Of a stretch of 64,000 bases of DNA, positions 1-64,000 are shown in pieces. The notes below the pieces were generated by a model. That model did not search any database and was not told where the DNA came from. It was given only the letters and a program-made list of their open reading frames with translations. Position numbers and translations under genes: made by a program. Position 1 is the stretch's first letter, and every line of letters starts with the position of its first letter. Source of the DNA: Acidovorax sp. RAC01 (GTDB lineage Bacteria; Pseudomonadota; Gammaproteobacteria; Burkholderiales; Burkholderiaceae_C); assembly GCF_001714725.1 (NCBI RefSeq), contig NZ_CP016447.1, positions 4,025,501-4,089,500 on the forward strand, written 5' to 3'.

Positions 1-127
1 CGATGGCCACCCGGCGCACGGCCAGGGCGGAGTGCGGCAGCGGCCCCGGAGCCGCAGGTTCTGGTGTGGGAGTTGGCGACTCGGCTGGCGACGCCAGGGC
101 CGGGGTGATGGTGAGGTCAGCGGGCAT
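1..127 (-). CDS. partial gene of unknown function, cut by the left edge
   Basis: An ATG at the high-coordinate end opens a frame that stays open to the window edge. The visible 42 residues begin MPADLTITPAL, continue as a Pro/Ala-rich, probably disordered leader, and turn to LAVRRVAI at the edge, which looks like the first beta strand of a folded domain. The product cannot be named from this stub. It runs in the same direction as the RHS remnant and the sugar dehydrogenase upstream of it. It could also be a chance GC-rich frame. Confidence 0.4.
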   Translation of the reverse strand, partial: MPADLTITPALASPAESPTPTPEPAAPGPLPHSALAVRRVAI

Positions 128-203
128 GGATGGAGACTACATCCAAACAGGGGTACGGGCGGACTGCATGGGCTGAAACAGGCCTATAGCGTGTGGGCCG
201 GGC

Positions 204-446
204 CCGCAAAAGCGCCTTGCTCAGGAAGAAGCTTGGAAGCTGCTCGATCAGGCTCTGCGGTTGTGCCTCGGGCTGGTCAGCGTCTTCGTCGTCGGCCAGC
301 AGGTTGTTGAGGTTTTTGGCGCTGCCCTGTTTGCCGGTGGGGCTGTACAGGGGCTCGGTTTTAAACACGCGCTGGCCCAGGCCGTTGTGGGCGTATTGCG
401 TGGTGGGCGCCCCATCGGTCACCCGTTCAATACAGAGCGAAGCCAC
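204..446 (-). pseudogene. RHS/YD-repeat protein remnant
   Basis: The minus-strand frame contains IERVTDGAPTTQYAHNGLGQRVFKTEPLY followed by a polar Asp/Glu/Gln-rich stretch ending near LIEQLPSFFLSKALL. The pattern 'TQYAHNGLGQRVFK' is the YD/RHS repeat signature (Y-x-N-x-L-G-x-R-V). Full RHS proteins run over 1000 residues; only about 80 codons with this character remain. The frame stays open into low-complexity sequence on both sides with no plausible gene ends. I read it as a decayed RHS core fragment left against the 3' end of the sugar dehydrogenase, not as an expressed gene. Confidence 0.6.
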
Positions 447-463
447 GGCCCGGCGGCAAGCCC

Positions 464-1636
464 TCAGCGCTCCCGCTGCAACTGCAGCAACTTCCCATCC
501 CGGCTGTCGGTCAGCAGGTAGATGAACCCGTCCGGCCCCTGCCGCACATCGCGGATGCGCCCGCCGTTGCCTTCCAGCAGCTTCTGCTCGCGCACGACCT
601 TGCCGCCATCCAGTTCCAGTCGGTGCAGGGTGCCGAACTTGAGCGACCCCACCAGCAGGCTGCCCTGCCATGCGCTGCCGTAGCGGTCGCTGGTGACGAA
701 CGCCATGCCCGAGGGCGCGATGGAAGGCACCCAGTAATGCAGCGGCTGCTCCATGCCCGCTTTGGCGGTGCCCTCGCCCACCTTGCCGCCGCCGTAGTTC
801 TCGCCGTAGGTGATCGCGGGCCAGCCGTAGTTGCGGCCGGGTTGCGGCACGTTGATCTCATCGCCGCCCTGGGGGCCGTGTTCGTGCGTCCACAGCTTGC
901 CATCGGGCCCCAGCGTGGCACCCTGCGGGTTGCGGTGGCCGTGGCTCCATATCTCGGGCAAGGCCCCGGCCTGCCTGGCATAGGGGTTGTCGGCCACCGG
1001 CGCGCCATCGGGCGTGATGCGGACGATCTTGCCGTGGTGGTTGTCGAGCTTTTGCGCATCGTCCTTGCGGTGGTAGCGTTCGCCGAGCGTCAGCCACAGG
1101 TTGCCGTCTGCCGCCTGGACGATGCGGCAACCAAAGTGCAGGGAACTCTCGACCTTGGGCTGCTGGCTGAAGATGACCTGTACGTCCTGCAGGCTGCGTG
1201 CATCGGCCGACAGGGTGGCACGGGCCAGCGCCGTGCTGCTGCCCGGGGCGCCTGCGCCCGCAGGTTCGGAAAAGCAGAAAAATATACGACGGTTGGTCTC
1301 AAAACGGGCGTCCGTCACGACATCCAGCAGGCCGCCCTGCCCCCCGGCTGCCACGCGCGGCACTCCCGCCAATGGCGCGCTGAGCTTGCCAGCGGCGTCC
1401 ACCACGCGCAGGCTGCCGGGCCGCTCGGTGACCAGGAACTGGCCTCCTGGCAGAAAAGCCACCGCCCAAGGGTTGGACAGGCCGGTGGCCACCGTTTGAA
1501 GCGAAACACCGGACGGCGCGGGCTGCGCGATGGCAAGCGTGCCCGCACCCAGCAGAACCGTCAGGATCAAGCTTGCAGAGCGTGCAGAACGTACAGAGCT
1601 GGCAGGCCATGGTGCCAAAAGTGGAGTCAGACGCAT
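464..1636 (-). CDS. secreted PQQ-dependent sugar dehydrogenase family protein
   Basis: This 390-residue protein belongs to the glucose/sorbosone dehydrogenase (soluble aldose sugar dehydrogenase, YliI-like) beta-propeller family. Members oxidise aldose sugars in the periplasm with PQQ as cofactor. Visible family features include NPWAVAFLPGG near the mature N-terminus, LTLGERYHRKDDAQ, a conserved EIWSHGHRNPQG block with the active-site His, and EHGPQGGDEIN followed by NYGWP. A hydrophobic signal peptide (SLILTVLLGAGTLAIAQ) precedes the propeller. I start at the internal Met (MRLTPLL) because the upstream part of the frame reads through non-conserved sequence. It diverges from the NlpC/P60 gene. 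No PQQ synthesis genes lie nearby and the substrate is unknown. Confidence 0.85.
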   Translation of the reverse strand: MRLTPLLAPWPASSVRSARSASLILTVLLGAGTLAIAQPAPSGVSLQTVATGLSNPWAVAFLPGGQFLVTERPGSLRVVDAAGKLSAPLAGVPRVAAGGQGGLLDVVTDARFETNRRIFFCFSEPAGAGAPGSSTALARATLSADARSLQDVQVIFSQQPKVESSLHFGCRIVQAADGNLWLTLGERYHRKDDAQKLDNHHGKIVRITPDGAPVADNPYARQAGALPEIWSHGHRNPQGATLGPDGKLWTHEHGPQGGDEINVPQPGRNYGWPAITYGENYGGGKVGEGTAKAGMEQPLHYWVPSIAPSGMAFVTSDRYGSAWQGSLLVGSLKFGTLHRLELDGGKVVREQKLLEGNGGRIRDVRQGPDGFIYLLTDSRDGKLLQLQRER

Positions 1637-1816
1637 CAGTCGGTGTTCCTGAGAAAATGGGTGGAGCCAGACGGTCGCCCTGCGCATTGGCCCGGGTCAA
1701 CAGTGCGGTGGTGGAACCCCTGCCTGCACCATCCGCCAAACGGTACGCTTTGATTCCAGTCAGCACGTCCGCCCATTTTGGAGGGGCTGCGGCAGAGCGT
1801 GATACCCTTCGCCCCC

Positions 1817-2365
1817 ATGTCTAAATGGTTATGCGCTCTTCTACTGGCCTGCACCTGTGCAGCCCAGGCTGCCCCCCAGGCAGCACCGCCGGACGAAATG
1901 GACCGCCTGCTGGCCGACAAGGGCCTGCTCAGCCGCCTGGAAGGCGTAAGCCAGACGGTGGCAGACCGCACCACCGGGCTGGTCGTCAATGCCATGGGTT
2001 TCCTGGGCGTGCCCTACAAGCGTGGGGGCAACAGCGCCGAAACGGGCTTCGATTGCAGCGGTTTCGTGCGCGCCATCTACGAGCAGACCGTGGGCCTTTT
2101 GCTGCCCCGCCGTGCAGACCAGCAAGCCGCAGCCACTGAAGTCATTGACCGCAAGGATCTGCAGCCGGGCGATCTGGTGTTCTTCAATACCATGCGCCGC
2201 AACTTCAGCCATGTCGGCATTTACGTGGGCGACGGCAAGTTCATCCATTCCCCTCGCAGCGGCGCCCAGGTGCGGGTAGAAGACATGGCCACCGCTTACT
2301 GGGCCAAGCGCTTCAACGGCGCGCGGCGCGTCGCAGCCGACGCGGAAGTCACAGCCGCCAAGTAG
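1817..2365 (+). CDS. NlpC/P60 family cell-wall peptidase
   Basis: This 182-residue exported protein belongs to the C40 (NlpC/P60) peptidases, which cleave D-Glu-diaminopimelate bonds in peptidoglycan. A signal peptide (MSKWLCALLLACTCAAQA) leads to a short helical spacer and then the catalytic domain. The domain shows GVPYKRGGNSAETGFDCSGFV with the nucleophilic Cys, then FSHVGIYVGDGKFIHSPRSG carrying the catalytic His and the third polar residue. The ATG at the signal peptide was chosen over an in-frame start 13 codons upstream that adds non-signal residues. A rho-independent terminator follows directly. It is divergent from the sugar dehydrogenase. Confidence 0.9.
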   Translation: MSKWLCALLLACTCAAQAAPQAAPPDEMDRLLADKGLLSRLEGVSQTVADRTTGLVVNAMGFLGVPYKRGGNSAETGFDCSGFVRAIYEQTVGLLLPRRADQQAAATEVIDRKDLQPGDLVFFNTMRRNFSHVGIYVGDGKFIHSPRSGAQVRVEDMATAYWAKRFNGARRVAADAEVTAAK

Positions 2366-2387
2366 CCAACCCTCGCCCCACAACCCT

Positions 2388-2410
2388 GCCGCCTGCGAGG
2401 CGGCTTTTTT
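2388..2410 (+). terminator. rho-independent terminator after the NlpC/P60 gene
   Basis: GCCGCC and GGCGGC form a perfect 6-bp GC stem around the loop TGCGA, followed by six T. It lies 22 bp after the NlpC/P60 stop and before the convergent small periplasmic gene. Confidence 0.85.
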
Positions 2411-2430
2411 GTGCGCGGCAGCGGTCCCGG

Positions 2431-2820
2431 TCAGGGCTTGACGACATAGGTCGTCTCCGTACTCCGCACCGGCCCGCCTACGATGTTCACCGGGCGCGCA
2501 TCGGGGTTGCGCAGCATGGCGCGGGCTGCGTCCATGTCAGCCTGGTAGCGGGCGCGGGCTGTCGACTCGCAGCCCTTGCGATCTGCAACTGCCATGGCTC
2601 GACACTCTTCAAGACTTACTTTGAGACCGCCCCCCGCCTCGCGGATGGCAGTCTGGTAGCGCTGTTGGGGGGTCGTGTCGGGCATAGCGCCCCGCTCAAG
2701 CGAGGCTTCGTCGCTCTGCGCCAGGGCAGGCAGTGCCGTGACGAGGGTCGATAGAACAACCGCAGCGCACCACTGGCCAGCAGTGCGCCCGGGGCGTCGG
2801 GCTGCATGAAGGGATTTCAT
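2431..2820 (-). CDS. small exported protein of unknown function
   Basis: A 129-residue protein with a clear signal peptide (TAGQWCAAVVLSTLVTALPALAQ). The mature part is short, hydrophilic and alpha-helical: RYQTAIREAGGGLKVSLEECRAMAVADRKGCESTARARYQADMDAARAML. Its two cysteines (EEC and KGC) could form a disulfide. The start ATG has GGAAAG at a suitable distance upstream, and the longer frame beyond it has no conserved character. I do not recognise a named family. It resembles short periplasmic helical proteins common in Comamonadaceae, but that is inference. Confidence 0.7.
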   Translation of the reverse strand: MKSLHAARRPGRTAGQWCAAVVLSTLVTALPALAQSDEASLERGAMPDTTPQQRYQTAIREAGGGLKVSLEECRAMAVADRKGCESTARARYQADMDAARAMLRNPDARPVNIVGGPVRSTETTYVVKP

Positions 2821-3070
2821 AAAAAGGCACTTTCCGTGGGCTGGCTGGCGCGGGTGCGGCAACCTGTAAACCTGAATGTACCGGCCAGTCCGGCACCTTG
2901 CAGGCAGGTTTTTACCCCACCCCGCTGTCAGCAAAATGCCATGCAAAACCGCACCGCCCCTGCCCGCCGCGGGACGCCCAGACTGCCGCTTGTCCGACAA
3001 GGTGCCCCGGCACCGGTTCGTAGAGTGGGATGAACACGGGCATTCATAACAACAAGCGAGGTGAACACAC

Positions 3071-3322
3071 ATGCTGTCCCTGAGCGGAACGCTGCTGGTC
3101 GGCCTCTTGGTAGGGGTTTTGGCCCGGGTGCTGAAACCTGGCACCGACACCCTGGGCTGGGTGGTGATGGGGTTGCTGGGGATTACCGGCGCGCTGCTGG
3201 CCACCTATGTGGGGCTGGCCACGGGCTGGTACAACCAGGGCGAGGCCAGCGGGTGGATCGCCAGTACGGTGGGGGCCATGCTGCTGGCGGGCATCTTCAG
3301 CCTGACGACCCACAATCGGTAA
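3071..3322 (+). CDS. GlsB/YeaQ/YmgE-type stress membrane protein
   Basis: This 83-residue inner-membrane protein has the pattern of the transglycosylase-associated (YeaQ/YmgE) family. It has three hydrophobic segments separated by short Gly-rich turns: LLVGLLVGVLARVL, GWVVMGLLGITGALLATYVGLA and WIASTVGAMLLAGIFSL. Family members are small stress-induced integral membrane proteins without known enzymatic activity. A GCGAGGTG ribosome-binding site sits 8-10 nt upstream of the ATG. It stands alone, convergent with the Bug receptor gene. Confidence 0.85.
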   Translation: MLSLSGTLLVGLLVGVLARVLKPGTDTLGWVVMGLLGITGALLATYVGLATGWYNQGEASGWIASTVGAMLLAGIFSLTTHNR

Positions 3323-3391
3323 TGAGCAACCTCCGCCACAAGGGCATGCACCGCAGCCGGCAGTGCATTGGCCCCTTCTGGTGCGCCTGGA

Positions 3392-4408
3392 TCAGTCCGC
3401 CTTGAAGCCCGTCGCGGCTACCGCCTTACCCCAGGTCACCGTGTCCGCCGCGATGATCCGGCCAAATTCAGCCGCGCTGGTGCCTGTGGCCTTGAAACCC
3501 GCCTCTTCCAGCTTCGCCTTGCCGTCGGGCGACTGCACCGCCTTCATGATGTCGGCACTGAGCCTGGCCACGATGGGTGCGGGCGTATTGGCTGGCGCAA
3601 CGATGCCGAACCACGACGAAAACTCGAGGTTGGCGTAGCCCTGCTCCTTGATGGTGGGCACATCCGGCAGGGCATTGGTACGGGTGGCGCCGGTGGTGCC
3701 CAGGGCCAGCAGCTTGCCAGACTTCACCTGCGGTGCGGCCAGGCCCACGCTGGCAAACACGCCCTGCACGTCACCGCTGAACAGGCCACCCAACGCATCG
3801 GCAGTGTTCTTGTAGTGCACCGGCTCGGGCTTGAGCTTGACGGCATCGCCAAACATGAAGGCGCCGAAGTGCCCCGGCGTGCCTGCACCGAAGGTGGCCA
3901 GGAACAGGCCCTTTTGCTGCTGGGTCCAGGAGACGAAGTCCTTGACGTTGCGCGAAGGCACCTTTTGCGGGTTGATGAGCAGCGCGAAGTCTGAAGTGAC
4001 CACCTGGCTTACCGGCACGAAGTCCTTGACGGGGTCGTACGGCAGCTTGTTGTAACTGCTGGGGGCAATGCTCAGCTGGCCTGTTTCGCCCAGCATGAGT
4101 GTGTAGCCGTCGGCGGCCGCCCGGGCGGCCTCGCCGGCAGCAATCAGGCCGCCCGCACCGGGCTTGTTGTCGACGATCACACCCTGGTTGCCCCAGCCCT
4201 CCGAGAGTTTTTGCGCCAGCAGCCGCGCCACGATGTCCGGCCCCGTGCCCGCCGGAAACCCCACGATGATGCGCACGGGTTTGCTGGGGTACGCGGCAGC
4301 GCCGGTGGCAGTCTGTGCATGCGCGCCTGCAAAGGGCACGGCCAGGGTGGCGGCGATGGCTGCAGCCAGCAATGCACGGCGGCCGCAAGGGGTGAAAGCT
4401 TGGTTCAT
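3392..4408 (-). CDS. Bug/TctC-family solute-binding protein
   Basis: A 338-residue periplasmic receptor of the tripartite tricarboxylate transporter (Bug) family. After a signal peptide (RRALLAAAIAATLAVPFAGAHAQ) come YPSKPVRIIVGFPAGTGPDIVARLLAQKL and NKPGAGGLIAAGEAARA, the two N-terminal hallmarks that bind a carboxylate ligand, followed by LPDVPTIKEQGY and the lobe-2 pattern ending in ADTVTWGKAV. Members bind carboxylates or related small molecules; most are orphans without adjacent tctAB, as here. It is the distal gene behind a DUF3237 protein, in a unit divergent from a LuxR-type regulator. The ligand is unknown. Confidence 0.9.
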   Translation of the reverse strand: MNQAFTPCGRRALLAAAIAATLAVPFAGAHAQTATGAAAYPSKPVRIIVGFPAGTGPDIVARLLAQKLSEGWGNQGVIVDNKPGAGGLIAAGEAARAAADGYTLMLGETGQLSIAPSSYNKLPYDPVKDFVPVSQVVTSDFALLINPQKVPSRNVKDFVSWTQQQKGLFLATFGAGTPGHFGAFMFGDAVKLKPEPVHYKNTADALGGLFSGDVQGVFASVGLAAPQVKSGKLLALGTTGATRTNALPDVPTIKEQGYANLEFSSWFGIVAPANTPAPIVARLSADIMKAVQSPDGKAKLEEAGFKATGTSAAEFGRIIAADTVTWGKAVAATGFKAD

Positions 4409-4496
4409 GGATGTCTCCGTCTGGTTTTGTGGGGGATGGATCGAAAAGGCGTGGCCTGAAAGCGCAGGCTCTGGGGCTCGGGCGAAGGCTGTGCCA

Positions 4497-4973
4497 TCAG
4501 GCCAGTTCAAAGAACCGCATGGCCACGGCGTCGGGATAGCGGGCCCCCGAGCCAACGAACATGCGCTCGGCGATCCAGCCCAGGCTGGCCGAGGCCGTCT
4601 CGAAGCTCGGTGCACAGCGAAAGTAGATCTGCGCAGGGTCCACAGGCTCGCCGCGCACCAGCTTGGCAATCAGCTCGGCCGGACCTGACCGTACCGCCCG
4701 GTTTTGTACATAGATGAAGTCCCCGCCATCGGTTTCGAGCACATAGCGGGCATCCAGTTCGGAGAGCCGGTCGTTCACGATGAGCTGGAAGTCCGCACCG
4801 CCTGGCACCACGCGGGCGCTCCAGCCGTTGCCGCTGGCCGTGCCACCGGTGATGGGAATCAGCCGCCGCAGGCCGTGCACCGTGTGGCCCACCTCCTGCG
4901 GTGTTCCGACCTGCACGCGCAGGTCGGCAAAGAACCGGAGCCGGGGTTCGGGCTGCGATGATGGGTCAGACAT
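4497..4973 (-). CDS. DUF3237 (UPF0311) family protein
   Basis: A 158-residue cytoplasmic protein matching the DUF3237 beta-barrel family: LRFFADLRVQVGTPQEVG, ITGGTASGNGWSARVVPGGADFQL, ARYVLETDGGDFIYVQNRAVRSGP, and YFRCAPSFETASASLGWIAERMFVGSG near the end. The family fold is known but its reaction is not. Members often sit beside aromatic-compound or carboxylate catabolism genes. It lies 88 bp upstream of the Bug receptor gene in the same direction, so the two probably form one unit, and it diverges from the LuxR-type regulator. Confidence 0.85.
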   Translation of the reverse strand: MSDPSSQPEPRLRFFADLRVQVGTPQEVGHTVHGLRRLIPITGGTASGNGWSARVVPGGADFQLIVNDRLSELDARYVLETDGGDFIYVQNRAVRSGPAELIAKLVRGEPVDPAQIYFRCAPSFETASASLGWIAERMFVGSGARYPDAVAMRFFELA

Positions 4974-4992
4974 GGCGAAACGTGTGGAAAAT

Positions 4993-5006
4993 TAGTTATA
5001 GAACTA
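4993..5006. promoter_or_regulatory. dyad between DUF3237 and LuxR-type genes, candidate operator
   Basis: TAGTT-ATAG-AACTA is a perfect 5-bp-arm dyad located 20 bp upstream of the DUF3237 start, in the 230-bp divergent intergenic region. It is AT-rich against a GC-rich background. A role as binding site for the divergent LuxR-type regulator is inferred from position only. Confidence 0.35.
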
Positions 5007-5203
5007 GCGTAAATCCGGTTGTGCACAGGGCCTGTCATCCCAGAGGATGACAACGCCATGACATCCCACCCGCACCCCGCCCGCCAACCCGCCGCAGCCA
5101 TGTCGCTGCTGGCTGCGCCGCGCGCCGCTCAACCCGAAGCGACCTGCATCGCCCTGTGGCACGCCGGAGCATGCCAACGCTTCCAGTCCCCAGGGGCAGC
5201 ACG

Positions 5204-6070
5204 ATGAGGCAATGGCTGCCGGCACGCGCACCGGCGTCGGCGCAGGCCAGCGCCGCGGCGGGGCGTGCAGGGCAAGCGCTGGCCAACATGGTGCTGCGGC
5301 TGGGCGAGCCCGGTTTTGCCGGTGGCCTGTTGCAGGACCTGGCGCCCGTGCTGCCCGCGGCTTCGTGGGCGGTGTACCGCACGGGCCAGCGCTGCAAACC
5401 CACGCTATTCATGTCAGCCAGCCATGGCGTGCCCGACACCACGCAGGACTGCTGGTGGGCGTACCTCTCGGGCCCCTACCGCAACGACCGCACCTGGGGC
5501 CGCACATTTGACGATGCGCCCACCCAGCCGCTGACCCAGCTGTGCCACGTCACCGCACGCGAGGTCGAGGGCGAACACCGCGCCCGCGTCTACGAGGCCC
5601 ATGGCGTGGCCGAGCGGGTTTCGGTGGTGGATTACGAGGACGACGGTTCGGTCTTTGCCGTCAACTTCTACCGCCACCAGCACCAGCAGGCCTTTCGCGA
5701 CAGCGACCTCTGCGGTTTTGAAGAGGTAGCCCCCGTTTTGCTGGCATTGGCCCGCAAGCACATTGCGCTGGCGCACCCCCTGGCCGGTGCCCGCGCACCT
5801 GCCGTGCACAACCAGCCGCTACTGACCCGTGGCCGAACGCTGCCCTGCCATCTTCCTGAACTGCGCGAGCGCCTGCTGCGCACACAGCACGACCTGACCG
5901 ACCGCGAACTCGACGTGTGTGCACGCCTCTTGCAAGGCATGACGCACGAGGGCATCGCGAGCGATCTGGGCCTGGGCGTGCCGACCGTCAAGACCTACCG
6001 CAACCGGGCCTTCACACGCATGGGCATCCACTTTCGCAACGAGCTGTTTGCGCGGGTGCTGGGCGGGTAA
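5204..6070 (+). CDS. LuxR-family transcriptional regulator
   Basis: A 288-residue regulator with a C-terminal GerE/LuxR helix-turn-helix: LTDRELDVCARLLQGMTHEGIASDLGLGVPTVKTYRNRAFTRMG. The N-terminal 200 residues form an unrecognised sensing domain with aromatic-rich segments (SWAVYRTGQ, CWWAYLSGPYRNDRTWG). There is no response-regulator receiver. AGGGGC lies at good spacing before the chosen ATG; GTG at 5156 and ATG at 5171 are alternatives. It is divergent from DUF3237 and the Bug receptor, so it probably controls them in response to a small molecule. Confidence 0.8.
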   Translation: MRQWLPARAPASAQASAAAGRAGQALANMVLRLGEPGFAGGLLQDLAPVLPAASWAVYRTGQRCKPTLFMSASHGVPDTTQDCWWAYLSGPYRNDRTWGRTFDDAPTQPLTQLCHVTAREVEGEHRARVYEAHGVAERVSVVDYEDDGSVFAVNFYRHQHQQAFRDSDLCGFEEVAPVLLALARKHIALAHPLAGARAPAVHNQPLLTRGRTLPCHLPELRERLLRTQHDLTDRELDVCARLLQGMTHEGIASDLGLGVPTVKTYRNRAFTRMGIHFRNELFARVLGG

Positions 6071-6416
6071 CACCCAAGGCAAGTCCAGGGGGCAGAAATG
6101 ACCGGGCGGCGCTGCTGACAAGGCACCTCAAGCTGCCCTTACAAGCTGCGCCATCGCCCCTTTTGCAGGTCCAGCGCCAGCACAACGCCGTGGCTTTTTG
6201 CGAATCGGCTTCGCCATGGTCTGAGGGAGCTACCACGCACGACAGCGCTTTGTTCTCGTGCTGCGACCCACACCTTTTCTGCATGAGAAGGCAAAGGGGC
6301 CGTCTTCAATCGCTGCAATTCGGCGCTGCTTCATCCCCGCTTAATCTTGGCCGCGTCCAATGCAGTTCGTGGGCAGTCAGTCCACATGTTTCAACCCACT
6401 GACACCGATACTCACC
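6071..6416. other. 345-bp intergenic region without a recognised gene
   Basis: No convincing coding frame, RNA gene or terminator with a T-tract was seen between the LuxR-type gene and the PepSY gene. It presumably contains the promoter of the PepSY/cytochrome/two-component cluster. Confidence 0.5.
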
Positions 6417-6674
6417 ATGAAACTGCATATCACCGCCCTTGTTCTCGCCCTTGGTTCTACCGCTGTCTTCGCAGGCCCCACCTGCAATGTTCCAGAAGAA
6501 AAATGGATGAAAGAAGCCGACTTCAAGACCGGACTCGAAAAGCAGGGCTACCAGATCCGGACCTTCAAGGTCAGCAAAGGCAAGTGCTACGAAATTTATG
6601 GTTTTGACAAAGCGGGCAAGAAGGTGGAAATCTATTTCGACCCCGCCACTGGCGCCGAGATGGAGCGCAAGTAA
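6417..6674 (+). CDS. exported PepSY-domain protein
   Basis: An 85-residue protein with a signal peptide (MKLHITALVLALGSTAVFA) and a single PepSY-like domain. The domain reads CNVPEEKWMKEADFKTGLEKQGYQIRTFKVSKGKCYEIYGFDKAGKKVEIYFDPATGAEM. The ending 'G-x-x-V-E-I-Y-F-D-P-x-T-G' is the family hallmark, and two Cys could form a disulfide. PepSY domains act in the periplasm as regulatory or ligand-binding modules. The ATG that starts the signal peptide was chosen over one 19 codons upstream. It leads a co-oriented cluster with cytochrome b and two-component genes, a recurring arrangement in proteobacteria. Confidence 0.85.
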   Translation: MKLHITALVLALGSTAVFAGPTCNVPEEKWMKEADFKTGLEKQGYQIRTFKVSKGKCYEIYGFDKAGKKVEIYFDPATGAEMERK

Positions 6675-6724
6675 GCCTCAACCCAGCTCCCCGCCCCGCC
6701 CCTCGCCAGCACCCCGATTTGCCC

Positions 6725-7270
6725 ATGAAGCCCGTTCCTCTGCACCACCCCAATGCCGCCACCAAGGTGTGGGACCCGTTCATCCGCATTTTTCACTGGA
6801 GCCTGGTGAGCTGCGTGGTGCTGAACCAGTTTGTTCTGGAGCCTGGTGAAACAGCGCACGAGTGGGTGGGCTACACCGCCAGCGCACTGGTGCTGGCAAG
6901 GCTGGTCTGGGGTTTTGTGGGCAGCCGGTACGCGCGGTTCAGCGACTTTTTCCCCACCCCGCGCAAGCTGGCACGGCACCTGGGTGCGCTTCGCCATGGC
7001 GAACATCCGGTCTACCTGGGCCACAACCCCCTCGGGGCGCTGATGATGCTGGCTTTGATGGCCATCGTGCTTGCCCTGGGCGTGACGGGGTGGATGCAGA
7101 CCACCGACGCGTTCTTTGGCGAAGAATGGCTGATCGAGTTGCACGAGGTGCTGGCCAACGGGCTGCTGCTGGCGGCAGGGTTGCACGCTGCGGCGGCTAT
7201 TGTGATGGGACGGCTGGAGCGGGTGCGCCTGGTACGGGCCATGGTCACCGGCACCAAACAGCATTTTTGA
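6725..7270 (+). CDS. cytochrome b561-type membrane protein
   Basis: A 181-residue four-helix di-haem cytochrome b (Ni/Fe-hydrogenase / b561 superfamily). VWDPFIRIFHWSLV supplies a haem His in helix 1, and ETAHEWVGYTASALVLARLVWGFVGSRYARFSDF is the characteristic helix 2. Helix 3 is GALMMLALMAIVLALGVTGWM, and helix 4 carries ELHEVLANGLLLAAGLHAAAAI with two more His. It would pass electrons across or within the inner membrane, with an unknown partner. ATG 6725 is chosen; a TTG two codons earlier is possible. It lies between the PepSY gene (50 bp) and the response regulator (14 bp), suggesting one transcript and a redox input to the signalling pair. Confidence 0.88.
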   Translation: MKPVPLHHPNAATKVWDPFIRIFHWSLVSCVVLNQFVLEPGETAHEWVGYTASALVLARLVWGFVGSRYARFSDFFPTPRKLARHLGALRHGEHPVYLGHNPLGALMMLALMAIVLALGVTGWMQTTDAFFGEEWLIELHEVLANGLLLAAGLHAAAAIVMGRLERVRLVRAMVTGTKQHF

Positions 7271-7284
7271 GGGATCAGGCTCGC

Positions 7285-7974
7285 ATGCGACTCTTGCTGC
7301 TGGAAGACGATCACACTCTGGGCGAAGGCTTGCGGGACTATCTGCAGCAAGACGGCTACCTGGTGGACTGGTGCACCACCCTGGCGCAAGCCCGGGGCCT
7401 GGTCACCGAGCCCTATGACGCCTGGCTGCTGGACTGGAACCTGCCCGATGGCTCCGCCCTCGAGTGGCTGCGCAGCCTGCGCGCCAAAGGGGCCAAAACA
7501 CCCGCCCTGGTGCTGACCGCGCGGGACATGCTCAGTGACCGCATCCATGGCCTGGACAGCGGCGCTGACGATTTTCTGGTCAAGCCCTTTGCCCCCGAAG
7601 AGCTGTGTGCCCGGCTGCGTGCCCTGTCCCGCCGGATGACCGGCGGCACGCCCAGCAAGGCGTTTGGCGCCTTGGAAGTGCTGCTGGCCGAAAAGGAAGT
7701 TCGGCTGCTTGGCCAGCGTGTGGAATTGACCGCCCGTGAGTGGGCGGTGCTGGAGGCGCTGGTGTTGCGTGCCGGTCGCACGGTCTCCGCGTCGGATCTG
7801 GAAGCCCTGGTGCTGGGGCTGGACAGCGATCTGTCCAGCAACGCGCTGCAGGTGCACGTGTTCAATCTGCGCAGCAAACTGGGCAAGGACGTGATCCAGA
7901 CGGTGCGGGGCATGGGCTATCGCATGCCTGGACCCACCTCCCCGGCGACATCGCTGCCAACCCCTGCAGGCTAA
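7285..7974 (+). CDS. OmpR/PhoB-type response regulator
   Basis: A 229-residue DNA-binding response regulator. The receiver domain begins MRLLLLEDDHTLGEGL, with the acidic pair and the phospho-acceptor Asp50 in AWLLDWNLPDG, then LVLTARD and the conserved Lys in DDFLVKPF. A winged helix follows (VELTAREWAVLEALVLRAGRTVSASDLE ... NALQVHVFNLRSKLGKDVIQTVRGMGYRM), typical of the QseB/PmrA branch. It ends 4 bp before the histidine kinase, its evident partner, and follows the cytochrome gene by 14 bp. Confidence 0.93.
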   Translation: MRLLLLEDDHTLGEGLRDYLQQDGYLVDWCTTLAQARGLVTEPYDAWLLDWNLPDGSALEWLRSLRAKGAKTPALVLTARDMLSDRIHGLDSGADDFLVKPFAPEELCARLRALSRRMTGGTPSKAFGALEVLLAEKEVRLLGQRVELTAREWAVLEALVLRAGRTVSASDLEALVLGLDSDLSSNALQVHVFNLRSKLGKDVIQTVRGMGYRMPGPTSPATSLPTPAG

Positions 7975-7978
7975 CGAC

Positions 7979-9307
7979 ATGCTGATGCGAAGCGGCAAAG
8001 CAAAACCGCCGTCTATCCGGGGGCGCCTCGTCCAGTCGTTGCTGTGGATTTCCATCGTGTTCGGCCTGTTGACCTCCGTGGTCGTCTGGTACGTGATCGC
8101 CCACGAGATGGGCGAACTCATGGACCAGGAACTGCGCGAGGCGGCCGAGATTTTTCACAGCGTCATGGCCATACAGCCCGATCTGGCCACCCACGGTCAG
8201 AGCGCCACCAAACACTTTTCGTATGAGGAACACCTGGTCTGGCAGGTGGTGGATGCCCCTTCGGGCCGCGTGAAGAGCCGCTCGCACAAGGCCCCCGAGC
8301 GGGCCTTGCAGACCACTCCCACCGAGGCGATCGCCTGGACACAAGACGGGCAATGGCGCGCCTTCACGTCGGTGTTCAGCCAGCGCCCCGGGCAATTCCT
8401 GGTGGTGGCACAAAGCCGCACGGAGCGCGACGAGGCGCATGCAGAAGTGGTGGGGTACACGCTGATGGCCGCGCTGTCCATGGGCCTGCTGTCGGCCCTG
8501 CTGATGAACTGGCGGATTCGGCAAGAGCTTGACCCCCTGGCAGCGCTGGGCCAGGGCGTGCAGCACTACGACCCCCTTCGCCCCGACACAGCACCCAAGG
8601 CAGTACCAAGGCAGGAACTGCTACCTATCGAGCAGGCCATTGGCGACCTGGGACACCGGCTGGCGCAGCGGATCATCAGCGAACGCGCGTTCACCTCCCA
8701 TGCAGCCCATGCACTGCGCACGCCCGTGGCAGGTATCGACGTGCAATTGGCCTTGGCGATCAAAGAGGCCCCCGAATCGATCAGGCCGCGCCTGGTACGC
8801 GCACGCGATGCCGCAGGCCGCCTGGGCCGGGTCATGCAGGCGCTGCTGATGGTGTTTCGCAGTGGCATGGAGCCACAGCGCCAGGACGTGGATCTGCGCC
8901 AGCTCATTGATGCGCTGGTGTTTCATGACATGGTCATTTCCATCCACCAGGCCACTCCGGTGAACGCCGACCCCGATCTGCTGGCTGCCGCATTGCTGAA
9001 CCTGCTGGACAACTCGCACCGCTTCAACGCACACCATGTCACCATCACTGCGCTGCAGGAGGGCCCAGACACCGTATTGCGCGTGCAGGACGACGGCGAC
9101 GGCTGCCAGCCCCACACCAAAGCCCGTTTGCAGCAATCGCTGCAGCAGCAGGCTTATGGCGAAGGCAGCGCCATGCGCGGCCTGGGCTTGGTGCTGGCCG
9201 ATCTGGTGGCGCGCGCACACGGCGGCCACACGGTGTTGCCAGACAGTGCCTCGGGCTTCGGCATTGAGCTGCGCTGGCCTGCTGCCACAACCCGTTCTGC
9301 CGGGTGA
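7979..9307 (+). CDS. membrane sensor histidine kinase with an atypical H-box
   Basis: A 442-residue kinase. TM1 is about residues 20-41, then a periplasmic domain of about 115 residues, TM2 about 160-176, a linker, and the phospho-acceptor box FTSHAAHALRTPVAG (His244). The ATPase domain follows with N-box LLNLLDNSHRFN, DDGDGCQP and GLGLVLADLVARAHGG. In most family members the residue after the phospho-His is Glu (HELRTP), which helps phosphotransfer; here it is Ala245. The kinase starts 4 bp after the response regulator gene and probably senses a redox or envelope cue related to the adjacent cytochrome and PepSY proteins. Confidence 0.9.
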   Translation: MLMRSGKAKPPSIRGRLVQSLLWISIVFGLLTSVVVWYVIAHEMGELMDQELREAAEIFHSVMAIQPDLATHGQSATKHFSYEEHLVWQVVDAPSGRVKSRSHKAPERALQTTPTEAIAWTQDGQWRAFTSVFSQRPGQFLVVAQSRTERDEAHAEVVGYTLMAALSMGLLSALLMNWRIRQELDPLAALGQGVQHYDPLRPDTAPKAVPRQELLPIEQAIGDLGHRLAQRIISERAFTSHAAHALRTPVAGIDVQLALAIKEAPESIRPRLVRARDAAGRLGRVMQALLMVFRSGMEPQRQDVDLRQLIDALVFHDMVISIHQATPVNADPDLLAAALLNLLDNSHRFNAHHVTITALQEGPDTVLRVQDDGDGCQPHTKARLQQSLQQQAYGEGSAMRGLGLVLADLVARAHGGHTVLPDSASGFGIELRWPAATTRSAG

Positions 9308-9362
9308 CAATGTGCCGTATTCACCCGTCAGTCCTTCGCATCACACGACAAAGAGAGACCCC

Positions 9363-10085
9363 ATGCGACGCCTCACCAAAGCCATAGCACCCTCGCAAAT
9401 CGCGCCGCTGTGCATCGCACTGTTCAGCCTGGCAGGCGCCCTGCACGCCCACGCCGAAGCGCCCATGCACACCGACGATGCCGGTACGCTGACCCAGGGC
9501 GCGATGAAGCTCGAAGGCGTTTTCAGCCGCGATGACAAGGTCCGAGGCACCGACCTGATCTTTGGAGCCGGCATCGCCCCACAGCTGGAAATGGAGGTCT
9601 CGCTGGCGCGCGCCAAAGACACGGCCATGAGCCCATCCACCACCTTCCACGGGCGTGGCTGGGGCGTGAAGTGGGTGCCCATCCAGAACGAAACGGGCTG
9701 GTCGCTGGGTGCCCGGTTCGACCTGGGCCACACCCGCGTGCGCGACCATGCCACCCCACAGCGCTATACCGAACGCGAAACCGCCCTCACAGCGCTGGCC
9801 AGTTACCGGCTGGCCAATGCGCAGGTGCTGCACCTCAATGCGGGGCACAAGACCTTCAGGTCCCAAGGCACGCGCCACCGTGCGGCCACCTGGGCCTTGG
9901 GCTATGAGATTCCGCTCACGGAACAACTACAGCTCACGTCTGAGGTGTATGGCGAACAAAGGTCGCGCCCGGACAAGGCCGTGGGCCTGCGCTACGCCAT
10001 CACCGACGGGCTCAAGGCCTCTGTTGCCGTGGGCCGGGGCAATGGGCGCACGTTCAGCCAGGCGGGCATGGCCTGGGAGTTCTAG
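9363..10085 (+). CDS. predicted outer-membrane beta-barrel protein, unknown function
   Basis: A 240-residue protein with a signal peptide (IAPLCIALFSLAGALHAHA), then EAPMHTDDAGTLTQGAMKLEGVFSRDDKVRGTDLIFGAGIAPQLEMEVSLARAKD and repeated short amphipathic strands with alternating polar and hydrophobic residues (SLGARFDLGHTRV, ALTALASYRLANAQVLHLNAGHKTF, SVAVGRGNGRTFSQAGMAWEF). The C-terminal Phe is typical of outer-membrane barrels. I start at the signal peptide; the frame continues upstream through the kinase gene without meaning. It follows the kinase by 55 bp, so it may be regulated with it. Not a family I can name. Confidence 0.7.
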   Translation: MRRLTKAIAPSQIAPLCIALFSLAGALHAHAEAPMHTDDAGTLTQGAMKLEGVFSRDDKVRGTDLIFGAGIAPQLEMEVSLARAKDTAMSPSTTFHGRGWGVKWVPIQNETGWSLGARFDLGHTRVRDHATPQRYTERETALTALASYRLANAQVLHLNAGHKTFRSQGTRHRAATWALGYEIPLTEQLQLTSEVYGEQRSRPDKAVGLRYAITDGLKASVAVGRGNGRTFSQAGMAWEF

Positions 10086-10126
10086 ACCCAAGTGAACCAT
10101 GGCCGCCACGGCACAATCGGCGGCCT

Positions 10127-12961
10127 ATGCCAGCATCCGGCACCTGCCCCACAGAACCCCGTCCGCCCGGCTCAGAGCGGGCGACATTGGTACAGGCCTG
10201 GGTCCAGGCCTTGCGCTCCCAGGCCGGGCCCGCCCAACTGCAGGCCCTGGCACCCCTGAGCGATGCAGAGGCCGCGCGCGTGGTGGCGCTGCTGCGCAGC
10301 GATGCCCCCGAAACGCCCTCGCAAACCCACAGCCCTGCTCCAGAAGACGCTCACGGCCCTGACATTGAACCCGGCCACTTCCGCCCCCGCATCACCCTCA
10401 TGACCCTGGGCCGGGGCGACGGACTGCTGGGCCTGCAGCCCCAGGGCAAGATCGACCCGCGCGGCGACAGCGTGACGCTGGTGCAGATTGACTGGACCTA
10501 CCGCACCGACGGCGGCGCCACCTGGCAAACGCCTGCGCCCACGTCCATCCTCAACGCCCGCCCTGCCCCCGTGCAGGAGCTGTTTGACACCGGCGGCCCC
10601 GTGGTGCGCATGCAGCGCAACCTGACCGCCGAATCCGACGCCATGGACCGCGTGTGGGACCTGGGCCTGATCCCCGTGGATGCGAACAAGCTGCAATGGC
10701 GCCCCCTCGCCGCAGCGGCCACGCTGGGCCCCGTGTGGACGCTGCCGCAAGAGGCGCACTTTGGCGACTTCTGGGCCGAGCAGATCCCCCGGCTGCGCGC
10801 CGAGGGCTGGACCGTGGTGGCACGCCCCGGCTTTGCCCACGAAAGCGTGCCCGTGCAGCGCTGGAAGCTGGTCATTGCACCCGACACCGGTGAGCTGCTG
10901 GGCAAGGAGGTGGATGGCCCGCTGGGGCAGCGCCAGCGGCCTGTGCAAAAGCTGCAGTTGCCAGAGCGCGAAGGCGCCTGGTTGCTGAGCCTGGGTATCG
11001 AGATCGACGGCGAAACGCTGGACCTGGCCCCGATGCTGGCCGACCTGCTGCGCCGCGACGCGCGCTGGCTCAACGCGCAGCAGATGGCGACCATCGACGA
11101 CATCGCGGTGATTTCGCTGCGCGCCCCGGGCGGCAAACGCATTGATGCGCCCGCAGGGCCGCTCAAGGCCATCGTCGGCGCGATGGTGGACCTGCTCACC
11201 GACCCGACCCGGAATCAGCGCAAGGACGGCGACCCGCTGCACCTGGGCGCGTGGGAGGCCCGCCGCATCGAAGCCCTGCGCGCCGGGCTGGTGCAGGCCC
11301 ACCGCGTGGGCACCGTCAACGGCTGGAACAACAACTGGCAGCTGCAGGGCGACGCAGGCCTGAACCAGCTGGCCCAGCGCCTGCGCCGCATCGGCACGCC
11401 CCAGCCCGTGGCAGCGCCACGGGGCCTGCAGGTGCAGCTGCGCCCCTATCAACTGGAGGGCCTGGCCTGGCTGCAGTACCTGCGCGCCCAGGGCCTGGGC
11501 GGCATCCTGGCCGACGACATGGGCCTGGGCAAAACCGCGCAGGCGCTGGCCCATGTGCTGGCCGAAAAGGAGGCCGGGCGCCTGACCCGCCCGGCCCTGG
11601 TGGTGCTGCCCACCTCGCTGCTTTTTAACTGGCAGGCCGAGGCCGCCCGCATGGCTCAGGGGCTGCGGGTTCTGGCGCTGCATGGCGCCAACCGGGGTCA
11701 GCGCTATCTGCAGATGGCCGACCACGACCTGGTGCTGACCACCTACCCGCTGCTGTGGCGCGATGTGGACGCACTGGCCGCGCAGCCTTTTCACCTGCTG
11801 ATCCTGGACGAAGCCCAGATGGTAAAAAACGCCGGCAGCCGCAGCGCCCGCGCCTTGCGCAAGCTGCAGGCCCCGCACCTGCTGTGCCTGACCGGCACGC
11901 CGCTCGAAAACCATCTGGGCGAGCTGTGGGCGCAATTCGACTTCTTGATGCCCGGCTTTCTGGGCGATGTGCGCAGCTTCAACGCCCGCTGGCGCAAACC
12001 CATCGAGGAAAACGGCGAGACGCTGCGGGCCCAGCTGCTGTCGCAGCGCGTGCGCCCCTTCATCCTGCGCCGCCGCAAGCAGGACGTGGCCACCGAGCTG
12101 CCGCCGCGCACCGAGACCATCTTGCGCGTGCAACTGCAAGGCAAGCAGCGCGAGCTGTACGAGGCCGTGCGCACCACCGCCGACAAACAGGTGCGCCGCG
12201 CGCTGGAGCGCCAGAGCTTTGAAGGCGCGCAGATCACCATCCTGGATGCGCTGCTCAAGCTGCGCCAGGTCTGCTGCGACCCGCGCCTGGTGAAAGGGAC
12301 CACGAAAAACGCAATCGCGATGGAACGCGCCAAGCTCGAACTGCTGGCCGACCTGCTGCCCGCCCTGGTCGATGCAGGGCGCCGCGTGCTGGTGTTCTCG
12401 CAGTTCACCGAAATGCTGGGCCTGGCGGCCGAGCTGCTCGACACCCTGGCCCGGCCCTACCTCACCCTGACGGGCCAGACGCCGCCGCGCCAGCGCGGCA
12501 CCATCGTCAAAAGCTTCCAGGCACAAGACGAGGCCGGCGCCCCCATCCTGCTCGCCAGCCTCAAGGCCGGCGGCCTGGGCCTGAACCTCACCGCAGCCGA
12601 CACCGTGATCCACCTCGACCCCTGGTGGAACCCCGCCGTGGAGGAGCAGGCCACGGCCCGTGCCCACCGCATCGGGCAGGACCAGCCGGTGTTTGTCTAC
12701 AAGCTGGTGGTCGAAGGCAGCATCGAGGAACGCATGCTGGAGCTGCAGGCCCGCAAGGCCGCGCTGGCCCAGGGCGTGCTGGGCCACGATGCCGAAGGTG
12801 CGGTGAAATTCAGCGAGGCCGACCTGCACGCACTACTGGCGCCCTTGACCGAGCCGGCTCACAACCCACTGGGCATCCCGGGCGAAGACGCGTTGCGCTG
12901 GGGCGGCACCGGTAAGCGCCGGCCACGGGCGCTGCAACCGCCAGAATCCGAATCATTTTAG
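10127..12961 (+). CDS. SNF2-family DEAD/DEAH ATPase (HepA-like)
   Basis: A 944-residue superfamily 2 ATPase of the SNF2 group, which translocates on double-stranded DNA to remodel nucleoprotein complexes. The first 440 residues are a bacterial N-terminal region (LMTLGRGDGLLGLQPQGKI, SWLAQ-type domains of uncertain fold). The motor starts with LRPYQLEGLAWLQYL, Walker A LADDMGLGKTAQALA, DEAQ box LLILDEAQMVKN and LTGTPLENHLGELW. Helicase-C shows VLVFSQFTEMLGL, LLASLKAGGLGLNLTAADTVIHLDPWWNPAVEEQATARAHRIGQ. It stands alone, 40 bp after the barrel gene. The cellular target is not known. Confidence 0.92.
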   Translation: MPASGTCPTEPRPPGSERATLVQAWVQALRSQAGPAQLQALAPLSDAEAARVVALLRSDAPETPSQTHSPAPEDAHGPDIEPGHFRPRITLMTLGRGDGLLGLQPQGKIDPRGDSVTLVQIDWTYRTDGGATWQTPAPTSILNARPAPVQELFDTGGPVVRMQRNLTAESDAMDRVWDLGLIPVDANKLQWRPLAAAATLGPVWTLPQEAHFGDFWAEQIPRLRAEGWTVVARPGFAHESVPVQRWKLVIAPDTGELLGKEVDGPLGQRQRPVQKLQLPEREGAWLLSLGIEIDGETLDLAPMLADLLRRDARWLNAQQMATIDDIAVISLRAPGGKRIDAPAGPLKAIVGAMVDLLTDPTRNQRKDGDPLHLGAWEARRIEALRAGLVQAHRVGTVNGWNNNWQLQGDAGLNQLAQRLRRIGTPQPVAAPRGLQVQLRPYQLEGLAWLQYLRAQGLGGILADDMGLGKTAQALAHVLAEKEAGRLTRPALVVLPTSLLFNWQAEAARMAQGLRVLALHGANRGQRYLQMADHDLVLTTYPLLWRDVDALAAQPFHLLILDEAQMVKNAGSRSARALRKLQAPHLLCLTGTPLENHLGELWAQFDFLMPGFLGDVRSFNARWRKPIEENGETLRAQLLSQRVRPFILRRRKQDVATELPPRTETILRVQLQGKQRELYEAVRTTADKQVRRALERQSFEGAQITILDALLKLRQVCCDPRLVKGTTKNAIAMERAKLELLADLLPALVDAGRRVLVFSQFTEMLGLAAELLDTLARPYLTLTGQTPPRQRGTIVKSFQAQDEAGAPILLASLKAGGLGLNLTAADTVIHLDPWWNPAVEEQATARAHRIGQDQPVFVYKLVVEGSIEERMLELQARKAALAQGVLGHDAEGAVKFSEADLHALLAPLTEPAHNPLGIPGEDALRWGGTGKRRPRALQPPESESF

Positions 12962-13294
12962 GCCCTATGGCTTGCCCTGATTGATTTAATTGCTATTGTA
13001 ATCATAGCAAATGCGATAGAAAACCGTAGGCACGCCAGCAGGCCAGGCCCCGAGTCGCCGAAACGTGCTTGAGCGCAGGGAACCGCAATGCCTGGCCCCC
13101 GCAGCGGCAACCACATCACGCGTTGTGCGGCGGCGCCCGCCAGGTCCGCGCGGGCCTGTAGGCGCAGCGCAGACACGGCCGGGGGCTGTTCGCTGGGGCA
13201 TGCCATGGCCACAGCCGCCGGCTCGCACAGGGCAGCACCGTCGGCAACCAGCGTCCTGCCGCAGGCCACCGGGCCGTGCGGGCATCATGGCGAC
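12962..13294. other. 333-bp intergenic region before alkB
   Basis: It contains one copy of the 17-bp dyad repeat (12992-13008). An open frame from 13088 runs into alkB, but its residues are low-complexity Arg/Ala/Pro and unlike the family N-terminus. I see no other gene here. Confidence 0.5.
12992..13008. repeat. dispersed 17-bp dyad repeat, copy A
   Basis: GCTATTGTAATCATAGC, core GCTA-N9-TAGC; flanking TT/AA extends the arms to seven perfect base pairs. It lies 31 bp after the SNF2 gene stop. Confidence 0.75.
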
Positions 13295-13948
13295 ATGACG
13301 GCCCCACTTTTCGATGACCCCGCCCAGCCACCGCGCGCCCCTCAGGAGCTGGAGCCCGGCGCGATGGTGCTGCCTGGCTTCGCCCACGACCAGGCTGCCT
13401 TGCTGCTGCAGGCGGTTGCAGCCATTGCCACGCGCGCTCCCATGCGGCACCTCATCACGCCAGGCGGGCTGCGCATGTCGGTGGCCATGACCAACTGCGG
13501 CAATCTGGGCTGGGTGAGCGACCGCACGGGCTACCGCTACGCGGCGGTTGACCCCGAAAGCGGCCATCCGTGGCCCTTGATGCCAGCCTGCTTTGAAGAC
13601 CTGGCGCGCGAGGCCGCAGCCGCGGCGGGCTATCCTGGCTTTACACCCGATGCCTGTCTCATCAACCGGTATGCCATCGGGTCCCGCCTGTCCCTGCACC
13701 AGGACCGAGACGAACGCGATCTGGCGCACCCCATCGTGTCGGTTTCGCTGGGGCTACCGGCCAGCTTCCTGTGGGGCGGACGCCAGCGTACGGCCAAGGT
13801 CCGGCGCGTGGCATTGCTCCACGGCGACGTCATGGTGTGGGGCGGGCCTGCGCGCCTGCACTTCCATGGAGTGCAGCGGCTGGCACGCGGAAACCACCCG
13901 TTGACGGGGCCTTGCCGCATCAATCTCACGTTCCGCAAGGCAGACTAG
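13295..13948 (+). CDS. alkB: DNA oxidative demethylase AlkB
   Basis: A 217-residue Fe(II)/2-oxoglutarate dioxygenase that removes methyl groups from 1-methyladenine and 3-methylcytosine in alkylated DNA. Iron ligands are visible as LSLHQDRDE (His135, Asp137) and LHFHGVQRL (His191); 2-oxoglutarate-binding arginines lie in CRINLTFRKAD (Arg208, Arg214). NRYAIGSRL and the nucleotide-recognition segment TNCGNLGWVSDRTGYRY match E. coli AlkB, as does the length. The start gives a normal-length protein; the frame extends further upstream. The stop codon is followed immediately by a 19-bp inverted repeat. No ada gene is adjacent. Confidence 0.92.
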   Translation: MTAPLFDDPAQPPRAPQELEPGAMVLPGFAHDQAALLLQAVAAIATRAPMRHLITPGGLRMSVAMTNCGNLGWVSDRTGYRYAAVDPESGHPWPLMPACFEDLAREAAAAAGYPGFTPDACLINRYAIGSRLSLHQDRDERDLAHPIVSVSLGLPASFLWGGRQRTAKVRRVALLHGDVMVWGGPARLHFHGVQRLARGNHPLTGPCRINLTFRKAD

Positions 13949-14110
13949 GAGCCTGTCGGACTTGGAGCGCCGAAAGCGAAAATCGGCCCCAGCGAGGACA
14001 GTTTTTGCCGAATTTGCAGCCCCATAGCCGAGCTATGGGGCAAAAAGACGGGAAAAAATGGACTGCTGCGGTCGATTTGCAGCCGACGATTTCCAAGTCC
14101 GACAGGCTCC
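13949..14110. repeat. 162-bp inverted-repeat element after alkB
   Basis: GGAGCCTGTCGGACTTGGA at 13949-13967 and its exact reverse complement at 14092-14110 bound the element. Near the middle is a hairpin CCCCATAG-CCGAG-CTATGGGG at 14020-14040. The left arm starts at the base directly after the alkB stop codon. The structure resembles a small non-autonomous mobile element or a palindromic intergenic repeat; it contains no coding frame of note. Confidence 0.8.
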
Positions 14111-14114
14111 GCGG

Positions 14115-14144
14115 GCCTGTCGGACTTGGAGCGCCGAAAGCGAA
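14115..14144. repeat. 30-bp direct repeat of the element's left end
   Basis: Positions 14115-14144 repeat 13951-13980 exactly (GCCTGTCGGACTTGGAGCGC and the following CGAAAGCGAA). This third copy of the terminal sequence lies 5 bp outside the right arm of the inverted-repeat element, as if a second element began here and was truncated. Confidence 0.8.
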
Positions 14145-14498
14145 GCCCGCGCCGCCAGCGGCGTGCGCCCTGCCCCTGCGGCCTGTATGGCTGTCCGTCG
14201 CCATGCCCTACCGGCTTCACCCGCGCGGGGGGTGTTCGTGGGGGTCGCTCAACGCGCGTCGATGGGGGAGCCGTGCGCTCGCGGTGGCCAGCGCAACCCC
14301 GCCGCGGCGGCGACCGCAGCCCGCAGTGAGTGGAATCCCTTGACCCGCGTGCGCCTCTCGGGTCAGCGCCCCAACGAAGGCGATGGCTTTGCACGCATTG
14401 ACTTGCTGCTCCTAATGCAGGAGCATTTCGTGAAACTGACGGGACATCCGACCGTATCGGCGACACCACGCCGTTTTTCACCATGAAGGGCTATCACC
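14145..14498. other. 354-bp region without a recognised gene
   Basis: Between the repeat and the EVE-domain gene there are open frames in both directions. None shows a recognisable domain, signal peptide or start context. A frame ending at 14486 (ARIDLLLLMQEHFVKLTGHP near its end) has slightly more protein-like composition but no start of its own. I cannot assign a function. Confidence 0.4.
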
Positions 14499-14984
14499 GT
14501 GCCACACAGCACCAGCGCAGTGCGCCCCACCCGCTACTGGCTCATGAAATCCGAGCCAGACGAATGCTCCATCGACGACGCGCTGGCCGCCCCGTGTGCC
14601 ACCGTGGCCTGGACAGGCGTGCGCAATTACCAGGCACGCAACTTCATGCGGGACGGGATGCAGGTTGGCGACGGGGTGCTGTTCTACCACTCCAGCTGCG
14701 CGAAACCGGGCATTGCTGGCGTCGCGCGGGTCGCCAGTGCCACCCGCGCCGACCCCACCCAGTTCGACCCTGGCTCGCCCTACCACGACCCCAAGTCGCA
14801 GCTTTCTACCCCCCGCTGGCTGTTGCTGGACGTGCAGGCGCTGCGCAAAACGCGGCCCATCGGCCTGGCCGAGTTGCGGGCACATCCCGAGCTGGCGGGG
14901 CTGCAAATCCTGCAGCGTGGGAACCGGCTTTCCATCACACCCGTCGATGAGGCGCACTGGAACGCCATCATGCGGCTGGGGTAG
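14499..14984 (+). CDS. EVE-domain protein
   Basis: A 161-residue protein of the EVE/PUA-like fold (Thy28 type), proposed to bind modified bases in nucleic acids. It shows YWLMKSEPDECSIDDALA at the start, WTGVRNYQARNFMRDGMQVGDGVLFYHSSCAKPGIAGVARV, and DPKSQLSTPRWLLLDVQALRKTRPI, all hallmarks of the family. The GTG start has GAAGG about 8 nt upstream; the Met in YWLMKSEP would remove the first strand. It stands alone downstream of the repeat region. Confidence 0.88.
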   Translation: MPHSTSAVRPTRYWLMKSEPDECSIDDALAAPCATVAWTGVRNYQARNFMRDGMQVGDGVLFYHSSCAKPGIAGVARVASATRADPTQFDPGSPYHDPKSQLSTPRWLLLDVQALRKTRPIGLAELRAHPELAGLQILQRGNRLSITPVDEAHWNAIMRLG

Positions 14985-15302
14985 CCCTGTCCACGTCAAG
15001 AGCCGGGCTTGGCCCCATGGTAGCCGCGCGCCCCAAGGGGCCGGTGCGGCCCCAGGCGGCAGAAAGCTGGCTGCGGTGCGGGGTGGTGTTTCCGCAACGC
15101 GTGGCCCCTTGGGGCCTTGCACTGCCGTGGTGCATGGCGTGTACTCGTGCGCCCCGGCAAGGTCGCTCGCATACCATGCCGCGGAGCCATTGCAAATGAT
15201 GACCCTTTCACCTGCCCGCCATTACCCGCCGTCGCATCCCTGCAGGCAGGCGGTCGCCCTTGTCCGCCGCGTTTGGCAACCGCTTTTGCCCACCGGCTTT
15301 CG
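14985..15302. other. 318-bp intergenic region before the sensor kinase
   Basis: No gene is recognised. Two self-complementary motifs, CCCCAAGGGG and CCCCTTGGGG, lie about 75 bp apart and can also pair with each other. No T-tract follows, so I do not call a terminator. Confidence 0.4.
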
Positions 15303-16775
15303 ATGAACTGGATTGACATCCCCACGGTACTGCTTGTGCTGGGTCTGCTGTACTTGATGGCACCCGCCATCACCTGGGCCGTGCTGGCTCAGGACCGCAG
15401 CCCCTCGGCGGCTTTCTGGTGTGCCGGCGGGTTGCTGTTTGGCCTGGGGATCTTCATTGCATCGTTTGCCAACCGGCTGCCTGCCATCATTGGAGTGTTT
15501 TTGACCAACGTGCTCTTTTGGGCGTCGTGCGCGCTGCGTATCCAGTCCCTGCGCTGGGATCTGCGCGAACCGCTGGCCTGGCGCTGGCTGTGGGTGCCGA
15601 TCGGTATGGCGGCACTGTTTACCAGCATTACCCACTGGGGCCTGGGCTGGTATGTGATGCGCGCGTCCGTCAACACGGCACTGCTGGCTGCGGGCATGGC
15701 CTACATTGCGCTCCTGGCGCTCAGGCTTGGCCGGCAGGAGAGAAGCCGCAACGCCTTTTTTCTGGCGTGCATCTACCTTGCACTGGTGATGGCGCTCATA
15801 GTGCGGCTGGTAGAGATCCTGCTCCATCCCGGGGGCAATCCGCTGCCGGTGGCCCGCCCGGCGACCACAGCGCTGATAGCCCTGACCGGGCTGCTGACCG
15901 CCGTGGCCGGGCACTTTTGCTATCTGGGCATGGTGCTGGACCGTGCCCGCCGCCGCGAGCGCGTGCTGGTGGTAGAAAAGGCCCAGCGCGACGCCAAGAT
16001 TCTGCTGCAGCAGGAGGTGCGGCAGGTCGAGCGCCAACGCAGCATCGACCAGATGTCGGTATCCCTGGCCCATGAACTCAGCCAGCCCGTGGGCGCGGTG
16101 CTCACCAACGCCCAGACTGGACTGCGGGCCATCGAACTGCATCGGGTAACGCCGCAGGAATTGATCCCACTGCTGCAGCAAATCGAACAGAGCGCCCGGC
16201 ACGCCAGCCGGGTGATCGAGCGCATCCGGTCGTTCATCCGGCCATCGCGCCTCCCTCACCAGCCTGTCGATCTTGCCGACGTGTGCCACAGCGCCAGCGA
16301 ACTCGCTGCAACCGACCTCCGCAAAAACGGCGTGGAATTGCTGCGCAGCCCACCCACGACCCCGGTGCAGGTCATGGGGGATGCGCTGGAATTGACACAG
16401 GCGGTGCTCAACGGATTGCGCAATGCCTCGGATGCGCTGGCATCCGTCCAGCACCGCCAGGTTCGCCTTTCGTATGGTTGCGAAGCTCCCTGGGCATGGC
16501 TGCGCGTGGAAGACAACGGCCCGGGCCTGCCGGCCGATCAGCTCAAGAACGCCACCGAACCTTTCTTCACCACCAAGGCAGGTGGCCTTGGCCTGGGGCT
16601 CAGCATTGTGGAGTCGATTGCACAGCGACATGGTGGCCACCTGATCCTGGCCCACGCGGCGCCCGGCGGTCTGGGGGGGGCTACGTTCGAGCTGCGCCTG
16701 CCGCTGCTCTGCCCGACTGCACGCACCCCCTCTTCTTGCGTTTCCTCAGATTCCGCGACAGCGTCCGAACCATGA
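15303..16775 (+). CDS. multi-pass membrane histidine kinase
   Basis: A 490-residue kinase. The N-terminal 210 residues hold about seven or eight hydrophobic segments (IPTVLLVLGLLYLMAPAITWAVL, GLLFGLGIFIASFA, and so on), suggesting an intramembrane sensor and no extracellular domain. A short coiled region leads to the H-box SVSLAHELSQPVGAVLTN of the FixL-like class, then the ATPase domain with N-box VLNGLRNASDAL, VEDNGPGLP and GGLGLGLSIVESIAQRHGG. The end overlaps the response regulator start by 4 bp (ATGA), so the two are translationally coupled. The stimulus is unknown. Confidence 0.88.
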   Translation: MNWIDIPTVLLVLGLLYLMAPAITWAVLAQDRSPSAAFWCAGGLLFGLGIFIASFANRLPAIIGVFLTNVLFWASCALRIQSLRWDLREPLAWRWLWVPIGMAALFTSITHWGLGWYVMRASVNTALLAAGMAYIALLALRLGRQERSRNAFFLACIYLALVMALIVRLVEILLHPGGNPLPVARPATTALIALTGLLTAVAGHFCYLGMVLDRARRRERVLVVEKAQRDAKILLQQEVRQVERQRSIDQMSVSLAHELSQPVGAVLTNAQTGLRAIELHRVTPQELIPLLQQIEQSARHASRVIERIRSFIRPSRLPHQPVDLADVCHSASELAATDLRKNGVELLRSPPTTPVQVMGDALELTQAVLNGLRNASDALASVQHRQVRLSYGCEAPWAWLRVEDNGPGLPADQLKNATEPFFTTKAGGLGLGLSIVESIAQRHGGHLILAHAAPGGLGGATFELRLPLLCPTARTPSSCVSSDSATASEP

Positions 16776-17458
16776 ATTTCCCCGCACCCACTCGAAGGGT
16801 TGTCACTGTTTCCGATGAGGCATTGGCCGAGCGCTGCGCAAAGGGCCGCATCGTTCTGATCGACGACCATGAAGAGGTCTTGCAGGCGCTGACCAACCTG
16901 CTGAGCCTGGAGGGCTACGCCTGCGACGGCTACCCTTCGGCGATCGCTTATCTTGCATGGCTAAAACGCAACGAGCCCGTGTTTCCCGGGCCATCCTGCA
17001 TCCTGAGCGACATGCGGCTACCCGGACTCGATGGACTGGAGCTGCTGGGACTGCTGGGCGGCCGCGAAGACATGCCGTTAATCCTGATGAGTGGCGCCAG
17101 CGGGATTCGCGAAGCGGTGCAAGGGTTTCGCACCGGCGCGGTGGACTTCCTCGTCAAGCCCGTGGAAACCGACGAGCTGCTGGGCGCGGTGACCAAGGCA
17201 CTGGCGATCAGCGCGCAAGCACACGACCGGCGCGCCCGTGGCAACGACATTGCCGAACGGCTGGCCAGCCTGACACCGCGCGAGGAGACCGTAGCCGCCC
17301 GCGTGGCGCAGGGTGAAACCAATGCGCAGATTGCAGCGGCCCTGTGCATTTCGCTGCGCAGCGTCAAGCGCATCCGGCAATCGGCAGCGCTCAAGCTGGG
17401 CGCCACATCCACGGCAGAACTGGTGCTCAAGTTCACCGACGGCAGCCGGCGCCTGTAG
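16772..17458 (+). CDS. FixJ/NarL-type response regulator
   Basis: A 228-residue regulator. A 25-residue extension precedes the receiver domain (IVLIDDHEEVLQALTNLL), whose phospho-acceptor is Asp80 in CILSDMRLPGLDG; the Lys is in VDFLVKPVETDELL. The C-terminal LuxR-type helix-turn-helix is LTPREETVAARVAQGETNAQIAAALCISLRSVKRIRQSAALKLGA. The ATG overlaps the stop of the membrane kinase, so they form a cognate pair. Its targets are unknown; the following chemoreceptor gene is one possibility. Confidence 0.9.
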   Translation: MNFPAPTRRVVTVSDEALAERCAKGRIVLIDDHEEVLQALTNLLSLEGYACDGYPSAIAYLAWLKRNEPVFPGPSCILSDMRLPGLDGLELLGLLGGREDMPLILMSGASGIREAVQGFRTGAVDFLVKPVETDELLGAVTKALAISAQAHDRRARGNDIAERLASLTPREETVAARVAQGETNAQIAAALCISLRSVKRIRQSAALKLGATSTAELVLKFTDGSRRL

Positions 17459-17625
17459 CAAATCTGGCACGTTTGTGAACTGGCACTTTGGGGACGTTGG
17501 CCGCGCCCGGCGCTCCCGGTAGCCTCCAGCGAGCTGCCATCACAAGGCAGCGTGCGAACTGGCGTACAGAGCCCGGGCATGTCGCCCTGCAGGGCCACGC
17601 CGCGTGCTGATACTGGAGACATTCC

Positions 17626-19239
17626 GTGCAATTTGCAAAGATGAAAATCGCCCACCGCCTTGCGGTGCTCATGGCCAGCGTGCTGGTCTTCCTGTTGCTG
17701 GTCGGGTACTTCGCGCTGGAGGGCATGTACCACAGCAACAGCGCACTCAACCGGGTGTATCAAGACCGCGTGGTGCCTTTGCAGCAAATCAAGTCAGTCT
17801 CCGATGCCTATGCTGTTTCCATCGTGGACACGGCACACAAGGTACGGGATGGCGCCATCACACGGTCGCAGGCTCTGGATTCCATTTCCAAGGCGCGACG
17901 CGAGGTGCAAACGCAGTGGCAGGGCTACCTTGCCACCGGGCTGGGCCCTGACGAAAAGGCGATGGCTGACAAGTTTCAGCAACTGCAGACCAAAGCAGAC
18001 GCCACCATCACCCAGCTGGAAACCATCCTCAAATCCGAAGAAAAGGCCGCGCTGGAGCTCCCTGAGTTTGCTGCCCGGACCATGTACCCCGCGCTGGACC
18101 CTTTGCAGGAGGTGCTTGGCGCGCTGATCCAGTTGCAGCTGGACGGCGCCAAAAAGGAATACACCGACGCGGAGGAAGACTTTGAACTGACCATGGTGGG
18201 TGCGCTGTCGCTGCTGGCTGCGGCGGTCGCCGTATCCATGTTTCTGGGCTACCGCGTCGCGCGCAGCATCTTGCGGCAGCTGGGCGCCGAGCCGTCCGAA
18301 GCATCTGCGTTGGCCCAAAGCGTGGCGCGGGGCGACCTGACGGTGCCCATCAGGCTTCACCCCAGAGACACCGACAGCGTGATGGCCCAGCTCAAGCGCA
18401 TGCAGGAGTCACTGGTTGACGTCGTCTCCAGCGTGCACGTGGGAGCCGAAACCGTGTCGTCGGCGTCGGAGCAGATCGCCGAGGGCAACGCCGACCTGTC
18501 GGCCCGCACCGAGGGCCAGGCCAGTTCGCTGGAGCAGACGGCCGCAGCGATGGAAGAGTTCAACTCCAGCGTACGCCAGAACGCCGACAACACCCGTGAG
18601 GCCGACCGACTGGCCCACGATGCCTACGAAATCGCCGACAAGGGCGGCGCCGTGGTGGCCAAGGTCGTGACCACGATGAAGGACATCCACCAGAGCAGTG
18701 CCCGCATTGCGGACATCATTGGCGTGATCGACGGCATCGCCTTTCAGACCAACATCCTGGCCCTGAATGCAGCCGTGGAAGCGGCCCGCGCCGGCGAGCA
18801 GGGCCGCGGCTTTGCCGTGGTAGCGAGCGAAGTGCGCACCCTGGCCCAGCGCAGCGCCTCCGCCGCCAGGGAAATCAAGGACCTGATCACCGCCAGCGTG
18901 GACCGCGTGGCCGAAGGCAGCACTCTGGTGGACCAGGCCGGCACCACGATGCAGGAGGTGGTCAAGTCCATTCGCCAGGTCAATGAGCTGATGCGACAGA
19001 TCAGTACCGCCAACTCCGAGCAAAGCCAGGGCATCCATCAGATCAATGAAGCCGTGACCCACCTGGACCAGGGCACCCAGCAGAACGCTGCGCTGGTCGA
19101 AGAGATGGCCGCCGCAGCCTCGGCCTTGAACAGCAAGGCCCACGACCTGCTGGCCACCGTCAACGTGTTCAAGTTGCCGTCGCACAGAGCGCCGGAGCCA
19201 TCCGGTGCAGCCATGCACCACCTCCCGGCGCCGCAGTAA
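17626..19239 (+). CDS. methyl-accepting chemotaxis protein
   Basis: A 537-residue chemoreceptor. TM1 (about residues 13-33) and TM2 (about 187-208) bracket a four-helix-bundle-like periplasmic domain of about 150 residues with [28 protein letters not shown] and a long coiled coil follow, with the tip [38 protein letters not shown] that contacts CheA/CheW. No CheR-tethering pentapeptide is present at the C-terminus (HHLPAPQ). The GTG start has GGAG seven bases upstream, whereas the in-frame ATG five codons later does not. No che genes are adjacent. Confidence 0.92.
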
Positions 19240-19308
19240 GAGCGACCGGACATTCAGCGAAAGGTCTGGCGGGTATCCTGTCCGGCTTGCCAACACCCGT
19301 CGCTCTGA

Positions 19309-19827
19309 ATGCAAGCCTTGACTACAGGCGTTTCCAAAACCCTGCTCATCGTCTACCACTCCCACACGGACGGCACTCGCCAGATGGCCGGGGCTGCCCG
19401 CGCGGGCGCTTGCGCGGCAGAGGGAGGAACAGCCGTTCGGCTGGTGCATGCGCAGCATGCCGGGCCCAGGGACGTGATGGCAGCCGACGGTTACCTGTTT
19501 GCCACGCCCGAGTGCCTTGCAGCGATGAGCGGACTCCTCAAGGATTTCTTTGATCGCAGCTACTACGACGTGATCGGACAGGTCAATGGACGCCCCTACG
19601 CAAGCCTGATCTGTGCCGGCACCGATGGGAGCAACGCAGCCCGGCAAATTGCGCGCATCGCTACCGGCTGGCGCCTGCGCCCGGTGGCAGAGCCACTGAT
19701 CGTGTGCACCCGGGCGCAATCAACCGAGGAGATCATGCGGACCAAACACATCGGAGCGGATGACCTCACGCGCTGCCGGGAACTGGGCGCAGCGCTCGCC
19801 ACGGGCCTGGCGATGGGTGTTTTCTAG
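19309..19827 (+). CDS. flavodoxin-like / NADPH-dependent FMN reductase family protein
   Basis: A 172-residue cytoplasmic protein with a flavodoxin fold. LLIVYHSHTDGTRQMAGAARAGA is the phosphate-binding loop for FMN (S-H-T-x-G-T) and ADGYLFATPECLAAMSGLLKDFFDRSYY the second flavin-binding loop. It probably transfers electrons or reduces flavin or quinone, with an unidentified partner. A repeat structure starts directly at its stop codon. It is convergent with the exosortase pair. Confidence 0.8.
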   Translation: MQALTTGVSKTLLIVYHSHTDGTRQMAGAARAGACAAEGGTAVRLVHAQHAGPRDVMAADGYLFATPECLAAMSGLLKDFFDRSYYDVIGQVNGRPYASLICAGTDGSNAARQIARIATGWRLRPVAEPLIVCTRAQSTEEIMRTKHIGADDLTRCRELGAALATGLAMGVF

Positions 19828-19864
19828 GGCCTGTTCACACTCTATTTGCCAGTGCGAAGGTCGT

Positions 19865-19946
19865 GCAAACCGCGCCAGTCCAGGCGCGTGATGGCGCCAA
19901 GGCCAGGGCCTTGGCCAAGAAAGCAACAACAAGTGGCGCGGTTTGC
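19865..19946. repeat. 82-bp nested inverted-repeat element
   Basis: GCAAACCGCGCCA (19865-19877) pairs perfectly with TGGCGCGGTTTGC (19934-19946). Inside it, GCCAAGGCC-AG-GGCCTTGGC (19897-19916) forms a second tight hairpin. The preceding GGCCTGTTCACACTC begins right after the flavodoxin stop. It has no T-tract, so it is a structured repeat and not an obvious terminator. Confidence 0.75.
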
Positions 19947-20003
19947 ATGCCCTTCCCTTTGGGTGGCAACCCCAAAGAGCCATCTCGGCGGACCGCCCGC
20001 GGG

Positions 20004-20612
20004 CTAACGGGGCTTGCGGCTGGCCGCGGCGGCCGCTATCGCCCGCCATTGGGCGACAAAGCTTCGGTCGAGCCAGAGCCACACCACCACCGGGGCCAGC
20101 GCGGCAAAGATGAACAGGTTGAAGTGGTACAGAAAGGCCACCACGTCTGCCCACCAGCCGGGCAATCGGGTCTGCACAAAGACATCCGCACCCGCACGGT
20201 TGAAAACATCGTGGCTCCACTGCAGGCCCACGCTGATCGCCTGGACTGGCAGCATGACCGCGGTACCCGTCAGCAGTTTCAGGCCCCAGCCCCGGGGGCG
20301 GGACGCCACCAGCAAGGCCCAGAAGATCACCATGCCGTAACCCCACAAACGGTAGTCCACAGCAGGCGCAAGTGTGCCGGACCGCACCTGGCTGCCTTGC
20401 ACCGACAAGACCTTGAGGCTCGTGTTCAACACCCCGATGGAACCCTTGGACTCATAACCCTGCGCCCAGCGAAAAACCGCGGTGAATGCCTCGCCTGCGA
20501 TAAAGAACACCGGTGCAGCAAACTGGGCTGCAAGGTAATACCACAGCGGCATGAGGGCGAGCAGGCTCACCAGAGCAACCGGCAAAAACCGGCGGACAGG
20601 ACTAGGCTGCAT
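20004..20612 (-). CDS. exosortase H-associated membrane protein
   Basis: A 202-residue integral membrane protein with about four or five hydrophobic segments (FLPVALVSLLALMPLWYYLAAQFAAPVFFIAG, YGMVIFWALLVASRP, ADVVAFLYHFNLFIFAALAPVVVWLWLD). It overlaps the 3' end of the exosortase H gene by 11 bp and is encoded just downstream. This genetic linkage is the defining trait of the XrtH-associated protein. The LFIFAALAPVVVWLWLDR C-terminus and the VVDYRLWGYGM-like centre agree with that family as I recall it. Its biochemical role is unknown; a role in the protein-sorting step is inferred. Confidence 0.75.
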   Translation of the reverse strand: MQPSPVRRFLPVALVSLLALMPLWYYLAAQFAAPVFFIAGEAFTAVFRWAQGYESKGSIGVLNTSLKVLSVQGSQVRSGTLAPAVDYRLWGYGMVIFWALLVASRPRGWGLKLLTGTAVMLPVQAISVGLQWSHDVFNRAGADVFVQTRLPGWWADVVAFLYHFNLFIFAALAPVVVWLWLDRSFVAQWRAIAAAAASRKPR

Positions 20613-21117
20613 GGGGCGCAACAGCAGGTTCCACACTGGCGTCTTTGGCAATCCAGCGAATCCACAGCATCCAGACCACCAGGACATCCAGCATGATCAG
20701 CGCCTGCCACAGGTACAGGTGCGCAAATTCGAACACGCTCATGTTCCATTTGCCCAGGTAATAGAGGCTGATGATGCGCAGCAGATTGACGCCTTGAACC
20801 GCCGCGATTCCTGCAGCGATGCCGACCAGTTTGTGCCACCAGCTCGAGGGAAACGCAACCATGCCGGCCACCAGAATGATGGCAGCCTCGACCCCGTTGC
20901 AGCCGGCCTCGATGGAAACCGCAAACCCTGTGCTCTTGCTCATGAGAATGCGGCCATAGTGGGCCACGTCGGCATCAAAAGGCGTCATCAGCGCTGCGCT
21001 GGCAACGGCGAGCATCCCTGCCCACGGTTCGATGGCAACCCGTTGGACCTCATCGAGCATGTCGATGCGAAAGAGCACTGCCAGGACCACGACAAAAATG
21101 AGGATGAATCGGACCAT
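20602..21117 (-). CDS. xrtH: exosortase H (cysteine membrane transpeptidase)
   Basis: A 171-residue polytopic membrane protein with the exosortase catalytic triad: Cys73 in SIEAGCNGVEA, Arg114 in GVNLLRIISLYY and His133 in FEFAHLYLWQAL, each in or next to a transmembrane helix. Exosortases cleave and re-anchor exported proteins carrying a C-terminal sorting signal; XrtH is the short form paired with IPTLxWG-CTERM proteins. Length and motif spacing fit XrtH. The start MVRFILIF begins the first helix. The membrane partner overlaps the end by 11 bp. No CTERM substrate is visible in the window. Confidence 0.85.
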   Translation of the reverse strand: MVRFILIFVVVLAVLFRIDMLDEVQRVAIEPWAGMLAVASAALMTPFDADVAHYGRILMSKSTGFAVSIEAGCNGVEAAIILVAGMVAFPSSWWHKLVGIAAGIAAVQGVNLLRIISLYYLGKWNMSVFEFAHLYLWQALIMLDVLVVWMLWIRWIAKDASVEPAVAPHAA

Positions 21118-21302
21118 GTTCGCCAGAAAACCAATCGCGCGATGGCACAGGCCCTGAGCATCGCTGACCCCGCAGCGACCCAAGACAAGGCGTGGCGCAT
21201 GCGTGCGCGCATGCGTCGCAGGAGGATACCAGACACCTTGCGGCCAGAATGCCGCCCCCGAAGGACGGGCTTGCGCCCTTACTCCACCCTCGTCGGTGCC
21301 GG

Positions 21303-22274
21303 TCAAGCCGTCGGCACGGACTCAAGCGCGCTGGCCGCGTACACCAGGACCTTCAGCGCCCGCTCCTCATCGACATCGGCAAAGGCGGCCGGGTTGGCCA
21401 CACGCTCCACAAACGCAAGCTCCGGAGCCAGCTCGCGCATCTGTGTCTGCAAAAAATCCACGCCAAGCTCGGGTGCGTTCAGACACAGCAGCGCATGGCC
21501 ACCGGGTGCCAGCAGGTCAGGCAGGCGGCGAATCAGCCGCGCGTAGTCCTTGGTGGCCACGAAGCTGCCCTTCTGGTAGCTGGGCGGGTCGACGATAACG
21601 AGGCCATAGGGCCCGCTGCGGGTGATCTTGCCCCAGCTGCTGAAGATGTCATGCGGCAAGAACGTGGCGCCCGTAGTGAGGTGATTGAGCTGGTGGTTTT
21701 GCTGCCCGATGGCGATGGCGCCGTGGCTCATGTCCACGTTGACGACCTGCCGGGCCCCTGCCTGCAGCGCCACCACCGAAAACGCGCAGGTGTACGCAAA
21801 CAGGTTGAGCACCTTGAGGCCATAGCGATCACCACGGCGGGCTTCGGCGTGGTCGCGCACCCAGCGGCGGCCTTCAGCCATGTCCAGGAACAGGCCGTGG
21901 TTCTGCCCGCGCAGCACATGCACGCGGTAGCGCGCGCCGCCTTCGTTCACCACATGTGGATCGGGCACCGCGCCAGCCATCAGGCGGGTCTCGCTGCGGC
22001 CCTCCAGGCGCAGGGCCTCGCCCCGGTGCTGGAACACCCAGTTCATAGGCTCGCCCGCCGGAGCTATCTGCGCCCAGCGGGCCTGCAGGGCCGCGCCCAC
22101 GGCGGCCAGTTGTTCGTCGGTGGTGGGTGCAAAGCTGGTCAGCACCCACACGGGGGGGTACACATCCAGCGTCCACTGCTCACAGCCGGGGTACCGGCCG
22201 CCGCGGCCATGAAAAATGCGTTGGGCCCCGGCAGGCAGGGGCGTGGTACCAATGGCGTCGAGCAGGGCTTGCAT
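21303..22274 (-). CDS. class I SAM-dependent RNA methyltransferase (RlmI/RlmK-like)
   Basis: A 323-residue methyltransferase. VLRGQNHGLFLDMAEGRRWVRDHA, SAM-binding motif I LKVLNLFAYTCAFSVVALQAGARQVVNVDMS and catalytic motif IV LVIVDPPSYQKGSFVATKDYARLI match the C-terminal domain of the 23S rRNA cytosine-5/guanine methyltransferases (RlmI, RlmL C-lobe). No N-terminal PUA domain is present, unlike RlmI. SAM binding is clear; the RNA target is inferred. It is an isolated gene with the dyad repeat copy B upstream. Confidence 0.82.
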   Translation of the reverse strand: MQALLDAIGTTPLPAGAQRIFHGRGGRYPGCEQWTLDVYPPVWVLTSFAPTTDEQLAAVGAALQARWAQIAPAGEPMNWVFQHRGEALRLEGRSETRLMAGAVPDPHVVNEGGARYRVHVLRGQNHGLFLDMAEGRRWVRDHAEARRGDRYGLKVLNLFAYTCAFSVVALQAGARQVVNVDMSHGAIAIGQQNHQLNHLTTGATFLPHDIFSSWGKITRSGPYGLVIVDPPSYQKGSFVATKDYARLIRRLPDLLAPGGHALLCLNAPELGVDFLQTQMRELAPELAFVERVANPAAFADVDEERALKVLVYAASALESVPTA

Positions 22275-22654
22275 GGGGCGCGGGGAAGCAGGTTTCCTGA
22301 AAAAATCGAAGAAAAGTGGTCAAGGCGCTTTTCAGTCGGTCACCTATCGCTACGGATTCGATAGCAACCAGCATTATCCCCCGGCGCTGTGCTCCCGAGC
22401 CGGGCGGGCCCGGCCCATTCGCAGGCACCACACGCTGCGCACCGCGCGAACCGGGCACTGCACGCCTGCACTGCTGGCCTGCGCGGGGGCATGGCAGGCG
22501 ACGGACTGGCGGTTTTGGCACTGCATGTGGCGGTATCGGCCACCCTGGCACCGAGGCCCGGCGCTAGCATGACCTTGCGTTCATCGCACGGCGCAGGTGC
22601 CCGCATGGCCCTGCCCGCTTACAACAACATCCACACCATCCGGAGACAAAACCC
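22275..22654. other. 380-bp divergent intergenic region
   Basis: Located between the methyltransferase and acylase starts, it holds repeat copy B (22349-22365) and presumably both promoters. No separate gene is seen; overlapping open frames have the Arg/Pro/Ala composition typical of GC-rich non-coding sequence. Confidence 0.5.
22349..22365. repeat. dispersed 17-bp dyad repeat, copy B
   Basis: GCTACGGATTCGATAGC, core GCTA-N9-TAGC. It differs at one base from the reverse complement of copy G inside hscA (GCTACGGATTTGATAGC). Confidence 0.75.
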
Positions 22655-25078
22655 ATGCCATCGCCCACCGCCCCCAAGGCCCGCACACACTCCCATCGCG
22701 CGCACCAGCAGCGCATTCAAGCGCCTCGCCCGTTCTTCAGGGCGCCGCTCGCCGCGCTGGCCGCAGCCACCGCAGCTCTGGTGCTGGCTGGCTGCGCAGG
22801 CAACCCACTGGCCGGTGGCGACCGCAGCGTGACCATCCAGCGCACCACGTTCGGCATCCCGCACATCACCGCGCACGACCCTGAATCGCTCGCCTACGGC
22901 GTGGCGTATGCCTATGCGCAGGACAACGTCTGTATGACGGCGGACCAGCTGGTGACCGCCCGGGGCGAGCGCAGCAGCACCTTTGGCGCCAAGACCATTG
23001 GCCTGCTGGGCCGCCGATATCTGCCCAACGAGCAGATCGACCTGTTCATGGCCGCCCATATGGACGACGCCTCTCTGGAGCGCAGCTGGGCCACCACCAG
23101 CGCGCAGGTGCAATCCATGGCGCGTGGTTACGTGGCCGGCTACAACCGCTACCTGACCGACCATGCGGCCACCCTGCCAGACGCCTGCCGGGGCAAGCCC
23201 TGGGTGCAGCCCATGACCATCGCCCAATACCGCCGCATGGCCGAGGTGGTGGCCGTGCAGGCGGGCATTGCCGCCCTGGCCGACGGCATGCTGGCCGCCC
23301 AACCCCCTGCCGCCAGGGCCGCGCAGGCCCCAGCCCCCGCCGTGGACCTGACCGACGCCGCCCAGGCCATGCGCGATGCGGGCCTGCTCGACTCGCCCCT
23401 AGGCTCCAACGCCTGGGCCTTTGGCAAGGATGTGACGGCCAACGGCAGCGGCATGCTGCTGGGCAACCCGCACTTCCCCTGGAGCGGCCCCAACCGCTTC
23501 TACGAGATGCACCTGACCATCCCCGGCCAGATGGATGTGATGGGTGCAGGCATCGGTACCTACCCCATGATTTCCATCGGCTTCAACAAGGACGTGGCCT
23601 GGTCGCACACGGTGTCCACCGGCAAACGATTCACCCTGTACGAAGTGACGCTTGCCGAAGGCGACCCCACCAGCTACCTGGTGGACGGCAAGCCCGAGAA
23701 GATGACGGCCCGCAAGGTCAGCGCCCGCGTCCCCGGCGCCGATGGGCAGGTGCAGACGCGTGAGCACACCGTGTGGTCCACCCGCTGGGGCCCGCTGGTG
23801 GTGGTGCCCCGCGCGGGCCTGACCTGGAACGCCAAGACCGCCTACGCCCTGCGCGATGCCAACACCGGCAACACCCGCATGATGGACGCCGCCCTGGCCT
23901 TTGCCCGCGCCCGCTCGGTGCAAGACCTGCACAAGGCCCACACCAGCCTGGGCCTGCCCTGGGTGAACACTCTGGCCGCCGATCGCAGCGGGCAGGCCAT
24001 GTACGCCGACGTGAGCGTGGTGCCCGATGTAGATGCCGCCCAGCTCGCGCGCTGCGCGCCCAGCCAGCCGGCCGCCGCCCTGCGCGTCGCCGCCGGCCTG
24101 GTGGTGCTCAACGGATCGCGCGCCGACTGCGACTGGCGCCGTGACAGCGCATCGCCCGTGCCGGGGCTCACCCCCATCGGCCGCATGCCGGTGGCCGTGC
24201 GCACCGACTGGGTGCACAACAGCAACGACAGCTTTTTCTACACCCACCCGGCGCAGAAGTTCGAGAACATCTCGCCCCTGGTGGGCGATGCCAGCCTGAC
24301 CCGGCCGCGCACCCGCGCCGGCCTGGCTGAAATCCCGGAGATGCTGGGGCGCGGCAAGGTCACCTTGCAGGCCATGCAGGACCAGCTGTTCCAGAACCGC
24401 AACTTCATGGCCCAGGTGGTGCTGCCCGACCTGCTGGCCGCCTGCGACAAGGCGCCCACCGCCGAATCGCGCGACGGCTGCGCCGCCCTCAAAGGCTGGG
24501 ACCGCCGCAACAACCTGGACGCCCGGGGTGCCCATGTGTTCCGCGAGTTCTGGCGCACGGCGCGCAACATCCCCGGTGTGTACCGCGTGCCGTTCGATGC
24601 ACAGCAACCCGTGGCCACGCCCGCCGGGCTGAAGATGGACGACGCCGCCACGGCCACCAAGGTGTGGGCCGCGCTGGACGGTGCCGTCAAGACCATCCGC
24701 ACCAGCGGCTTTGCACTCGACGCCACGCTCGCCAGCGTGCAGCGCCCCGACATCACCGCCGAGCCCATCGGCCTGCATGGCGGTGAGGAGTTTGAAGGCG
24801 TGCTCAACAACCTGGGCCGCCAGGAGCCCGCACCGCTGAACGCCCGGGGCCTGCGTATCGACTACGGCACCAGCTATGTGCAGACCGTGACCTTTGACGC
24901 CAACGGCCCGGTGGCCCAGGCCATCCTGACCTACGGCCAGTCCACCAACCCGGCATCGCCCCACGCTAACGACCAGATGCGCGAGTTCTCGGCCAAGCGC
25001 TGGCACACCCTGCCCTTTCACGCGCAGGACATCGCCCGACAGCGCATCGGCGACCCGGTGCGCCTGGAACGGCCCTGA
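22655..25078 (+). CDS. lipoprotein acylase of the penicillin/AHL acylase family
   Basis: An 807-residue N-terminal-nucleophile hydrolase. A signal with lipobox (ALVLAGC, Cys47) predicts membrane anchoring. The precursor has an alpha chain starting VTIQRTTFGIPHITAHD, a spacer, and the autocleavage site LLDSPLGSNAWAFG, where Ser251 becomes the N-terminal nucleophile of the beta chain. The beta chain shows NPHFPWSGPNRFYEMHLTIPG, the oxyanion region, and TYGQSTNPASPHANDQM near the end. Family members deacylate N-acyl homoserine lactones, aculeacin, or beta-lactams. Which one applies here cannot be decided. The ATG has CGGAGACA upstream. It is a single gene. Confidence 0.88.
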   Translation: MPSPTAPKARTHSHRAHQQRIQAPRPFFRAPLAALAAATAALVLAGCAGNPLAGGDRSVTIQRTTFGIPHITAHDPESLAYGVAYAYAQDNVCMTADQLVTARGERSSTFGAKTIGLLGRRYLPNEQIDLFMAAHMDDASLERSWATTSAQVQSMARGYVAGYNRYLTDHAATLPDACRGKPWVQPMTIAQYRRMAEVVAVQAGIAALADGMLAAQPPAARAAQAPAPAVDLTDAAQAMRDAGLLDSPLGSNAWAFGKDVTANGSGMLLGNPHFPWSGPNRFYEMHLTIPGQMDVMGAGIGTYPMISIGFNKDVAWSHTVSTGKRFTLYEVTLAEGDPTSYLVDGKPEKMTARKVSARVPGADGQVQTREHTVWSTRWGPLVVVPRAGLTWNAKTAYALRDANTGNTRMMDAALAFARARSVQDLHKAHTSLGLPWVNTLAADRSGQAMYADVSVVPDVDAAQLARCAPSQPAAALRVAAGLVVLNGSRADCDWRRDSASPVPGLTPIGRMPVAVRTDWVHNSNDSFFYTHPAQKFENISPLVGDASLTRPRTRAGLAEIPEMLGRGKVTLQAMQDQLFQNRNFMAQVVLPDLLAACDKAPTAESRDGCAALKGWDRRNNLDARGAHVFREFWRTARNIPGVYRVPFDAQQPVATPAGLKMDDAATATKVWAALDGAVKTIRTSGFALDATLASVQRPDITAEPIGLHGGEEFEGVLNNLGRQEPAPLNARGLRIDYGTSYVQTVTFDANGPVAQAILTYGQSTNPASPHANDQMREFSAKRWHTLPFHAQDIARQRIGDPVRLERP

Positions 25079-25380
25079 CCAAGCGCAACGCTGTCTGGGC
25101 TGAGACCCTGCGCGCCGGCTGGCAAGACACGGCCCCGTGCAAGCCTCATGCAGATCTGTGTGGGGCCTTGATGGGGCCTTTTGGGTATTTTTTCAGGCCT
25201 TTCCAGCGTGCCAGGCGGTAGGCGGTAGGCGGTAGGCGGCAGGGGGCAGAATTTATGATTTTTTTGGCCCCTGGGGCTCTTCGCACTTGGAAAGTTTGCT
25301 ATCTTTTTAGAAGCATTCAACACCCCCAGGCAGGTATCCACAGGCTCGCCAGCGACCCGCCGCCACCGGGAAATCGCCCA
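25079..25380. other. intergenic region with a heptamer tandem and a dyad repeat
   Basis: Three perfect GGCGGTA units at 25214-25234, followed by a partial fourth, form a short tandem. Copy C of the dyad repeat follows at 25298-25314. Local AT content rises around 25250-25320. No gene is seen. Confidence 0.55.
25298..25314. repeat. dispersed 17-bp dyad repeat, copy C
   Basis: GCTATCTTTTTAGAAGC fits GCTA-N9-TAGC with one mismatch in the right arm. Confidence 0.55.
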
Positions 25381-25405
25381 CAAAAAAGCCCGCATGGCGC
25401 GGGCT
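25381..25405 (-). terminator. terminator of the aspartokinase gene
   Basis: On the minus strand AGCCCGC-GCCAT-GCGGGCT is followed by a T-run (25382-25387 read as A on the plus strand). It is 25 bp beyond the aspartokinase stop. Confidence 0.85.
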
Positions 25406-25429
25406 GGGAGCCGGGCGTGGGGACTTCGG

Positions 25430-26851
25430 TCAGACGCGGGGCACGGGCGCGCCGGAGTTCACGCACAGCGCCATGTTCAGTGCCTTGATCGCGGTCTTGT
25501 AGTCCTCGCGCTCGATCACGAACTGCATGTTCACCTGGCGCAGCGTCTGCGACACGCAGTTCACGTTGACGTCAGCATCCGCCAGCGCCTGCGCGGCCTT
25601 GGCCAACACACCGGGGATGCTGATGTTGGAGCCAATGGCACACACGATGGCGCTGGGCTTGATCGTCACGATCTGGTAGCCCTCTTGCAATTCGGCCACC
25701 AGCGCGGGCGTGACCTGGTTGTCCCACACCAGGTGCGCAATCGAATTGGCGTTGGTCGCCTTCAGGATGTAGCTCACGTCGTGCTTGCAGAACACCTCCA
25801 TCAGGCCCGCGTCAAAGCCCACCGTACCCACCATGCTGGGGTCGTGGATTTCGATCAGCGTGACCTTGTCCGTGCCAGTCACGATCTCCACCCGCGCGCG
25901 CTCGCCCACAAAGTCCTTGGTGATCAGCGTACCGGGGTGGTCGGGCTCGAACGTGTTCTTGAGGCGGATCGGGATACCCGCCAGCTCCATCGGCTTGGCG
26001 GCCTTGGGGTGGATGGCCTCCATGCCCACGTCGGCCAGCTGGTCGGCCACGTCGTAGTTGGTGGCGCCCACCACGATGGCGTTTTCCAGGCCCACCAGGT
26101 TGGGGTCGGCAGACGAGAGGTGGAATTCCTTGTGGATCACGGCCTCGGCGGGGCGCACTTCCACCGCAATCTTGCTGAAGGTGACTTCAGAGTACCCCCG
26201 GTCAAACTCGCGCATGATGCCTTCGGTGCCCTTGGTATAGCCGGTGGCCACCACCACCTTGTCGCTCAAATCCAGGCCCTTGAAGCTCTGCGCGATACGC
26301 TCGTCAATCGTCCAGGCCTCGTTGTCGTCAAAGCCCGCCAGGTCCATTAGCACGGCGTTCACGCCATTGGCCTTGAGGATCTCGACCGAGTTGAACGCGC
26401 TGTGCGATTCGCCAATCGAGGCCAGCACCTCACGTGCGGCCAGCAGCACGTCCTTGCGGCTCAGGTAGCCGCTGGCCAGCACATGCTGCATGGCGCCCAG
26501 GTACTCACGCGCCTGGCCGATGCGCTGGTCGATAAAGGCATCGGCCACGTCCAGCGGCAGGCCCAGGTCGGCATAGCCCGCGTTGAGCTTTTTCAGGCTG
26601 GCGGCCAGCTGGGTCAAGGCGTCCTGGTAGCCCTTGCCTTCGGCAAACAGTGCGTAGATGCCGCGTTCACCCGTCTTCTTGTGCTCCAGCAGCTGGTTCG
26701 TCACACCCGAGTAGGCAGACACCACATAGATGCGGCCATTGATGCGCTGGCGGTCGTGCAGCACGATGTGGCGTAGCACATCGCCAAACGCGGTCATGGA
26801 AGTGCCGCCGATTTTCTCGACCGAGATCTTGGAGTTTTGAACGTCTTGCAT
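25430..26851 (-). CDS. aspartate kinase, ectoine-type (Ask_Ect-like)
   Basis: A 473-residue aspartokinase, which phosphorylates L-aspartate to open the Asp-family amino-acid and ectoine pathways. The N-terminus has SVEKIGGTSM in place of the usual KFGGTS of LysC. RIYVVSAYSGVTNQLLEHKKTGE and GESHSAFNSVEILKANGVNA are patterns I associate with the specialised aspartokinase of ectoine clusters. Two ACT domains follow (VTLIEIHDPSMVGTVGF; SAIVCAIGSNISIPGVLAKAAQALADADVNVNCVSQ). I start at MQDVQNS; the frame continues upstream without conservation. No ectABC genes are adjacent. Confidence 0.88.
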   Translation of the reverse strand: MQDVQNSKISVEKIGGTSMTAFGDVLRHIVLHDRQRINGRIYVVSAYSGVTNQLLEHKKTGERGIYALFAEGKGYQDALTQLAASLKKLNAGYADLGLPLDVADAFIDQRIGQAREYLGAMQHVLASGYLSRKDVLLAAREVLASIGESHSAFNSVEILKANGVNAVLMDLAGFDDNEAWTIDERIAQSFKGLDLSDKVVVATGYTKGTEGIMREFDRGYSEVTFSKIAVEVRPAEAVIHKEFHLSSADPNLVGLENAIVVGATNYDVADQLADVGMEAIHPKAAKPMELAGIPIRLKNTFEPDHPGTLITKDFVGERARVEIVTGTDKVTLIEIHDPSMVGTVGFDAGLMEVFCKHDVSYILKATNANSIAHLVWDNQVTPALVAELQEGYQIVTIKPSAIVCAIGSNISIPGVLAKAAQALADADVNVNCVSQTLRQVNMQFVIEREDYKTAIKALNMALCVNSGAPVPRV

Positions 26852-27014
26852 GGACAGGCTCAGGGGTGCAAACAGATGGGATGTGCCGGGGCGGAATTGC
26901 TGCCACAGGCTGTGCAGCGGCAAACCCCGTATTTTCCATCACTTTTGTCAGGGCCCCGGTGGCCCGTCTGAATGCTGCCAGGCAGTGCCCCACCCGATGG
27001 AACCCCACCAGCGC

Positions 27015-27289
27015 CTACGGCAACGGCTTCAAACCCAGTTCTTTCAAAAAGGCGTTGTGCTTGTGCTTCGCGGCCGCAATTTCCTTTTCGATGCCCACTA
27101 ATTCAAGGGGAGTGGCTTCCAGGTCACTCTGCGGCTCTCCCACCGCCGTGCTGATGTAGCGCGAGATGTTCAGGTTGAAATCGTTCTTCTCTATCTCTGC
27201 CATTTCCACGCATCGTGAATAGCGCGTCTCTTGCTCGCGGAACAGGTCAGGCCCTGGAGCTTGCCAATAAAGCCATATTCAATCTCCCC
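27015..27289 (-). pseudogene. type I restriction-modification remnant (HsdR piece joined to HsdM C-terminus)
   Basis: Reading the minus strand, 27289-27248 encodes GEIEYGFIGKLQGL, which resembles the N-terminal segment of HsdR restriction subunits. It is followed in another frame (27248-27015) by LFREQETRYSRCVEMAEIEKND and FNLNISRYISTAVGEP to the stop after FLKELGLKPLP, the characteristic C-terminus of the HsdM methyltransferase. The catalytic domains of both and any specificity subunit are missing. The natural order in an operon would not place HsdR ahead of the HsdM tail, so at least one deletion or rearrangement joined them. Not functional. Confidence 0.7.
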
Positions 27290-27327
27290 TCTTTGACGGC
27301 GGGGCTGGGTGTGACGGGTGCCGGAGC

Positions 27328-27347
27328 GTGGATGGAGGTGGATGGAG
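27328..27347. repeat. 10-bp tandem duplication
   Basis: GTGGATGGAG occurs twice in direct contact, in the non-coding stretch between the hsd remnant and the lpdA terminator. The stretch 27290-27475 holds no gene I recognise. Confidence 0.6.
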
Positions 27348-27475
27348 GTATGGTGGAGCAATAGCAGTGTCAGACTGACCGGCAGGCGTGCGCTGCGGTT
27401 TCAATGCACCCGCAACCGTGACGGTTTCATCCGCGGTCTCAGATTTTGACGCCTCGTCAAAGGGGCAGTACCCCG

Positions 27476-27516
27476 ACAAAGAAAAAGCCGCGCAGCCCTT
27501 TCGGTGCTTGCGCGGC
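27476..27516 (-). terminator. terminator of the aceE-aceF-lpdA operon
   Basis: On the minus strand GCCGCGCA...TGCGCGGC forms an 8-bp stem (27487-27494 with 27509-27516) followed by TTTTTCTTTG. It lies about 50 bp past the lpdA stop. Confidence 0.8.
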
Positions 27517-27564
27517 CAGCTATTGAATCCGTAGCGTTTCAGCAGCTCATCTATCCACTTTGGC

Positions 27565-29415
27565 TCACTTCTTCTGCGGCGGCACGTCGGTGCAGCTGCC
27601 ATGCGCAATCTCCGCCGCCATACCGATGCTCTCGCCCAGCGTGGGGTGCGGGTGGATGGTCTTGCCGATGTCCACCGCGTCGGCGCCCATCTCGATGGCC
27701 AACGCAATCTCGCCGATCATGTCGCCCGCATGGGTGCCAACCATGCCGCCGCCCAGGATCTTTCCGTGGCCATGGGCCTCGGGGGAATCGTCGAACAGCA
27801 GCTTGGTGACGCCTTCGTCGCGGCCATTGGCGATGGCGCGGCCGGAGGCCGTCCAGGGGAACAGGCCCTTCTTGACCTTGATGCCTTGGGCTTTGGCCTG
27901 GTCTTCGGTCAGGCCGACCCATGCCACTTCGGGGTCGGTATAGGCCACCGATGGGATCACGCGGGCGTTGAAGGCGGCGGCTGCCAGCTCCTTGTTGCCC
28001 TGCAGTTCGCCCGCAATGACTTCGGCCGCCACGTGCGCCTCATGCACCGCCTTGTGCGCCAGCATGGGCTGGCCCACGATGTCGCCGATGGCGAAGATGT
28101 GCGGCACGTTGGTGCGCATCTGGATGTCGACGTTGATGAAGCCACGGTCCGTGACGGCGACGCCAGCCTTCTCAGCAGCGATCTTCTTGCCGTTGGGCGT
28201 GCGGCCCACGGCCTGCAGCACCAGGTCGTACACCTGCGGCTCGGGGGCGGTGCCGCCCTCTTCCGCTGGCGCGAAGGTCACCTTGATGCCTTCGGGCGTG
28301 GCTTCGGCGCCCACCGTTTTCGTCTTCAACATGATGTTGTCGAAGCGCTTGGCGTTCATCTTCTGCCAGATCTTGACCAGGTCGCGGTCAGCGCCCTGCA
28401 TCAGGCCGTCCATCATTTCCACCACATCGAGGCGCGCGTCCAGGGTGCTGTAGACGGTGCCCATTTCCAGGCCGATGATGCCGCCGCCCAGGATGAGCAT
28501 GCGCTTGGGCACTTCCTTGAGCGCCAGGGCGCCGGTGGAATCGACCACGCGCGGGTCGTTGGGCATGAAGGGCAGGCGTACGGCCTGGCTGCCGGCAGCG
28601 ATGATGGCTTTCTTGAAGGCGATGACCTTTTTGCTGCCTGTCTTCTCCTGGCCGGTGCCGGTGGTTTCCTCCACCTCCAGGTGGTTAGCCCCGACGAACG
28701 CACCGTAGCCGCGCACGGTGGTCACTTTGCGCATCTTGGCCATGGCAGCCAGGCCGCCGGTGAGCTTGCCGATGACCTTTTCCTTGTGGCCGCGCAGCTT
28801 GTCGATGTTGACGGCCGGTGCGCCAAAGTCCACGCCCAGGTCGGCCATGTGGCTGACTTCGTCCATGACGGCGGCCACGTGCAGCAGCGCCTTGGAGGGG
28901 ATGCAGCCCACGTTGAGGCACACCCCGCCCAGGGTGGCGTAGCGCTCGACGATGACGACCTTGAGGCCCAGGTCGGCTGCGCGGAAGGCGGCGCTGTAGC
29001 CACCGGGGCCGCCGCCGAGCACGAGCACGTCGCAGTCCAGGTCAGCCGTGCCTGCAAAGCTGGATGCTACTGGATTGGTAGCTGCTTGTGCTTTTGGAAC
29101 GGGCGCTGGAGCCTGTTTTTGCTCAGTGACTGCAGGCGCTGGGGCGGCGGCAGGTGCTGGAGCTGCCGCGCCTGCGCCCTGCACTTCCAGCGTCAGCACC
29201 ACCGAGCCTTCGGCGATCTTGTCGCCGAGCTTCACTTTCAGCTCCTTGACTACGCCAGCATGGCTGGAGGGGATCTCCATGGAGGCCTTGTCGGACTCCA
29301 CGGTGATCAGGCTCTGCTCGGCCTTGATGGTGTCGCCGGGTTTGACCAGCACTTCGATGATGGCCACTTCGGCGAAGTCGCCGATGTCGGGCACCTTGAT
29401 GTCGATGATTGCCAT
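27565..29415 (-). CDS. lpdA: dihydrolipoyl dehydrogenase (E3) with N-terminal lipoyl domain
   Basis: A 616-residue flavoprotein that reoxidises dihydrolipoamide with NAD+ in the pyruvate dehydrogenase complex. Residues 1-78 form a lipoyl domain with Lys43 in [13 protein letters not shown]. An Ala/Pro linker (about 80-125) leads to the FAD domain (VLVLGGGPGGYSAAFRAADLG) and the redox disulfide Cys166/Cys171 in GGVCLNVGCIPSKALLH. The NAD-binding motif is ILGGGIIGLEMG, and the C-terminal dimer interface holds HAHPTLGE with the catalytic His. Third gene of the operon, 19 bp after aceF. A copy of the dyad repeat encodes residues 108-117 of the linker. Confidence 0.95.
   Translation of the reverse strand: MAIIDIKVPDIGDFAEVAIIEVLVKPGDTIKAEQSLITVESDKASMEIPSSHAGVVKELKVKLGDKIAEGSVVLTLEVQGAGAAAPAPAAAPAPAVTEQKQAPAPVPKAQAATNPVASSFAGTADLDCDVLVLGGGPGGYSAAFRAADLGLKVVIVERYATLGGVCLNVGCIPSKALLHVAAVMDEVSHMADLGVDFGAPAVNIDKLRGHKEKVIGKLTGGLAAMAKMRKVTTVRGYGAFVGANHLEVEETTGTGQEKTGSKKVIAFKKAIIAAGSQAVRLPFMPNDPRVVDSTGALALKEVPKRMLILGGGIIGLEMGTVYSTLDARLDVVEMMDGLMQGADRDLVKIWQKMNAKRFDNIMLKTKTVGAEATPEGIKVTFAPAEEGGTAPEPQVYDLVLQAVGRTPNGKKIAAEKAGVAVTDRGFINVDIQMRTNVPHIFAIGDIVGQPMLAHKAVHEAHVAAEVIAGELQGNKELAAAAFNARVIPSVAYTDPEVAWVGLTEDQAKAQGIKVKKGLFPWTASGRAIANGRDEGVTKLLFDDSPEAHGHGKILGGGMVGTHAGDMIGEIALAIEMGADAVDIGKTIHPHPTLGESIGMAAEIAHGSCTDVPPQKK
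29066..29082. repeat. dispersed 17-bp dyad repeat, copy D, inside lpdA
   Basis: GCTACTGGATTGGTAGC, core GCTA-N9-TAGC, followed by TGCTTGTGCTT. It lies in frame in the lpdA interdomain linker, where its translation is part of KAQAATNPVA. Confidence 0.65.
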
Positions 29416-29434
29416 GGTGTGTCTTGGCCTTTCG

Positions 29435-31108
29435 TTACATCACGATGCGGCGGAAGTCCGCCAGCAGCGAGGCAAAGTACACGTTGAAGCGTGCGGCGGC
29501 GGCGCCGTCGATCACCCGGTGGTCCCAGCTCAGGCTCAGGGGCAGCATGAGGCGCGGGGCGAACTGCTTGCCGTCCCACTTGGGCTCGATGCTGCTCTTG
29601 CACACGCCCATGATGGCGACTTCCGGGGCGTTGATGATGGGCGTGAAGTAGCGCCCGCCAATGCCACCCAGCGAGCTGATGGAGAAGCAGCCGCCGGTCA
29701 TGTCGGCCGGGCCGAGCTTGCCGTCGCGTGCCTTCTTGGCCAGGTCGCCCATCTCTTGCGAGATCTGGACGATGCCCTTCTTGTCGGCGTCGCGGATGAC
29801 GGGCACGACGAGGCCGTTGGGCGTGTCGGCCGCAAAACCGATGTGGAAGTAGTTCTTGAGCACCAACTGGTCGCCGTCGAGCGAGCTGTTGAACTCGGGG
29901 AACTTCTTGAGCGCGGCCACGGCGGCCTTGATCATGAAGGCGAGCATGGTGACCTTGACGCCGCTCTTCTCGTTTTCTTTGTTGAACTGCACGCGGAAGG
30001 CTTCCAGGTCGGTGATGTCCGCGTCGTCGTGGTTGGTGACGTGCGGGATGACGACCCAGTTGCGGTGCAGGTTGGCGCCGCTGATCTTCTTGATGCGCGA
30101 GAGGTCCTTGCGCTCCACCGGGCCGAACTTGGTGAAGTCCACCTTGGGCCAGGGCAGCAGGTCCAGGCCGATGCCGGAACCGCCCGCCGTGGCCGCAGGC
30201 GCCTTGGCAGCGATGGCGCGGGTTTGGGCGGCGCCACTCATCACCTGCTTGGTGAAGGCCTGGATGTCGTCCTGCGTGATGCGGCCCTTAGGGCCGGAGC
30301 CCTTGACCTCGTCCAGCGGCACGCCAAGCTCGCGGGCGAACTTGCGCACCGACGGGCTGGCGTGGGGAAGACCCGCTGTGGGGGCACCGGGTTGATGGGC
30401 GGGTGCTGCCGGCAAGGCGGCCACAGCGGATGCAGCGGCCACTGGTGCCGCCGTGGCTGCAACTGCAGCAGGCGCAGCAGCAACCGGGGCGGCCGCAGGT
30501 GCAGCGGCTGCCGGAGCAGGTGCAGCGGCACTCACAGTGCCTTCCAGCATCGCCACCAGGTCACCGATGTTCACGGTGTCGCCAATCTTGACCTTGAGTT
30601 CCTTGAGCACGCCAGCAGCGGGCGAAGGGATCTCCATCGATGCCTTGTCGGATTCAACCGTGAAGAGCGATTGCTCCAGCTTGATCGTGTCGCCGACCTT
30701 CACCAGCATTTCAATGACGGCCACGTCCTTGAAGTCGCCGATGTCGGGCACGCGCACTTCCACCGGGCCGGTCGCGGCAGGGGCCGCCACGGGGGCCGCG
30801 GCAGGCGCTGGCGCTGCGGCGGCTGCGGGCGCAGGCGCAGCGGCGGCCGGTGCTGCCGCCACAGCTGCACCGGCGGCTTCCACCACCGCAATCACCGAGC
30901 CCTGCTTGACCTTGTCGCCCAGCGCGACCTTGATTTCCTTGACCACGCCTGCGTGGCTCGACGGAATTTCCATCGATGCCTTGTCCGATTCGACCGTGAT
31001 GAGCGATTGCTCGGCCTTCACGGTGTCGCCCACCTTGACGAGCAGCTCGATCACGCCCACTTCGTCGAAATCCCCGATGTCCGGGACCTGAATGTCTACC
31101 AGTGCCAT
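29435..31108 (-). CDS. aceF: dihydrolipoyllysine-residue acetyltransferase (PDH E2)
   Basis: A 557-residue E2 core protein that transfers acetyl groups from lipoate to CoA. Two lipoyl domains (about 2-77 and 118-193, each with [11 protein letters not shown]) are joined by Ala/Pro-rich hinges. The peripheral subunit-binding domain follows ([37 protein letters not shown]), then the catalytic acyltransferase domain with [22 protein letters not shown] and the active-site [15 protein letters not shown]. It lies 18 bp after aceE and 19 bp before lpdA, in one operon. Confidence 0.96.
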
Positions 31109-31126
31109 TGTTGTCTCCGGTTGCGC

Positions 31127-33835
31127 TTATGCGTACAGCGGGTTGATCTTGTCGGCATTGATGCCGTATTTGGCAATCGCCTCGGCCACCTTGGCCACCG
31201 GCAGCACGCCGTCGTCGGCCAGCGACTTCAGCGCTGCAACCACGATGTAGTGGCGGTTCACCTCGAAGTGCTCGCGCAGCTTGCTGCGGAAGTCGCTGCG
31301 GCCAAAGCCGTCGGTGCCCAGCACGCGGTAGGTGCGGCCCTTGGGGATGAAGGGGCGGATCTGCTCGGCATAGGCCTTCATGTAGTCGGTGGATGCCACC
31401 ACAGGGCCGCTGCGGGTAGACAGCTGCTGCGTGACGAACGGCACGCGTGGCGCTTCCAGCGGATGCAGCAGGTTCCAGCGGTCGGCATCCTGGCCTTCAC
31501 GCGTCAGCTCGTTGAAGCTGGGGCAGCTCCACACGTCGGCCTGCACACCCCAGTCGGCGGCCAGCAGGGTCTGGGCTTCCAGCGATTCACGCAGGATGGT
31601 GCCCGAGCCCAGCAGCTGCACGCGGCGGTCGCCGTCAGCGCCCGGCTTGCACAGGTACATGCCCTTGATGATCTGCTCTTCGGTGCCCGCCTGCAGGCCA
31701 GGCATGGGGTAGTTTTCGTTGAGCAGCGTGATGTAGTAGAAAACGTTTTCCTGCTTTTCCACCATGCGCTTCAGGCCGTCGTGCATGATCACCGCGACTT
31801 CGTGGGCGAAGGTCGGGTCGTAGCTCACGCAGTTGGGGATGGTGCCCGCCAGGATGTGGCTGTGGCCATCTTCGTGCTGCAGGCCTTCGCCGTTGAGCGT
31901 GGTGCGGCCCGAGGTACCGCCCAAGAGGAAGCCGCGCGCCTGCATGTCACCCGCTGCCCAGGCCAGGTCGCCAATGCGCTGGAAGCCGAACATCGAGTAG
32001 TACACGTAGAACGGGATCATGATCCGGTTGTTCGTGCTGTAGCTGGTGGCCGCCGCAATCCAGCTGGCCATGCCGCCGGCTTCGTTGATGCCCTCTTGCA
32101 GGATCTGGCCGGCCTTGTCTTCCTTGTAGTACATCACCTGGTCGCGGTCAACCGGGGTGTACATCTGGCCCTTGGGGTTGTAGATGCCGATCTGGCGGAA
32201 CAGGCCTTCCATGCCGAACGTGCGGGCTTCGTCCACCAGGATGGGCACCACGCGCGGGCCCAGGGCCTGGTCGCGCAGCAGCTGCGTCAGAAAGCGCACA
32301 TAGGCTTGCGTGGTACTGATCTCGCGGCCTTCAGCGGTCGGCTCGAGCACCGCCTTGAAGGTGTCGAGCGAGGGCACGGTGAAGTGCTCTTCGGCCTTGG
32401 GCAGGCGCTTGGGCAGGTAGCCGCCCAGGGCCTTGCGGCGCTCTTGCAGGTAACGCATTTCGGGCGTGTCGTCTGCCGGCTTGTAGTAAGGGATGTCGGC
32501 CAGCTGGCTGTCCGGAATCGGGATGTTGAAGCGGTCGCGGATGTACTTGATGTCTTCGTCCGACAGCTTCTTGGTCTGGTGCACGGTGTTCTTGCCCTCA
32601 CCGGCCTTGCCCATGCCATAGCCCTTGACGGTCTTGACCAGCAGCACGGTGGGCTGGTTCTTGTGCGAATTGGCGGCGTGGAAGGCGGCATACACCTTGG
32701 CGGGCTCGTGGCCGCCGCGGCGCAACTCGAACACCTCCTCGTCGGTCATGTGCTCGACGAGCTTCAGGGTCTCGGGGTACTTGCCGAAGAAGTTCTTGCG
32801 GACAAACGCGCCGTCGTTGGCCTTCATGGCCTGGTAGTCGCCGTCCAGCGTTTCCATCATCAGCTGCTTGAGCTTGCCGGTCTTGTCGCGGCGCAGCAGC
32901 TCGTCCCAGCCATTGCCCCACAGCAGCTTGATCACGTTCCAGCCGCTGCCACGGAATTCGCTTTCCAGCTCTTGCACGATCTTGCCGTTGCCGCGCACCG
33001 GGCCGTCCAGGCGTTGCAGGTTGCAGTTGACGACGAACACCAGGTTGTCGAGGTTTTCGCGCGCAGCCAGGCCGATGGCGCCCAGCGACTCGGGTTCGTC
33101 CATCTCACCGTCGCCGCAGAACACCCAGACCTTGCGGTTTTCGGTGTTGGCAATGCCGCGGGCGTGCAGGTACTTGAGGAAACGGGCCTGGTAGATGGCC
33201 ATCAGCGGGCCCAGGCCCATCGACACCGTGGGGAACTGCCAGAACTCGGGCATCAGCTTGGGGTGCGGGTAGCTGGACAGGCCCTTGCCATCCACTTCCT
33301 GACGGAAGCTGTCGAGCTGCTCTTCGGTCAGGCGACCTTCCAGGTAGGCGCGGGCGTAGATGCCGGGCGAGCTGTGACCCTGGATGTACAGCAGGTCGCC
33401 GCCATGGTCTTCGCTGGCGGCATGCCAGAAGTGGTTGAAGCCGGCACCGAACATGCTGGCCACTGATGCAAACGAGCCAATGTGGCCGCCAAGGTCGCCG
33501 CCGTCAGCAGGGTTCAGGCGGTTGGCGCGCACCACCATGGCCATGGCGTTCCAGCGCATGTAGGCCCGCAGGCGCTTTTCGATCTGGATGTTGCCGGGGC
33601 AGTGTGCTTCCTGCTCGGGCTCGATGGTGTTCACGTAGCCCGTATTGGCCGAAAACGGCATGTCGATGCTGCTTTGGCGGGCGTGCTCCAGCAGTTGCTC
33701 CAGCAAGGAATGGGCGCGCTCCGGGCCCTCCTTCTCGATCACGGCGGACAGGGCATCCATCCATTCGCGGGTTTCCTGTTGATCTGCGTCGGTACCGATA
33801 CCGAGGCCGGCCTGTGGGTCGGGCTGAGCTGACAT
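31127..33835 (-). CDS. aceE: pyruvate dehydrogenase E1, homodimeric type
   Basis: A 902-residue thiamine-diphosphate enzyme that decarboxylates pyruvate and acetylates the E2 lipoate. Conserved blocks include GHIGSFASVASMFGAGFNHFWHA, the ThDP-binding GDGEMDEPES with NLDNLVFVVNCNLQRLDGPVRGNGKIVQELE, DNNRIMIPFYVYYSMFGFQR-like sequence, GRTTLNGEGLQHEDGHSH, and a C-terminal FGRSDFRSKLREHFEVN. The ATG has AGGAG about 11 bp upstream. First gene of aceE-aceF-lpdA, divergent from the PAS histidine kinase gene. Confidence 0.97.
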   Translation of the reverse strand: MSAQPDPQAGLGIGTDADQQETREWMDALSAVIEKEGPERAHSLLEQLLEHARQSSIDMPFSANTGYVNTIEPEQEAHCPGNIQIEKRLRAYMRWNAMAMVVRANRLNPADGGDLGGHIGSFASVASMFGAGFNHFWHAASEDHGGDLLYIQGHSSPGIYARAYLEGRLTEEQLDSFRQEVDGKGLSSYPHPKLMPEFWQFPTVSMGLGPLMAIYQARFLKYLHARGIANTENRKVWVFCGDGEMDEPESLGAIGLAARENLDNLVFVVNCNLQRLDGPVRGNGKIVQELESEFRGSGWNVIKLLWGNGWDELLRRDKTGKLKQLMMETLDGDYQAMKANDGAFVRKNFFGKYPETLKLVEHMTDEEVFELRRGGHEPAKVYAAFHAANSHKNQPTVLLVKTVKGYGMGKAGEGKNTVHQTKKLSDEDIKYIRDRFNIPIPDSQLADIPYYKPADDTPEMRYLQERRKALGGYLPKRLPKAEEHFTVPSLDTFKAVLEPTAEGREISTTQAYVRFLTQLLRDQALGPRVVPILVDEARTFGMEGLFRQIGIYNPKGQMYTPVDRDQVMYYKEDKAGQILQEGINEAGGMASWIAAATSYSTNNRIMIPFYVYYSMFGFQRIGDLAWAAGDMQARGFLLGGTSGRTTLNGEGLQHEDGHSHILAGTIPNCVSYDPTFAHEVAVIMHDGLKRMVEKQENVFYYITLLNENYPMPGLQAGTEEQIIKGMYLCKPGADGDRRVQLLGSGTILRESLEAQTLLAADWGVQADVWSCPSFNELTREGQDADRWNLLHPLEAPRVPFVTQQLSTRSGPVVASTDYMKAYAEQIRPFIPKGRTYRVLGTDGFGRSDFRSKLREHFEVNRHYIVVAALKSLADDGVLPVAKVAEAIAKYGINADKINPLYA

Positions 33836-33999
33836 GCTTTGTCTCCTGTAGGTGTGGCAGCAATTTAGAAAGCTGGCTCTAGTTTCTCACAAAATATCCA
33901 TTTTTCAAATGGTGCTTATTCATTTCATATTACGATAATTTGCTGCGCATGCACAAGACGCCCGGTCATGGCCAATGCGCCCTCCCCTACACTTGGCAT
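33836..33999. promoter_or_regulatory. divergent promoter region of aceE and the PAS kinase
   Basis: This 164-bp AT-rich region separates the two divergent starts. It contains the dyad CCATTT-TTC-AAATGG at 33898-33912, a candidate operator 60 bp upstream of the aceE start. A TACGATAAT stretch at 33931-33939, reading toward the kinase, is -10-like. No PdhR gene is nearby. Confidence 0.45.
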
Positions 34000-36561
34000 A
34001 TGACCTCCCGCCTGCAACAACCCACGGCCACCACCCTGACGGTTGCGGCACCGGTTCGCTGGTGGCGCAAGTGGTGGCGCGGCCTTTCGCCTACGCGGCA
34101 AGACCGTTTCGCAGCGCTGGCGCCGCTCGCCGCGGTACTGATGTTCATGGCGGCCATCGTGGCGGCGTTCTGGTACCTGCGCACGGAAGAGGCTGAACGC
34201 GAGCAGGAAGCCCTGCGCCGCGATGTGGAATACGCCCAGCAGCGGGTGCGCCTGCGACTGCTGGAGCGGCAGGAACAGCTGATGCGCATTGCACGCGACC
34301 TGTCCAACCAGGACCTGGAACGCGCAGGTTTTGCCAGCCGCGCAGAAACGCTCATCAGCCAGTACCCCGAGCTGCAGGCCATCACCTGGATCGACGACCG
34401 TCGGCGCATCCGCGCCAGCCACGCAGCGCCCACCCTGGCCAGCAGCGAACTTCGCATTGCGGGCGAGGTGTTGAAACCCGGCGATACCGCCGATACCTTT
34501 GGCCTGGCGCGCGACCTGCAGCAACCGGTGTATGCCCAGCCGGCCGCCACATCGGGCGACACGGCGCCACTGCTTCAACTGCAGGTACCGCTGAACAACC
34601 AGGGCAAGTTCGGTGGCGTGGTGCTGGGTGAATATTCGATCGACAGCCTGCTGCGCTATGGCACGCCCACCGAGGTGCTGGCGCGCTATGCCGTGACGCT
34701 GCTCGACGGCAAGAACCAGGTGCTGGCCGGCACGCCCCTGGCGCCGCGCAATACCGCCACGCAACTGCTGCCCTGGACGCAGCAGGCCAACGAATACGAG
34801 GTTCCGGTGTCCCCGGTGGGCAATGGGCTGGTGCTCAAGGCGCAGGCCTACCGCACCTCGCTGGGCGTGGTGGGCAGCGGGCTGTTCTGGCTGGTGGGCA
34901 CCCTGAGCGCCATGACGGCCTGGATGCTGATCGCCACCTGGCGGCATACCCGGCGGCGCATGCAGGCCCAGCAGGCCCTCGTGGCCGAGACCAATTTCCG
35001 CCGGGCGATGGAAAACTCCATCCTCACCGGCATGCGGGCGCTGGACATGGAAGGCCGCATCACCTACGTGAACGCCGCCTTCTGCCAGATGACGGGCTGG
35101 ACCGAAGCCGAGTTGGTGGGCCTGCGGGCCCCCTTCCCTTACTGGCCCGAGGCGGACCACGAGGCCCTGCACGCCAAGCTGCGCGACGAACTCAGCGGCA
35201 AGTCGATGGTGGGCGGATTCCAGGTGCGCGTGCGGCGCAAGAGCGGCACGCTGTTCGACGCGCGGCTGTACGTGTCGCCGCTGATTGACGCGCACGGCCA
35301 GCAGACCGGGTGGATGACGTCAATGACCGACATCACCGAGCCCAACCGCATCCGCGAGCAGCTGTCGGCCTCGCACGAGCGCTTTACCATCGTGCTGGAA
35401 TCGCTGGACGCCTCGGTATCGGTGGCGCCCCTGGGCAGCGAAGAACTGCTGTTTGCCAACAAGCTGTACCGCCAGTGGTTTGGCTCGCAGACCGCCGGGC
35501 ACCTGCAGCTGGTGGCACAGGCGGGCGTGGTGCCGATAGCGGGTAGCAGCCCCACGGGCATGGATGACGAAGACGGCCTGATGGGCCTGCCCACCGACCC
35601 GCTGACCAGCGCCCGCACGGAAAACGCCGAAATCTTTTTGCCCGACCTGGGCAAGTGGCTGGAAGTGCGTTCGCGCTACCTCAACTGGGTGGACGGTCGC
35701 CTGGCGCAGATGGTGATTGCCACCGACATCACACCCCGCCGTCAGGCCGAAGAGCAGGCGGCCCGCCAGGCCGAGCGCGCCCAGTCGGTCAGCCGCCTGA
35801 TCACGATGGGCGAGATGGCCTCCAGCGTCGCGCACGAGCTGAACCAGCCGCTCACCGCCATCAGCAACTACTGCAGCGGCATGGTCTCGCGCATCCAGAG
35901 CGGCCAGCTCACCGAAGACGCACTGCTCACCGCACTGCAAAAGACCCAGCACCAGGCACAGCGTGCCGGCCAGATCATCCAGCGCATCCGCGCATTTGTA
36001 AAAAAGAGCGAGCCCAACCGCACCCTGTCCGACGTGCATTCGATGGTGAACGAGGCCGTGGAGCTGGCCGACATCGAACTGCGCCGCCACAACGTGCGCC
36101 TGACGCACTACGTGGCCGCGCGCCTCCCCCCCGTGATGGCAGACACCATCCTGATCGAGCAGGTGCTGGTCAACCTGATGAAGAACGGCGCAGAGGCCAT
36201 CCAGCATGCCGGTCGCCCACCCTCGGGCCGCAGCGTGGAGCTGCGCGTGGTCCCCAAGGTCATCGAAGACCGCCATGTGGTGGAGTTTTCGGTGCAGGAC
36301 ACCGGCAAGGGCCTGGCGCCTGAGGTACTGGAGCGGCTGTTCGAAGCCTTCTTCTCGACCAAGCAGGAAGGCATGGGCATGGGCCTGAATTTGTGCCGCA
36401 GCATCGTCGAGTCCCACCAGGGAAGGATGCAGGCGGAGAACATCTACAATGGATCAGAGGTCATCGGGTGCCGGTTCTTCTTCTGGCTGCCGCTCGCCAA
36501 ACCTGTCGATAGCACTACAAATACTGTAGCAAACGTACAAACCCCAAGGACAATTGCATGA
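34000..36561 (+). CDS. membrane PAS-domain histidine kinase (FixL/DctB-like)
   Basis: An 853-residue kinase. TM1 (about 42-65) and TM2 (about 290-308) bracket a large periplasmic sensor region with two sub-domains. At least one PAS domain follows (ENSILTGMRALDMEGRITYVNAAFCQMTGWTEAELVG) with a PAC region and a second PAS-like region. The H-box MASSVAHELNQPLTAISNY carries His612; the ATPase domain shows NLMKNGAEAI, DTGKGLAPEVLERLFEAFFSTK and GMGLNLCRSIVESHQG. The start is uncertain (ATG 33949 is an alternative). The stop overlaps the response regulator start (ATGA). Dyad repeat copy E encodes part of the last 16 residues. Confidence 0.88.
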   Translation: MTSRLQQPTATTLTVAAPVRWWRKWWRGLSPTRQDRFAALAPLAAVLMFMAAIVAAFWYLRTEEAEREQEALRRDVEYAQQRVRLRLLERQEQLMRIARDLSNQDLERAGFASRAETLISQYPELQAITWIDDRRRIRASHAAPTLASSELRIAGEVLKPGDTADTFGLARDLQQPVYAQPAATSGDTAPLLQLQVPLNNQGKFGGVVLGEYSIDSLLRYGTPTEVLARYAVTLLDGKNQVLAGTPLAPRNTATQLLPWTQQANEYEVPVSPVGNGLVLKAQAYRTSLGVVGSGLFWLVGTLSAMTAWMLIATWRHTRRRMQAQQALVAETNFRRAMENSILTGMRALDMEGRITYVNAAFCQMTGWTEAELVGLRAPFPYWPEADHEALHAKLRDELSGKSMVGGFQVRVRRKSGTLFDARLYVSPLIDAHGQQTGWMTSMTDITEPNRIREQLSASHERFTIVLESLDASVSVAPLGSEELLFANKLYRQWFGSQTAGHLQLVAQAGVVPIAGSSPTGMDDEDGLMGLPTDPLTSARTENAEIFLPDLGKWLEVRSRYLNWVDGRLAQMVIATDITPRRQAEEQAARQAERAQSVSRLITMGEMASSVAHELNQPLTAISNYCSGMVSRIQSGQLTEDALLTALQKTQHQAQRAGQIIQRIRAFVKKSEPNRTLSDVHSMVNEAVELADIELRRHNVRLTHYVAARLPPVMADTILIEQVLVNLMKNGAEAIQHAGRPPSGRSVELRVVPKVIEDRHVVEFSVQDTGKGLAPEVLERLFEAFFSTKQEGMGMGLNLCRSIVESHQGRMQAENIYNGSEVIGCRFFFWLPLAKPVDSTTNTVANVQTPRTIA
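36514..36530. repeat. dispersed 17-bp dyad repeat, copy E, inside the PAS kinase
   Basis: ACTACAAATACTGTAGC; the reverse complement reads GCTA-N9-TAGT, one mismatch from the core. It encodes the kinase tail around residues 838-844, beyond the ATPase domain. Confidence 0.6.
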
Positions 36562-37184
36562 GCTTGATTCCGAAAAAAGGCACTGTTTATGTCGTGGATG
36601 ACGACGAAGCAGTTCGCGATTCCCTGCAGTGGTTGCTGGAAGGCAAGGACTACCGGGTGCGGTGCTTTGATTCGGCCGAGACGTTTCTGTCGCGCTACGA
36701 CCCGCGCGAGGTCGCCTGCCTGATCGTGGACATCCGCATGGGCGGCATGACCGGGCTCGAATTGCAGGACCGCCTGATCGAACGCAAGTCCCCCCTGCCC
36801 ATCGTGTTCATCACCGGCCATGGCGACGTACCCATGGCCGTGAACACCATGAAGAAGGGCGCACTGGACTTCATCCAGAAGCCTTTCAACGAAGAAGAAC
36901 TGGTGGGCCTGGTGGAGCGCATGCTGGACCACGCCCGCGAAGCCTTTGCAGGATTTCAACAAGCGGCCAGCCGTGACGCCTTGCTCTCCAAGCTCACCAG
37001 CCGCGAAGCGCAGGTGCTGGAACGCATCGTCGCCGGCCGCCTGAACAAGCAGATTGCCGACGACCTGGGCATCAGCATCAAGACGGTGGAGGCCCACCGC
37101 GCCAACATCATGGAAAAGCTCAACGCCAACACCGTGGCCGATTTGCTCAAGATCGCACTGGGCCAGAACGCACCGAAGGGGTGA
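36558..37184 (+). CDS. FixJ-family response regulator
   Basis: A 208-residue regulator. The receiver is VYVVDDDEAVRDSLQWLL with phospho-acceptor Asp58 in CLIVDIRMGGMTGLELQ, FITGHGDVPMAVNTMKKGALDFIQKPF being the classic FixJ signature. The C-terminal LuxR-type helix-turn-helix is LTSREAQVLERIVAGRLNKQIADDLGISIKTVEAHRANIMEKL. It is translationally coupled to the PAS kinase by a 4-bp overlap. Divergence from aceE makes the pyruvate dehydrogenase operon a candidate target, though C4-dicarboxylate or oxygen control is equally possible. Confidence 0.93.
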   Translation: MSLIPKKGTVYVVDDDEAVRDSLQWLLEGKDYRVRCFDSAETFLSRYDPREVACLIVDIRMGGMTGLELQDRLIERKSPLPIVFITGHGDVPMAVNTMKKGALDFIQKPFNEEELVGLVERMLDHAREAFAGFQQAASRDALLSKLTSREAQVLERIVAGRLNKQIADDLGISIKTVEAHRANIMEKLNANTVADLLKIALGQNAPKG

Positions 37185-37192
37185 GGCGAATA

Positions 37193-37209
37193 ACTACTAT
37201 TTTTATAGC
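37193..37209. repeat. dispersed 17-bp dyad repeat, copy F
   Basis: ACTACTATTTTTATAGC matches GCTA-N9-TAGC with one mismatch in the left arm. It lies between the FixJ-type gene and folD, 9 bp after the regulator stop. Confidence 0.65.
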
Positions 37210-37261
37210 AATAAACGTATATTAGGCAAGCGACAGCGGCCATTTTGACCCTATTTTCGAC

Positions 37262-38116
37262 ATGACAGCACAGCTCATCGACGGCAACGCCCTCTCCCGC
37301 CAACTCCGCGCCGAAGTGGCCCAGCGCGCCGCAGCGCTCACGGCCAGCGGCCACCAACCGGGTCTGGCCGTGATCCTGGTGGGCGAAGACCCCGCGTCGG
37401 CCGTGTATGTGCGCAACAAGATCAAGGCCTGCGAAGACAGCGGCGTGCGCTCCATCTTCGAGAAGTACGAAGCCACGCTGAGCGAAGCCGCCCTGCTCGA
37501 ACGCATCGCCGCGCTGAATGCCGACCCTGCAGTGCACGGCATCCTGGTGCAGATGCCCTTGCCCAAGCACATCGATCCGCACAAGGTGATCGAGGCCATC
37601 TCCACATCGAAAGACGTGGACGGCTATTCGGTGCTGTCGGCCGGGGAGCTGATGGCAGGGCTGGAAGGCTTTCGCCCCTGCACGCCCTACGGCAGCATGA
37701 AGCTGATCGAATCCACGGGCCAGTCGATCAAGGGCAAGCATGCCGTGGTCATCGGCCGCAGCAATACCGTCGGCAAGCCCATGGCCCTTTTGCTGCTGCA
37801 GGCCAATGCCACCGTTACCGTGACGCACAGCGGCACGCCCGACCTGGGCTACCACACGCGCCAGGCCGACATCGTGGTGGCAGCCGTGGGGCGCGCCAAC
37901 ACGCTCACGGCCGACATGGTCAAGCCCGGCGCCATCGTGATCGACGTGGGGATCAACCGCAAGGCCGACGGAAAGCTGTGTGGCGATGTGGACTTTGACA
38001 GCGTCAAGGAAGTGGCCGGCTGGATCACCCCCGTCCCCGGCGGGGTCGGCCCCATGACCATTACCATGCTGCTGGTGAACACCATCGAAGCAGCCGAGCG
38101 CGCGGCCAAGGGCTGA
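37262..38116 (+). CDS. folD: bifunctional methylenetetrahydrofolate dehydrogenase/cyclohydrolase
   Basis: A 284-residue enzyme that interconverts 5,10-methylene-, methenyl- and 10-formyl-tetrahydrofolate with NADP. Family blocks are clear: [28 protein letters not shown] with the catalytic Tyr and Lys, [29 protein letters not shown], and [47 protein letters not shown] is the dinucleotide site, and [15 protein letters not shown] closes the domain. It stands between the FixJ-type gene and oligopeptidase A, the latter 85 bp downstream in the same direction. Confidence 0.96.
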
Positions 38117-38201
38117 CCCGGGCCCCACCGGAACCCAGGCCGGCAGAGAAGCCGACTGCTTTGCAACTTGAACCTGCGCCCCATGGCGCCATCTGAACCG
38201 C

Positions 38202-40250
38202 ATGAGCAATCCCCTCCTCGACTACTCCGGCCTCCCACCGTTTGACCGCATCCGCCCCCAGGACGTCGCGCCTGCCGTCGATGTCCTGCTGGAGCGCGCC
38301 AGCGCTGCGCTGGAAACCGTCACCGCACCGGACTTTCCGGCCCGCTGGGACGCGATTGCCAAGGTGCTGGACGTGGCCACCGAGAAGCTGGGCATGGCCT
38401 GGGGCGCCATCAGCCATCTCAACAGCGTGGCAGACACCCCTGAACTGCGCGCCGCCTACAACGCGGCGCTGCCCAAGGTCACCGAGTTCTGGACACGCCT
38501 GGGCGCCGACGAGCGCCTGTACGCCAAGTACAAGTCCATTGATCCGGCAACGCTCACACCGGAGCAGCGCCAGGCGCATCGCAATGCCGTCCGCAATTTC
38601 GTTCTCAGCGGCGCTGAATTGACAGGCCCTGCCAAGGAGCGCTTTGCGCAGATCCAGGAACGCCAGGCCGAGCTAAGCCAGAAGTTCAGCGAAAACGCGC
38701 TGGACGCCACCGACGCTTTTGCCTACTACGCCACCGCCGACGAACTCGCGGGCGTCCCGGCGGACGTGCAGCAGGCCGCCCTGGAAGCCGCCCAGGCTGA
38801 GGGCAAGCCAGGTTACAAGCTCACGCTCAAGATGCCGTGCTACCTGCCTGTGATGCAGTTTGCAGAGCGCAGTGATTTGCGCGAAAGGCTCTACCGCGCC
38901 TATGTCACCCGTGCATCCGACCAGGCTGAGGGCGAAGCCCGCAAGTTCGACAACTCCGCCCTCATCGGCGAGATCCTGGCCTTGCGCAAGGAAGAGGCAC
39001 AGCTGCTGGGTTACGCCAATTTTGGTGAAGTCTCTGTCGTGCCCAAAATGGCCCAGTCGCCGACCGAGGTGGTGGGTTTTCTGCGCGACCTGGCACAGCG
39101 CGCCCGCCCCTACGCTGAAAAGGATGTGGCCGACCTGCGCGAGTTTGCAGCCAAGCATCTGGCGCTTGCCGCACCGCAAGCCTGGGACTGGCCCTTCATC
39201 TCCGAAAAGCTCAAGGAAGCGCGTTACGCATTCAGCGAGCAGGAGGTCAAGGAATACTTCACAGCGCCCAAGGTGCTGGCCGGGCTTTTCAAGATCATCG
39301 AGACCCTGTTTGAAGTGTCGATCAGCCGCGACGAGGCTCCGGCGTGGCACCCCGCGGTCGAGTTCTATCGCATCGAACGTGCTGGCCAGCTGGTGGGCCA
39401 GTTCTACCTGGACCAGCCGGCCCGCACCGGCAAGCGCGGTGGCGCCTGGATGGACGACGTACGCACCCGCTGGCTGCGGCCGGACACCGGGATGCTGCAA
39501 ACGCCTGTGGCCCATCTGGTATGCAACTTTGCCAGCGGTGTGGACGGCAAGCCGCCCCTGCTCACGCACGACGACGTGATCACGCTGTTCCATGAGTTTG
39601 GCCACGGCCTGCACCATATGCTGACGCAGGTGAACGAACGCGACGTGTCCGGCATTGGGGGGGTGGAGTGGGATGCCGTGGAACTGCCCAGCCAGTTCAT
39701 GGAAAACTTCTGCTGGGAGTGGGATGTGCTCAAGCACATGACCGCGCATGTCGACACGGGTGAACCACTGCCTCGCGAACTGTTCGACAAGATGATTGCC
39801 GCCAAGAACTTCCAGAGCGGCATGCAGACCCTGCGCCAGATCGAGTTTGCGCTGTTCGACATGTTGCTGCACACCGAGCACAACCCCGCGGACGATTTCA
39901 TGCCGCTGCTCAACGAAGTTCGCAGCGAAGTCTCCGTGCTGCAGCCGCCCGCTTTCAGCCGCACGGCGCACACCTTCAGCCACATCTTTGCCGGTGGCTA
40001 TGCGGCCGGCTACTACAGCTACAAGTGGGCCGAAGTGCTGAGCGCCGACGCCTACGCCGCCTTCGAGGAAACCGCCGGTGCAGATGGCCTGCCGAGCATA
40101 GAGACCGGCCGCCGCTACCGCATGGCCATCCTGGAGGCAGGTGGCAGTCGTCCGGCCATGGAATCGTTCAAGGCATTCCGCGGCCGCGAACCCAGCCTGG
40201 ACGCACTGCTGCGACACCAGGGCATGGCCCAGGACACAGCCACGGCCTGA
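38202..40250 (+). CDS. prlC: oligopeptidase A (M3 metallopeptidase)
   Basis: A 682-residue cytoplasmic zinc peptidase that degrades short peptides, including released signal peptides. The zinc site is visible as TLFHEFGHGLHHML with His464, Glu465 and His468; the third ligand is the Glu in GIGGVEWDAVELPSQFMENFCWE. The C-terminus SHIFAGGYAAGYYSYKWAEVLSADAYAAFEE is typical of the family. N-terminal helical domain and length agree with E. coli PrlC. It follows folD by 85 bp and precedes the glutaredoxin-like gene by 66 bp, so the three may be co-transcribed. Confidence 0.95.
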   Translation: MSNPLLDYSGLPPFDRIRPQDVAPAVDVLLERASAALETVTAPDFPARWDAIAKVLDVATEKLGMAWGAISHLNSVADTPELRAAYNAALPKVTEFWTRLGADERLYAKYKSIDPATLTPEQRQAHRNAVRNFVLSGAELTGPAKERFAQIQERQAELSQKFSENALDATDAFAYYATADELAGVPADVQQAALEAAQAEGKPGYKLTLKMPCYLPVMQFAERSDLRERLYRAYVTRASDQAEGEARKFDNSALIGEILALRKEEAQLLGYANFGEVSVVPKMAQSPTEVVGFLRDLAQRARPYAEKDVADLREFAAKHLALAAPQAWDWPFISEKLKEARYAFSEQEVKEYFTAPKVLAGLFKIIETLFEVSISRDEAPAWHPAVEFYRIERAGQLVGQFYLDQPARTGKRGGAWMDDVRTRWLRPDTGMLQTPVAHLVCNFASGVDGKPPLLTHDDVITLFHEFGHGLHHMLTQVNERDVSGIGGVEWDAVELPSQFMENFCWEWDVLKHMTAHVDTGEPLPRELFDKMIAAKNFQSGMQTLRQIEFALFDMLLHTEHNPADDFMPLLNEVRSEVSVLQPPAFSRTAHTFSHIFAGGYAAGYYSYKWAEVLSADAYAAFEETAGADGLPSIETGRRYRMAILEAGGSRPAMESFKAFRGREPSLDALLRHQGMAQDTATA

Positions 40251-40316
40251 CGCTGAGGCGCCCCTGACTCGCGCCGGCAACGCCATCCAACGCAGTCCAT
40301 TCAACGAGGAGAAAAA

Positions 40317-40988
40317 ATGATCACCATGCCCTCACCCAAGACCCTGCTGGCAGCGCTGCTGATGACCGCAGCATCGGCAAGTGCCATGGCCCAGAACCTG
40401 TACCGGATTGTCGGGCCGGACGGCAAAGTTACCTTCTCGGACCGCCCCCCCGCAGAGCCCAACGCTGTAGCCCAGCCCGCACGCGCCGGTGCTGCCGCTG
40501 CACCGGCCTCCAGCGGCCTGTCCACCCTGCCCTTCGAATTGCGCCAGGTGGCTACGCGCTACCCCGTCACGCTCTACACCGGAGCCGATTGCGCGCCCTG
40601 CACCAGCGCTCGCAGTCTGTTGACTTCACGCGGCGTGCCGTTTTCGGAGCGCACCGTGTCAACCAATGAAGACATCGCAGCGCTACAGCGTCTGAGCGGC
40701 AACACCAGCCTGCCATTTGGCACGATCGGCAGCCAGCATCTGGTGGGCTTCTCCGAAACCGAATGGACGCAATACCTGAACGCGGCCGGTTACCCCAAGC
40801 AGTCTCAATTGCCGGCGAACTACAAAGCCCCTGCCCCCACTCCCCTGGTGGCCGTCGCGCCAGTGACCCCTGCGGCAACGGCTGCACCCACCGCGCCCCA
40901 AACCACCGACCCTGCAAGGCGTGAACGTCCACCCGCGCCCGTGAACAACGGTCCCACCCCCAGCAATCCGGCAGGCATCCGGTTCTGA
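40317..40988 (+). CDS. DUF4124/glutaredoxin-like exported protein
   Basis: A 223-residue protein with a signal peptide (LLAALLMTAASASAMA), then a DUF4124 segment (QNLYRIVGPDGKVTFSDRPP) and a glutaredoxin-fold domain, VTLYTGADCAPCTSARSLLTSRGVPFSERTV with redox motif Cys-Ala-Pro-Cys. LPFGTIGSQHLVGFSETEWTQYL completes that fold. A Pro/Ala/Thr-rich tail follows. It probably acts as a thiol-disulfide protein in the periplasm. A strong GAGGAG ribosome-binding site precedes the ATG. Confidence 0.85.
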   Translation: MITMPSPKTLLAALLMTAASASAMAQNLYRIVGPDGKVTFSDRPPAEPNAVAQPARAGAAAAPASSGLSTLPFELRQVATRYPVTLYTGADCAPCTSARSLLTSRGVPFSERTVSTNEDIAALQRLSGNTSLPFGTIGSQHLVGFSETEWTQYLNAAGYPKQSQLPANYKAPAPTPLVAVAPVTPAATAAPTAPQTTDPARRERPPAPVNNGPTPSNPAGIRF

Positions 40989-41045
40989 TGGGGTCATGCT
41001 GCGCCAAAAGATGTGGCTGTGGCAGAAGGCTTTTGCTGGACCGAC

Positions 41046-41071
41046 AAAAAAGGGGCTTGCTGCCCCTTTTT
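41046..41071 (+). terminator. bidirectional rho-independent terminator
   Basis: AAAAAGGGGC-TTGCT-GCCCCTTTTT forms a 10-bp stem with A/T tracts on both sides. It is about 60 bp after the glutaredoxin-like gene and faces the convergent rpiA gene. Confidence 0.85.
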
Positions 41072-41159
41072 CAGTGACGCGTGTTTCGAGCGCCTACCGT
41101 TGAAAGCCAGAGGGTCAATCGTCAACCACTGCGGCACGCCACCGCCCAGGGTGGCACCT

Positions 41160-41178
41160 GAAAAGCCCGCCAGGCTTT
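41160..41178 (-). terminator. hairpin at the rpiA stop codon
   Basis: AAAGCC...GGCTTT (41162-41167 with 41173-41178) folds right at the rpiA stop on the minus strand and is followed by a short T stretch. Weak alone; the palindromic terminator at 41046 probably completes termination. Confidence 0.45.
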
Positions 41179-41867
41179 CAGTAGGCAATCGTCTTCACGC
41201 CCGTGGCCGTACCCAGCAGGCACACAGAGGCTTTCTGGTGGGCAAACACACCGACGGTCACCACGCCCGGCCACTGATTGATCGCGGATTCAAACGCAAG
41301 CGGGTCGGTCACCTGAAGGCCGCGCACATCCAGGATGTGCTGGCCGTTGTCGGTAACCAGCGGCTGGCCGTCTTTCAGGCGAATCGTGGCATCGCCGCCC
41401 ATGGCCTTGAAGCGGCGCGCAATGTGGCGGGCAGCCATCGGAATCACTTCTACCGGCAAAGGAAAGGCACCGAGCGCGGGCACCAGCTTGGACTCGTCAG
41501 CGATGCAGACAAAGCGCTGCGCCAGCGCCGCCACGATCTTTTCGCGCGTCAGGGCCGCGCCGCCACCCTTGACCATGTATCCGTTGCCGTCAATTTCGTC
41601 CGCGCCGTCGATGTAGACCGCCAGGGACTCCACTTCGTTGGCATCGAACACCGGAATGCCCAGGGCCTGCAGGCGCTCGGTGCTGGCGACCGAGCTGGAG
41701 ACCGCGCCCTTGATCTCGTTTTTCATGCTCGCCAGCGCCTCGATGAATTTGTTCACCGTAGAGCCCGTGCCCACCCCCACGATTTCGCCAGGAACCACGT
41801 ACTGGAGGGCGGCCTGACCCACCAGGGTCTTGAGTTCGTCTTGCGTGAGAGGTGTAGGTGCTGTCAT
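41178..41867 (-). CDS. rpiA: ribose-5-phosphate isomerase A
   Basis: A 229-residue enzyme of the pentose-phosphate pathway that interconverts ribose-5-phosphate and ribulose-5-phosphate. Family motifs are all present: [16 protein letters not shown] (phosphate loop), the active-site [47 protein letters not shown], and [10 protein letters not shown]. It starts 36 bp from the divergent pyrD gene. Confidence 0.96.
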
Positions 41868-41903
41868 GGGGGAAAATCGGGGTAATCCTTCAATTATCCC
41901 CCC

Positions 41904-42956
41904 ATGTCACTGATTCCCTACGCCCTCACCCGCCCGTTTCTTTTTGGCATGGATGCCGAAGCGGCCCACGACTTCACGATGCAGATGCTGGCACGCGGCC
42001 AGCGAACGCCGCTGCAATGGGCATGGTGCAACGAAACCGTAGACGACCCAATCGAACTGGCGGGCCTGACCTTTCCCAACCGCGTGGGCATGGCAGCGGG
42101 CCTCGACAAAAACGCCCGCTGCATCGACGCGCTGGGCGCCATGGGCTTCGGGTTTGTCGAGGTGGGGACCGTCACACCCAAGGCACAGCCCGGCAACCCC
42201 AAGCCCCGCATGTTCCGCCTGCCGCAGGCACGCGCGCTGATCAACCGGCTTGGCTTCAACAACGATGGGCTCGACGCATTCCTGCACAACGTGCAGCAGG
42301 CCCGTTGCCGCAAGGAGGGGCAGCGCAGCCGCATGCTGCTGGGCCTGAACATTGGCAAGAATGCCACCACGCCCATTGAAAACGCGACCAGCGATTACCT
42401 GACCTGCCTGGATGGCGTGTACAGCCACGCAGACTACGTCACGGTGAACATCAGCTCGCCCAACACCCAGAACCTGCGGGCATTGCAAAGCGATGCGGCG
42501 CTCGATGGGCTTCTTGGCGCCATCGCGGAGCGTCGCGAAACGCTGGCCACCCGCTACAGCCGGCGCGTGCCCGTGTTCTTGAAGATCGCTCCTGACCTGG
42601 ACGAAGCCCAGGTCGGGGTGATCGCGGCCACGCTGACGCGCCACGGCATGGACGGCGTGATCGCCACCAACACCACCATCAGCCGGACCGCCGTGCAAGG
42701 GATGCAGCACGCACAAGAGACAGGCGGGCTCAGCGGAGCGCCTGTGCTGGAGGCCAGCAACCAGGTCATCCGGCAGCTGCGTGCGGCCTTGGGCAGCCGT
42801 TATCCCATCATTGGGGTGGGTGGCGTGATGAGCCCAGAAGACGCTGTCAGCAAGATCCGCGCGGGCGCCGATGCGGTGCAGATCTACACCGGCCTCATCT
42901 ATGAAGGCCCTGAACTGGTGGTCAAGGCAGCACGTGCCGTCAAGGCGCTGGCCTGA
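41904..42956 (+). CDS. pyrD: dihydroorotate dehydrogenase (quinone), class 2
   Basis: A 350-residue membrane-associated flavoprotein that oxidises dihydroorotate to orotate in pyrimidine synthesis, passing electrons to quinone. [17 protein letters not shown] and [23 protein letters not shown] are class-2 signatures, and [15 protein letters not shown] carries the catalytic Ser. [18 protein letters not shown] and [33 protein letters not shown] form the FMN site. The N-terminal amphipathic segment ([22 protein letters not shown]) is the membrane-contact helix. It is divergent from rpiA. Confidence 0.96.
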
Positions 42957-43039
42957 TCTGGCCGCAGAAAGCACCCGTCGAAAAGATCGGTGCGGCCGAC
43001 GATCCGGACACGTCGCGGCGTACGACGGGAACGAGGTGA

Positions 43040-43384
43040 CTAGCGGGACGTGTACCGCATCACGATGGGCAGCAGCACCGAGGCCCATTTGATGAGACGC
43101 CCGGGGCCCGCCATCAGCGCGATGCCGGCAGCGGCGGCCACCGCCACCGGATGCTCGCGTGCAAAAGCCAGGGCACGCGAAGCCAGCGAATCGCCGCCGT
43201 CCGGTCCCTCTGGTGCCTGCGCGGCTGCGACCGCCTGGGCCCTCGCTGCCCGCCGCGCGCTCAGGCGCTCGCGCTGCAATGCAATGCGATCTAGGATCTG
43301 CTGCTGGTCATGGCTGGGCACCCGGTGCCCTTCTGGCGCGGAGCGGGCACTCCCCAGGCCAGGGTTGCGGTCATTGCTTGCCAT
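43040..43384 (-). CDS. YqjK-like small protein
   Basis: A 114-residue protein with a charged coiled segment (QQQILDRIALQRERLSARRAARAQ) and one C-terminal hydrophobic helix (HPVAVAAAAGIALMAGPGRLIKW). Helical length and position after a DUF883 and a holin-like gene match the YqjK position of the yqjDEK stress operon; sequence alone would not prove it. The ATG overlaps the last base of the preceding stop codon (TGATG), implying translational coupling. Confidence 0.65.
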   Translation of the reverse strand: MASNDRNPGLGSARSAPEGHRVPSHDQQQILDRIALQRERLSARRAARAQAVAAAQAPEGPDGGDSLASRALAFAREHPVAVAAAAGIALMAGPGRLIKWASVLLPIVMRYTSR

Positions 43385-43779
43385 CACAGTCGCTCCTTGA
43401 TGTCACGCCAGTCACGCGCCAGTTCACGGCGCGTCAGGGCAAAACCTGAGCCCGCCTGCCGGGCCAACGCCAGAAACGCCACGAGGGTACCGCCCCAGCC
43501 CACCACCCAAACGCCTGCGATCAGCCAGGCCACCAGTGTGCGCTGGGGGGAGTCCCAGAAATGCACCAGCAGGGCCAGCGACAGCATGATCAGTGCCACC
43601 ACGGTCAGCCCGGCCAGCGCCACGACCAGCAGCAGCATTTGCTGCAGGCGCCTTTTCTGTTCAGCCCATTCCAGACTTGCCAGGTCCAGGCGATCTTCCG
43701 CAGCAATCGCTGCTTCGATCAGGTTGGCGCGCCAGCGCGCGACAAACGCATCAAGCCCGAAAATGGAAAGCCAGTTCAT
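43384..43779 (-). CDS. holin-like membrane protein (YqjE/DUF1469 type)
   Basis: A 131-residue inner-membrane protein. A short helical N-terminus (LIEAAIAAEDRLDLASLEWAEQKRRLQQ) precedes two adjacent transmembrane segments (MLLLVVALAGLTVVALIMLSLALLV and LIAGVWVVGWGGTLVAFLAL). This is the pattern of the 'phage holin superfamily III' annotation, whose chromosomal members are YqjE-like stress proteins and not phage holins. Middle gene of the three-gene operon, coupled to the YqjK-like gene. The start at MNWLSIF avoids an upstream stretch without conservation. Confidence 0.78.
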   Translation of the reverse strand: MNWLSIFGLDAFVARWRANLIEAAIAAEDRLDLASLEWAEQKRRLQQMLLLVVALAGLTVVALIMLSLALLVHFWDSPQRTLVAWLIAGVWVVGWGGTLVAFLALARQAGSGFALTRRELARDWRDIKERL

Positions 43780-43817
43780 GTGCCGTCTCCCGCAGTGCAC
43801 TCAGATGGCAGCGCCAA

Positions 43818-44123
43818 TCAACGACGGGCCAGGAGAAAACCCACCAGGGCACCCACTGCCAGGGCTGCACCGGCGACCCGCCACGGCTCATCGTGCGCAT
43901 AGCGGTCGGCGGCCAGAGCGGCCTCCTTGGCCTGTCGCGCAGCATCCTGTGCGGCACGCACGGCAGAGTCGCGGGCGGTCTGCATGCCGTCATCCAGGCG
44001 TTGTCGCAAAAGCTTGATTTCAGGGACTGCGTCCAGATTCTTGTTGGCAAGCAGACCCTTGAGGTCGGTCACCAGCTTTTCGAGTTCGCCCTGCGAAGTG
44101 GTGGTGGTGTCGGAGCCGTTCAT
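43818..44123 (-). CDS. DUF883 (ElaB/YqjD-type) protein
   Basis: A 101-residue protein of the ElaB/YqjD/DUF883 family: a long amphipathic helix (LEKLVTDLKGLLANKNLDAVPEIKLLRQRLDDGMQTARDSAVRAAQDAARQAKEAALAADRY) followed by the hallmark DEPWRVAGAALAVGALVGFLLARR C-terminal membrane anchor. E. coli members bind ribosomes at the membrane in stationary phase. First gene of the operon. Confidence 0.9.
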   Translation of the reverse strand: MNGSDTTTTSQGELEKLVTDLKGLLANKNLDAVPEIKLLRQRLDDGMQTARDSAVRAAQDAARQAKEAALAADRYAHDEPWRVAGAALAVGALVGFLLARR

Positions 44124-44323
44124 ACAAGCCTTTCAGTGAGCAAAAAAACATGGCCGTCATGCGGCCAGCAAGCCGGTTACGCACATTGCGTTGACGTGCC
44201 GAATAACCGGTCTGAGAAACATCTTAGCGGGCCCGCCGATATCCATTTCGTAGGACGGAGACTCAACAGGTTACCGATTGCGATCGTCTTAACCCAGCAC
44301 AACAAATTCCGTCGCGGTGACGG

Positions 44324-45418
44324 TCAGACGAGCCGCGCAACCTGTGCTGCAATGGCCAGGCAACCCGTCAGACCCGGCGACTCGATGCCAAAGAGGTTGA
44401 CCAGGCCGCGCACCCCGTGGTCCCGGGGGGCCTGGATCATGAAGTCAGGCTGCGGCGTGTCCGGACCGTGGATCTTGGGCCTGATGCCTGCATAGCCGGG
44501 CACCAGCGCGCCGTCGCGCAAACCTGGCCAGTACTTTCGCACTTCGGCATAGAAAGCATCGCCGCGGGATGGGTTCACCAGCAGATTATCCGGCCCATCC
44601 ACCCACTCCACATCCGGACCGAACCGCGCTTGTCCGCCCAGATCCAGCGTAAGGTGCACGCCCAGGCCCGCGGCCTCGGGCGCGGGGTAGATCAACCGGC
44701 TGAACGGTGCCTTGCCCGCCAGCGTGAAATAGTTGCCCTTGGCGTAGTACGCCTGCGGCACATGCGCGGCCGCCAGGCCGGCAAAAAGGGACGCCACCGC
44801 TGGCGCGTGCAGCCCTGCCGCATTGACGACCACATCGGCACGCAGCCGTACGCCCGCAGCTTCGACAACAGCTCCGTCGGCGTCCGAAAAGTCCGCTCGC
44901 GTGACTGGCGAATTCAGGGCGACCAGCCCGCCCGCGTTTTCCAGGTCGCCCTGCAAGGCCAGCATCAGCCCGTGGCTGTCGACGATGCCGGTGCTCGGCG
45001 AGTGCAATGCTGCCACGCACTGCAGCTCAGGCTCCATCGCCCCGGCTTCATCAGCGGTGAGCCAGACGAGGTCCTCTACGCCGTTGGCCAGTGCCCTCGC
45101 ACGGATGGCTTCAAGCGCGGGGATCTGCTCGGGCGAGGTTGCCACCAGCAGCTTGCCGCAGCGCCTGTGCGGCACCCCGCGCTCGGCACAGTAGGCATAC
45201 AGCATCTGTTTGCCCTGCACGCACAACCGGGCCTTGAGGGAGCCAGTGGGGTAGTAAAGCCCGGCATGGATGACCTCGCTGTTGCGGGAACTGGTGCCGG
45301 TGCCGATGGCGTCCGCCGCTTCCAGCACCATGACCTCGCGCCCGCTTACGGCCAGCGCACGCGCCACGGCCAGCCCTACCACGCCCGCTCCAACCACCAC
45401 ACATTCGACCTTGTCCAT
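44324..45418 (-). CDS. FAD-dependent oxidoreductase (L-2-hydroxyglutarate oxidase-like)
   Basis: A 364-residue DAO-family flavoprotein. The dinucleotide fold is [65 protein letters not shown]. The motif [15 protein letters not shown] is the LhgO/L2HGDH signature. [16 protein letters not shown] and [13 protein letters not shown] follow, and the C-terminus has [12 protein letters not shown] and [14 protein letters not shown]. It probably oxidises an L-2-hydroxy acid; the precise substrate is not shown. It starts 62 bp after the histone-deacetylase-like gene in the same direction. The longer open frame upstream overlaps that gene and was excluded. Confidence 0.88.
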
Positions 45419-45479
45419 CGTCGCCCTGCTTTCGTCTCTGTCTGCGTCCGCGCTCCACCGTGGATCGCGACCCCGTTCT

Positions 45480-46517
45480 TCAGTGCTGCTCAAAGCCTTC
45501 AAGCACATTGACGGCATTGGTGCCGAGTTCAGCAGCCGCGTAGCCACCTTCCAGCACGAACACGGTTGGCATTGCCAAGGCGCCCAGACGCTCGCCAAGA
45601 CGCGAGAAGTCGTCCGAGCTGAGCGCAAAGGTGGAAATCGGGTCACCTTCGAACGCATCCAGCCCCAGGGAGACCACCAAGGCATCTGCGCCATAACGCG
45701 CAATGCGCTGACAAGCGACGTCGAGCGCAGCGAACCATGTGGCAACGCTGGAGCCTGCCGCCAAGGGCAGGTTGAGGTTGAACCCCGCTCCGGCGCCCTC
45801 GCCTGTTTCGTCGGCATGGCCCAGATAGAACGGGTACTCGGTGCGCGGATCACCGTGGATGCTGGCAAAAAACACGTCTGCACGGTCATAGAAGATGCTC
45901 TGCGTGCCGTTGCCGTGGTGGTAGTCCACATCCAGCACCGCCACCCGGTGCGCCCCCTGATTGCGCAGGGTCTGGGCCGCCACCGCGGCATTGTTCAGAA
46001 AGCAGTAGCCGCCCATGAAATCTGCCCCCGCATGGTGCCCGGGCGGGCGGGTGCAGCAAAAGGCCGCACGGCTGCCCGCGCTTACCTTGCGGGCGGCGCT
46101 GGCAGCGGCATCGGCACCGGCCTTTGCGGCCGCCCAGGTGCCTGCAGCAAGGGGGCTGCCGTTGTCCATGGAGTACAGCCCCAACCTGGCAATGAAGTTT
46201 TGAGGCTCCACATCGCTGCGCAAGGTACGCACCGGCCACACGGAGGGGAACGGCTGGAGCGGCGCGTTGCCAGGGGAAACCTCCAGCCACTGCGTCCAGG
46301 CCGTCTGCAGAAAGGCGAGGTAACGCGGCCTGTGGATCTGGGCCAGCACGGCGCTGGCATCGGTATCGGGCACGGTCAGCGGGTGTCCTCGTTCGCGCAG
46401 CGCCTCCTCTACATAGACCACACGTTCGGGCTTTTCAAAACAGGGCACCCGTTCGCCGCGGAAGAACTCGTGGACCGGTGCGTGCCCGGAATGAGGAGGA
46501 TTGTGGAAGGTCAGCAT
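45480..46517 (-). CDS. histone deacetylase-fold amidohydrolase (acetylpolyamine type)
   Basis: A 345-residue zinc amidohydrolase. [25 protein letters not shown] carries the His-His catalytic pair; [42 protein letters not shown] has the first Asp/His zinc ligands, and [26 protein letters not shown] the last Asp. The conserved Tyr lies in [14 protein letters not shown]. Bacterial members deacetylate polyamines or small acetyl-amides and not histones. The start [14 protein letters not shown] matches the conserved N-terminus; a further start upstream passes through the tRNA terminator and was rejected. Confidence 0.9.
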
Positions 46518-46623
46518 CGGAGGCGGCTTGGAGTGTGTGAGGTGGCGTGGCGCTCGCGGCGCATCTGCACGATCACACTGTAGCGGCACTGCGAGGGCCG
46601 GGGCGCGCGGACGGCCCAAGAAA

Positions 46624-46655
46624 AAACCCCTGCAGACATCCGTCTGCAGGGGTTT
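46624..46655 (-). terminator. strong terminator after the tRNA-Val genes
   Basis: AAACCCCTGCAGAC-ATCC-GTCTGCAGGGGTTT is a perfect 14-bp stem with a T-run on the minus strand beyond it. It ends the dnaQ/tRNA-Val unit, 5 bp after the CCA end of the last tRNA. Confidence 0.92.
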
Positions 46656-46659
46656 GAAT

Positions 46660-46734
46660 TGGTGGGTGATACATGGATCGAACATGTGACCCCTGCCGTG
46701 TGAAGGCAGTGCTCTACCGCTGAGCTAATCACCC
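46660..46734 (-). tRNA. tRNA-Val(CAC), downstream copy
   Basis: The 75-nt gene reads GGGTGATTAGCTCAGCGG at its 5' end and ATCACCCACCA at the 3' end, with CCA encoded. The anticodon stem CTGCC/GGCAG encloses loop TTCACAC, anticodon CAC, reading GUG. Acceptor arms GGGTGAT/ATCACCC pair fully and the T-loop TTCGATC is intact. It is identical to the copy 43 bp upstream. Confidence 0.96.
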
Positions 46735-46777
46735 ATTGCCACAAGCACGAGGGCCTGCCGACAAGGTGTCGCAACGC

Positions 46778-46852
46778 TGGTGGGTGATACATGGATCGAA
46801 CATGTGACCCCTGCCGTGTGAAGGCAGTGCTCTACCGCTGAGCTAATCACCC
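46778..46852 (-). tRNA. tRNA-Val(CAC), upstream copy
   Basis: Identical in all 75 positions to the downstream copy, with encoded CCA. It begins 37 bp after the dnaQ stop codon on the same strand, with no terminator seen between, so dnaQ and the two tRNAs may share a transcript. Confidence 0.96.
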
Positions 46853-46889
46853 GTGCCGTTGTGACAGCCTTCGATTATGGCACAGCTTT

Positions 46890-47603
46890 CTAGGCTGCCT
46901 GCGCAGAACGCCAAATTGTCTTGCCACCGCTGGCCTTGTCGATCTGGGCCAGCACGTCGGCATGCGCGGTGAGTTCGCCCTCGCTGGCACGCAGCACAGG
47001 CAGGTTCAGCAGGCGCAGGTCCATGGCAGCCACCACCGGCCCGCCGTTGTTCTGGGCAGAGTCATCGGCGATCAGCAGTGCATCCTGCCCGCGGGTGAGG
47101 TTGATGTAGACATCGGCCAGCAGCTCGGCGTCCAGCAGGGCGCCGTGCAGTGTGCGGCTGGAATTGTCGACCCCCAGACGGTCGCACAGCGCATCCAGCG
47201 AGTTGCGCTTGCCCGGGTACATCTCCTTGGCCATCGCCAGGGTGTCGGTGATGCTGGCCACATAGGTGCGAAACGCTGGACGCCCTGTCAGCTCCAGTTC
47301 CTTGTTCAGGAAGCTCACATCAAACGCCGCGTTGTGGATGATGACTTCGGCACCCTGCACGTACTCCAGGATTTCGTCCACCACGTCCCGGAACTTCGGC
47401 TTGTCCTTGAGGAATTCGTTGCTGATCCCGTGGACCTTGAGCGCATCCTCGTGGCTGTCGCGTCCCGGGTTGAAGTACATGTGCAGGTTGTTGCCGGTGA
47501 GCTTGCGGTTGAGCAGCTCGACACAACCCAGCTCGATGATGCGGTCACCACTGTCGGCCGAGAGGCCGGTGGTTTCCGTGTCCAGAACAATCTGGCGGGT
47601 CAT
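46890..47603 (-). CDS. dnaQ: DNA polymerase III epsilon subunit (proofreading exonuclease)
   Basis: A 237-residue 3'-5' exonuclease of the replicative polymerase. Exo I is IVLDTETTGLSADSGDRIIELGCVEL, Exo II is EVIIHNAAFDVSFLNKEL, and Exo III is RTLHGALLDAELLADVYINLT, with the metal-binding Asp/Glu and catalytic His. The C-terminal tail (VLRASEGELTAHADVLAQIDKASGGKTIWR) is the flexible part that binds the alpha subunit. The ATG MTRQIVLD was chosen four codons after an upstream alternative. It is followed by two tRNA-Val genes. Confidence 0.95.
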   Translation of the reverse strand: MTRQIVLDTETTGLSADSGDRIIELGCVELLNRKLTGNNLHMYFNPGRDSHEDALKVHGISNEFLKDKPKFRDVVDEILEYVQGAEVIIHNAAFDVSFLNKELELTGRPAFRTYVASITDTLAMAKEMYPGKRNSLDALCDRLGVDNSSRTLHGALLDAELLADVYINLTRGQDALLIADDSAQNNGGPVVAAMDLRLLNLPVLRASEGELTAHADVLAQIDKASGGKTIWRSAQAA

Positions 47604-47692
47604 GTGCGCCCCCACGCCCGGTACTTCGTGTCTTCGCTACCCCGCACGAACGGGGCGCAAGCTTGCTGGGGGATGCCCGGCGCTGCGTTCAT

Positions 47693-48031
47693 TTAGTGGT
47701 TTTCCTTGGCGTGGTTGATGGTGTAGCGGGGAATCTCGACCACCAGGTCCTGTTGCGCCAGGATAGCCTGGCACGACAGGCGCGACTGTGGCTCCAGGCC
47801 CCAGGCACGGTCCAGCAGGTCTTCTTCCTCTTCCTCGGCTGCATTGAGCGACGCCAGCCCCTCGCGCACGATCACGTGGCAGGTGGTGCAGGCGCAGCTC
47901 ATGTCGCAGGCGTGCTCGATATTGATGCGGTTGTCGAGCAAGGCTTCACAGACGGACGTGCCTGCGGGGGCCGTGATCTCGGTGCCGGTGGGGCAGTACT
48001 CGGGGTGGGGAAGGATCTTGATGACGGGCAT
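47693..48031 (-). CDS. fdx: ISC-type [2Fe-2S] ferredoxin
   Basis: A 112-residue adrenodoxin-like ferredoxin that supplies electrons for Fe-S cluster assembly. The cluster ligands are Cys42, Cys48, Cys51 in HACDMSCACTTCHVIVREG and Cys87 in RLSCQAI. The start MPVIKILPHPEYCPTGTEI is conserved, as is the acidic loop (NAAEEEEEDLLDRAWGLEPQSRL). Last gene of hscB-hscA-fdx, 64 bp after hscA. Confidence 0.96.
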   Translation of the reverse strand: MPVIKILPHPEYCPTGTEITAPAGTSVCEALLDNRINIEHACDMSCACTTCHVIVREGLASLNAAEEEEEDLLDRAWGLEPQSRLSCQAILAQQDLVVEIPRYTINHAKENH

Positions 48032-48095
48032 GGCGTTCTGGTGGGAGGCTGCAGAGGGTCGGGATTCGGATGGCGTTGCGGAGGCTGGGAGCGCG

Positions 48096-49997
48096 TCAGA
48101 GCGACTGCACGTTCTTGCCAGCCAGGGCCTGCTGGATGCCGCGGTTCATGCGCTGCGCTGCAAAGGCCTCGGTGCCCTGGGCCAGCGCCTCGGTAGCTAC
48201 CTCGATGGCTGCTGCATCGGGAGCGTCGGGTGAATCCGGTGCATTTCCGGCGTCGATCAGTGACCGCAGGGCTTGCATCAGCAAGTCGATCTTGCGCCGT
48301 TCGTCATCCGCCAGCACATCGCCGTCGGCATCCAGCGCACTCTGCGTGGCAATCAGCATGCGGTCGGCGTCCACACGGGCTTCCACCAAAGCGCGGGTGC
48401 GCATGTCCTGCGCGGCCGTGGCAAAGCCGTCTTGCAGCATGCGCGCGATCTGGTCATCCGAGAGGCCATACGATGGCTTCACGTCGATGCGGGCCTCCAC
48501 GCCGCTGCCCTGCTCGCGCGCATTCACGCTCAGCAGGCCATCGGCATCGACCGTGAAGGTCACACGGATACGCGCCGCTCCGGCCGCCATGGGCGGGATG
48601 CCGCGCAGCTCGAAGCGCGCGAGACTGCGGCAGTCGGCCACCAGATCGCGTTCGCCCTGCACCACATGGATAGCCAGCGCGGTCTGGCCATCCTTGTAGG
48701 TGGTGAAGTCCTGGGCCTTGGCGGTGGGAATGGTCTCATTGCGCGCCACGATGCGCTCCACCAGCCCGCCCATGGTCTCGATGCCCAGCGACAGCGGAAT
48801 CACGTCCAGCAGCAGCATGTCGCCCGCCGTGCTGTTGCCCGCCAGCTGGTTGGCCTGGATGGCAGCGCCGAGCGCCACCACCTCGTCAGGGTTCAGGTTG
48901 GTCAGCGGCTCGGTGCCAAAGAACTCGGCCACGGCGCGCTGGATCTGGGGCATGCGTGTGGAGCCGCCCACCATCACCACGCCACGGATGTCCTCGCGTG
49001 ACAGCTGTGCATCGCGCAGGGCGCGGCGCACCGCCGCCATCGAACGGGCGGTCAGGGCGGCGGTGATGGCTTCAAAATCTTCCCTTTTCACAGGAAAATC
49101 GACCCTGGCGCTTGATATGTCTGCCTTGAATGCTATCAAATCCGTAGCGGTCAGGGCTTCCTTGCAAGCGCGGGCGGCCACGCGCATGGCCGATTTGTCG
49201 GAGGCGGTCACCAGCTCCAGGTTGCATTGCTGGACCACCCAGTCGGCCAGCGCGGCATCGTAGTCGTCGCCACCCAGGGCCGAGTCACCGCCGGTGGAAA
49301 TGACCTCGAACACGCCCTGCGTCAGGCGCAGGATGGAGATGTCGAACGTGCCCCCACCCAGGTCGTACACGGCATAGACACCCTCGCTGGCGTTGTCGAG
49401 GCCGTAGGCAATCGCCGCTGCGGTGGGTTCGTTGATCAGGCGCAGCAGGTTGATGCCTGCCAAGCGCGCGGCGTCCTTGGTAGCCTGGCGCTGGGCGTCG
49501 TCAAAGTACGCAGGCACGGTGATCACCGCGCCATACAGGTCATCGTTGAAGGTGTCCTCGGCCCGAAAGCGCAGCGTGGCCAGGATCTCGGCGCTGAGCT
49601 CCACCGGCGACTTTTCGCCACCCGCGGTGGCAATGCGCACCATGCCGCCTTCAGCAGCGTCTGCGGCCGGGGCCACGAAGTCGTAGGGCAGCTTGCCGGC
49701 CTCGGCAATGTCGGCCAGACCGCGGCCCATGAAGCGCTTGAACGATGCGATCGTGTTGCGCGCATCCTGCGACTGTTCGGCCATCGCGTCATAGCCAATC
49801 TGCCGACCGCCGTTGTCGAGGTAGCGCACCACGGAGGGCAGCAGAACGCGGCCCTGGCCATCAGGCAGGCACTCGGCCACACCGTTGCGTACGGCTGCCA
49901 CCAGCGAATGGGTGGTCCCGAGGTCGATACCCACCGCTATGCGCCGCTGGTGCGGATCGGGGGACTGGCCGGGCTCGGAAATCTGCAGTAACGCCAT
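48096..49997 (-). CDS. hscA: Fe-S assembly chaperone HscA
   Basis: A 633-residue Hsp70 specialised for transferring the cluster from IscU. The nucleotide domain shows [71 protein letters not shown] and [12 protein letters not shown]. The substrate domain shows [17 protein letters not shown]. Residues 283-297 ([15 protein letters not shown]), in a variable loop of nucleotide-domain lobe IIB, are encoded by a copy of the dispersed dyad repeat. It lies between hscB (70 bp) and fdx (64 bp). Confidence 0.96.
49108..49148. repeat. dispersed dyad repeat, extended copy G, inside hscA
   Basis: Core GCTATCAAATCCGTAGC at 49132-49148, and GCGCTTGAT 24 bp before the core start. Copy H (57775-57815) has the same GCGCTTGAT at the same 24-bp distance. 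The element is in frame in hscA. Confidence 0.75.
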
Positions 49998-50067
49998 GGA
50001 ATCTCGAATCTCAACATGAAGGAGCGCGCGCGGTCAGGACCCGCGCACCGCTCCGGTGCAAAAGCCG

Positions 50068-50586
50068 CTATTGTCCCTGCTGGTCACGGCGCCGCTCGAT
50101 ATCGTCGGCAAATCGCGCAATGAACATGAGGGCTCTGACCTGCCGGGACGCACCCGCGTAGTCCCGCTGCTCGTCGATGAGCTGCTGGCACTGCCGCAAC
50201 GCGGCACTGCGGGCACTCGCTACCTCATCGTCCAGGGCGTCCAGCGCAGCCGCAGACGCGGCCTCTTCCAGCGCCTCCCGCCAGTCCATCTGCTGCATGA
50301 GGAACTGCGCGGGCATGGCGGTGTTGTCCTCGGCGCGGATGGGCGCTCCGTGCAGTTCGCACAGGTAGGCCGCGCGGCGCATCGGGTCCTTCAGACGCTG
50401 GTACGCCTCGTTGATGCGCACAGACCACTGCATGGCCACGCGCTGCGCAGCGGCGCCCTGGGCCGCAAAACGGTCGGGGTGGGCCTCGCGCTGCAGCTCT
50501 TTCCAGCGCGCGTCGATGGCGCTGCGCTCCTGCGCAAACTGGCGCGGCAGGCCAAACAGTTCAAAGTCGTCGGATTGCAGGTTCAT
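50068..50586 (-). CDS. hscB: Fe-S assembly co-chaperone HscB
   Basis: A 172-residue J-domain protein that brings IscU to HscA and stimulates its ATPase. The N-terminus DDFELFGLPRQFAQERSAIDARWKELQREAHPDRF carries the HPD motif, followed by SVRINEAYQRLKDPMRRAAYLCELHG. The C-terminal three-helix bundle has FLMQQMDWREALEEAAS, the IscU-binding part. The start is at MNLQSDDF. It is separated from iscA by a strong terminator, so it must have a promoter of its own. Confidence 0.95.
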   Translation of the reverse strand: MNLQSDDFELFGLPRQFAQERSAIDARWKELQREAHPDRFAAQGAAAQRVAMQWSVRINEAYQRLKDPMRRAAYLCELHGAPIRAEDNTAMPAQFLMQQMDWREALEEAASAAALDALDDEVASARSAALRQCQQLIDEQRDYAGASRQVRALMFIARFADDIERRRDQQGQ

Positions 50587-50627
50587 GGAACAGGCCATTT
50601 GCGGGCCGAAACAACCGGTTGGTCAAT

Positions 50628-50658
50628 AAAAAACCGCCAGCGCGCAAGCGTTGGCGGT
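50628..50658 (-). terminator. terminator between iscA and hscB
   Basis: On the minus strand ACCGCCA and TGGCGGT form a 7-bp stem extended by CGC/GCG inside, followed by six T (50628-50633). It lies 29 bp past the iscA stop, so most transcripts from iscR would end here. Confidence 0.85.
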
Positions 50659-50686
50659 CCGGTGCAGACGCAGGCCTACGCTGGAG

Positions 50687-51010
50687 TCAGACGCGAAAGC
50701 TCTCGCCACAACCGCAGCGATCACGCTCGTTGGGGTTGTTGAACTTGAAGCCTTCGTTCAGGCCCTCGCGCACGAAGTCCAGCTCGGTGCCATCGATGTA
50801 CGCCAGGCTCTTGGGGTCGATCAGAACCTTGACGCCGTGGTTTTCAAACACGATGTCTTCTGGCTCTGAGTCGTCCACATACTCGAGCTTGTACGCCAGG
50901 CCCGAACACCCGGTGGTCTTGACACCCAGGCGCACGCCCAGCCCCTTGCCGCGGCGCGAAAGGTAGCGGCTCACATGCCGGGCCGCCGACTCTGTCAGGG
51001 TAATGGCCAT
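50687..51010 (-). CDS. iscA: iron-sulfur cluster assembly protein IscA
   Basis: A 107-residue A-type carrier. The three conserved Cys are Cys35 in [19 protein letters not shown] and Cys99/Cys101 in [41 protein letters not shown] matches IscA and not SufA by gene context. It starts 5 bp after iscU. Confidence 0.95.
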
Positions 51011-51015
51011 GGTCC

Positions 51016-51411
51016 TCAGGCCGCCGTCGCAGCGTGCTTCGTCTTGTAGTCAAGGACCGCGGCCTTGATCGCGTCTTCAGCCAGGATCGAGCAGTGGATC
51101 TTGACCGGGGGCAGTGCCAGCTCCTGCGCAATCTCACTGTTCTTCAAGGCCGCTGCTTCGTCCAGCGTCTTGCCCTTGACCCATTCGGTCACCAGCGACG
51201 ACGATGCAATCGCCGAGCCGCAACCGTAGGTCTTGAAGCGCGCGTCCTCGATCACGCCCGTCTGCGGGTTGACCTTGATCTGCAGCTTCATCACGTCGCC
51301 ACAGGCCGGTGCGCCGACCATGCCGGTGCCCACCGAGTCATCGCCCTTGTCGAACGAGCCGACGTTGCGGGGGTTTTCGTAGTGGTCGACCACTTTTTCA
51401 GAGTAAGCCAT
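51016..51411 (-). CDS. iscU: iron-sulfur cluster scaffold IscU
   Basis: A 131-residue scaffold on which clusters are built. Cys37 ([13 protein letters not shown]), Cys64 ([13 protein letters not shown]) and Cys107 ([11 protein letters not shown]) are the ligands, and LPPVK (100-104) is the HscA recognition motif. The start [22 protein letters not shown] is conserved. Located 37 bp after iscS and 5 bp before iscA. Confidence 0.97.
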
Positions 51412-51448
51412 GGTGTTACCTCTTAATGCTTCAGATTCGATCAGATGA

Positions 51449-52669
51449 TCAGTGCGCAGCCCACTGGATGCTGCTGATGTCGATGCCGTCCTGGTACATC
51501 TCCCACAGGGGGCTGAGTTCGCGCAGGCGGGCCACGTTCTCACGGATGGTGGAGATCGCGTAGTCAATCTCTTCCTCGGTGGTGAAACGGCCGATGGTCA
51601 TGCGCAGGCTGCTGTGGGCCAGCTCGTCGCTGCGGCCCAGGGCACGCAGCACGTAGCTGGGTTCCAGGCTGGCCGACGTGCAGGCCGAGCCCGACGACAC
51701 GGCCAGACCCTTGATGCCCATGATGAGCGATTCGCCTTCGACGAAGTTGAAGCTCATGTTCAGGTTCTGGGGCACGCGCCGCTCCAGGCTGCCGTTGATG
51801 AACACCTGCTCGATGTCCTTCAAGCCATCCAGCAGGCGCTGCTGCAACGCGCGGGCCTTGGCATTGCTGCTGGCCATTTCTTCCTTGGCAATGCGGAAGG
51901 CTTCGCCCATGCCCACGATCTGGTGCGTGGGCAGCGTGCCCGAGCGCATCCCGCGCTCGTGGCCACCGCCGTGCATCTGGGCTTCCAGGCGCACGCGCGG
52001 CTTGCGGCGCACGTACAGTGCACCCACGCCCTTGGGGCCATAGGTCTTGTGCGCGGTCATGCTCATCAGGTCGATGGGCAGCACATTCATGTCGATCTCG
52101 ACGCGGCCGGTGGCCTGGGCAGCATCGACGTGCAGCAGGATGCCCTTTTCGCGGCACAGCGCGCCAATGGCGGGGATGTCCTGGATCACGCCAATTTCGT
52201 TGTTCACGAACAGGATGCTGATGATCACCGTATCAGGGCGAATGGCGGCCTTCAGCGCATCCATGTTCACCAAGCCGTCTTCCTGCACGTCCAGGTACGT
52301 GGCTTCAAAGCCCTGGCGCTCCAGCTCGCGCATGGTGTCCAGCACGGCCTTGTGCTCGGTCTTGAGCGTGATCAGGTGCCTGCCCTTGCCCTTGTAGAAG
52401 TGCGCAGCGCCCTTCAGGGCGAGGTTGATGGACTCGGTCGCGCCGCTGGTCCATACGATCTCGCGCGGGTCGGCACCAATGAGGTCCGCTACCTGCACAC
52501 GCGCTTTTTCAACCGCCTCTTCGGCCTCCCAGCCCCACGCATGGCTGCGGGAAGCGGGGTTGCCAAAGTGCTCGCGGAGCCACGGGATCATGGCGTCCAC
52601 AACACGCGGGTCCACCGGGGTGGTCGCGCCGTAGTCGAGGTAAATCGGGAAGTGCGGTGTCATGTCCAT
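51449..52669 (-). CDS. iscS: cysteine desulfurase IscS
   Basis: A 406-residue PLP enzyme that releases sulfur from cysteine for Fe-S clusters and tRNA thiolation. The PLP Lys is Lys208 in [12 protein letters not shown]; the persulfide Cys is Cys330 in [35 protein letters not shown] and [14 protein letters not shown] are the N-terminal and PLP-phosphate blocks. The C-terminal tail [13 protein letters not shown] binds IscU. It lies 107 bp after iscR. Confidence 0.97.
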
Positions 52670-52776
52670 GGCTGGCTCAGTGAATGCGTCTGGCTGGCAG
52701 AAAACAATAAGAACAGATAGTTTCGAAGGCGTTCAGCGCTGCGCCGAGCCGATGGCCCGCGCCGCAGCGCCAGGCG

Positions 52777-53313
52777 TCAGGATTTGGCGAAAGCGTTACC
52801 GAGCGCGAACACCGAGTTGGGCGCATTGACGCGGATCGGCTTGACCACCGGTGCTGTGGAAATGGCGCGACGCACAACCGGCTTGTCCTCGATCTGCACG
52901 CCCTTGGCGAGCTGCTCGTCCACCAGCTTTTGCAGCGTGACGGAATCCAGAAACTCGACCATGCGCTGGTTCAGCGAGGCCCACAACTCGTGCGTCATGC
53001 AGCGCCCGGCTTCACCCAGGCAGTTTTCCTTGCCGCCGCATTGGGTGGCGTCGATGGGTTCATCCACCGAAACAATGATGTCAGCCACCGTGATGTCGCC
53101 AGCCTTGCGGGCCAGCGTGTAGCCGCCACCGGGTCCACGGGTGGACTCGACCAGTTCGTGGCGGCGCAGCTTGCCAAACAATTGCTCAAGGTACGACAGC
53201 GAGATCTGCTGGCGCTGGCTGATCGCCGCCAGCGTAACGGGGCCGTTGTTCTGGCGCAGGGCCAGGTCAATCATGGCGGTGACCGCAAAACGGCCTTTGG
53301 TTGTGAGACGCAT
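52777..53313 (-). CDS. iscR: Fe-S cluster regulator IscR
   Basis: A 178-residue Rrf2-family repressor/activator. The winged helix is MRLTTKGRFAVTAMIDLALRQNNGPVTLAAISQRQQISLSYLEQLF with RGPGGGYTLAR as the wing. The [2Fe-2S] ligands are Cys92, Cys98 and Cys105 with His108 (CGGKENCLGEAGRCMTH); one extra residue lies between the second and third Cys compared with E. coli. It represses isc when loaded. First gene of the cluster. The upstream -10-like TATACT fits its promoter. Confidence 0.96.
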   Translation of the reverse strand: MRLTTKGRFAVTAMIDLALRQNNGPVTLAAISQRQQISLSYLEQLFGKLRRHELVESTRGPGGGYTLARKAGDITVADIIVSVDEPIDATQCGGKENCLGEAGRCMTHELWASLNQRMVEFLDSVTLQKLVDEQLAKGVQIEDKPVVRRAISTAPVVKPIRVNAPNSVFALGNAFAKS

Positions 53314-53542
53314 CGCAAGCTCCTGGTGTTAAGGCTTGACCGTTGTAGAAACTGCCTGCGCTGCCTGCTGGGCAGCGATGGCACCGTCTCCGCCCCTTAC
53401 TCCAGCCAGTTGCCTGGCAAGGAGCCCTTCATCGTCGGGCTTTTTTCTTGAGTGTTTTGCGCAAGTATAGCACAAAGCCCAAGCGAAACCGTCGGGTTAT
53501 GAAACCGGCTGGTCGTACGGCGACCAATCAGATTTAGCAACC
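53314..53542. promoter_or_regulatory. isc promoter/leader region
   Basis: The 229 bp between uvrB and iscR contain a minus-strand TATACT (53464-53469), about 150 bp upstream of iscR. A hairpin AGCCC-N9-GGGCT followed by six T lies at about 53424-53447, terminator-like only on the plus strand. I could not confidently place an IscR operator. Confidence 0.45.
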
Positions 53543-55633
53543 TTACAACCCGACTGCGTCTTTGCCTGATGCACCAAAAGCCTGGTCCTTGAGGCGGGTC
53601 AGCTGGTCGCGCACCCGGGCCGCCTGTTCGAACTCCAGGTTGCGGGCGTGTTCCAGCATCTGCTTTTCCAGGCGCTTGATCTCGCGCGCCACGTCTTTCT
53701 CGGACATGTCTTCCACCTGCGCGCGCTGGATGGCTTCCTGCTCCATCCGCTCCGCGTCCTTGCCCGCCTTTTCGCTGTACACCCCGTCGATCAGATCCCG
53801 CACCCGCTTGACGATGGTGCGCGGCGTAATGCCGTGCGCCTCGTTGTGGGCGATCTGCTTGAGGCGACGGCGCTCGGTCTCGCCCATGGCCTTCTTCATC
53901 GAATCGGTGATCCGGTCGGCGTAGAGAATGGCGCGCCCGTTGATGTTGCGCGCCGCGCGGCCAATGGTCTGGATCAGACTGCGCTCGGCCCGCAAGAAGC
54001 CTTCCTTGTCGGCATCGAGGATGGCCACCAGCGACACCTCGGGGATGTCCAACCCCTCGCGCAGCAGGTTGATGCCCACCAGCACGTCAAACGCCCCCAG
54101 CCGCAGGTCGCGGATGATTTCCACGCGCTCCACAGTGTCCACGTCGCTGTGCAGGTAGCGCACCTTCACACCGTTGTCGGTGAGGTAGTCGGTCAGCTGC
54201 TCGGCCATGCGCTTGGTCAGCGTGGTGATGAGCACGCGCTCGTGCTTCTCCACACGGATGCGGATCTCCTGCAGCACATCGTCCACCTGGTGGGTGGCCG
54301 GGCGCACCTCGACGACTGGATCGACCAGACCCGTGGGGCGCACCACCTGGTCCACCACCTGGCCCGAATGCGTTTTCTCATAGTCCGCAGGCGTGGCAGA
54401 CACAAACACCACCTGCCGCATGCGCTGCTCAAACTCTTCGAACTTGAGTGGCCGGTTGTCCAGCGCCGAAGGCAGGCGGAAACCATATTCGACCAGCGTG
54501 GTCTTGCGCGAGCGGTCGCCGCTGTACATGGCATTGAGCTGGCCCACCATCTGGTGGCTCTCGTCCAGGAACATCAGCGAGTCCTTGGGCATGTAGTCGG
54601 TCAGCGTGCTCGGCGGGCTACCCGGTGCTGCACCCGACAGGTGGCGCGTGTAGTTCTCGATGCCCTTGCAGTGCCCTACTTCGCTGAGCATCTCCAGGTC
54701 AAACCGGGTGCGCTGCTCCAGCCGCTGGGCCTCCACCAGCTTGCCGTCACCCACCAGTTGCTGCAGGCGCTCGGCCAGCTCCAGCTTGATGGTCTCCACG
54801 GCCGTGAGCACCTTGTCGCGCGGCGTCACGTAGTGGCTGCTGGGGTACACGGTAAACCGCGGGATCTTTTGTTTGACGCGGCCGGTAAGCGGATCAAACA
54901 GTTGCAGGCTTTCCAGCTCGTCGTCAAACAGTTCGATGCGGATCGCCAGTTCCGAGTGTTCTGCCGGAAACACGTCGATGGTGTCGCCCCGCACGCGGAA
55001 CTTGCCGCGCGAAAAATCGGCCTCGTTGCGCTGGTACTGCATGCGAATCAGCTGCGCAATCACATCGCGCTGGCCCAGCTTGTCGCCCACGCGCAGCGTC
55101 ATCACCATGCGGTGGTAGCTCTCGGGCTCGCCGATGCCGTAGATGGCCGATACCGTGGCCACGATCACCACGTCGCGCCGCTCCATCAGGCTTTTGGTGC
55201 AGCTCAGCCGCATCTGCTCGATGTGCTCGTTGATGGCGCTGTCCTTTTCGATGAACAGGTCGCGCTGCGGCACATAGGCCTCGGGCTGGTAATAGTCGTA
55301 GTAGCTGACGAAATACTCCACGGCGTTCTTGGGGAAGAACTCGCGGAACTCGCTGTAGAGCTGGGCGGCCAGCGTCTTGTTGGGCGCAAAAACGATGGCC
55401 GGGCGGCCCATGCGGGCGATCACGTTGGCCATGGTGAAGGTCTTGCCCGAGCCGGTCACGCCCAGCAGCGTCTGGAACGCCTCGCCGTCGCGCAGCCCCT
55501 CCACCAGCTTGTCGATGGCCTCGGGCTGGTCCCCGGCCGGGGGGTATGGCTGGAACAACTCGAATGGCGAATCCGGGTAGCGGACGAACTCGCCCTCTTG
55601 AGTTTCGGTTATGACTTCAGTGATATCCGGCAT
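53543..55633 (-). CDS. uvrB: excinuclease ABC subunit B
   Basis: A 696-residue DNA helicase-like subunit that verifies damage in nucleotide excision repair. Walker A is [19 protein letters not shown], the beta-hairpin is [32 protein letters not shown], and DEXX is MFLDESHQM. Helicase motifs V/VI are [30 protein letters not shown] and QTIGRAARN. The C-terminal UVR motif ([30 protein letters not shown]) binds UvrC. The ATG at 55633 was chosen; a TTG four codons upstream also exists. It is divergent from the aminotransferase. Confidence 0.96.
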
Positions 55634-55738
55634 GGGGGAGGTCAACGGGTGGTGTGAGCCGGCCGTTAAAATTGGCCGAACCCGGCACAGTACACCACGC
55701 CCGGAATCTTCGCTACTGACAACCTTTCAAGGATTTTC

Positions 55739-56947
55739 ATGTCTCTGTTCACCGCCGTCGAAATGGCCCCCCGCGACCCCATCCTGGGCCTCAACGAGCA
55801 ATTCAACGCCGACACCAACCCCAACAAGGTCAACCTCGGCGTCGGCGTTTATTTCGACGACAACGGCAAGCTGCCCCTGCTGCAGTGCGTGCAGGCCGCT
55901 GAAAAGACCATGATGGAAAAGCCCACCGCACGCGGCTACCTGCCCATCGACGGCATCGCCGCCTATGACGCGGCCGTGAAGGGCCTGGTGTTCGGTGCAG
56001 AGTCTGACGTGGTCAAAAGCGGCCGCGTGGCCACGGTGCAGGCCATTGGCGGCACCGGCGGCCTCAAGATTGGCGCCGACTTCCTGAAAAAGATCAGCCC
56101 CAACGCCACCGTGCTGATCTCCGACCCCAGCTGGGAAAACCACCGCGCGCTGTTCACCAACGCCGGTTTCCCCGTCGACACGTACCCCTACTTCGACCAA
56201 AGCGCCAACGGCGGCCTGGGCGGCATCAACTTCGAAGGCATGCTGGCCAAGCTCAAGGCTGCGGCTGCCGGCACCATCGTGCTACTGCACGCCTGCTGCC
56301 ACAACCCCACCGGCTACGACATCACCCCCGCCCAGTGGGAGCAGGTGATTGCCGTGGTGAAGGAGCGTGACCTCACTGCCTTCCTGGACATGGCCTACCA
56401 GGGCTTTGGCTACGGCATCGCCGAAGACGGCGCAGTGATCGCCAAGTTTGTCGCCGCTGGCCTGAACATCTTCGTGTCCACCAGCTTCTCCAAGAGCTTC
56501 AGCCTGTACGGCGAGCGCGTGGGTGCCCTGAGCGTGGTCGGCAGCAGCAAGGAAGAAACCGACCGCGTGCTGAGCCAGCTCAAGATCGCCATCCGCACCA
56601 ACTACTCCAACCCGCCTACCCACGGCGGTGCCATCGTGGCGGCCGTGCTGGGCAACCCCGAGCTGCGCGCGCTGTGGGAAAAGGAACTGGGCGAGATGCG
56701 CGTGCGCATCAAGGCCATGCGCCAGAAGCTGGTCGACGGCCTGAAGGCCGCCGGCGTGACCAAGGACATGTCCTTCATCACCACGCAGATCGGCATGTTC
56801 AGCTACTCGGGCCTGTCCAAGGACCAGATGGTGCGCCTGCGCAGCGAGTTCGGCGTGTACGGCACCGACACCGGCCGCATGTGCGTCGCGGCCCTGAACA
56901 GCAAGAACATCGACTACGTCTGCCAAGCCATCGCGAAGGTGGTCTAA
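55739..56947 (+). CDS. aromatic/aspartate aminotransferase (TyrB/AspC type)
   Basis: A 402-residue class I PLP aminotransferase. APRDPILGLNEQFNADTNPNKVNLGVGVYFDDNGKLPLLQCV is the AspC/TyrB N-terminus. LLHACCHNPTGYDI, FLDMAYQGFGYG and the PLP Lys in STSFSKSFSLYGERVGALSVV follow. The C-terminal Arg binding the alpha-carboxylate is in YGTDTGRMCVAALN. It transfers amino groups between aspartate or aromatic amino acids and 2-oxoglutarate; specificity between AspC and TyrB is not decided by sequence alone. Divergent from uvrB by 105 bp. Confidence 0.93.
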   Translation: MSLFTAVEMAPRDPILGLNEQFNADTNPNKVNLGVGVYFDDNGKLPLLQCVQAAEKTMMEKPTARGYLPIDGIAAYDAAVKGLVFGAESDVVKSGRVATVQAIGGTGGLKIGADFLKKISPNATVLISDPSWENHRALFTNAGFPVDTYPYFDQSANGGLGGINFEGMLAKLKAAAAGTIVLLHACCHNPTGYDITPAQWEQVIAVVKERDLTAFLDMAYQGFGYGIAEDGAVIAKFVAAGLNIFVSTSFSKSFSLYGERVGALSVVGSSKEETDRVLSQLKIAIRTNYSNPPTHGGAIVAAVLGNPELRALWEKELGEMRVRIKAMRQKLVDGLKAAGVTKDMSFITTQIGMFSYSGLSKDQMVRLRSEFGVYGTDTGRMCVAALNSKNIDYVCQAIAKVV

Positions 56948-56970
56948 CCCCCTGAGTCGCTGACGCGCCT

Positions 56971-57012
56971 TCCCCCTTTCTCTCGATTTGCTGCGCAATT
57001 CGGGAAGGGGGA
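56971..57012. repeat. hairpin after the aminotransferase gene
   Basis: TCCCCCTT (56971-56978) pairs with AAGGGGGA (57005-57012) around a 26-nt loop. It is 23 bp past the stop and has no T-tract. It may be an intergenic palindromic repeat or a factor-dependent terminator. Confidence 0.5.
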
Positions 57013-57120
57013 CGCAGCCAGCGCACACAAGCAAAGCGCCGCTGCGCAGCTCGGCGGCCCTTGCGCGGCTACCTAGCCTAGGCAGCGGTTGTTCGAAGCT
57101 TCGCAGCATTGCGCAGTCCA

Positions 57121-57735
57121 ATGAACGAACACCCGCATTCCCGCACTGAGCTTCAGTATCGCTTTGTGACCGAAGCGCTCCAGAACCCGCACAACGCGGC
57201 CCTTCTGGAGCGTTTGCCGTTTCTGGGCCTGCCCGATGCATGGCTGGTGGCTGGCTGCCTGTTCCAGACCGTGTGGAACCTGCAATCCGGCCTGTCGGCC
57301 ACGGCCCATATCAAGGACTACGACGTTTTCTATTTCGATGCGTCGGACCTTTCGGAAGACGCGGAGCAGGCCGTTCAGACGCGCGTCACCGCACTGTTCG
57401 GCGATCTGCCGATCACCGTGGAAGCCAAGAACCAGGCCCGCGTGCACCTTTGGTACGAAAGCTGGTTTGGCCATCCATACGCGCCCCTGCAATCTTCGAG
57501 TAACGGCATCGAGCGGTTTCTGGTGCCGTGCACCTGCGTAGGCCTGCAGCCAGCGCGTGAGGGCAGCGACGAGTCCCCCACGTTGTATGCGCCGTATGGG
57601 CTCGATGAGCTGTACGCTGGGCTTCTGCGGCCCAACCCGGCGTGTCCGCACCTGCCACTGTTCCAGGCCAAGGCGGCAAGCTACCGCGAACGCTGGCCGT
57701 GGCTGACCATGGAGACGGGTGTGCTACCCCTCTGA
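57121..57735 (+). CDS. nucleotidyltransferase-fold protein (DUF925 family)
   Basis: A 204-residue protein with an NTP_transf_6 / DUF925 pattern: LPDAWLVAGCLFQTVWNLQSGLSATAHIKDYDVFYFDASDLSEDAEQ carries the G-C-x-x-x-x-V-W-N and Asp-Tyr-Asp acidic motif, and KNQARVHLWYESWFGHPYAPLQSS the third acidic strand region. Family members are predicted nucleotidyltransferases with unknown substrates. The ATG MNEHPHS was chosen over a TTG four codons upstream. Dyad repeat copy H follows. Confidence 0.85.
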   Translation: MNEHPHSRTELQYRFVTEALQNPHNAALLERLPFLGLPDAWLVAGCLFQTVWNLQSGLSATAHIKDYDVFYFDASDLSEDAEQAVQTRVTALFGDLPITVEAKNQARVHLWYESWFGHPYAPLQSSSNGIERFLVPCTCVGLQPAREGSDESPTLYAPYGLDELYAGLLRPNPACPHLPLFQAKAASYRERWPWLTMETGVLPL

Positions 57736-57761
57736 CCGCTTTCCTCGGCATATTTCAAGCG

Positions 57762-57815
57762 TTTTTTGCCTCTAGCGCTTGATTCATATGCACTGGCAGC
57801 TATCAAAAGTGGAGC
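57762..57815. repeat. dispersed dyad repeat, extended copy H
   Basis: GCTATCAAAAGTGGAGC core (57799-57815) with one mismatch; GCGCTTGAT begins 24 bp earlier (57775), preceded by GCCTCTA and a T-run at 57762-57767. This is the longest copy and the best template for the family. Confidence 0.75.
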
Positions 57816-57842
57816 AAATCAACCATTCCCGCCCGGCATGCC

Positions 57843-58766
57843 CTACCCCCAGAGCACCGACCGCATCGAGATCGACGCCGACTGGTAGCCCGTGTTGAAG
57901 AACCGCGGCATCTCGCTGGGCAGCACCGCGCCTGCCGCGTACAGCAGCGGCAGGTAATGCTCGTGCGTGGGGTGCGCCTGCCGGGCCACAGCGCCCAGGT
58001 TCAGAAAGTCCTGCAGGGCACCCAGTTGGCCTTTCTTGATCTGCTCCTGCACCACGGTGTCGAATTCCGTGGCCCAGTCGTACGCTTCGTTCGCAGCCGT
58101 ACCCCGGCGGGTCAGCCGCAGGTTGTGCACCACATTGCCACTGCCCACGATGAGCACCCCGCGCTCGCGCAGCGCCGCCAGCTGCCGGCCCAGCGCATAG
58201 TGCTCGACCGGGGCACGGCTGTAGTCCATGCTCAGCTGCATGACCGGGATCTGCGCCTTGGGGAACATGGGCTTGAGCACAGACCATGTGCCGTGGTCCA
58301 GCCCCCACTCGCTCTCGTCCACACCCAGGGCCCGGCCTGTGACGGGCGATTTCAATTCGGCCGCCAGGGTGCGTGCCACCTGCGGCGCGCCGGGGGCGGG
58401 GTATTGCTGGTCAAACAGCTCCTGCGGAAACCCGCCAAAGTCGTGGATCGTCCTGGGGCTGGCCATGCCCGTCAGCTGCCAGCCGCCACGCGTGAGCCAG
58501 TGGGCCGATACGCACAGGATGAGTTGCGGCTGCACGGCGCGCGCCGCCAGCTCGGCTCCCATGGCCTGCCAGCTGCGGCGCCAGGCGTTGTCCTCGATGG
58601 CATTCAGGGGGCTGCCGTGGCCCACAAACAGCACCGGCATGCGCGGCGAAGGCCTGAGCGCCTGCAGTACGGGGGCAGCGGCAGCGCTGCTCAGGGGCGA
58701 GGTCATGAAAACTCCCGGAAGGGCGGCCAGGCCCGTGAGGGCGGCCAAAGACGTTCTGCGTTGCAT
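57843..58766 (-). CDS. extradiol ring-cleavage dioxygenase (LigB/YgiD type) with Tat-like leader
   Basis: A 307-residue protein of the 4,5-DOPA-dioxygenase (YgiD) subgroup of the class III extradiol enzymes. Metal and active-site His occur in LFVGHGSPLNAI, LCVSAHWLTRGGW, WGLDHGTWSVLKPMFP and AHPTHEHYLPLLYAAGA. NTGYQSASISMRSVLWG is a typical ending. Unusually the N-terminus starts MQRRTSLAALTGLAALPGV, a twin-arginine-like leader absent from cytoplasmic YgiD. An internal start at MTSPLSS would remove it. The substrate is not known. Confidence 0.85.
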   Translation of the reverse strand: MQRRTSLAALTGLAALPGVFMTSPLSSAAAAPVLQALRPSPRMPVLFVGHGSPLNAIEDNAWRRSWQAMGAELAARAVQPQLILCVSAHWLTRGGWQLTGMASPRTIHDFGGFPQELFDQQYPAPGAPQVARTLAAELKSPVTGRALGVDESEWGLDHGTWSVLKPMFPKAQIPVMQLSMDYSRAPVEHYALGRQLAALRERGVLIVGSGNVVHNLRLTRRGTAANEAYDWATEFDTVVQEQIKKGQLGALQDFLNLGAVARQAHPTHEHYLPLLYAAGAVLPSEMPRFFNTGYQSASISMRSVLWG

Positions 58767-58890
58767 GGATCAGGGAGCGTAACGTAACAATTTATGTATA
58801 ACGCAGGGAGTGAGCCGCCCGCGCCCCGGTAGTTCCGGCGCCCGCTCCCGAAATATCAAGCACAGCTCTGCATAGAGACCATCCGCCACC

Positions 58891-59781
58891 ATGACGCCTG
58901 CCCTGCCCCAGCCCCTGCGCAACACCCGCGTTCTGAGCCTTGCGCTCAACCTGCCCGGCCCCGCGGCCCTGATGCGCTGCGCGCGCATGGGGGCCGAATG
59001 CACCAAGCTCGAACCCCTGCCCGCCCCCGGCTACCCCAGCGCCGACCCCATGGGCATCTACAGCCCTGCGGCCTATGCCACGCTGCACACCGGCGTGCGC
59101 GTGGTGCATGCCCACCTGAAGACGGCCGAGGGCCAGGCCACGCTGCACGATGAGCTGGCGCGCACCGATGTGCTGATCACGTCCTTTCGGCCGTCGGCCC
59201 TGAACAAGCTGGGCCTGGGCTGGGAAGCACTGCAATCGAAATACCCGCGCCTGTCGCTGGTACGCATCGTCGGAGCAGCGGCCGAGCGCGCTGAGGAGCC
59301 CGGCCATGACCTCACCTACCTGGCCGACGCCGGGCTGGTGACTGGCACCGAAATGCCGCCCACGCTCTACGCCGACATGGGCGGCGCCCTGATGGCCAGC
59401 GAGGCCGTGCTGCAGGCCCTGCTGGACCGGGCCCACACCGGTGCAGGCGCGTGCATTGAAGTGGCACTGGCCGACGCCGCCGCCTGGCTGGCCCAGCCGC
59501 GCGACTGGGGCCTGACCACGCCCGACGGCGATGTGGGCGGCAACCACGCGGGCTACCGCATCTACCCCTGCGCCGACGGCCGCGTGGCCGTGGCTGCGCT
59601 GGAGCCCCACTTTGCCGCCAGCCTGTGCGCCGCCGCCGGCCTGCCGCCCACGGGTGATGCCGATGTGCTGCGCGCCCCTGCCACCCATGAAGCCATTGCG
59701 CGCTTTCTGCGCAGCCAGAAGCGGGAGCAGCTCGACGCGCTGGCCACGGCACACGACATTCCCCTGCATACGCTGGCCTGA
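58891..59781 (+). CDS. short CaiB/BaiF-family CoA transferase-like protein
   Basis: A 296-residue family III CoA-transferase-like protein. RVLSLALNLPGPAALMRCARMGAECTKLEP is the CoA-binding N-terminal block, DVLITSFRPSALNKLGLGWEAL the second, and EEPGHDLTYLADAGL carries the Asp that forms the acyl-CoA aspartyl anhydride. Family members usually have 360-400 residues; this one lacks most of the small-domain insertion. It might act as a racemase/CoA transferase or be a reduced paralogue. It is 15 bp upstream of the cold-shock/DUF1294 gene. Confidence 0.82.
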   Translation: MTPALPQPLRNTRVLSLALNLPGPAALMRCARMGAECTKLEPLPAPGYPSADPMGIYSPAAYATLHTGVRVVHAHLKTAEGQATLHDELARTDVLITSFRPSALNKLGLGWEALQSKYPRLSLVRIVGAAAERAEEPGHDLTYLADAGLVTGTEMPPTLYADMGGALMASEAVLQALLDRAHTGAGACIEVALADAAAWLAQPRDWGLTTPDGDVGGNHAGYRIYPCADGRVAVAALEPHFAASLCAAAGLPPTGDADVLRAPATHEAIARFLRSQKREQLDALATAHDIPLHTLA

Positions 59782-59796
59782 GCGGGGCCCTCACCG

Positions 59797-60567
59797 ATGC
59801 AAAAGCAGGGCACCGTCACCCGGTGGGACACCGCACGGGGGTTTGGCTTCATCCGCAGCCCCGACACCCCGGCGGATGTGTTCTTTCATGTGCGCGACTT
59901 CCGCGGCGCCGAGCCACCGCGCGAAGGGCTGCGTGTTGTGTTTGAAGAGATCCATGTGGGCGGGAAGGGCCCGCGCGCCATGGCCGTGCAGACTGCGGGC
60001 GGGGCCGGTGCCACAGGCAACGCCGCACAGCGCACCGGCTCTGCCGCCAACCCGCCTCCCAGCGCAGGCGGCGCACGCAATCCCGGGGCCAACCCTCGGC
60101 GATCCGGCAACGCACCACAGCGGGATGCACCCGCTGCGCGCAGCCAACAGGAAGCACCGCGCACCAAGGCAACTGCGCGCGGCGGTCGCCCATCCCCTGC
60201 CAGCGCCGCCTCTGCCGGGGTGGCACTGCTGCTCACCATCCTCTGGCTCGGCCTGATCGCCTGGGGCATCTGGGCCGGCCGGCTGCCCCTGGGCTGGACG
60301 CTGGGCGCAGCGCTGGGCCTGAACGCCCTTACCTTCGCGGCCTACGCCATCGACAAGAACGCCGCCATGCAAAGGCAGTGGCGCATTCCCGAGAAGCATC
60401 TGCACCTGCTGAGCCTGGCGGGCGGTTGGCCGGGTGCGTGGCTGGCGCAGCAATTGTTGCGGCACAAGTCGCAAAAAGCCGAGTTCCGCCTGGCCTACTG
60501 GGGCACAGTCGTGCTGCACAACGCAGCGCTGGCCGCGTGGATGGCAGGCGTCATCCACCTGCCCTGA
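59797..60567 (+). CDS. cold-shock domain / DUF1294 membrane fusion protein
   Basis: A 256-residue fusion. Residues 1-65 are a cold-shock nucleic-acid-binding domain (KQGTVTRWDTARGFGFIRSPDTPADVFFHVRDF with the RNP1-like GFGFI and RNP2-like VFFHV). A 70-residue disordered Ala/Pro/Arg-rich linker leads to two transmembrane helices and DUF1294 (ALTFAAYAIDKNAAMQRQWRIPEKHLHLLSLAGGWPGAWLAQQLLRHKSQKAEFR) with a final helix. The RNA-binding part would face the cytoplasm. Its function is unknown. Confidence 0.88.
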   Translation: MQKQGTVTRWDTARGFGFIRSPDTPADVFFHVRDFRGAEPPREGLRVVFEEIHVGGKGPRAMAVQTAGGAGATGNAAQRTGSAANPPPSAGGARNPGANPRRSGNAPQRDAPAARSQQEAPRTKATARGGRPSPASAASAGVALLLTILWLGLIAWGIWAGRLPLGWTLGAALGLNALTFAAYAIDKNAAMQRQWRIPEKHLHLLSLAGGWPGAWLAQQLLRHKSQKAEFRLAYWGTVVLHNAALAAWMAGVIHLP

Positions 60568-60633
60568 GGCGCTGCGGGGCACGCCCGGTCCTGCAGAACG
60601 CAGGGCCACCCACGGCCATCACGCCAGCCATTC

Positions 60634-60650
60634 GCTATTATTTTAGTAGC
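60634..60650. repeat. dispersed 17-bp dyad repeat, copy I
   Basis: GCTATTATTTTAGTAGC, perfect GCTA-N9-TAGC core. It lies in the 253-bp gap before the following gene, which otherwise holds no recognised feature. Confidence 0.75.
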
Positions 60651-60820
60651 TACAAATCTTCATGCAATATGCGACAAAGGCGGTTTTGTCTTCAATATTG
60701 AAAGAACAGCTCGTGAAAAAGCGTCTGCCGACACCCGAATTGTCCGGCGGCCTACACGGCGGCCGAGCGCGGCGCCTTCCAATCCATCGGGCCTGCCACC
60801 GTTCACCACCGGGACACCCC

Positions 60821-61297
60821 ATGAAACCACTCGTTCTCGACTCCACCATGACCAGCATGGGCGGCGTTTTCTACCCCACCGGCCATGTATTTGCGCTTTT
60901 CCCTGACGAAGACTGCGTGCGCCAGGCCGCCAGCGCCCTGCAGGCTGCGGGCCACAAGGGCAGCACCGCCTACGCCAGCCCTGAAGTGATCATGGAAGAG
61001 ATCGTGCGCACGCTGGGCACGGCCGATGCGCCCATGCCTTCCGTGGGCGCCGAGGGCGACATGGTCCGCCGCATTGCCGACCTGGCAGGCAACGGCTACC
61101 ACGGCATGCTGGTGGAAATGGCCGGCAAGGACAAGGCCGATGACGTGGTGCAAGCCATTGCGCCTGCAGGCGCTGCGGCCGCGTTTCATTACCGCACCTT
61201 CATCATTGAAGACCTGATTTCGCAGGCGCCGCCACAGGGCACGCAATCCGTCGTGGCCGGGACGCACGCAGCACAGGGTGACCCCGCGCCCCGGTGA
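60821..61297 (+). CDS. cytoplasmic protein of unknown function
   Basis: A 158-residue soluble protein. The N-terminal half is MKPLVLDSTMTSMGGVFYPTGHVFALFPDEDCVRQAASALQAAGHKGSTAYASPEVIMEEIVRTLG, followed by GAEGDMVRRIADLAGNGYHGMLVEMAGKDKADDVVQAIAPAGAAAAFHYRTFIIEDL. Two alpha/beta repeats with the spacing of small ligand-binding or ferredoxin-like domains are visible (HVFALFPDEDCVRQAASALQAAG; GMLVEMAGKDKADDVVQAI), and the C-terminus is disordered. No family name can be given. The ATG at MKPLVLD was chosen since the upstream extension is Arg-rich and follows repeat copy I. Confidence 0.65.
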   Translation: MKPLVLDSTMTSMGGVFYPTGHVFALFPDEDCVRQAASALQAAGHKGSTAYASPEVIMEEIVRTLGTADAPMPSVGAEGDMVRRIADLAGNGYHGMLVEMAGKDKADDVVQAIAPAGAAAAFHYRTFIIEDLISQAPPQGTQSVVAGTHAAQGDPAPR

Positions 61298-61360
61298 GTC
61301 CGCCAGGTGCCTGCCTTGGCTGGCGCGTGCCAGTCTCGACGCAACCGAGCGGGCAGCGCG

Positions 61361-62353
61361 TCAATCGGCGCTGATGTTGGCAGCCTTGATGACGCCCGCC
61401 CAGCGCACCGTTTCGGATTCGATCAGAGCGCCCAGTTCTTCGGGGGTGGAGCTCACGGCCTGCATGCCCATCTCCACAAACCGGGCCTTGACCTCGGGCT
61501 TGTCCAGAATGCGCACGATCTCGGTGTTGAGCCGGTCCACGATCGCCCTAGGGGTCCCGGCCTTCACCACGATGCCGTCCCAGCTGCTGGTGTCGATCTT
61601 GCCCATGCCCTGCTCTGCCAGCGTGGCGACGTTCGGCAGGATCGGCAGACGGGTCGGCCCCACAATGCCCAGCGCCCGGACCTTGCCGGAGTTGACCAGC
61701 GGTACCGCTACGCTGCTGGTCATGAACATGAACTGCACGCGGTTGCTCAGCAGGTCGGGCACCGATTGCGAGAACGACGCATAGGGCACGTGCGCCGCCT
61801 GCACCTTCTCCTGGCTCTTGAACAACTCGCCCGCCAGATGGGCCGGTGTTCCGTTGCCGGTGGATGCAAAGTTCAGCTGGTTGGGCTTGGCACGCAACAG
61901 CGCCACAAAGGACTTCATGTCGGTGGCGGGCAGATCGTTGTTGACCACCAGCACCGTGGCGATGCGGTTCATCTGCGAGACGGGTTGCAGCTCCTTGCCC
62001 AGGTCGATCTTCTGGGCCGGCAGCAGCGTCGGCGCGGTGGTGACCGGTGTGAGGATGCAGTAAAGCGTGTAGCCGTCGGCAGGTTGCCGCAAAAGCTCCT
62101 GCAGAGCCACCACGCCGATTGCGCCCGGCCGGTTTTCCACCACCACGGGCTGCTGCAGCGATGCTGCAAGGTGCGTGGCCAGGACCCGCGATGACATGTC
62201 TGGCGGCGACCCGGCGGTGTAGGGCACCAGCAGCCGGATGGGCTTGGCAGGCCAGGCCTGGGCCAGGCTTGCACTGGCCATGCCAGCCCCCAGCGCAAGG
62301 AGCGTGAGGCCCCGCAGCACATGGCGGCGCGGTGTCGAGAAGGAATGGGTCAT
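61361..62353 (-). CDS. Bug/TctC-family solute-binding protein
   Basis: A 330-residue periplasmic receptor. The signal peptide is RRHVLRGLTLLALGAGMASASLAQA. WPAKPIRLLVPYTAGSPPDMSSRVLATHLAASL and NRPGAIGVVALQELLRQPADGYT are the family's carboxylate-binding blocks; LNFASTGNGTPAHLAGELFKSQ and LPNVATLAEQGMG follow. It lies 83 bp after the sulfatase gene in the same direction, suggesting uptake of a substrate or product related to a sulfate ester. No tctAB is adjacent. Confidence 0.9.
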   Translation of the reverse strand: MTHSFSTPRRHVLRGLTLLALGAGMASASLAQAWPAKPIRLLVPYTAGSPPDMSSRVLATHLAASLQQPVVVENRPGAIGVVALQELLRQPADGYTLYCILTPVTTAPTLLPAQKIDLGKELQPVSQMNRIATVLVVNNDLPATDMKSFVALLRAKPNQLNFASTGNGTPAHLAGELFKSQEKVQAAHVPYASFSQSVPDLLSNRVQFMFMTSSVAVPLVNSGKVRALGIVGPTRLPILPNVATLAEQGMGKIDTSSWDGIVVKAGTPRAIVDRLNTEIVRILDKPEVKARFVEMGMQAVSSTPEELGALIESETVRWAGVIKAANISAD

Positions 62354-62436
62354 GGTGTGTCTCCTTGTTGTCGTGGATGGTGTGGCAAGGCCACCCGCAA
62401 TGCCGGATGTGCCGGATGTGCCGGGTGTGCCAGGGG

Positions 62437-63738
62437 TCAGGGCATGTCTTTCCTGGTGTAGACCAGGGTGACCGAGGCGTCTTCCGGAATGGGCGGCAGC
62501 CCCGCCTCCCACTGCTCGAATCGGCTGCGCAGGTCTGCCAGCCTGTCCGGGTCGCGGTGCATCTGGTTGGCACGCTCGCGCGCGTCGGCCTCCAGGTCAA
62601 ACAGGTACTCGTTATCGTCCACGCGCAGGTATTTCCAGCGGCCAGAGCGCAGCGCGCGCTGCTGGCGGTGGCTCATGCGCCAGCACAGCTGCCGCTCCTG
62701 CACCAGCGATGCATCACGCAGATGGGGCAGGATGGACACGCCGTCGAGCGGGTGCACCAGTTGCGGCCGGGCCTGGGCGGCTTCCAGCAAGGTGGGCACC
62801 CAGTCCATCGTGATGATCAGCTGCTCGCTCACGCCACCAGCCGCAATCACGGCGGGCCAGCGCACGATGTAGGGCACGCGGATTCCGCCTTCGGTCAGGT
62901 CCATCTTGCCGCCCACCAGCGGCCAGCTGTCGCTGAAACGCTCGCCCCCGTTGTCGCTGGTAAAGACCACCAGCGTGTTCTCGTCCTGGCCCAGGCGCTT
63001 GAGCTCGGCCATGATCTTGCCGATGCCTTCGTCCATGTGGTGGATCATGCGGTGGTAGGTTTCCACAGACCCGCCGTCCAGGTGGAACGTCTTGCCCACC
63101 AGGGTCTTGGCCAGTTCGTGGTCTTCGCGCGTCTCCCAGGGCCAGTGCGGGGCCGTGTAGTGCAGCGACAGGAAAAACGGCTGCCCCTGGCCCACGCTGC
63201 GCTGGATGAAGTCCACGCTGCGGTCCGACAAAAGGTCCGTCAGGTAGGTGTCGTCGTCCACCGGCGTGCCGTTGTGCCACAGGTCCTTCTTGCCATTCGG
63301 GGCGGTGTGGGTGAAGTAATCGATCCCGCCCGACATGAGCCCGAAGTGCTCGTCGTACCCGCTCTTGAGCGGCCCGAAATGCGGCTCATGCCCCAGGTGC
63401 CACTTGCCGATGAGGCCGGTGCGGTAGCCCGCTTCGCGCAGCAGCGAGGGCAGCGTCTGGTGTGACGGCGGCAGGCCGTGCGTGCTGCGCGTGGCGTTGG
63501 GGCCATGCAGGGGCTCGTCTGCCGCGCCCCTGAAGTGGTACTGGTAGCGGCCGGTCATCAGCGCGAACCGCGTGGGCGAACACACCGGCGAATTGGAATA
63601 GCCCTGGGTGAACCGCAGGCCCTCGCTGGCCATCTGGTCCAGATGGGGTGACACCGGCGCCCGCCCGCCGTAGCAGCCGAGGTCGGCAAACCCGAGGTCG
63701 TCGGCCAGGATAAAGATGATGTTGGGCTGTGCGCTCAC
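62437..63738 (-). CDS. type I sulfatase
   Basis: A 433-residue sulfatase of the alkaline phosphatase superfamily. Metal ligands are in NIIFILADDLGFADLGCYGG (Asp13, Asp14). The formylglycine motif is SPVCSPTRFALMTGRYQYH with Cys53, of the C-x-P-x-R type that needs a maturase. VVFTSDNGGERFSDSWPLVGGKMDLTEGGIRVPYIVRWP carries the other metal Asp/Asn and active-site Lys. No signal peptide is seen, so it is likely cytoplasmic. The GTG start has GAGGA about 7 bp upstream. It is divergent from a LysR-type gene and upstream of a Bug receptor gene. Confidence 0.92.
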   Translation of the reverse strand: MSAQPNIIFILADDLGFADLGCYGGRAPVSPHLDQMASEGLRFTQGYSNSPVCSPTRFALMTGRYQYHFRGAADEPLHGPNATRSTHGLPPSHQTLPSLLREAGYRTGLIGKWHLGHEPHFGPLKSGYDEHFGLMSGGIDYFTHTAPNGKKDLWHNGTPVDDDTYLTDLLSDRSVDFIQRSVGQGQPFFLSLHYTAPHWPWETREDHELAKTLVGKTFHLDGGSVETYHRMIHHMDEGIGKIMAELKRLGQDENTLVVFTSDNGGERFSDSWPLVGGKMDLTEGGIRVPYIVRWPAVIAAGGVSEQLIITMDWVPTLLEAAQARPQLVHPLDGVSILPHLRDASLVQERQLCWRMSHRQQRALRSGRWKYLRVDDNEYLFDLEADARERANQMHRDPDRLADLRSRFEQWEAGLPPIPEDASVTLVYTRKDMP

Positions 63739-63750
63739 GGGGGTCCTCGC

Positions 63751-63822
63751 AATGCTTGCATTCAGGCCGATGGGTCACGGCCCGGGTTGAAGGCATTCTG
63801 CGTGGAAGGGCCATGCCAGAAT
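63751..63822. promoter_or_regulatory. dyads in the sulfatase/LysR divergent region
   Basis: AATGC-TT-GCATT (63751-63762) and ATTCTG...CAGAAT (63795-63800 with 63817-63822) lie in the 129-bp gap between the divergent sulfatase and LysR starts. Such dyads suit a LysR-type regulator, but binding is inferred from position only. Confidence 0.35.
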
Positions 63823-63867
63823 AGAAGCGAAAACGTGTTGCCCATAATCAATGAACATGGGAAAACC

Positions 63868-64000
63868 ATGCAGTCCTACCAATTGCGCGCGCTGGTCGCC
63901 GTGGCAGATGCCGGCAGCATCACGGCAGCGGCCCGCAGCCTCGGCATTTCACAACCGGCGGTCACGCGGGCCCTCAAGCAGCTGGAAATCGACGTCCGGG
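63868..64000 (+). CDS. LysR-family regulator, partial at the right edge
   Basis: The first 44 codons are visible: MQSYQLRALVAVADAGSITAAARSLGISQPAVTRALKQLEIDVR. It is a standard LysR winged-helix N-terminus. The rest lies outside the window. Its divergence from the sulfatase gene marks it as the likely regulator of sulfatase and Bug receptor. Confidence 0.9.
   Translation, partial: MQSYQLRALVAVADAGSITAAARSLGISQPAVTRALKQLEIDVR

Follow-up and report, generated by a model that had tools for sequence, protein, structure and literature searches.

Two families, Pasteurellaceae and Neisseriaceae, contain species whose DNA uptake is described as strongly sequence-selective (PMC7811141). In the parts of these papers used for comparison, the DUS of Neisseriaceae is a 10–12-mer with thousands of copies, dialects conserved within species and a reported binding protein, ComP (PMC3630211), while the USS of Pasteurellaceae joins a core to AT-rich segments, occurs about once per kb, has had its uptake measured and is reported as arising via point mutation, not insertion (PMC7811141). 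REPs, in turn, are described as small (20–40 bp), extragenic palindromes dispersed in hundreds of copies (PMC2817692, PMC8266576, PMC3733652). Parts of the motif described below were already printed in 2017 without explanation (PMC5217627): ATAGCT(N)22CAAAAG, with 125 copies in Polaromonas naphthalenivorans CJ2, and GCTTAT(N)5AAGCG, with 114 copies in Acidovorax ebreus TPSY. The parts of that paper compared here list them as two separate potential novel motifs and give them no role.

For the 64-kb window (the whole stretch of DNA analysed, 64,000 nucleotides), an earlier note had listed nine GCTA-N9-TAGC palindromes and proposed a small mobile or regulatory repeat family able to invade coding sequence. 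All nine sites are present where it placed them, with 0–1 arm mismatch and the AT-rich N9 spacer it described; an exact match at 27519 and one-mismatch matches at 16960, 21564 and 48181 were absent from its list. The window alone is not significant, with 13 matches against 9.2 expected and 12 of 100 shuffles equally high. Genome-wide, the exact pattern occurs 327 times and its backwards reading 160 times, and the sharper GCTAY-N7-RTAGC 318 times against 63 in the control. In an 864-kb sample, GCTA and TAGC were found 66 times at spacing 9, where 4-mer counts predict 1.4, and 0–3 times at each of the other spacings from 3 to 29. Chance origin is ruled out by the backwards-pattern and spacing controls together with a reversed-sequence control, which gave no match at 14 bits or above.

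The short palindromes are the left end alone of an asymmetric element of ~66 bp. This full element surrounds 89 of 98 cores; among the nine cores without it, two are clipped by the stretch end and two are one sequence at two places. Its left part is the constant dyad GCTAY-N7-RTAGC, its middle of ~20 bp is mostly uniform inside one genome and different between genera, and its right part is again constant, roughly CTRGAG.C.WTTTT followed by six or seven bases and AAA. Dyad centres lie at 8, 31 and 57, and the information content is 57.6 bits. We found 152 copies scoring at least 18 bits in 1.244 Mb sampled, a density of about 1 per 8 kb that extrapolates to ~560 copies per genome. The counts and the full-length element thus bear out the earlier note in seeing a genuine family that has shared flanks beyond the core and includes coding copies. 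Its observation that GCGCTTGAT is common to cores 49132 (hscA) and 57799 was correct, and GCGCTTGAT is a piece of the middle module. Both motifs of PMC5217627 fit this layout, ATAGCT(N)22CAAAAG from RTAGC-T to the right part and GCTTAT(N)5AAGCG in the middle module, and like the element they are mostly intergenic and often between convergent genes. The joined motif, the full element, its dialects and its in-place conservation do not appear in the parts of PMC5217627 compared, nor do motif pieces in the compared parts of PMC4212676, PMC3733652, PMC3630211, PMC7811141 and PMC12616744. Within the window, full elements occupy eight of the nine listed sites (Table 1), the exception being 36514, with register scores of -6 and -4 on the two strands.

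Table 1. Elements in the 64-kb window; matrix scores are from a matrix whose training sample included this window.
Feature	Positions	Strand	Score
Full element, core 12992-13008	12945..13010	-	matrix score 68.5
Full element, diverged, core 22349-22365	22302..22367	-	matrix score 27.9
Full element, core 25298-25314, between convergent genes	25251..25316	-	matrix score 53.7
Weak element, core 27519-27535, absent from the earlier note	27472..27537	-	matrix score 23.1
Element inside dihydrolipoyl-dehydrogenase gene (27565-29415, minus)	29064..29129	+	matrix score 48.8
Element between LuxR-type response-regulator gene and folD-type gene	37191..37256	+	matrix score 72.5; genes by Pfam
Element inside hscA (48096-49997, minus), kept in place in relatives	49085..49150	-	score 55.2
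Element between convergent genes (site A)	57752..57817	-	matrix score 71.0
Full element, core 60634-60650	60632..60697	+	matrix score 65.7

The element in the dihydrolipoyl-dehydrogenase gene corresponds to residues about 95–117, an Ala/Pro-rich linker from the N-terminal lipoyl-type domain to the main domain. The weak element overlaps an apparent intrinsic terminator, as judged by eye.

By our own simple gene caller, 35 of the 152 copies lie inside predicted coding sequence; convergent gene pairs enclose 31 and divergent pairs 8, where gaps of at least 66 bp number 101 (convergent) and 123 (divergent). The rarity of the divergent position makes a regulatory role in the promoter sense, one of the options of the earlier note, unlikely. 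Orientation relative to genes was near-random (same/opposite: tandem 41/35, coding 20/15), and this lack of gene-strand preference argues against a folded element or terminator acting at the RNA level, which the dyads and the many intergenic copies close to gene ends might suggest. Such an RNA is highly improbable because the dyad arms do not covary and show no compensatory changes; moreover, the window's seven Rfam matches at E<=5 all fall outside the elements. An RNA hairpin or terminator was therefore rejected.

The excess in convergent gaps also favours a chromosome-organising site, where one or more dimeric proteins (a nucleoid-associated protein, condensin loader or gyrase) would bind the dyads and the spacing and gene-end preference would reflect supercoil or domain management. 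The element length and the three dyad centres suit several dimers, and copies are spaced more evenly than Poisson (P=0.009, in a non-contiguous sample). AT tracts show a phasing with peaks at 10.5–11 bp (permutation p=0.07), too weak to be counted as support. We nevertheless regard this explanation as rather unlikely. No replichore bias, ori–ter gradient or strand rule is visible in the sample, the core is not abundant in about two thirds of the family's 150 genomes, the middles of two other genomes (G264 and G297) do not read as a dyad, and a concerted change of the middle at hundreds of sites is arguably easier by drive than by per-site selection. If it held, the element would represent a dense, evenly spread class of sites with fast-changing specificity. 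A KOPS- or Chi-like strand or replichore rule was rejected, since none was found.

Comparison of orthologous loci revealed that copies can be kept in place. The hscA element lies at identical codons in 58 of 75 loci; a score of at least 9 was reached by 39 of 45 orthologues from the genus and 20 of 28 from other genera, with one of these 59 shifted by four residues. Third-position GC in hscA is 0.40 within the element versus 0.80 outside (48/48 loci scoring at least 25), compared with 0.77 and 0.81 in 13 negative loci. Whether the element serves uptake or chromosome organisation, hscA is a case of a DNA signal shaping protein sequence. The HscA proteins of element-free genomes have the same local length as those of element-bearing ones, and at the second coding site, too, length is the same as in the element-free orthologues. 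Furthermore, three sites are common to six related genomes, in the same orientation, across ~20 kb. The hscA copy is absent from the core-rich genomes G331, G236 and G378. Substitution rather than insertion fits the two coding sites, whereas site A, the single intergenic one compared, differs between genomes by an indel.

A small mobile repeat invading coding sequence, as the note had it, is at odds with the coding orthologues, which differ by substitution, and with the absence of near-identical copies or recent duplicates from the sample, where pairwise identity averages 49% and reaches at most 76% (0.76 among 151 copies). The element could still descend from a mobile REP- or MITE-like repeat, spread long ago by, for example, a Y1 tyrosine transposase and diverged or co-opted afterwards. 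Copying a 58-bit unit is easier than evolving one, and the hundreds of dispersed palindromic copies resemble REP/RAYT systems. As in those systems, a Y1 transposase match is the rule among core-rich genomes (Y1_Tnp in 45/49 versus 67/101 other genomes; Fisher p=0.0006, uncorrected for phylogeny and covering all Y1_Tnp types). In addition, the RAYT genes of our own genome (G000) and of another genus (G376) end in an element that has a GGGGAC sequence in place of its left arm; the third RAYT locus compared (G356) has no such element. This truncated element at the RAYT 3' end in two genera and the site A indel leave room for past mobility. However, the RAYT gene of our own genome is flanked by inverted GGGGAC-type sequences of its own, and some core-rich genomes lack a detected transposase: no Y1_Tnp candidate turned up in G206 (420 cores), and G371 (309 cores) is missing from the matches listed. 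Scanning 30 Y1 loci with the G000 matrix gave matches of at least 16 bits in three, a result of little weight because the full pattern is scarce in the genomes that supplied most of these loci. We thus regard the Y1 transposase as associated with the element, not as a demonstrated requirement. Unlike extragenic REPs with similar copies from recent spread, the element has coding copies fixed in place, with no indels at either coding site compared and none near-identical, and we judge a mobile origin improbable. A term search of PMC3733652 found none of six Comamonadaceae-related names.

Core-rich genomes make up 49 of 150 in Comamonadaceae, and 99 of the 149 other than our own have fewer than 20 cores; outside the family, no genome among the matches listed exceeds 22. 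Five other genomes keep the ends of the element constant but have a different middle ~20 bp, largely uniform within each; the hscA copy clearly follows the local middle in G264 and G362, and does so in part in G297 and G206. A constant core with clade-specific variants, found in coding and intergenic positions and confined to one family, recalls the DUS of Neisseriaceae (PMC3630211), and USS share with the element a core plus AT-rich segments (PMC7811141); genome-wide over-representation on both strands is a further property in common with DUS and USS. The differences are that DUS are far shorter and more numerous and have a reported reader, while the element is ~66 bp long and has hundreds of copies; USS are also shorter, denser and backed by measured uptake.

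That middles change in concert at fixed sites while lengths stay the same could also be explained by a selfish or repair-driven site whose constant ends are cut or nicked and whose middle is overwritten from other copies by gene conversion. We consider this quite improbable, as G000 shows neither linked tracts nor near-identical copies, and G297 combines a nearly invariant middle with an N7 loop and right flank that differ between copies.

We saw no paired-type coupling between alignment columns, and from this and the concerted change of the middle we infer a trans-acting reader. A DNA-reading protein would select the element base by base as double-stranded DNA, and by analogy the reader may be the uptake apparatus. 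The uptake machinery would prefer fragments with the local dialect, and recombination of imported DNA would enrich and standardise the motif at permissive places. Our preferred reading is therefore a genome-wide, largely vertically inherited ~66-bp DNA recognition signal that most likely works like a DNA-uptake sequence, to which we assign a probability of roughly 40%. In its behaviour the element resembles a 'self' tag that the cell reads more than it does a jumping repeat, and annotating such copies as mobile could mislead. Somewhat more doubtful is the proposal that Comamonadaceae possess a third, independently evolved self-DNA recognition system, tripartite and ~66 bp long with a genus-specific 20-bp 'address'. 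A putative fast-evolving DNA-binding protein would then read a signal written at hundreds of sites, some of them in conserved protein genes, where the amino-acid sequence would bend to keep it. If the uptake signal is true, it would be a third case, longer and modular, and the evolution of uptake specificity would become testable in common environmental bacteria.

Several findings count against uptake. The element far exceeds known uptake sequences in length, and its density is several-fold lower; matches scoring 12 to 25 bits are scarce (6/156), fewer than gradual formation would give; and copies are more even than Poisson, while known uptake sequences are called unevenly distributed (PMC7811141). 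The site A indel, the missing hscA copies and the RAYT-linked truncated element also weigh against it. In favour of uptake, the compared parts of PMC4212676 describe natural competence for both Acidovorax temperans and A. facilis, with A. temperans accepting own-species DNA alone in transformation, and genomes of both species match a strict form of the element. Against it, DNA of A. facilis and A. delafieldii did not transform A. temperans, even though a single strict pattern matches genomes of all three species. Competence genes proved uninformative as a marker of the element, being near-universal in the family: ComEC is matched in 144 and PilT, over the cut-off, in 146 of 150 genomes, and both have matches in our own genome as in nearly all element-free ones. 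ComEC has no match in G275 (110 cores), and PilT none over the cut-off in G240 (48 cores). The element pattern is also present in 37 viral-contig stretches.

The earlier note had proposed a dispersed family of 17-bp GCTA-N9-TAGC dyads, and the family is real, but the dyad makes up just one end of a larger element. Inside the window alone the GCTA-N9-TAGC count was unremarkable (13 versus 9.2 expected); genome-wide, the count that the note had suggested gave 327 exact matches versus 160 in a backwards control. GCTA/TAGC pairs were enriched at spacing 9 only (66 versus 1.4 expected; 0–3 at other spacings). Alignment of the flanks, likewise suggested, revealed an ungapped element that spans roughly −2 to +63, numbered from the core (GCTAY-N7-RTAGC), with the rough consensus TT-GCTAY-N3-WW-N2-RTAGC-TATAAGNGCATANANAMCAAGCGCTAGNGGCCAATTTTGACCTNAAAA (57.6 bits). 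In a 1.244-Mb sample (the window plus 59 evenly placed 20-kb stretches), on which the element matrix was also trained, 152 copies scored at least 18 bits, and the reversed-sequence control had none at 14 bits or more and one at 12 bits. This extrapolates to ~560 elements per 4.57-Mb genome. Full elements hold 89 of the 98 exact cores in the sample.

By matrix score the window carries nine elements, two of them coding, and none at 36514, a site that the note had listed. The weakest (27472–27537) overlaps what looks by eye like a GC-rich minus-strand hairpin with T residues after it, suggestive of an old copy that turned into an intrinsic terminator.

Elements in the window, and genes for the REP-type Y1 tyrosine transposase (RAYT) that abut an altered element
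Feature	Location	Remark
Element core	12992	
Element core	22349	
Element core	25298	
Element core	27519	
Element core	29066	in dihydrolipoyl dehydrogenase gene, linker joining lipoyl-type to main domain
Element core	37193	
Element core	49132	in hscA (product confirmed HscA)
Element core	57799	
Element core	60634	
RAYT gene	L042 1595–2400 (G000:C1 ~840.3–841.1 kb)	own genome; GGGGACA.ATC for left arm
RAYT gene	L111 1336–2225	G376; GGGGACA.ATC for left arm

A young repeat was ruled out, as pairwise identity among 151 copies averages 0.49 and the closest pair reaches only 0.76. An RNA element is also unlikely: the strongest column pairs of these copies showed no base-pair-type coupling, dyad partners did not covary (the inner core pair was C-A 40 times versus C-G 17 times), and no Rfam match within the window overlapped an element. 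Two closely spaced minus-strand tRNA genes (46663–46734 and 46781–46852) have equal Rfam scores of 66.4 bits. Against genes from our own simple caller (994 genes, coding fraction 0.77), the 152 elements fell in coding sequence (35), tandem (76), convergent (31) and divergent (8) gaps and stretch edges (2), where available gaps of at least 66 bp numbered 424 (tandem), 101 (convergent) and 123 (divergent). Orientation relative to genes was near random, and the sample showed no significant replichore strand bias.

We scored 75 hscA loci (45 from 47 genus genomes, 28 other-genus orthologues and two paralogues). The site reached at least 9 bits in 59 (39 genus, 20 other-genus). In 58 of these it occupies precisely the same codons, and in the other it adjoins an insertion of four residues; a further three loci scored 0–9 and 13 were negative. 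Because element-free orthologues (e.g. in G005, G032, G383, G388 and G252) have equal local length and both paralogues are one residue longer, a 66-bp insertion does not explain the hscA copy. At third codon positions, GC was 0.40 inside the element versus 0.80 outside (48 of 48 loci scoring at least 25), a drop absent from the 13 negative loci (0.77 versus 0.81); thus the constraint at this site is on DNA. Core-rich genomes (40 or more cores) G331, G236 and G378 nevertheless have no element in hscA. Second hscA paralogues without the element, ~60% identical, occur in G028 and G029 (stretches L279 and L280, respectively).

A putative FAD-dependent oxidoreductase gene (window ORF 44324–45991) carries the element in seven of ten orthologues, 11 of 20 regions having no usable orthologue; the genes of G000 (our genome), G030 and G237 lack it at unchanged length. 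In G380, G011, G001, G007, G029 and G018 the ~20 kb around hscA hold three elements each, in matching positions; G033 has four. Insertion into coding sequence, as the note had envisaged, is not supported at the two coding sites compared between genomes (hscA and the oxidoreductase gene), which show no length change, but the intergenic 57.8-kb site differs by an indel: among 11 comparable regions of 20, anchors lie 121–130 bp apart without the element (four genomes) and 186–274 bp with it (seven). Since G331, from another genus, also has this element, a deletion and an insertion are equally likely origins of the difference.

The full pattern matched 14–174 times per strand in 31 of 35 genus relatives, 1–8 times in the other four and 0–2 times in 24 other families sampled. 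Within the Comamonadaceae the core is frequent (at least 40) in 49 of 150 genomes, ours included, and below 20 in 99 of the other 149; outside, it reached at most 22 among genomes listed. At least 120 stretches matched a strict form of the pattern; among the 80 listed, Acidovorax leads the named genomes, with Rhodoferax, Ottowia, Diaphorobacter, Simplicispira, other Comamonadaceae and unclassified or broadly named metagenome bins also present. Thirty-seven IMG/VR viral stretches (L315–L351) bear the element pattern; they may come from prophages that include host sequence or from phages that themselves bear the tag.

When core flanks of five further genomes were oriented without the first matrix, the ends were constant and the middle differed: GGCCGGCG-N4-RCGCCGGC (G206), GCCCA...TGGGC (G331), AGGCAATAAATACGCYGGC (G264), CYCCCGCGATATTCTATTGG (G297) and a weaker GTCC/GGAC (G362, 14 cores only). 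At the same hscA codons, the middle typical of the respective genome is present in G264 and G362, as the left half alone in G297 and in part in G206.

Uncoupled positions, coding copies kept in place, whole-lineage loss, and middles that are uniform in a genus but change from one genus to the next point to a trans-acting DNA reader that would recognise the element. By analogy, the element may work like a DNA-uptake sequence; the portions available of the respective papers describe point-mutation origin (PMC7811141) and dialects (PMC3630211) for such sequences, and competence with own-species preference in Acidovorax (PMC4212676, in part). Counting against this reading are the element's length, its low density, its few partial sites and a spacing more even than Poisson (mean 2.42 per 20 kb, variance 1.49, P=0.009), whereas uptake sequences are described, in the text available, as uneven. 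Competence genes count against it too, since they do not discriminate, with ComEC in 144 and PilT over its cut-off in 146 of 150 family genomes; among core-rich genomes, G275 had no ComEC match and G240 no PilT over cut-off. In G237, which bears elements, the ComEC match (C1:1836740–1837544) is split in three. The element may alternatively be a chromosome-organising site.

The element may also have a REP-like past. A larger share of core-rich than of other genomes has a Y1 transposase match (45 of 49 versus 67 of 101, raw counts), and in G000 and G376 the RAYT gene has at its 3' end an element in which GGGGAC takes the place of the left arm, but G206 has 420 cores and zero Y1 candidates. Our genome's RAYT matched the NCBIfam REP-associated tyrosine transposase at 68.4 bits, under its cut-off of 80. 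The arrangement is alike in these two genera, which would fit insertion of a RAYT unit into an element, or an element that forms part of the RAYT flank.

A 2017 paper (PMC5217627) lists two pairs of motifs, one from Polaromonas and one from Acidovorax, that fit parts of the element and are left unexplained in the part available; literature searches, mostly at listing level, showed no joining of the pairs and no description of dialects. One core-like chance match (L084 14495, L085 4576) has identical flanks, apparently in two copies of one gene.
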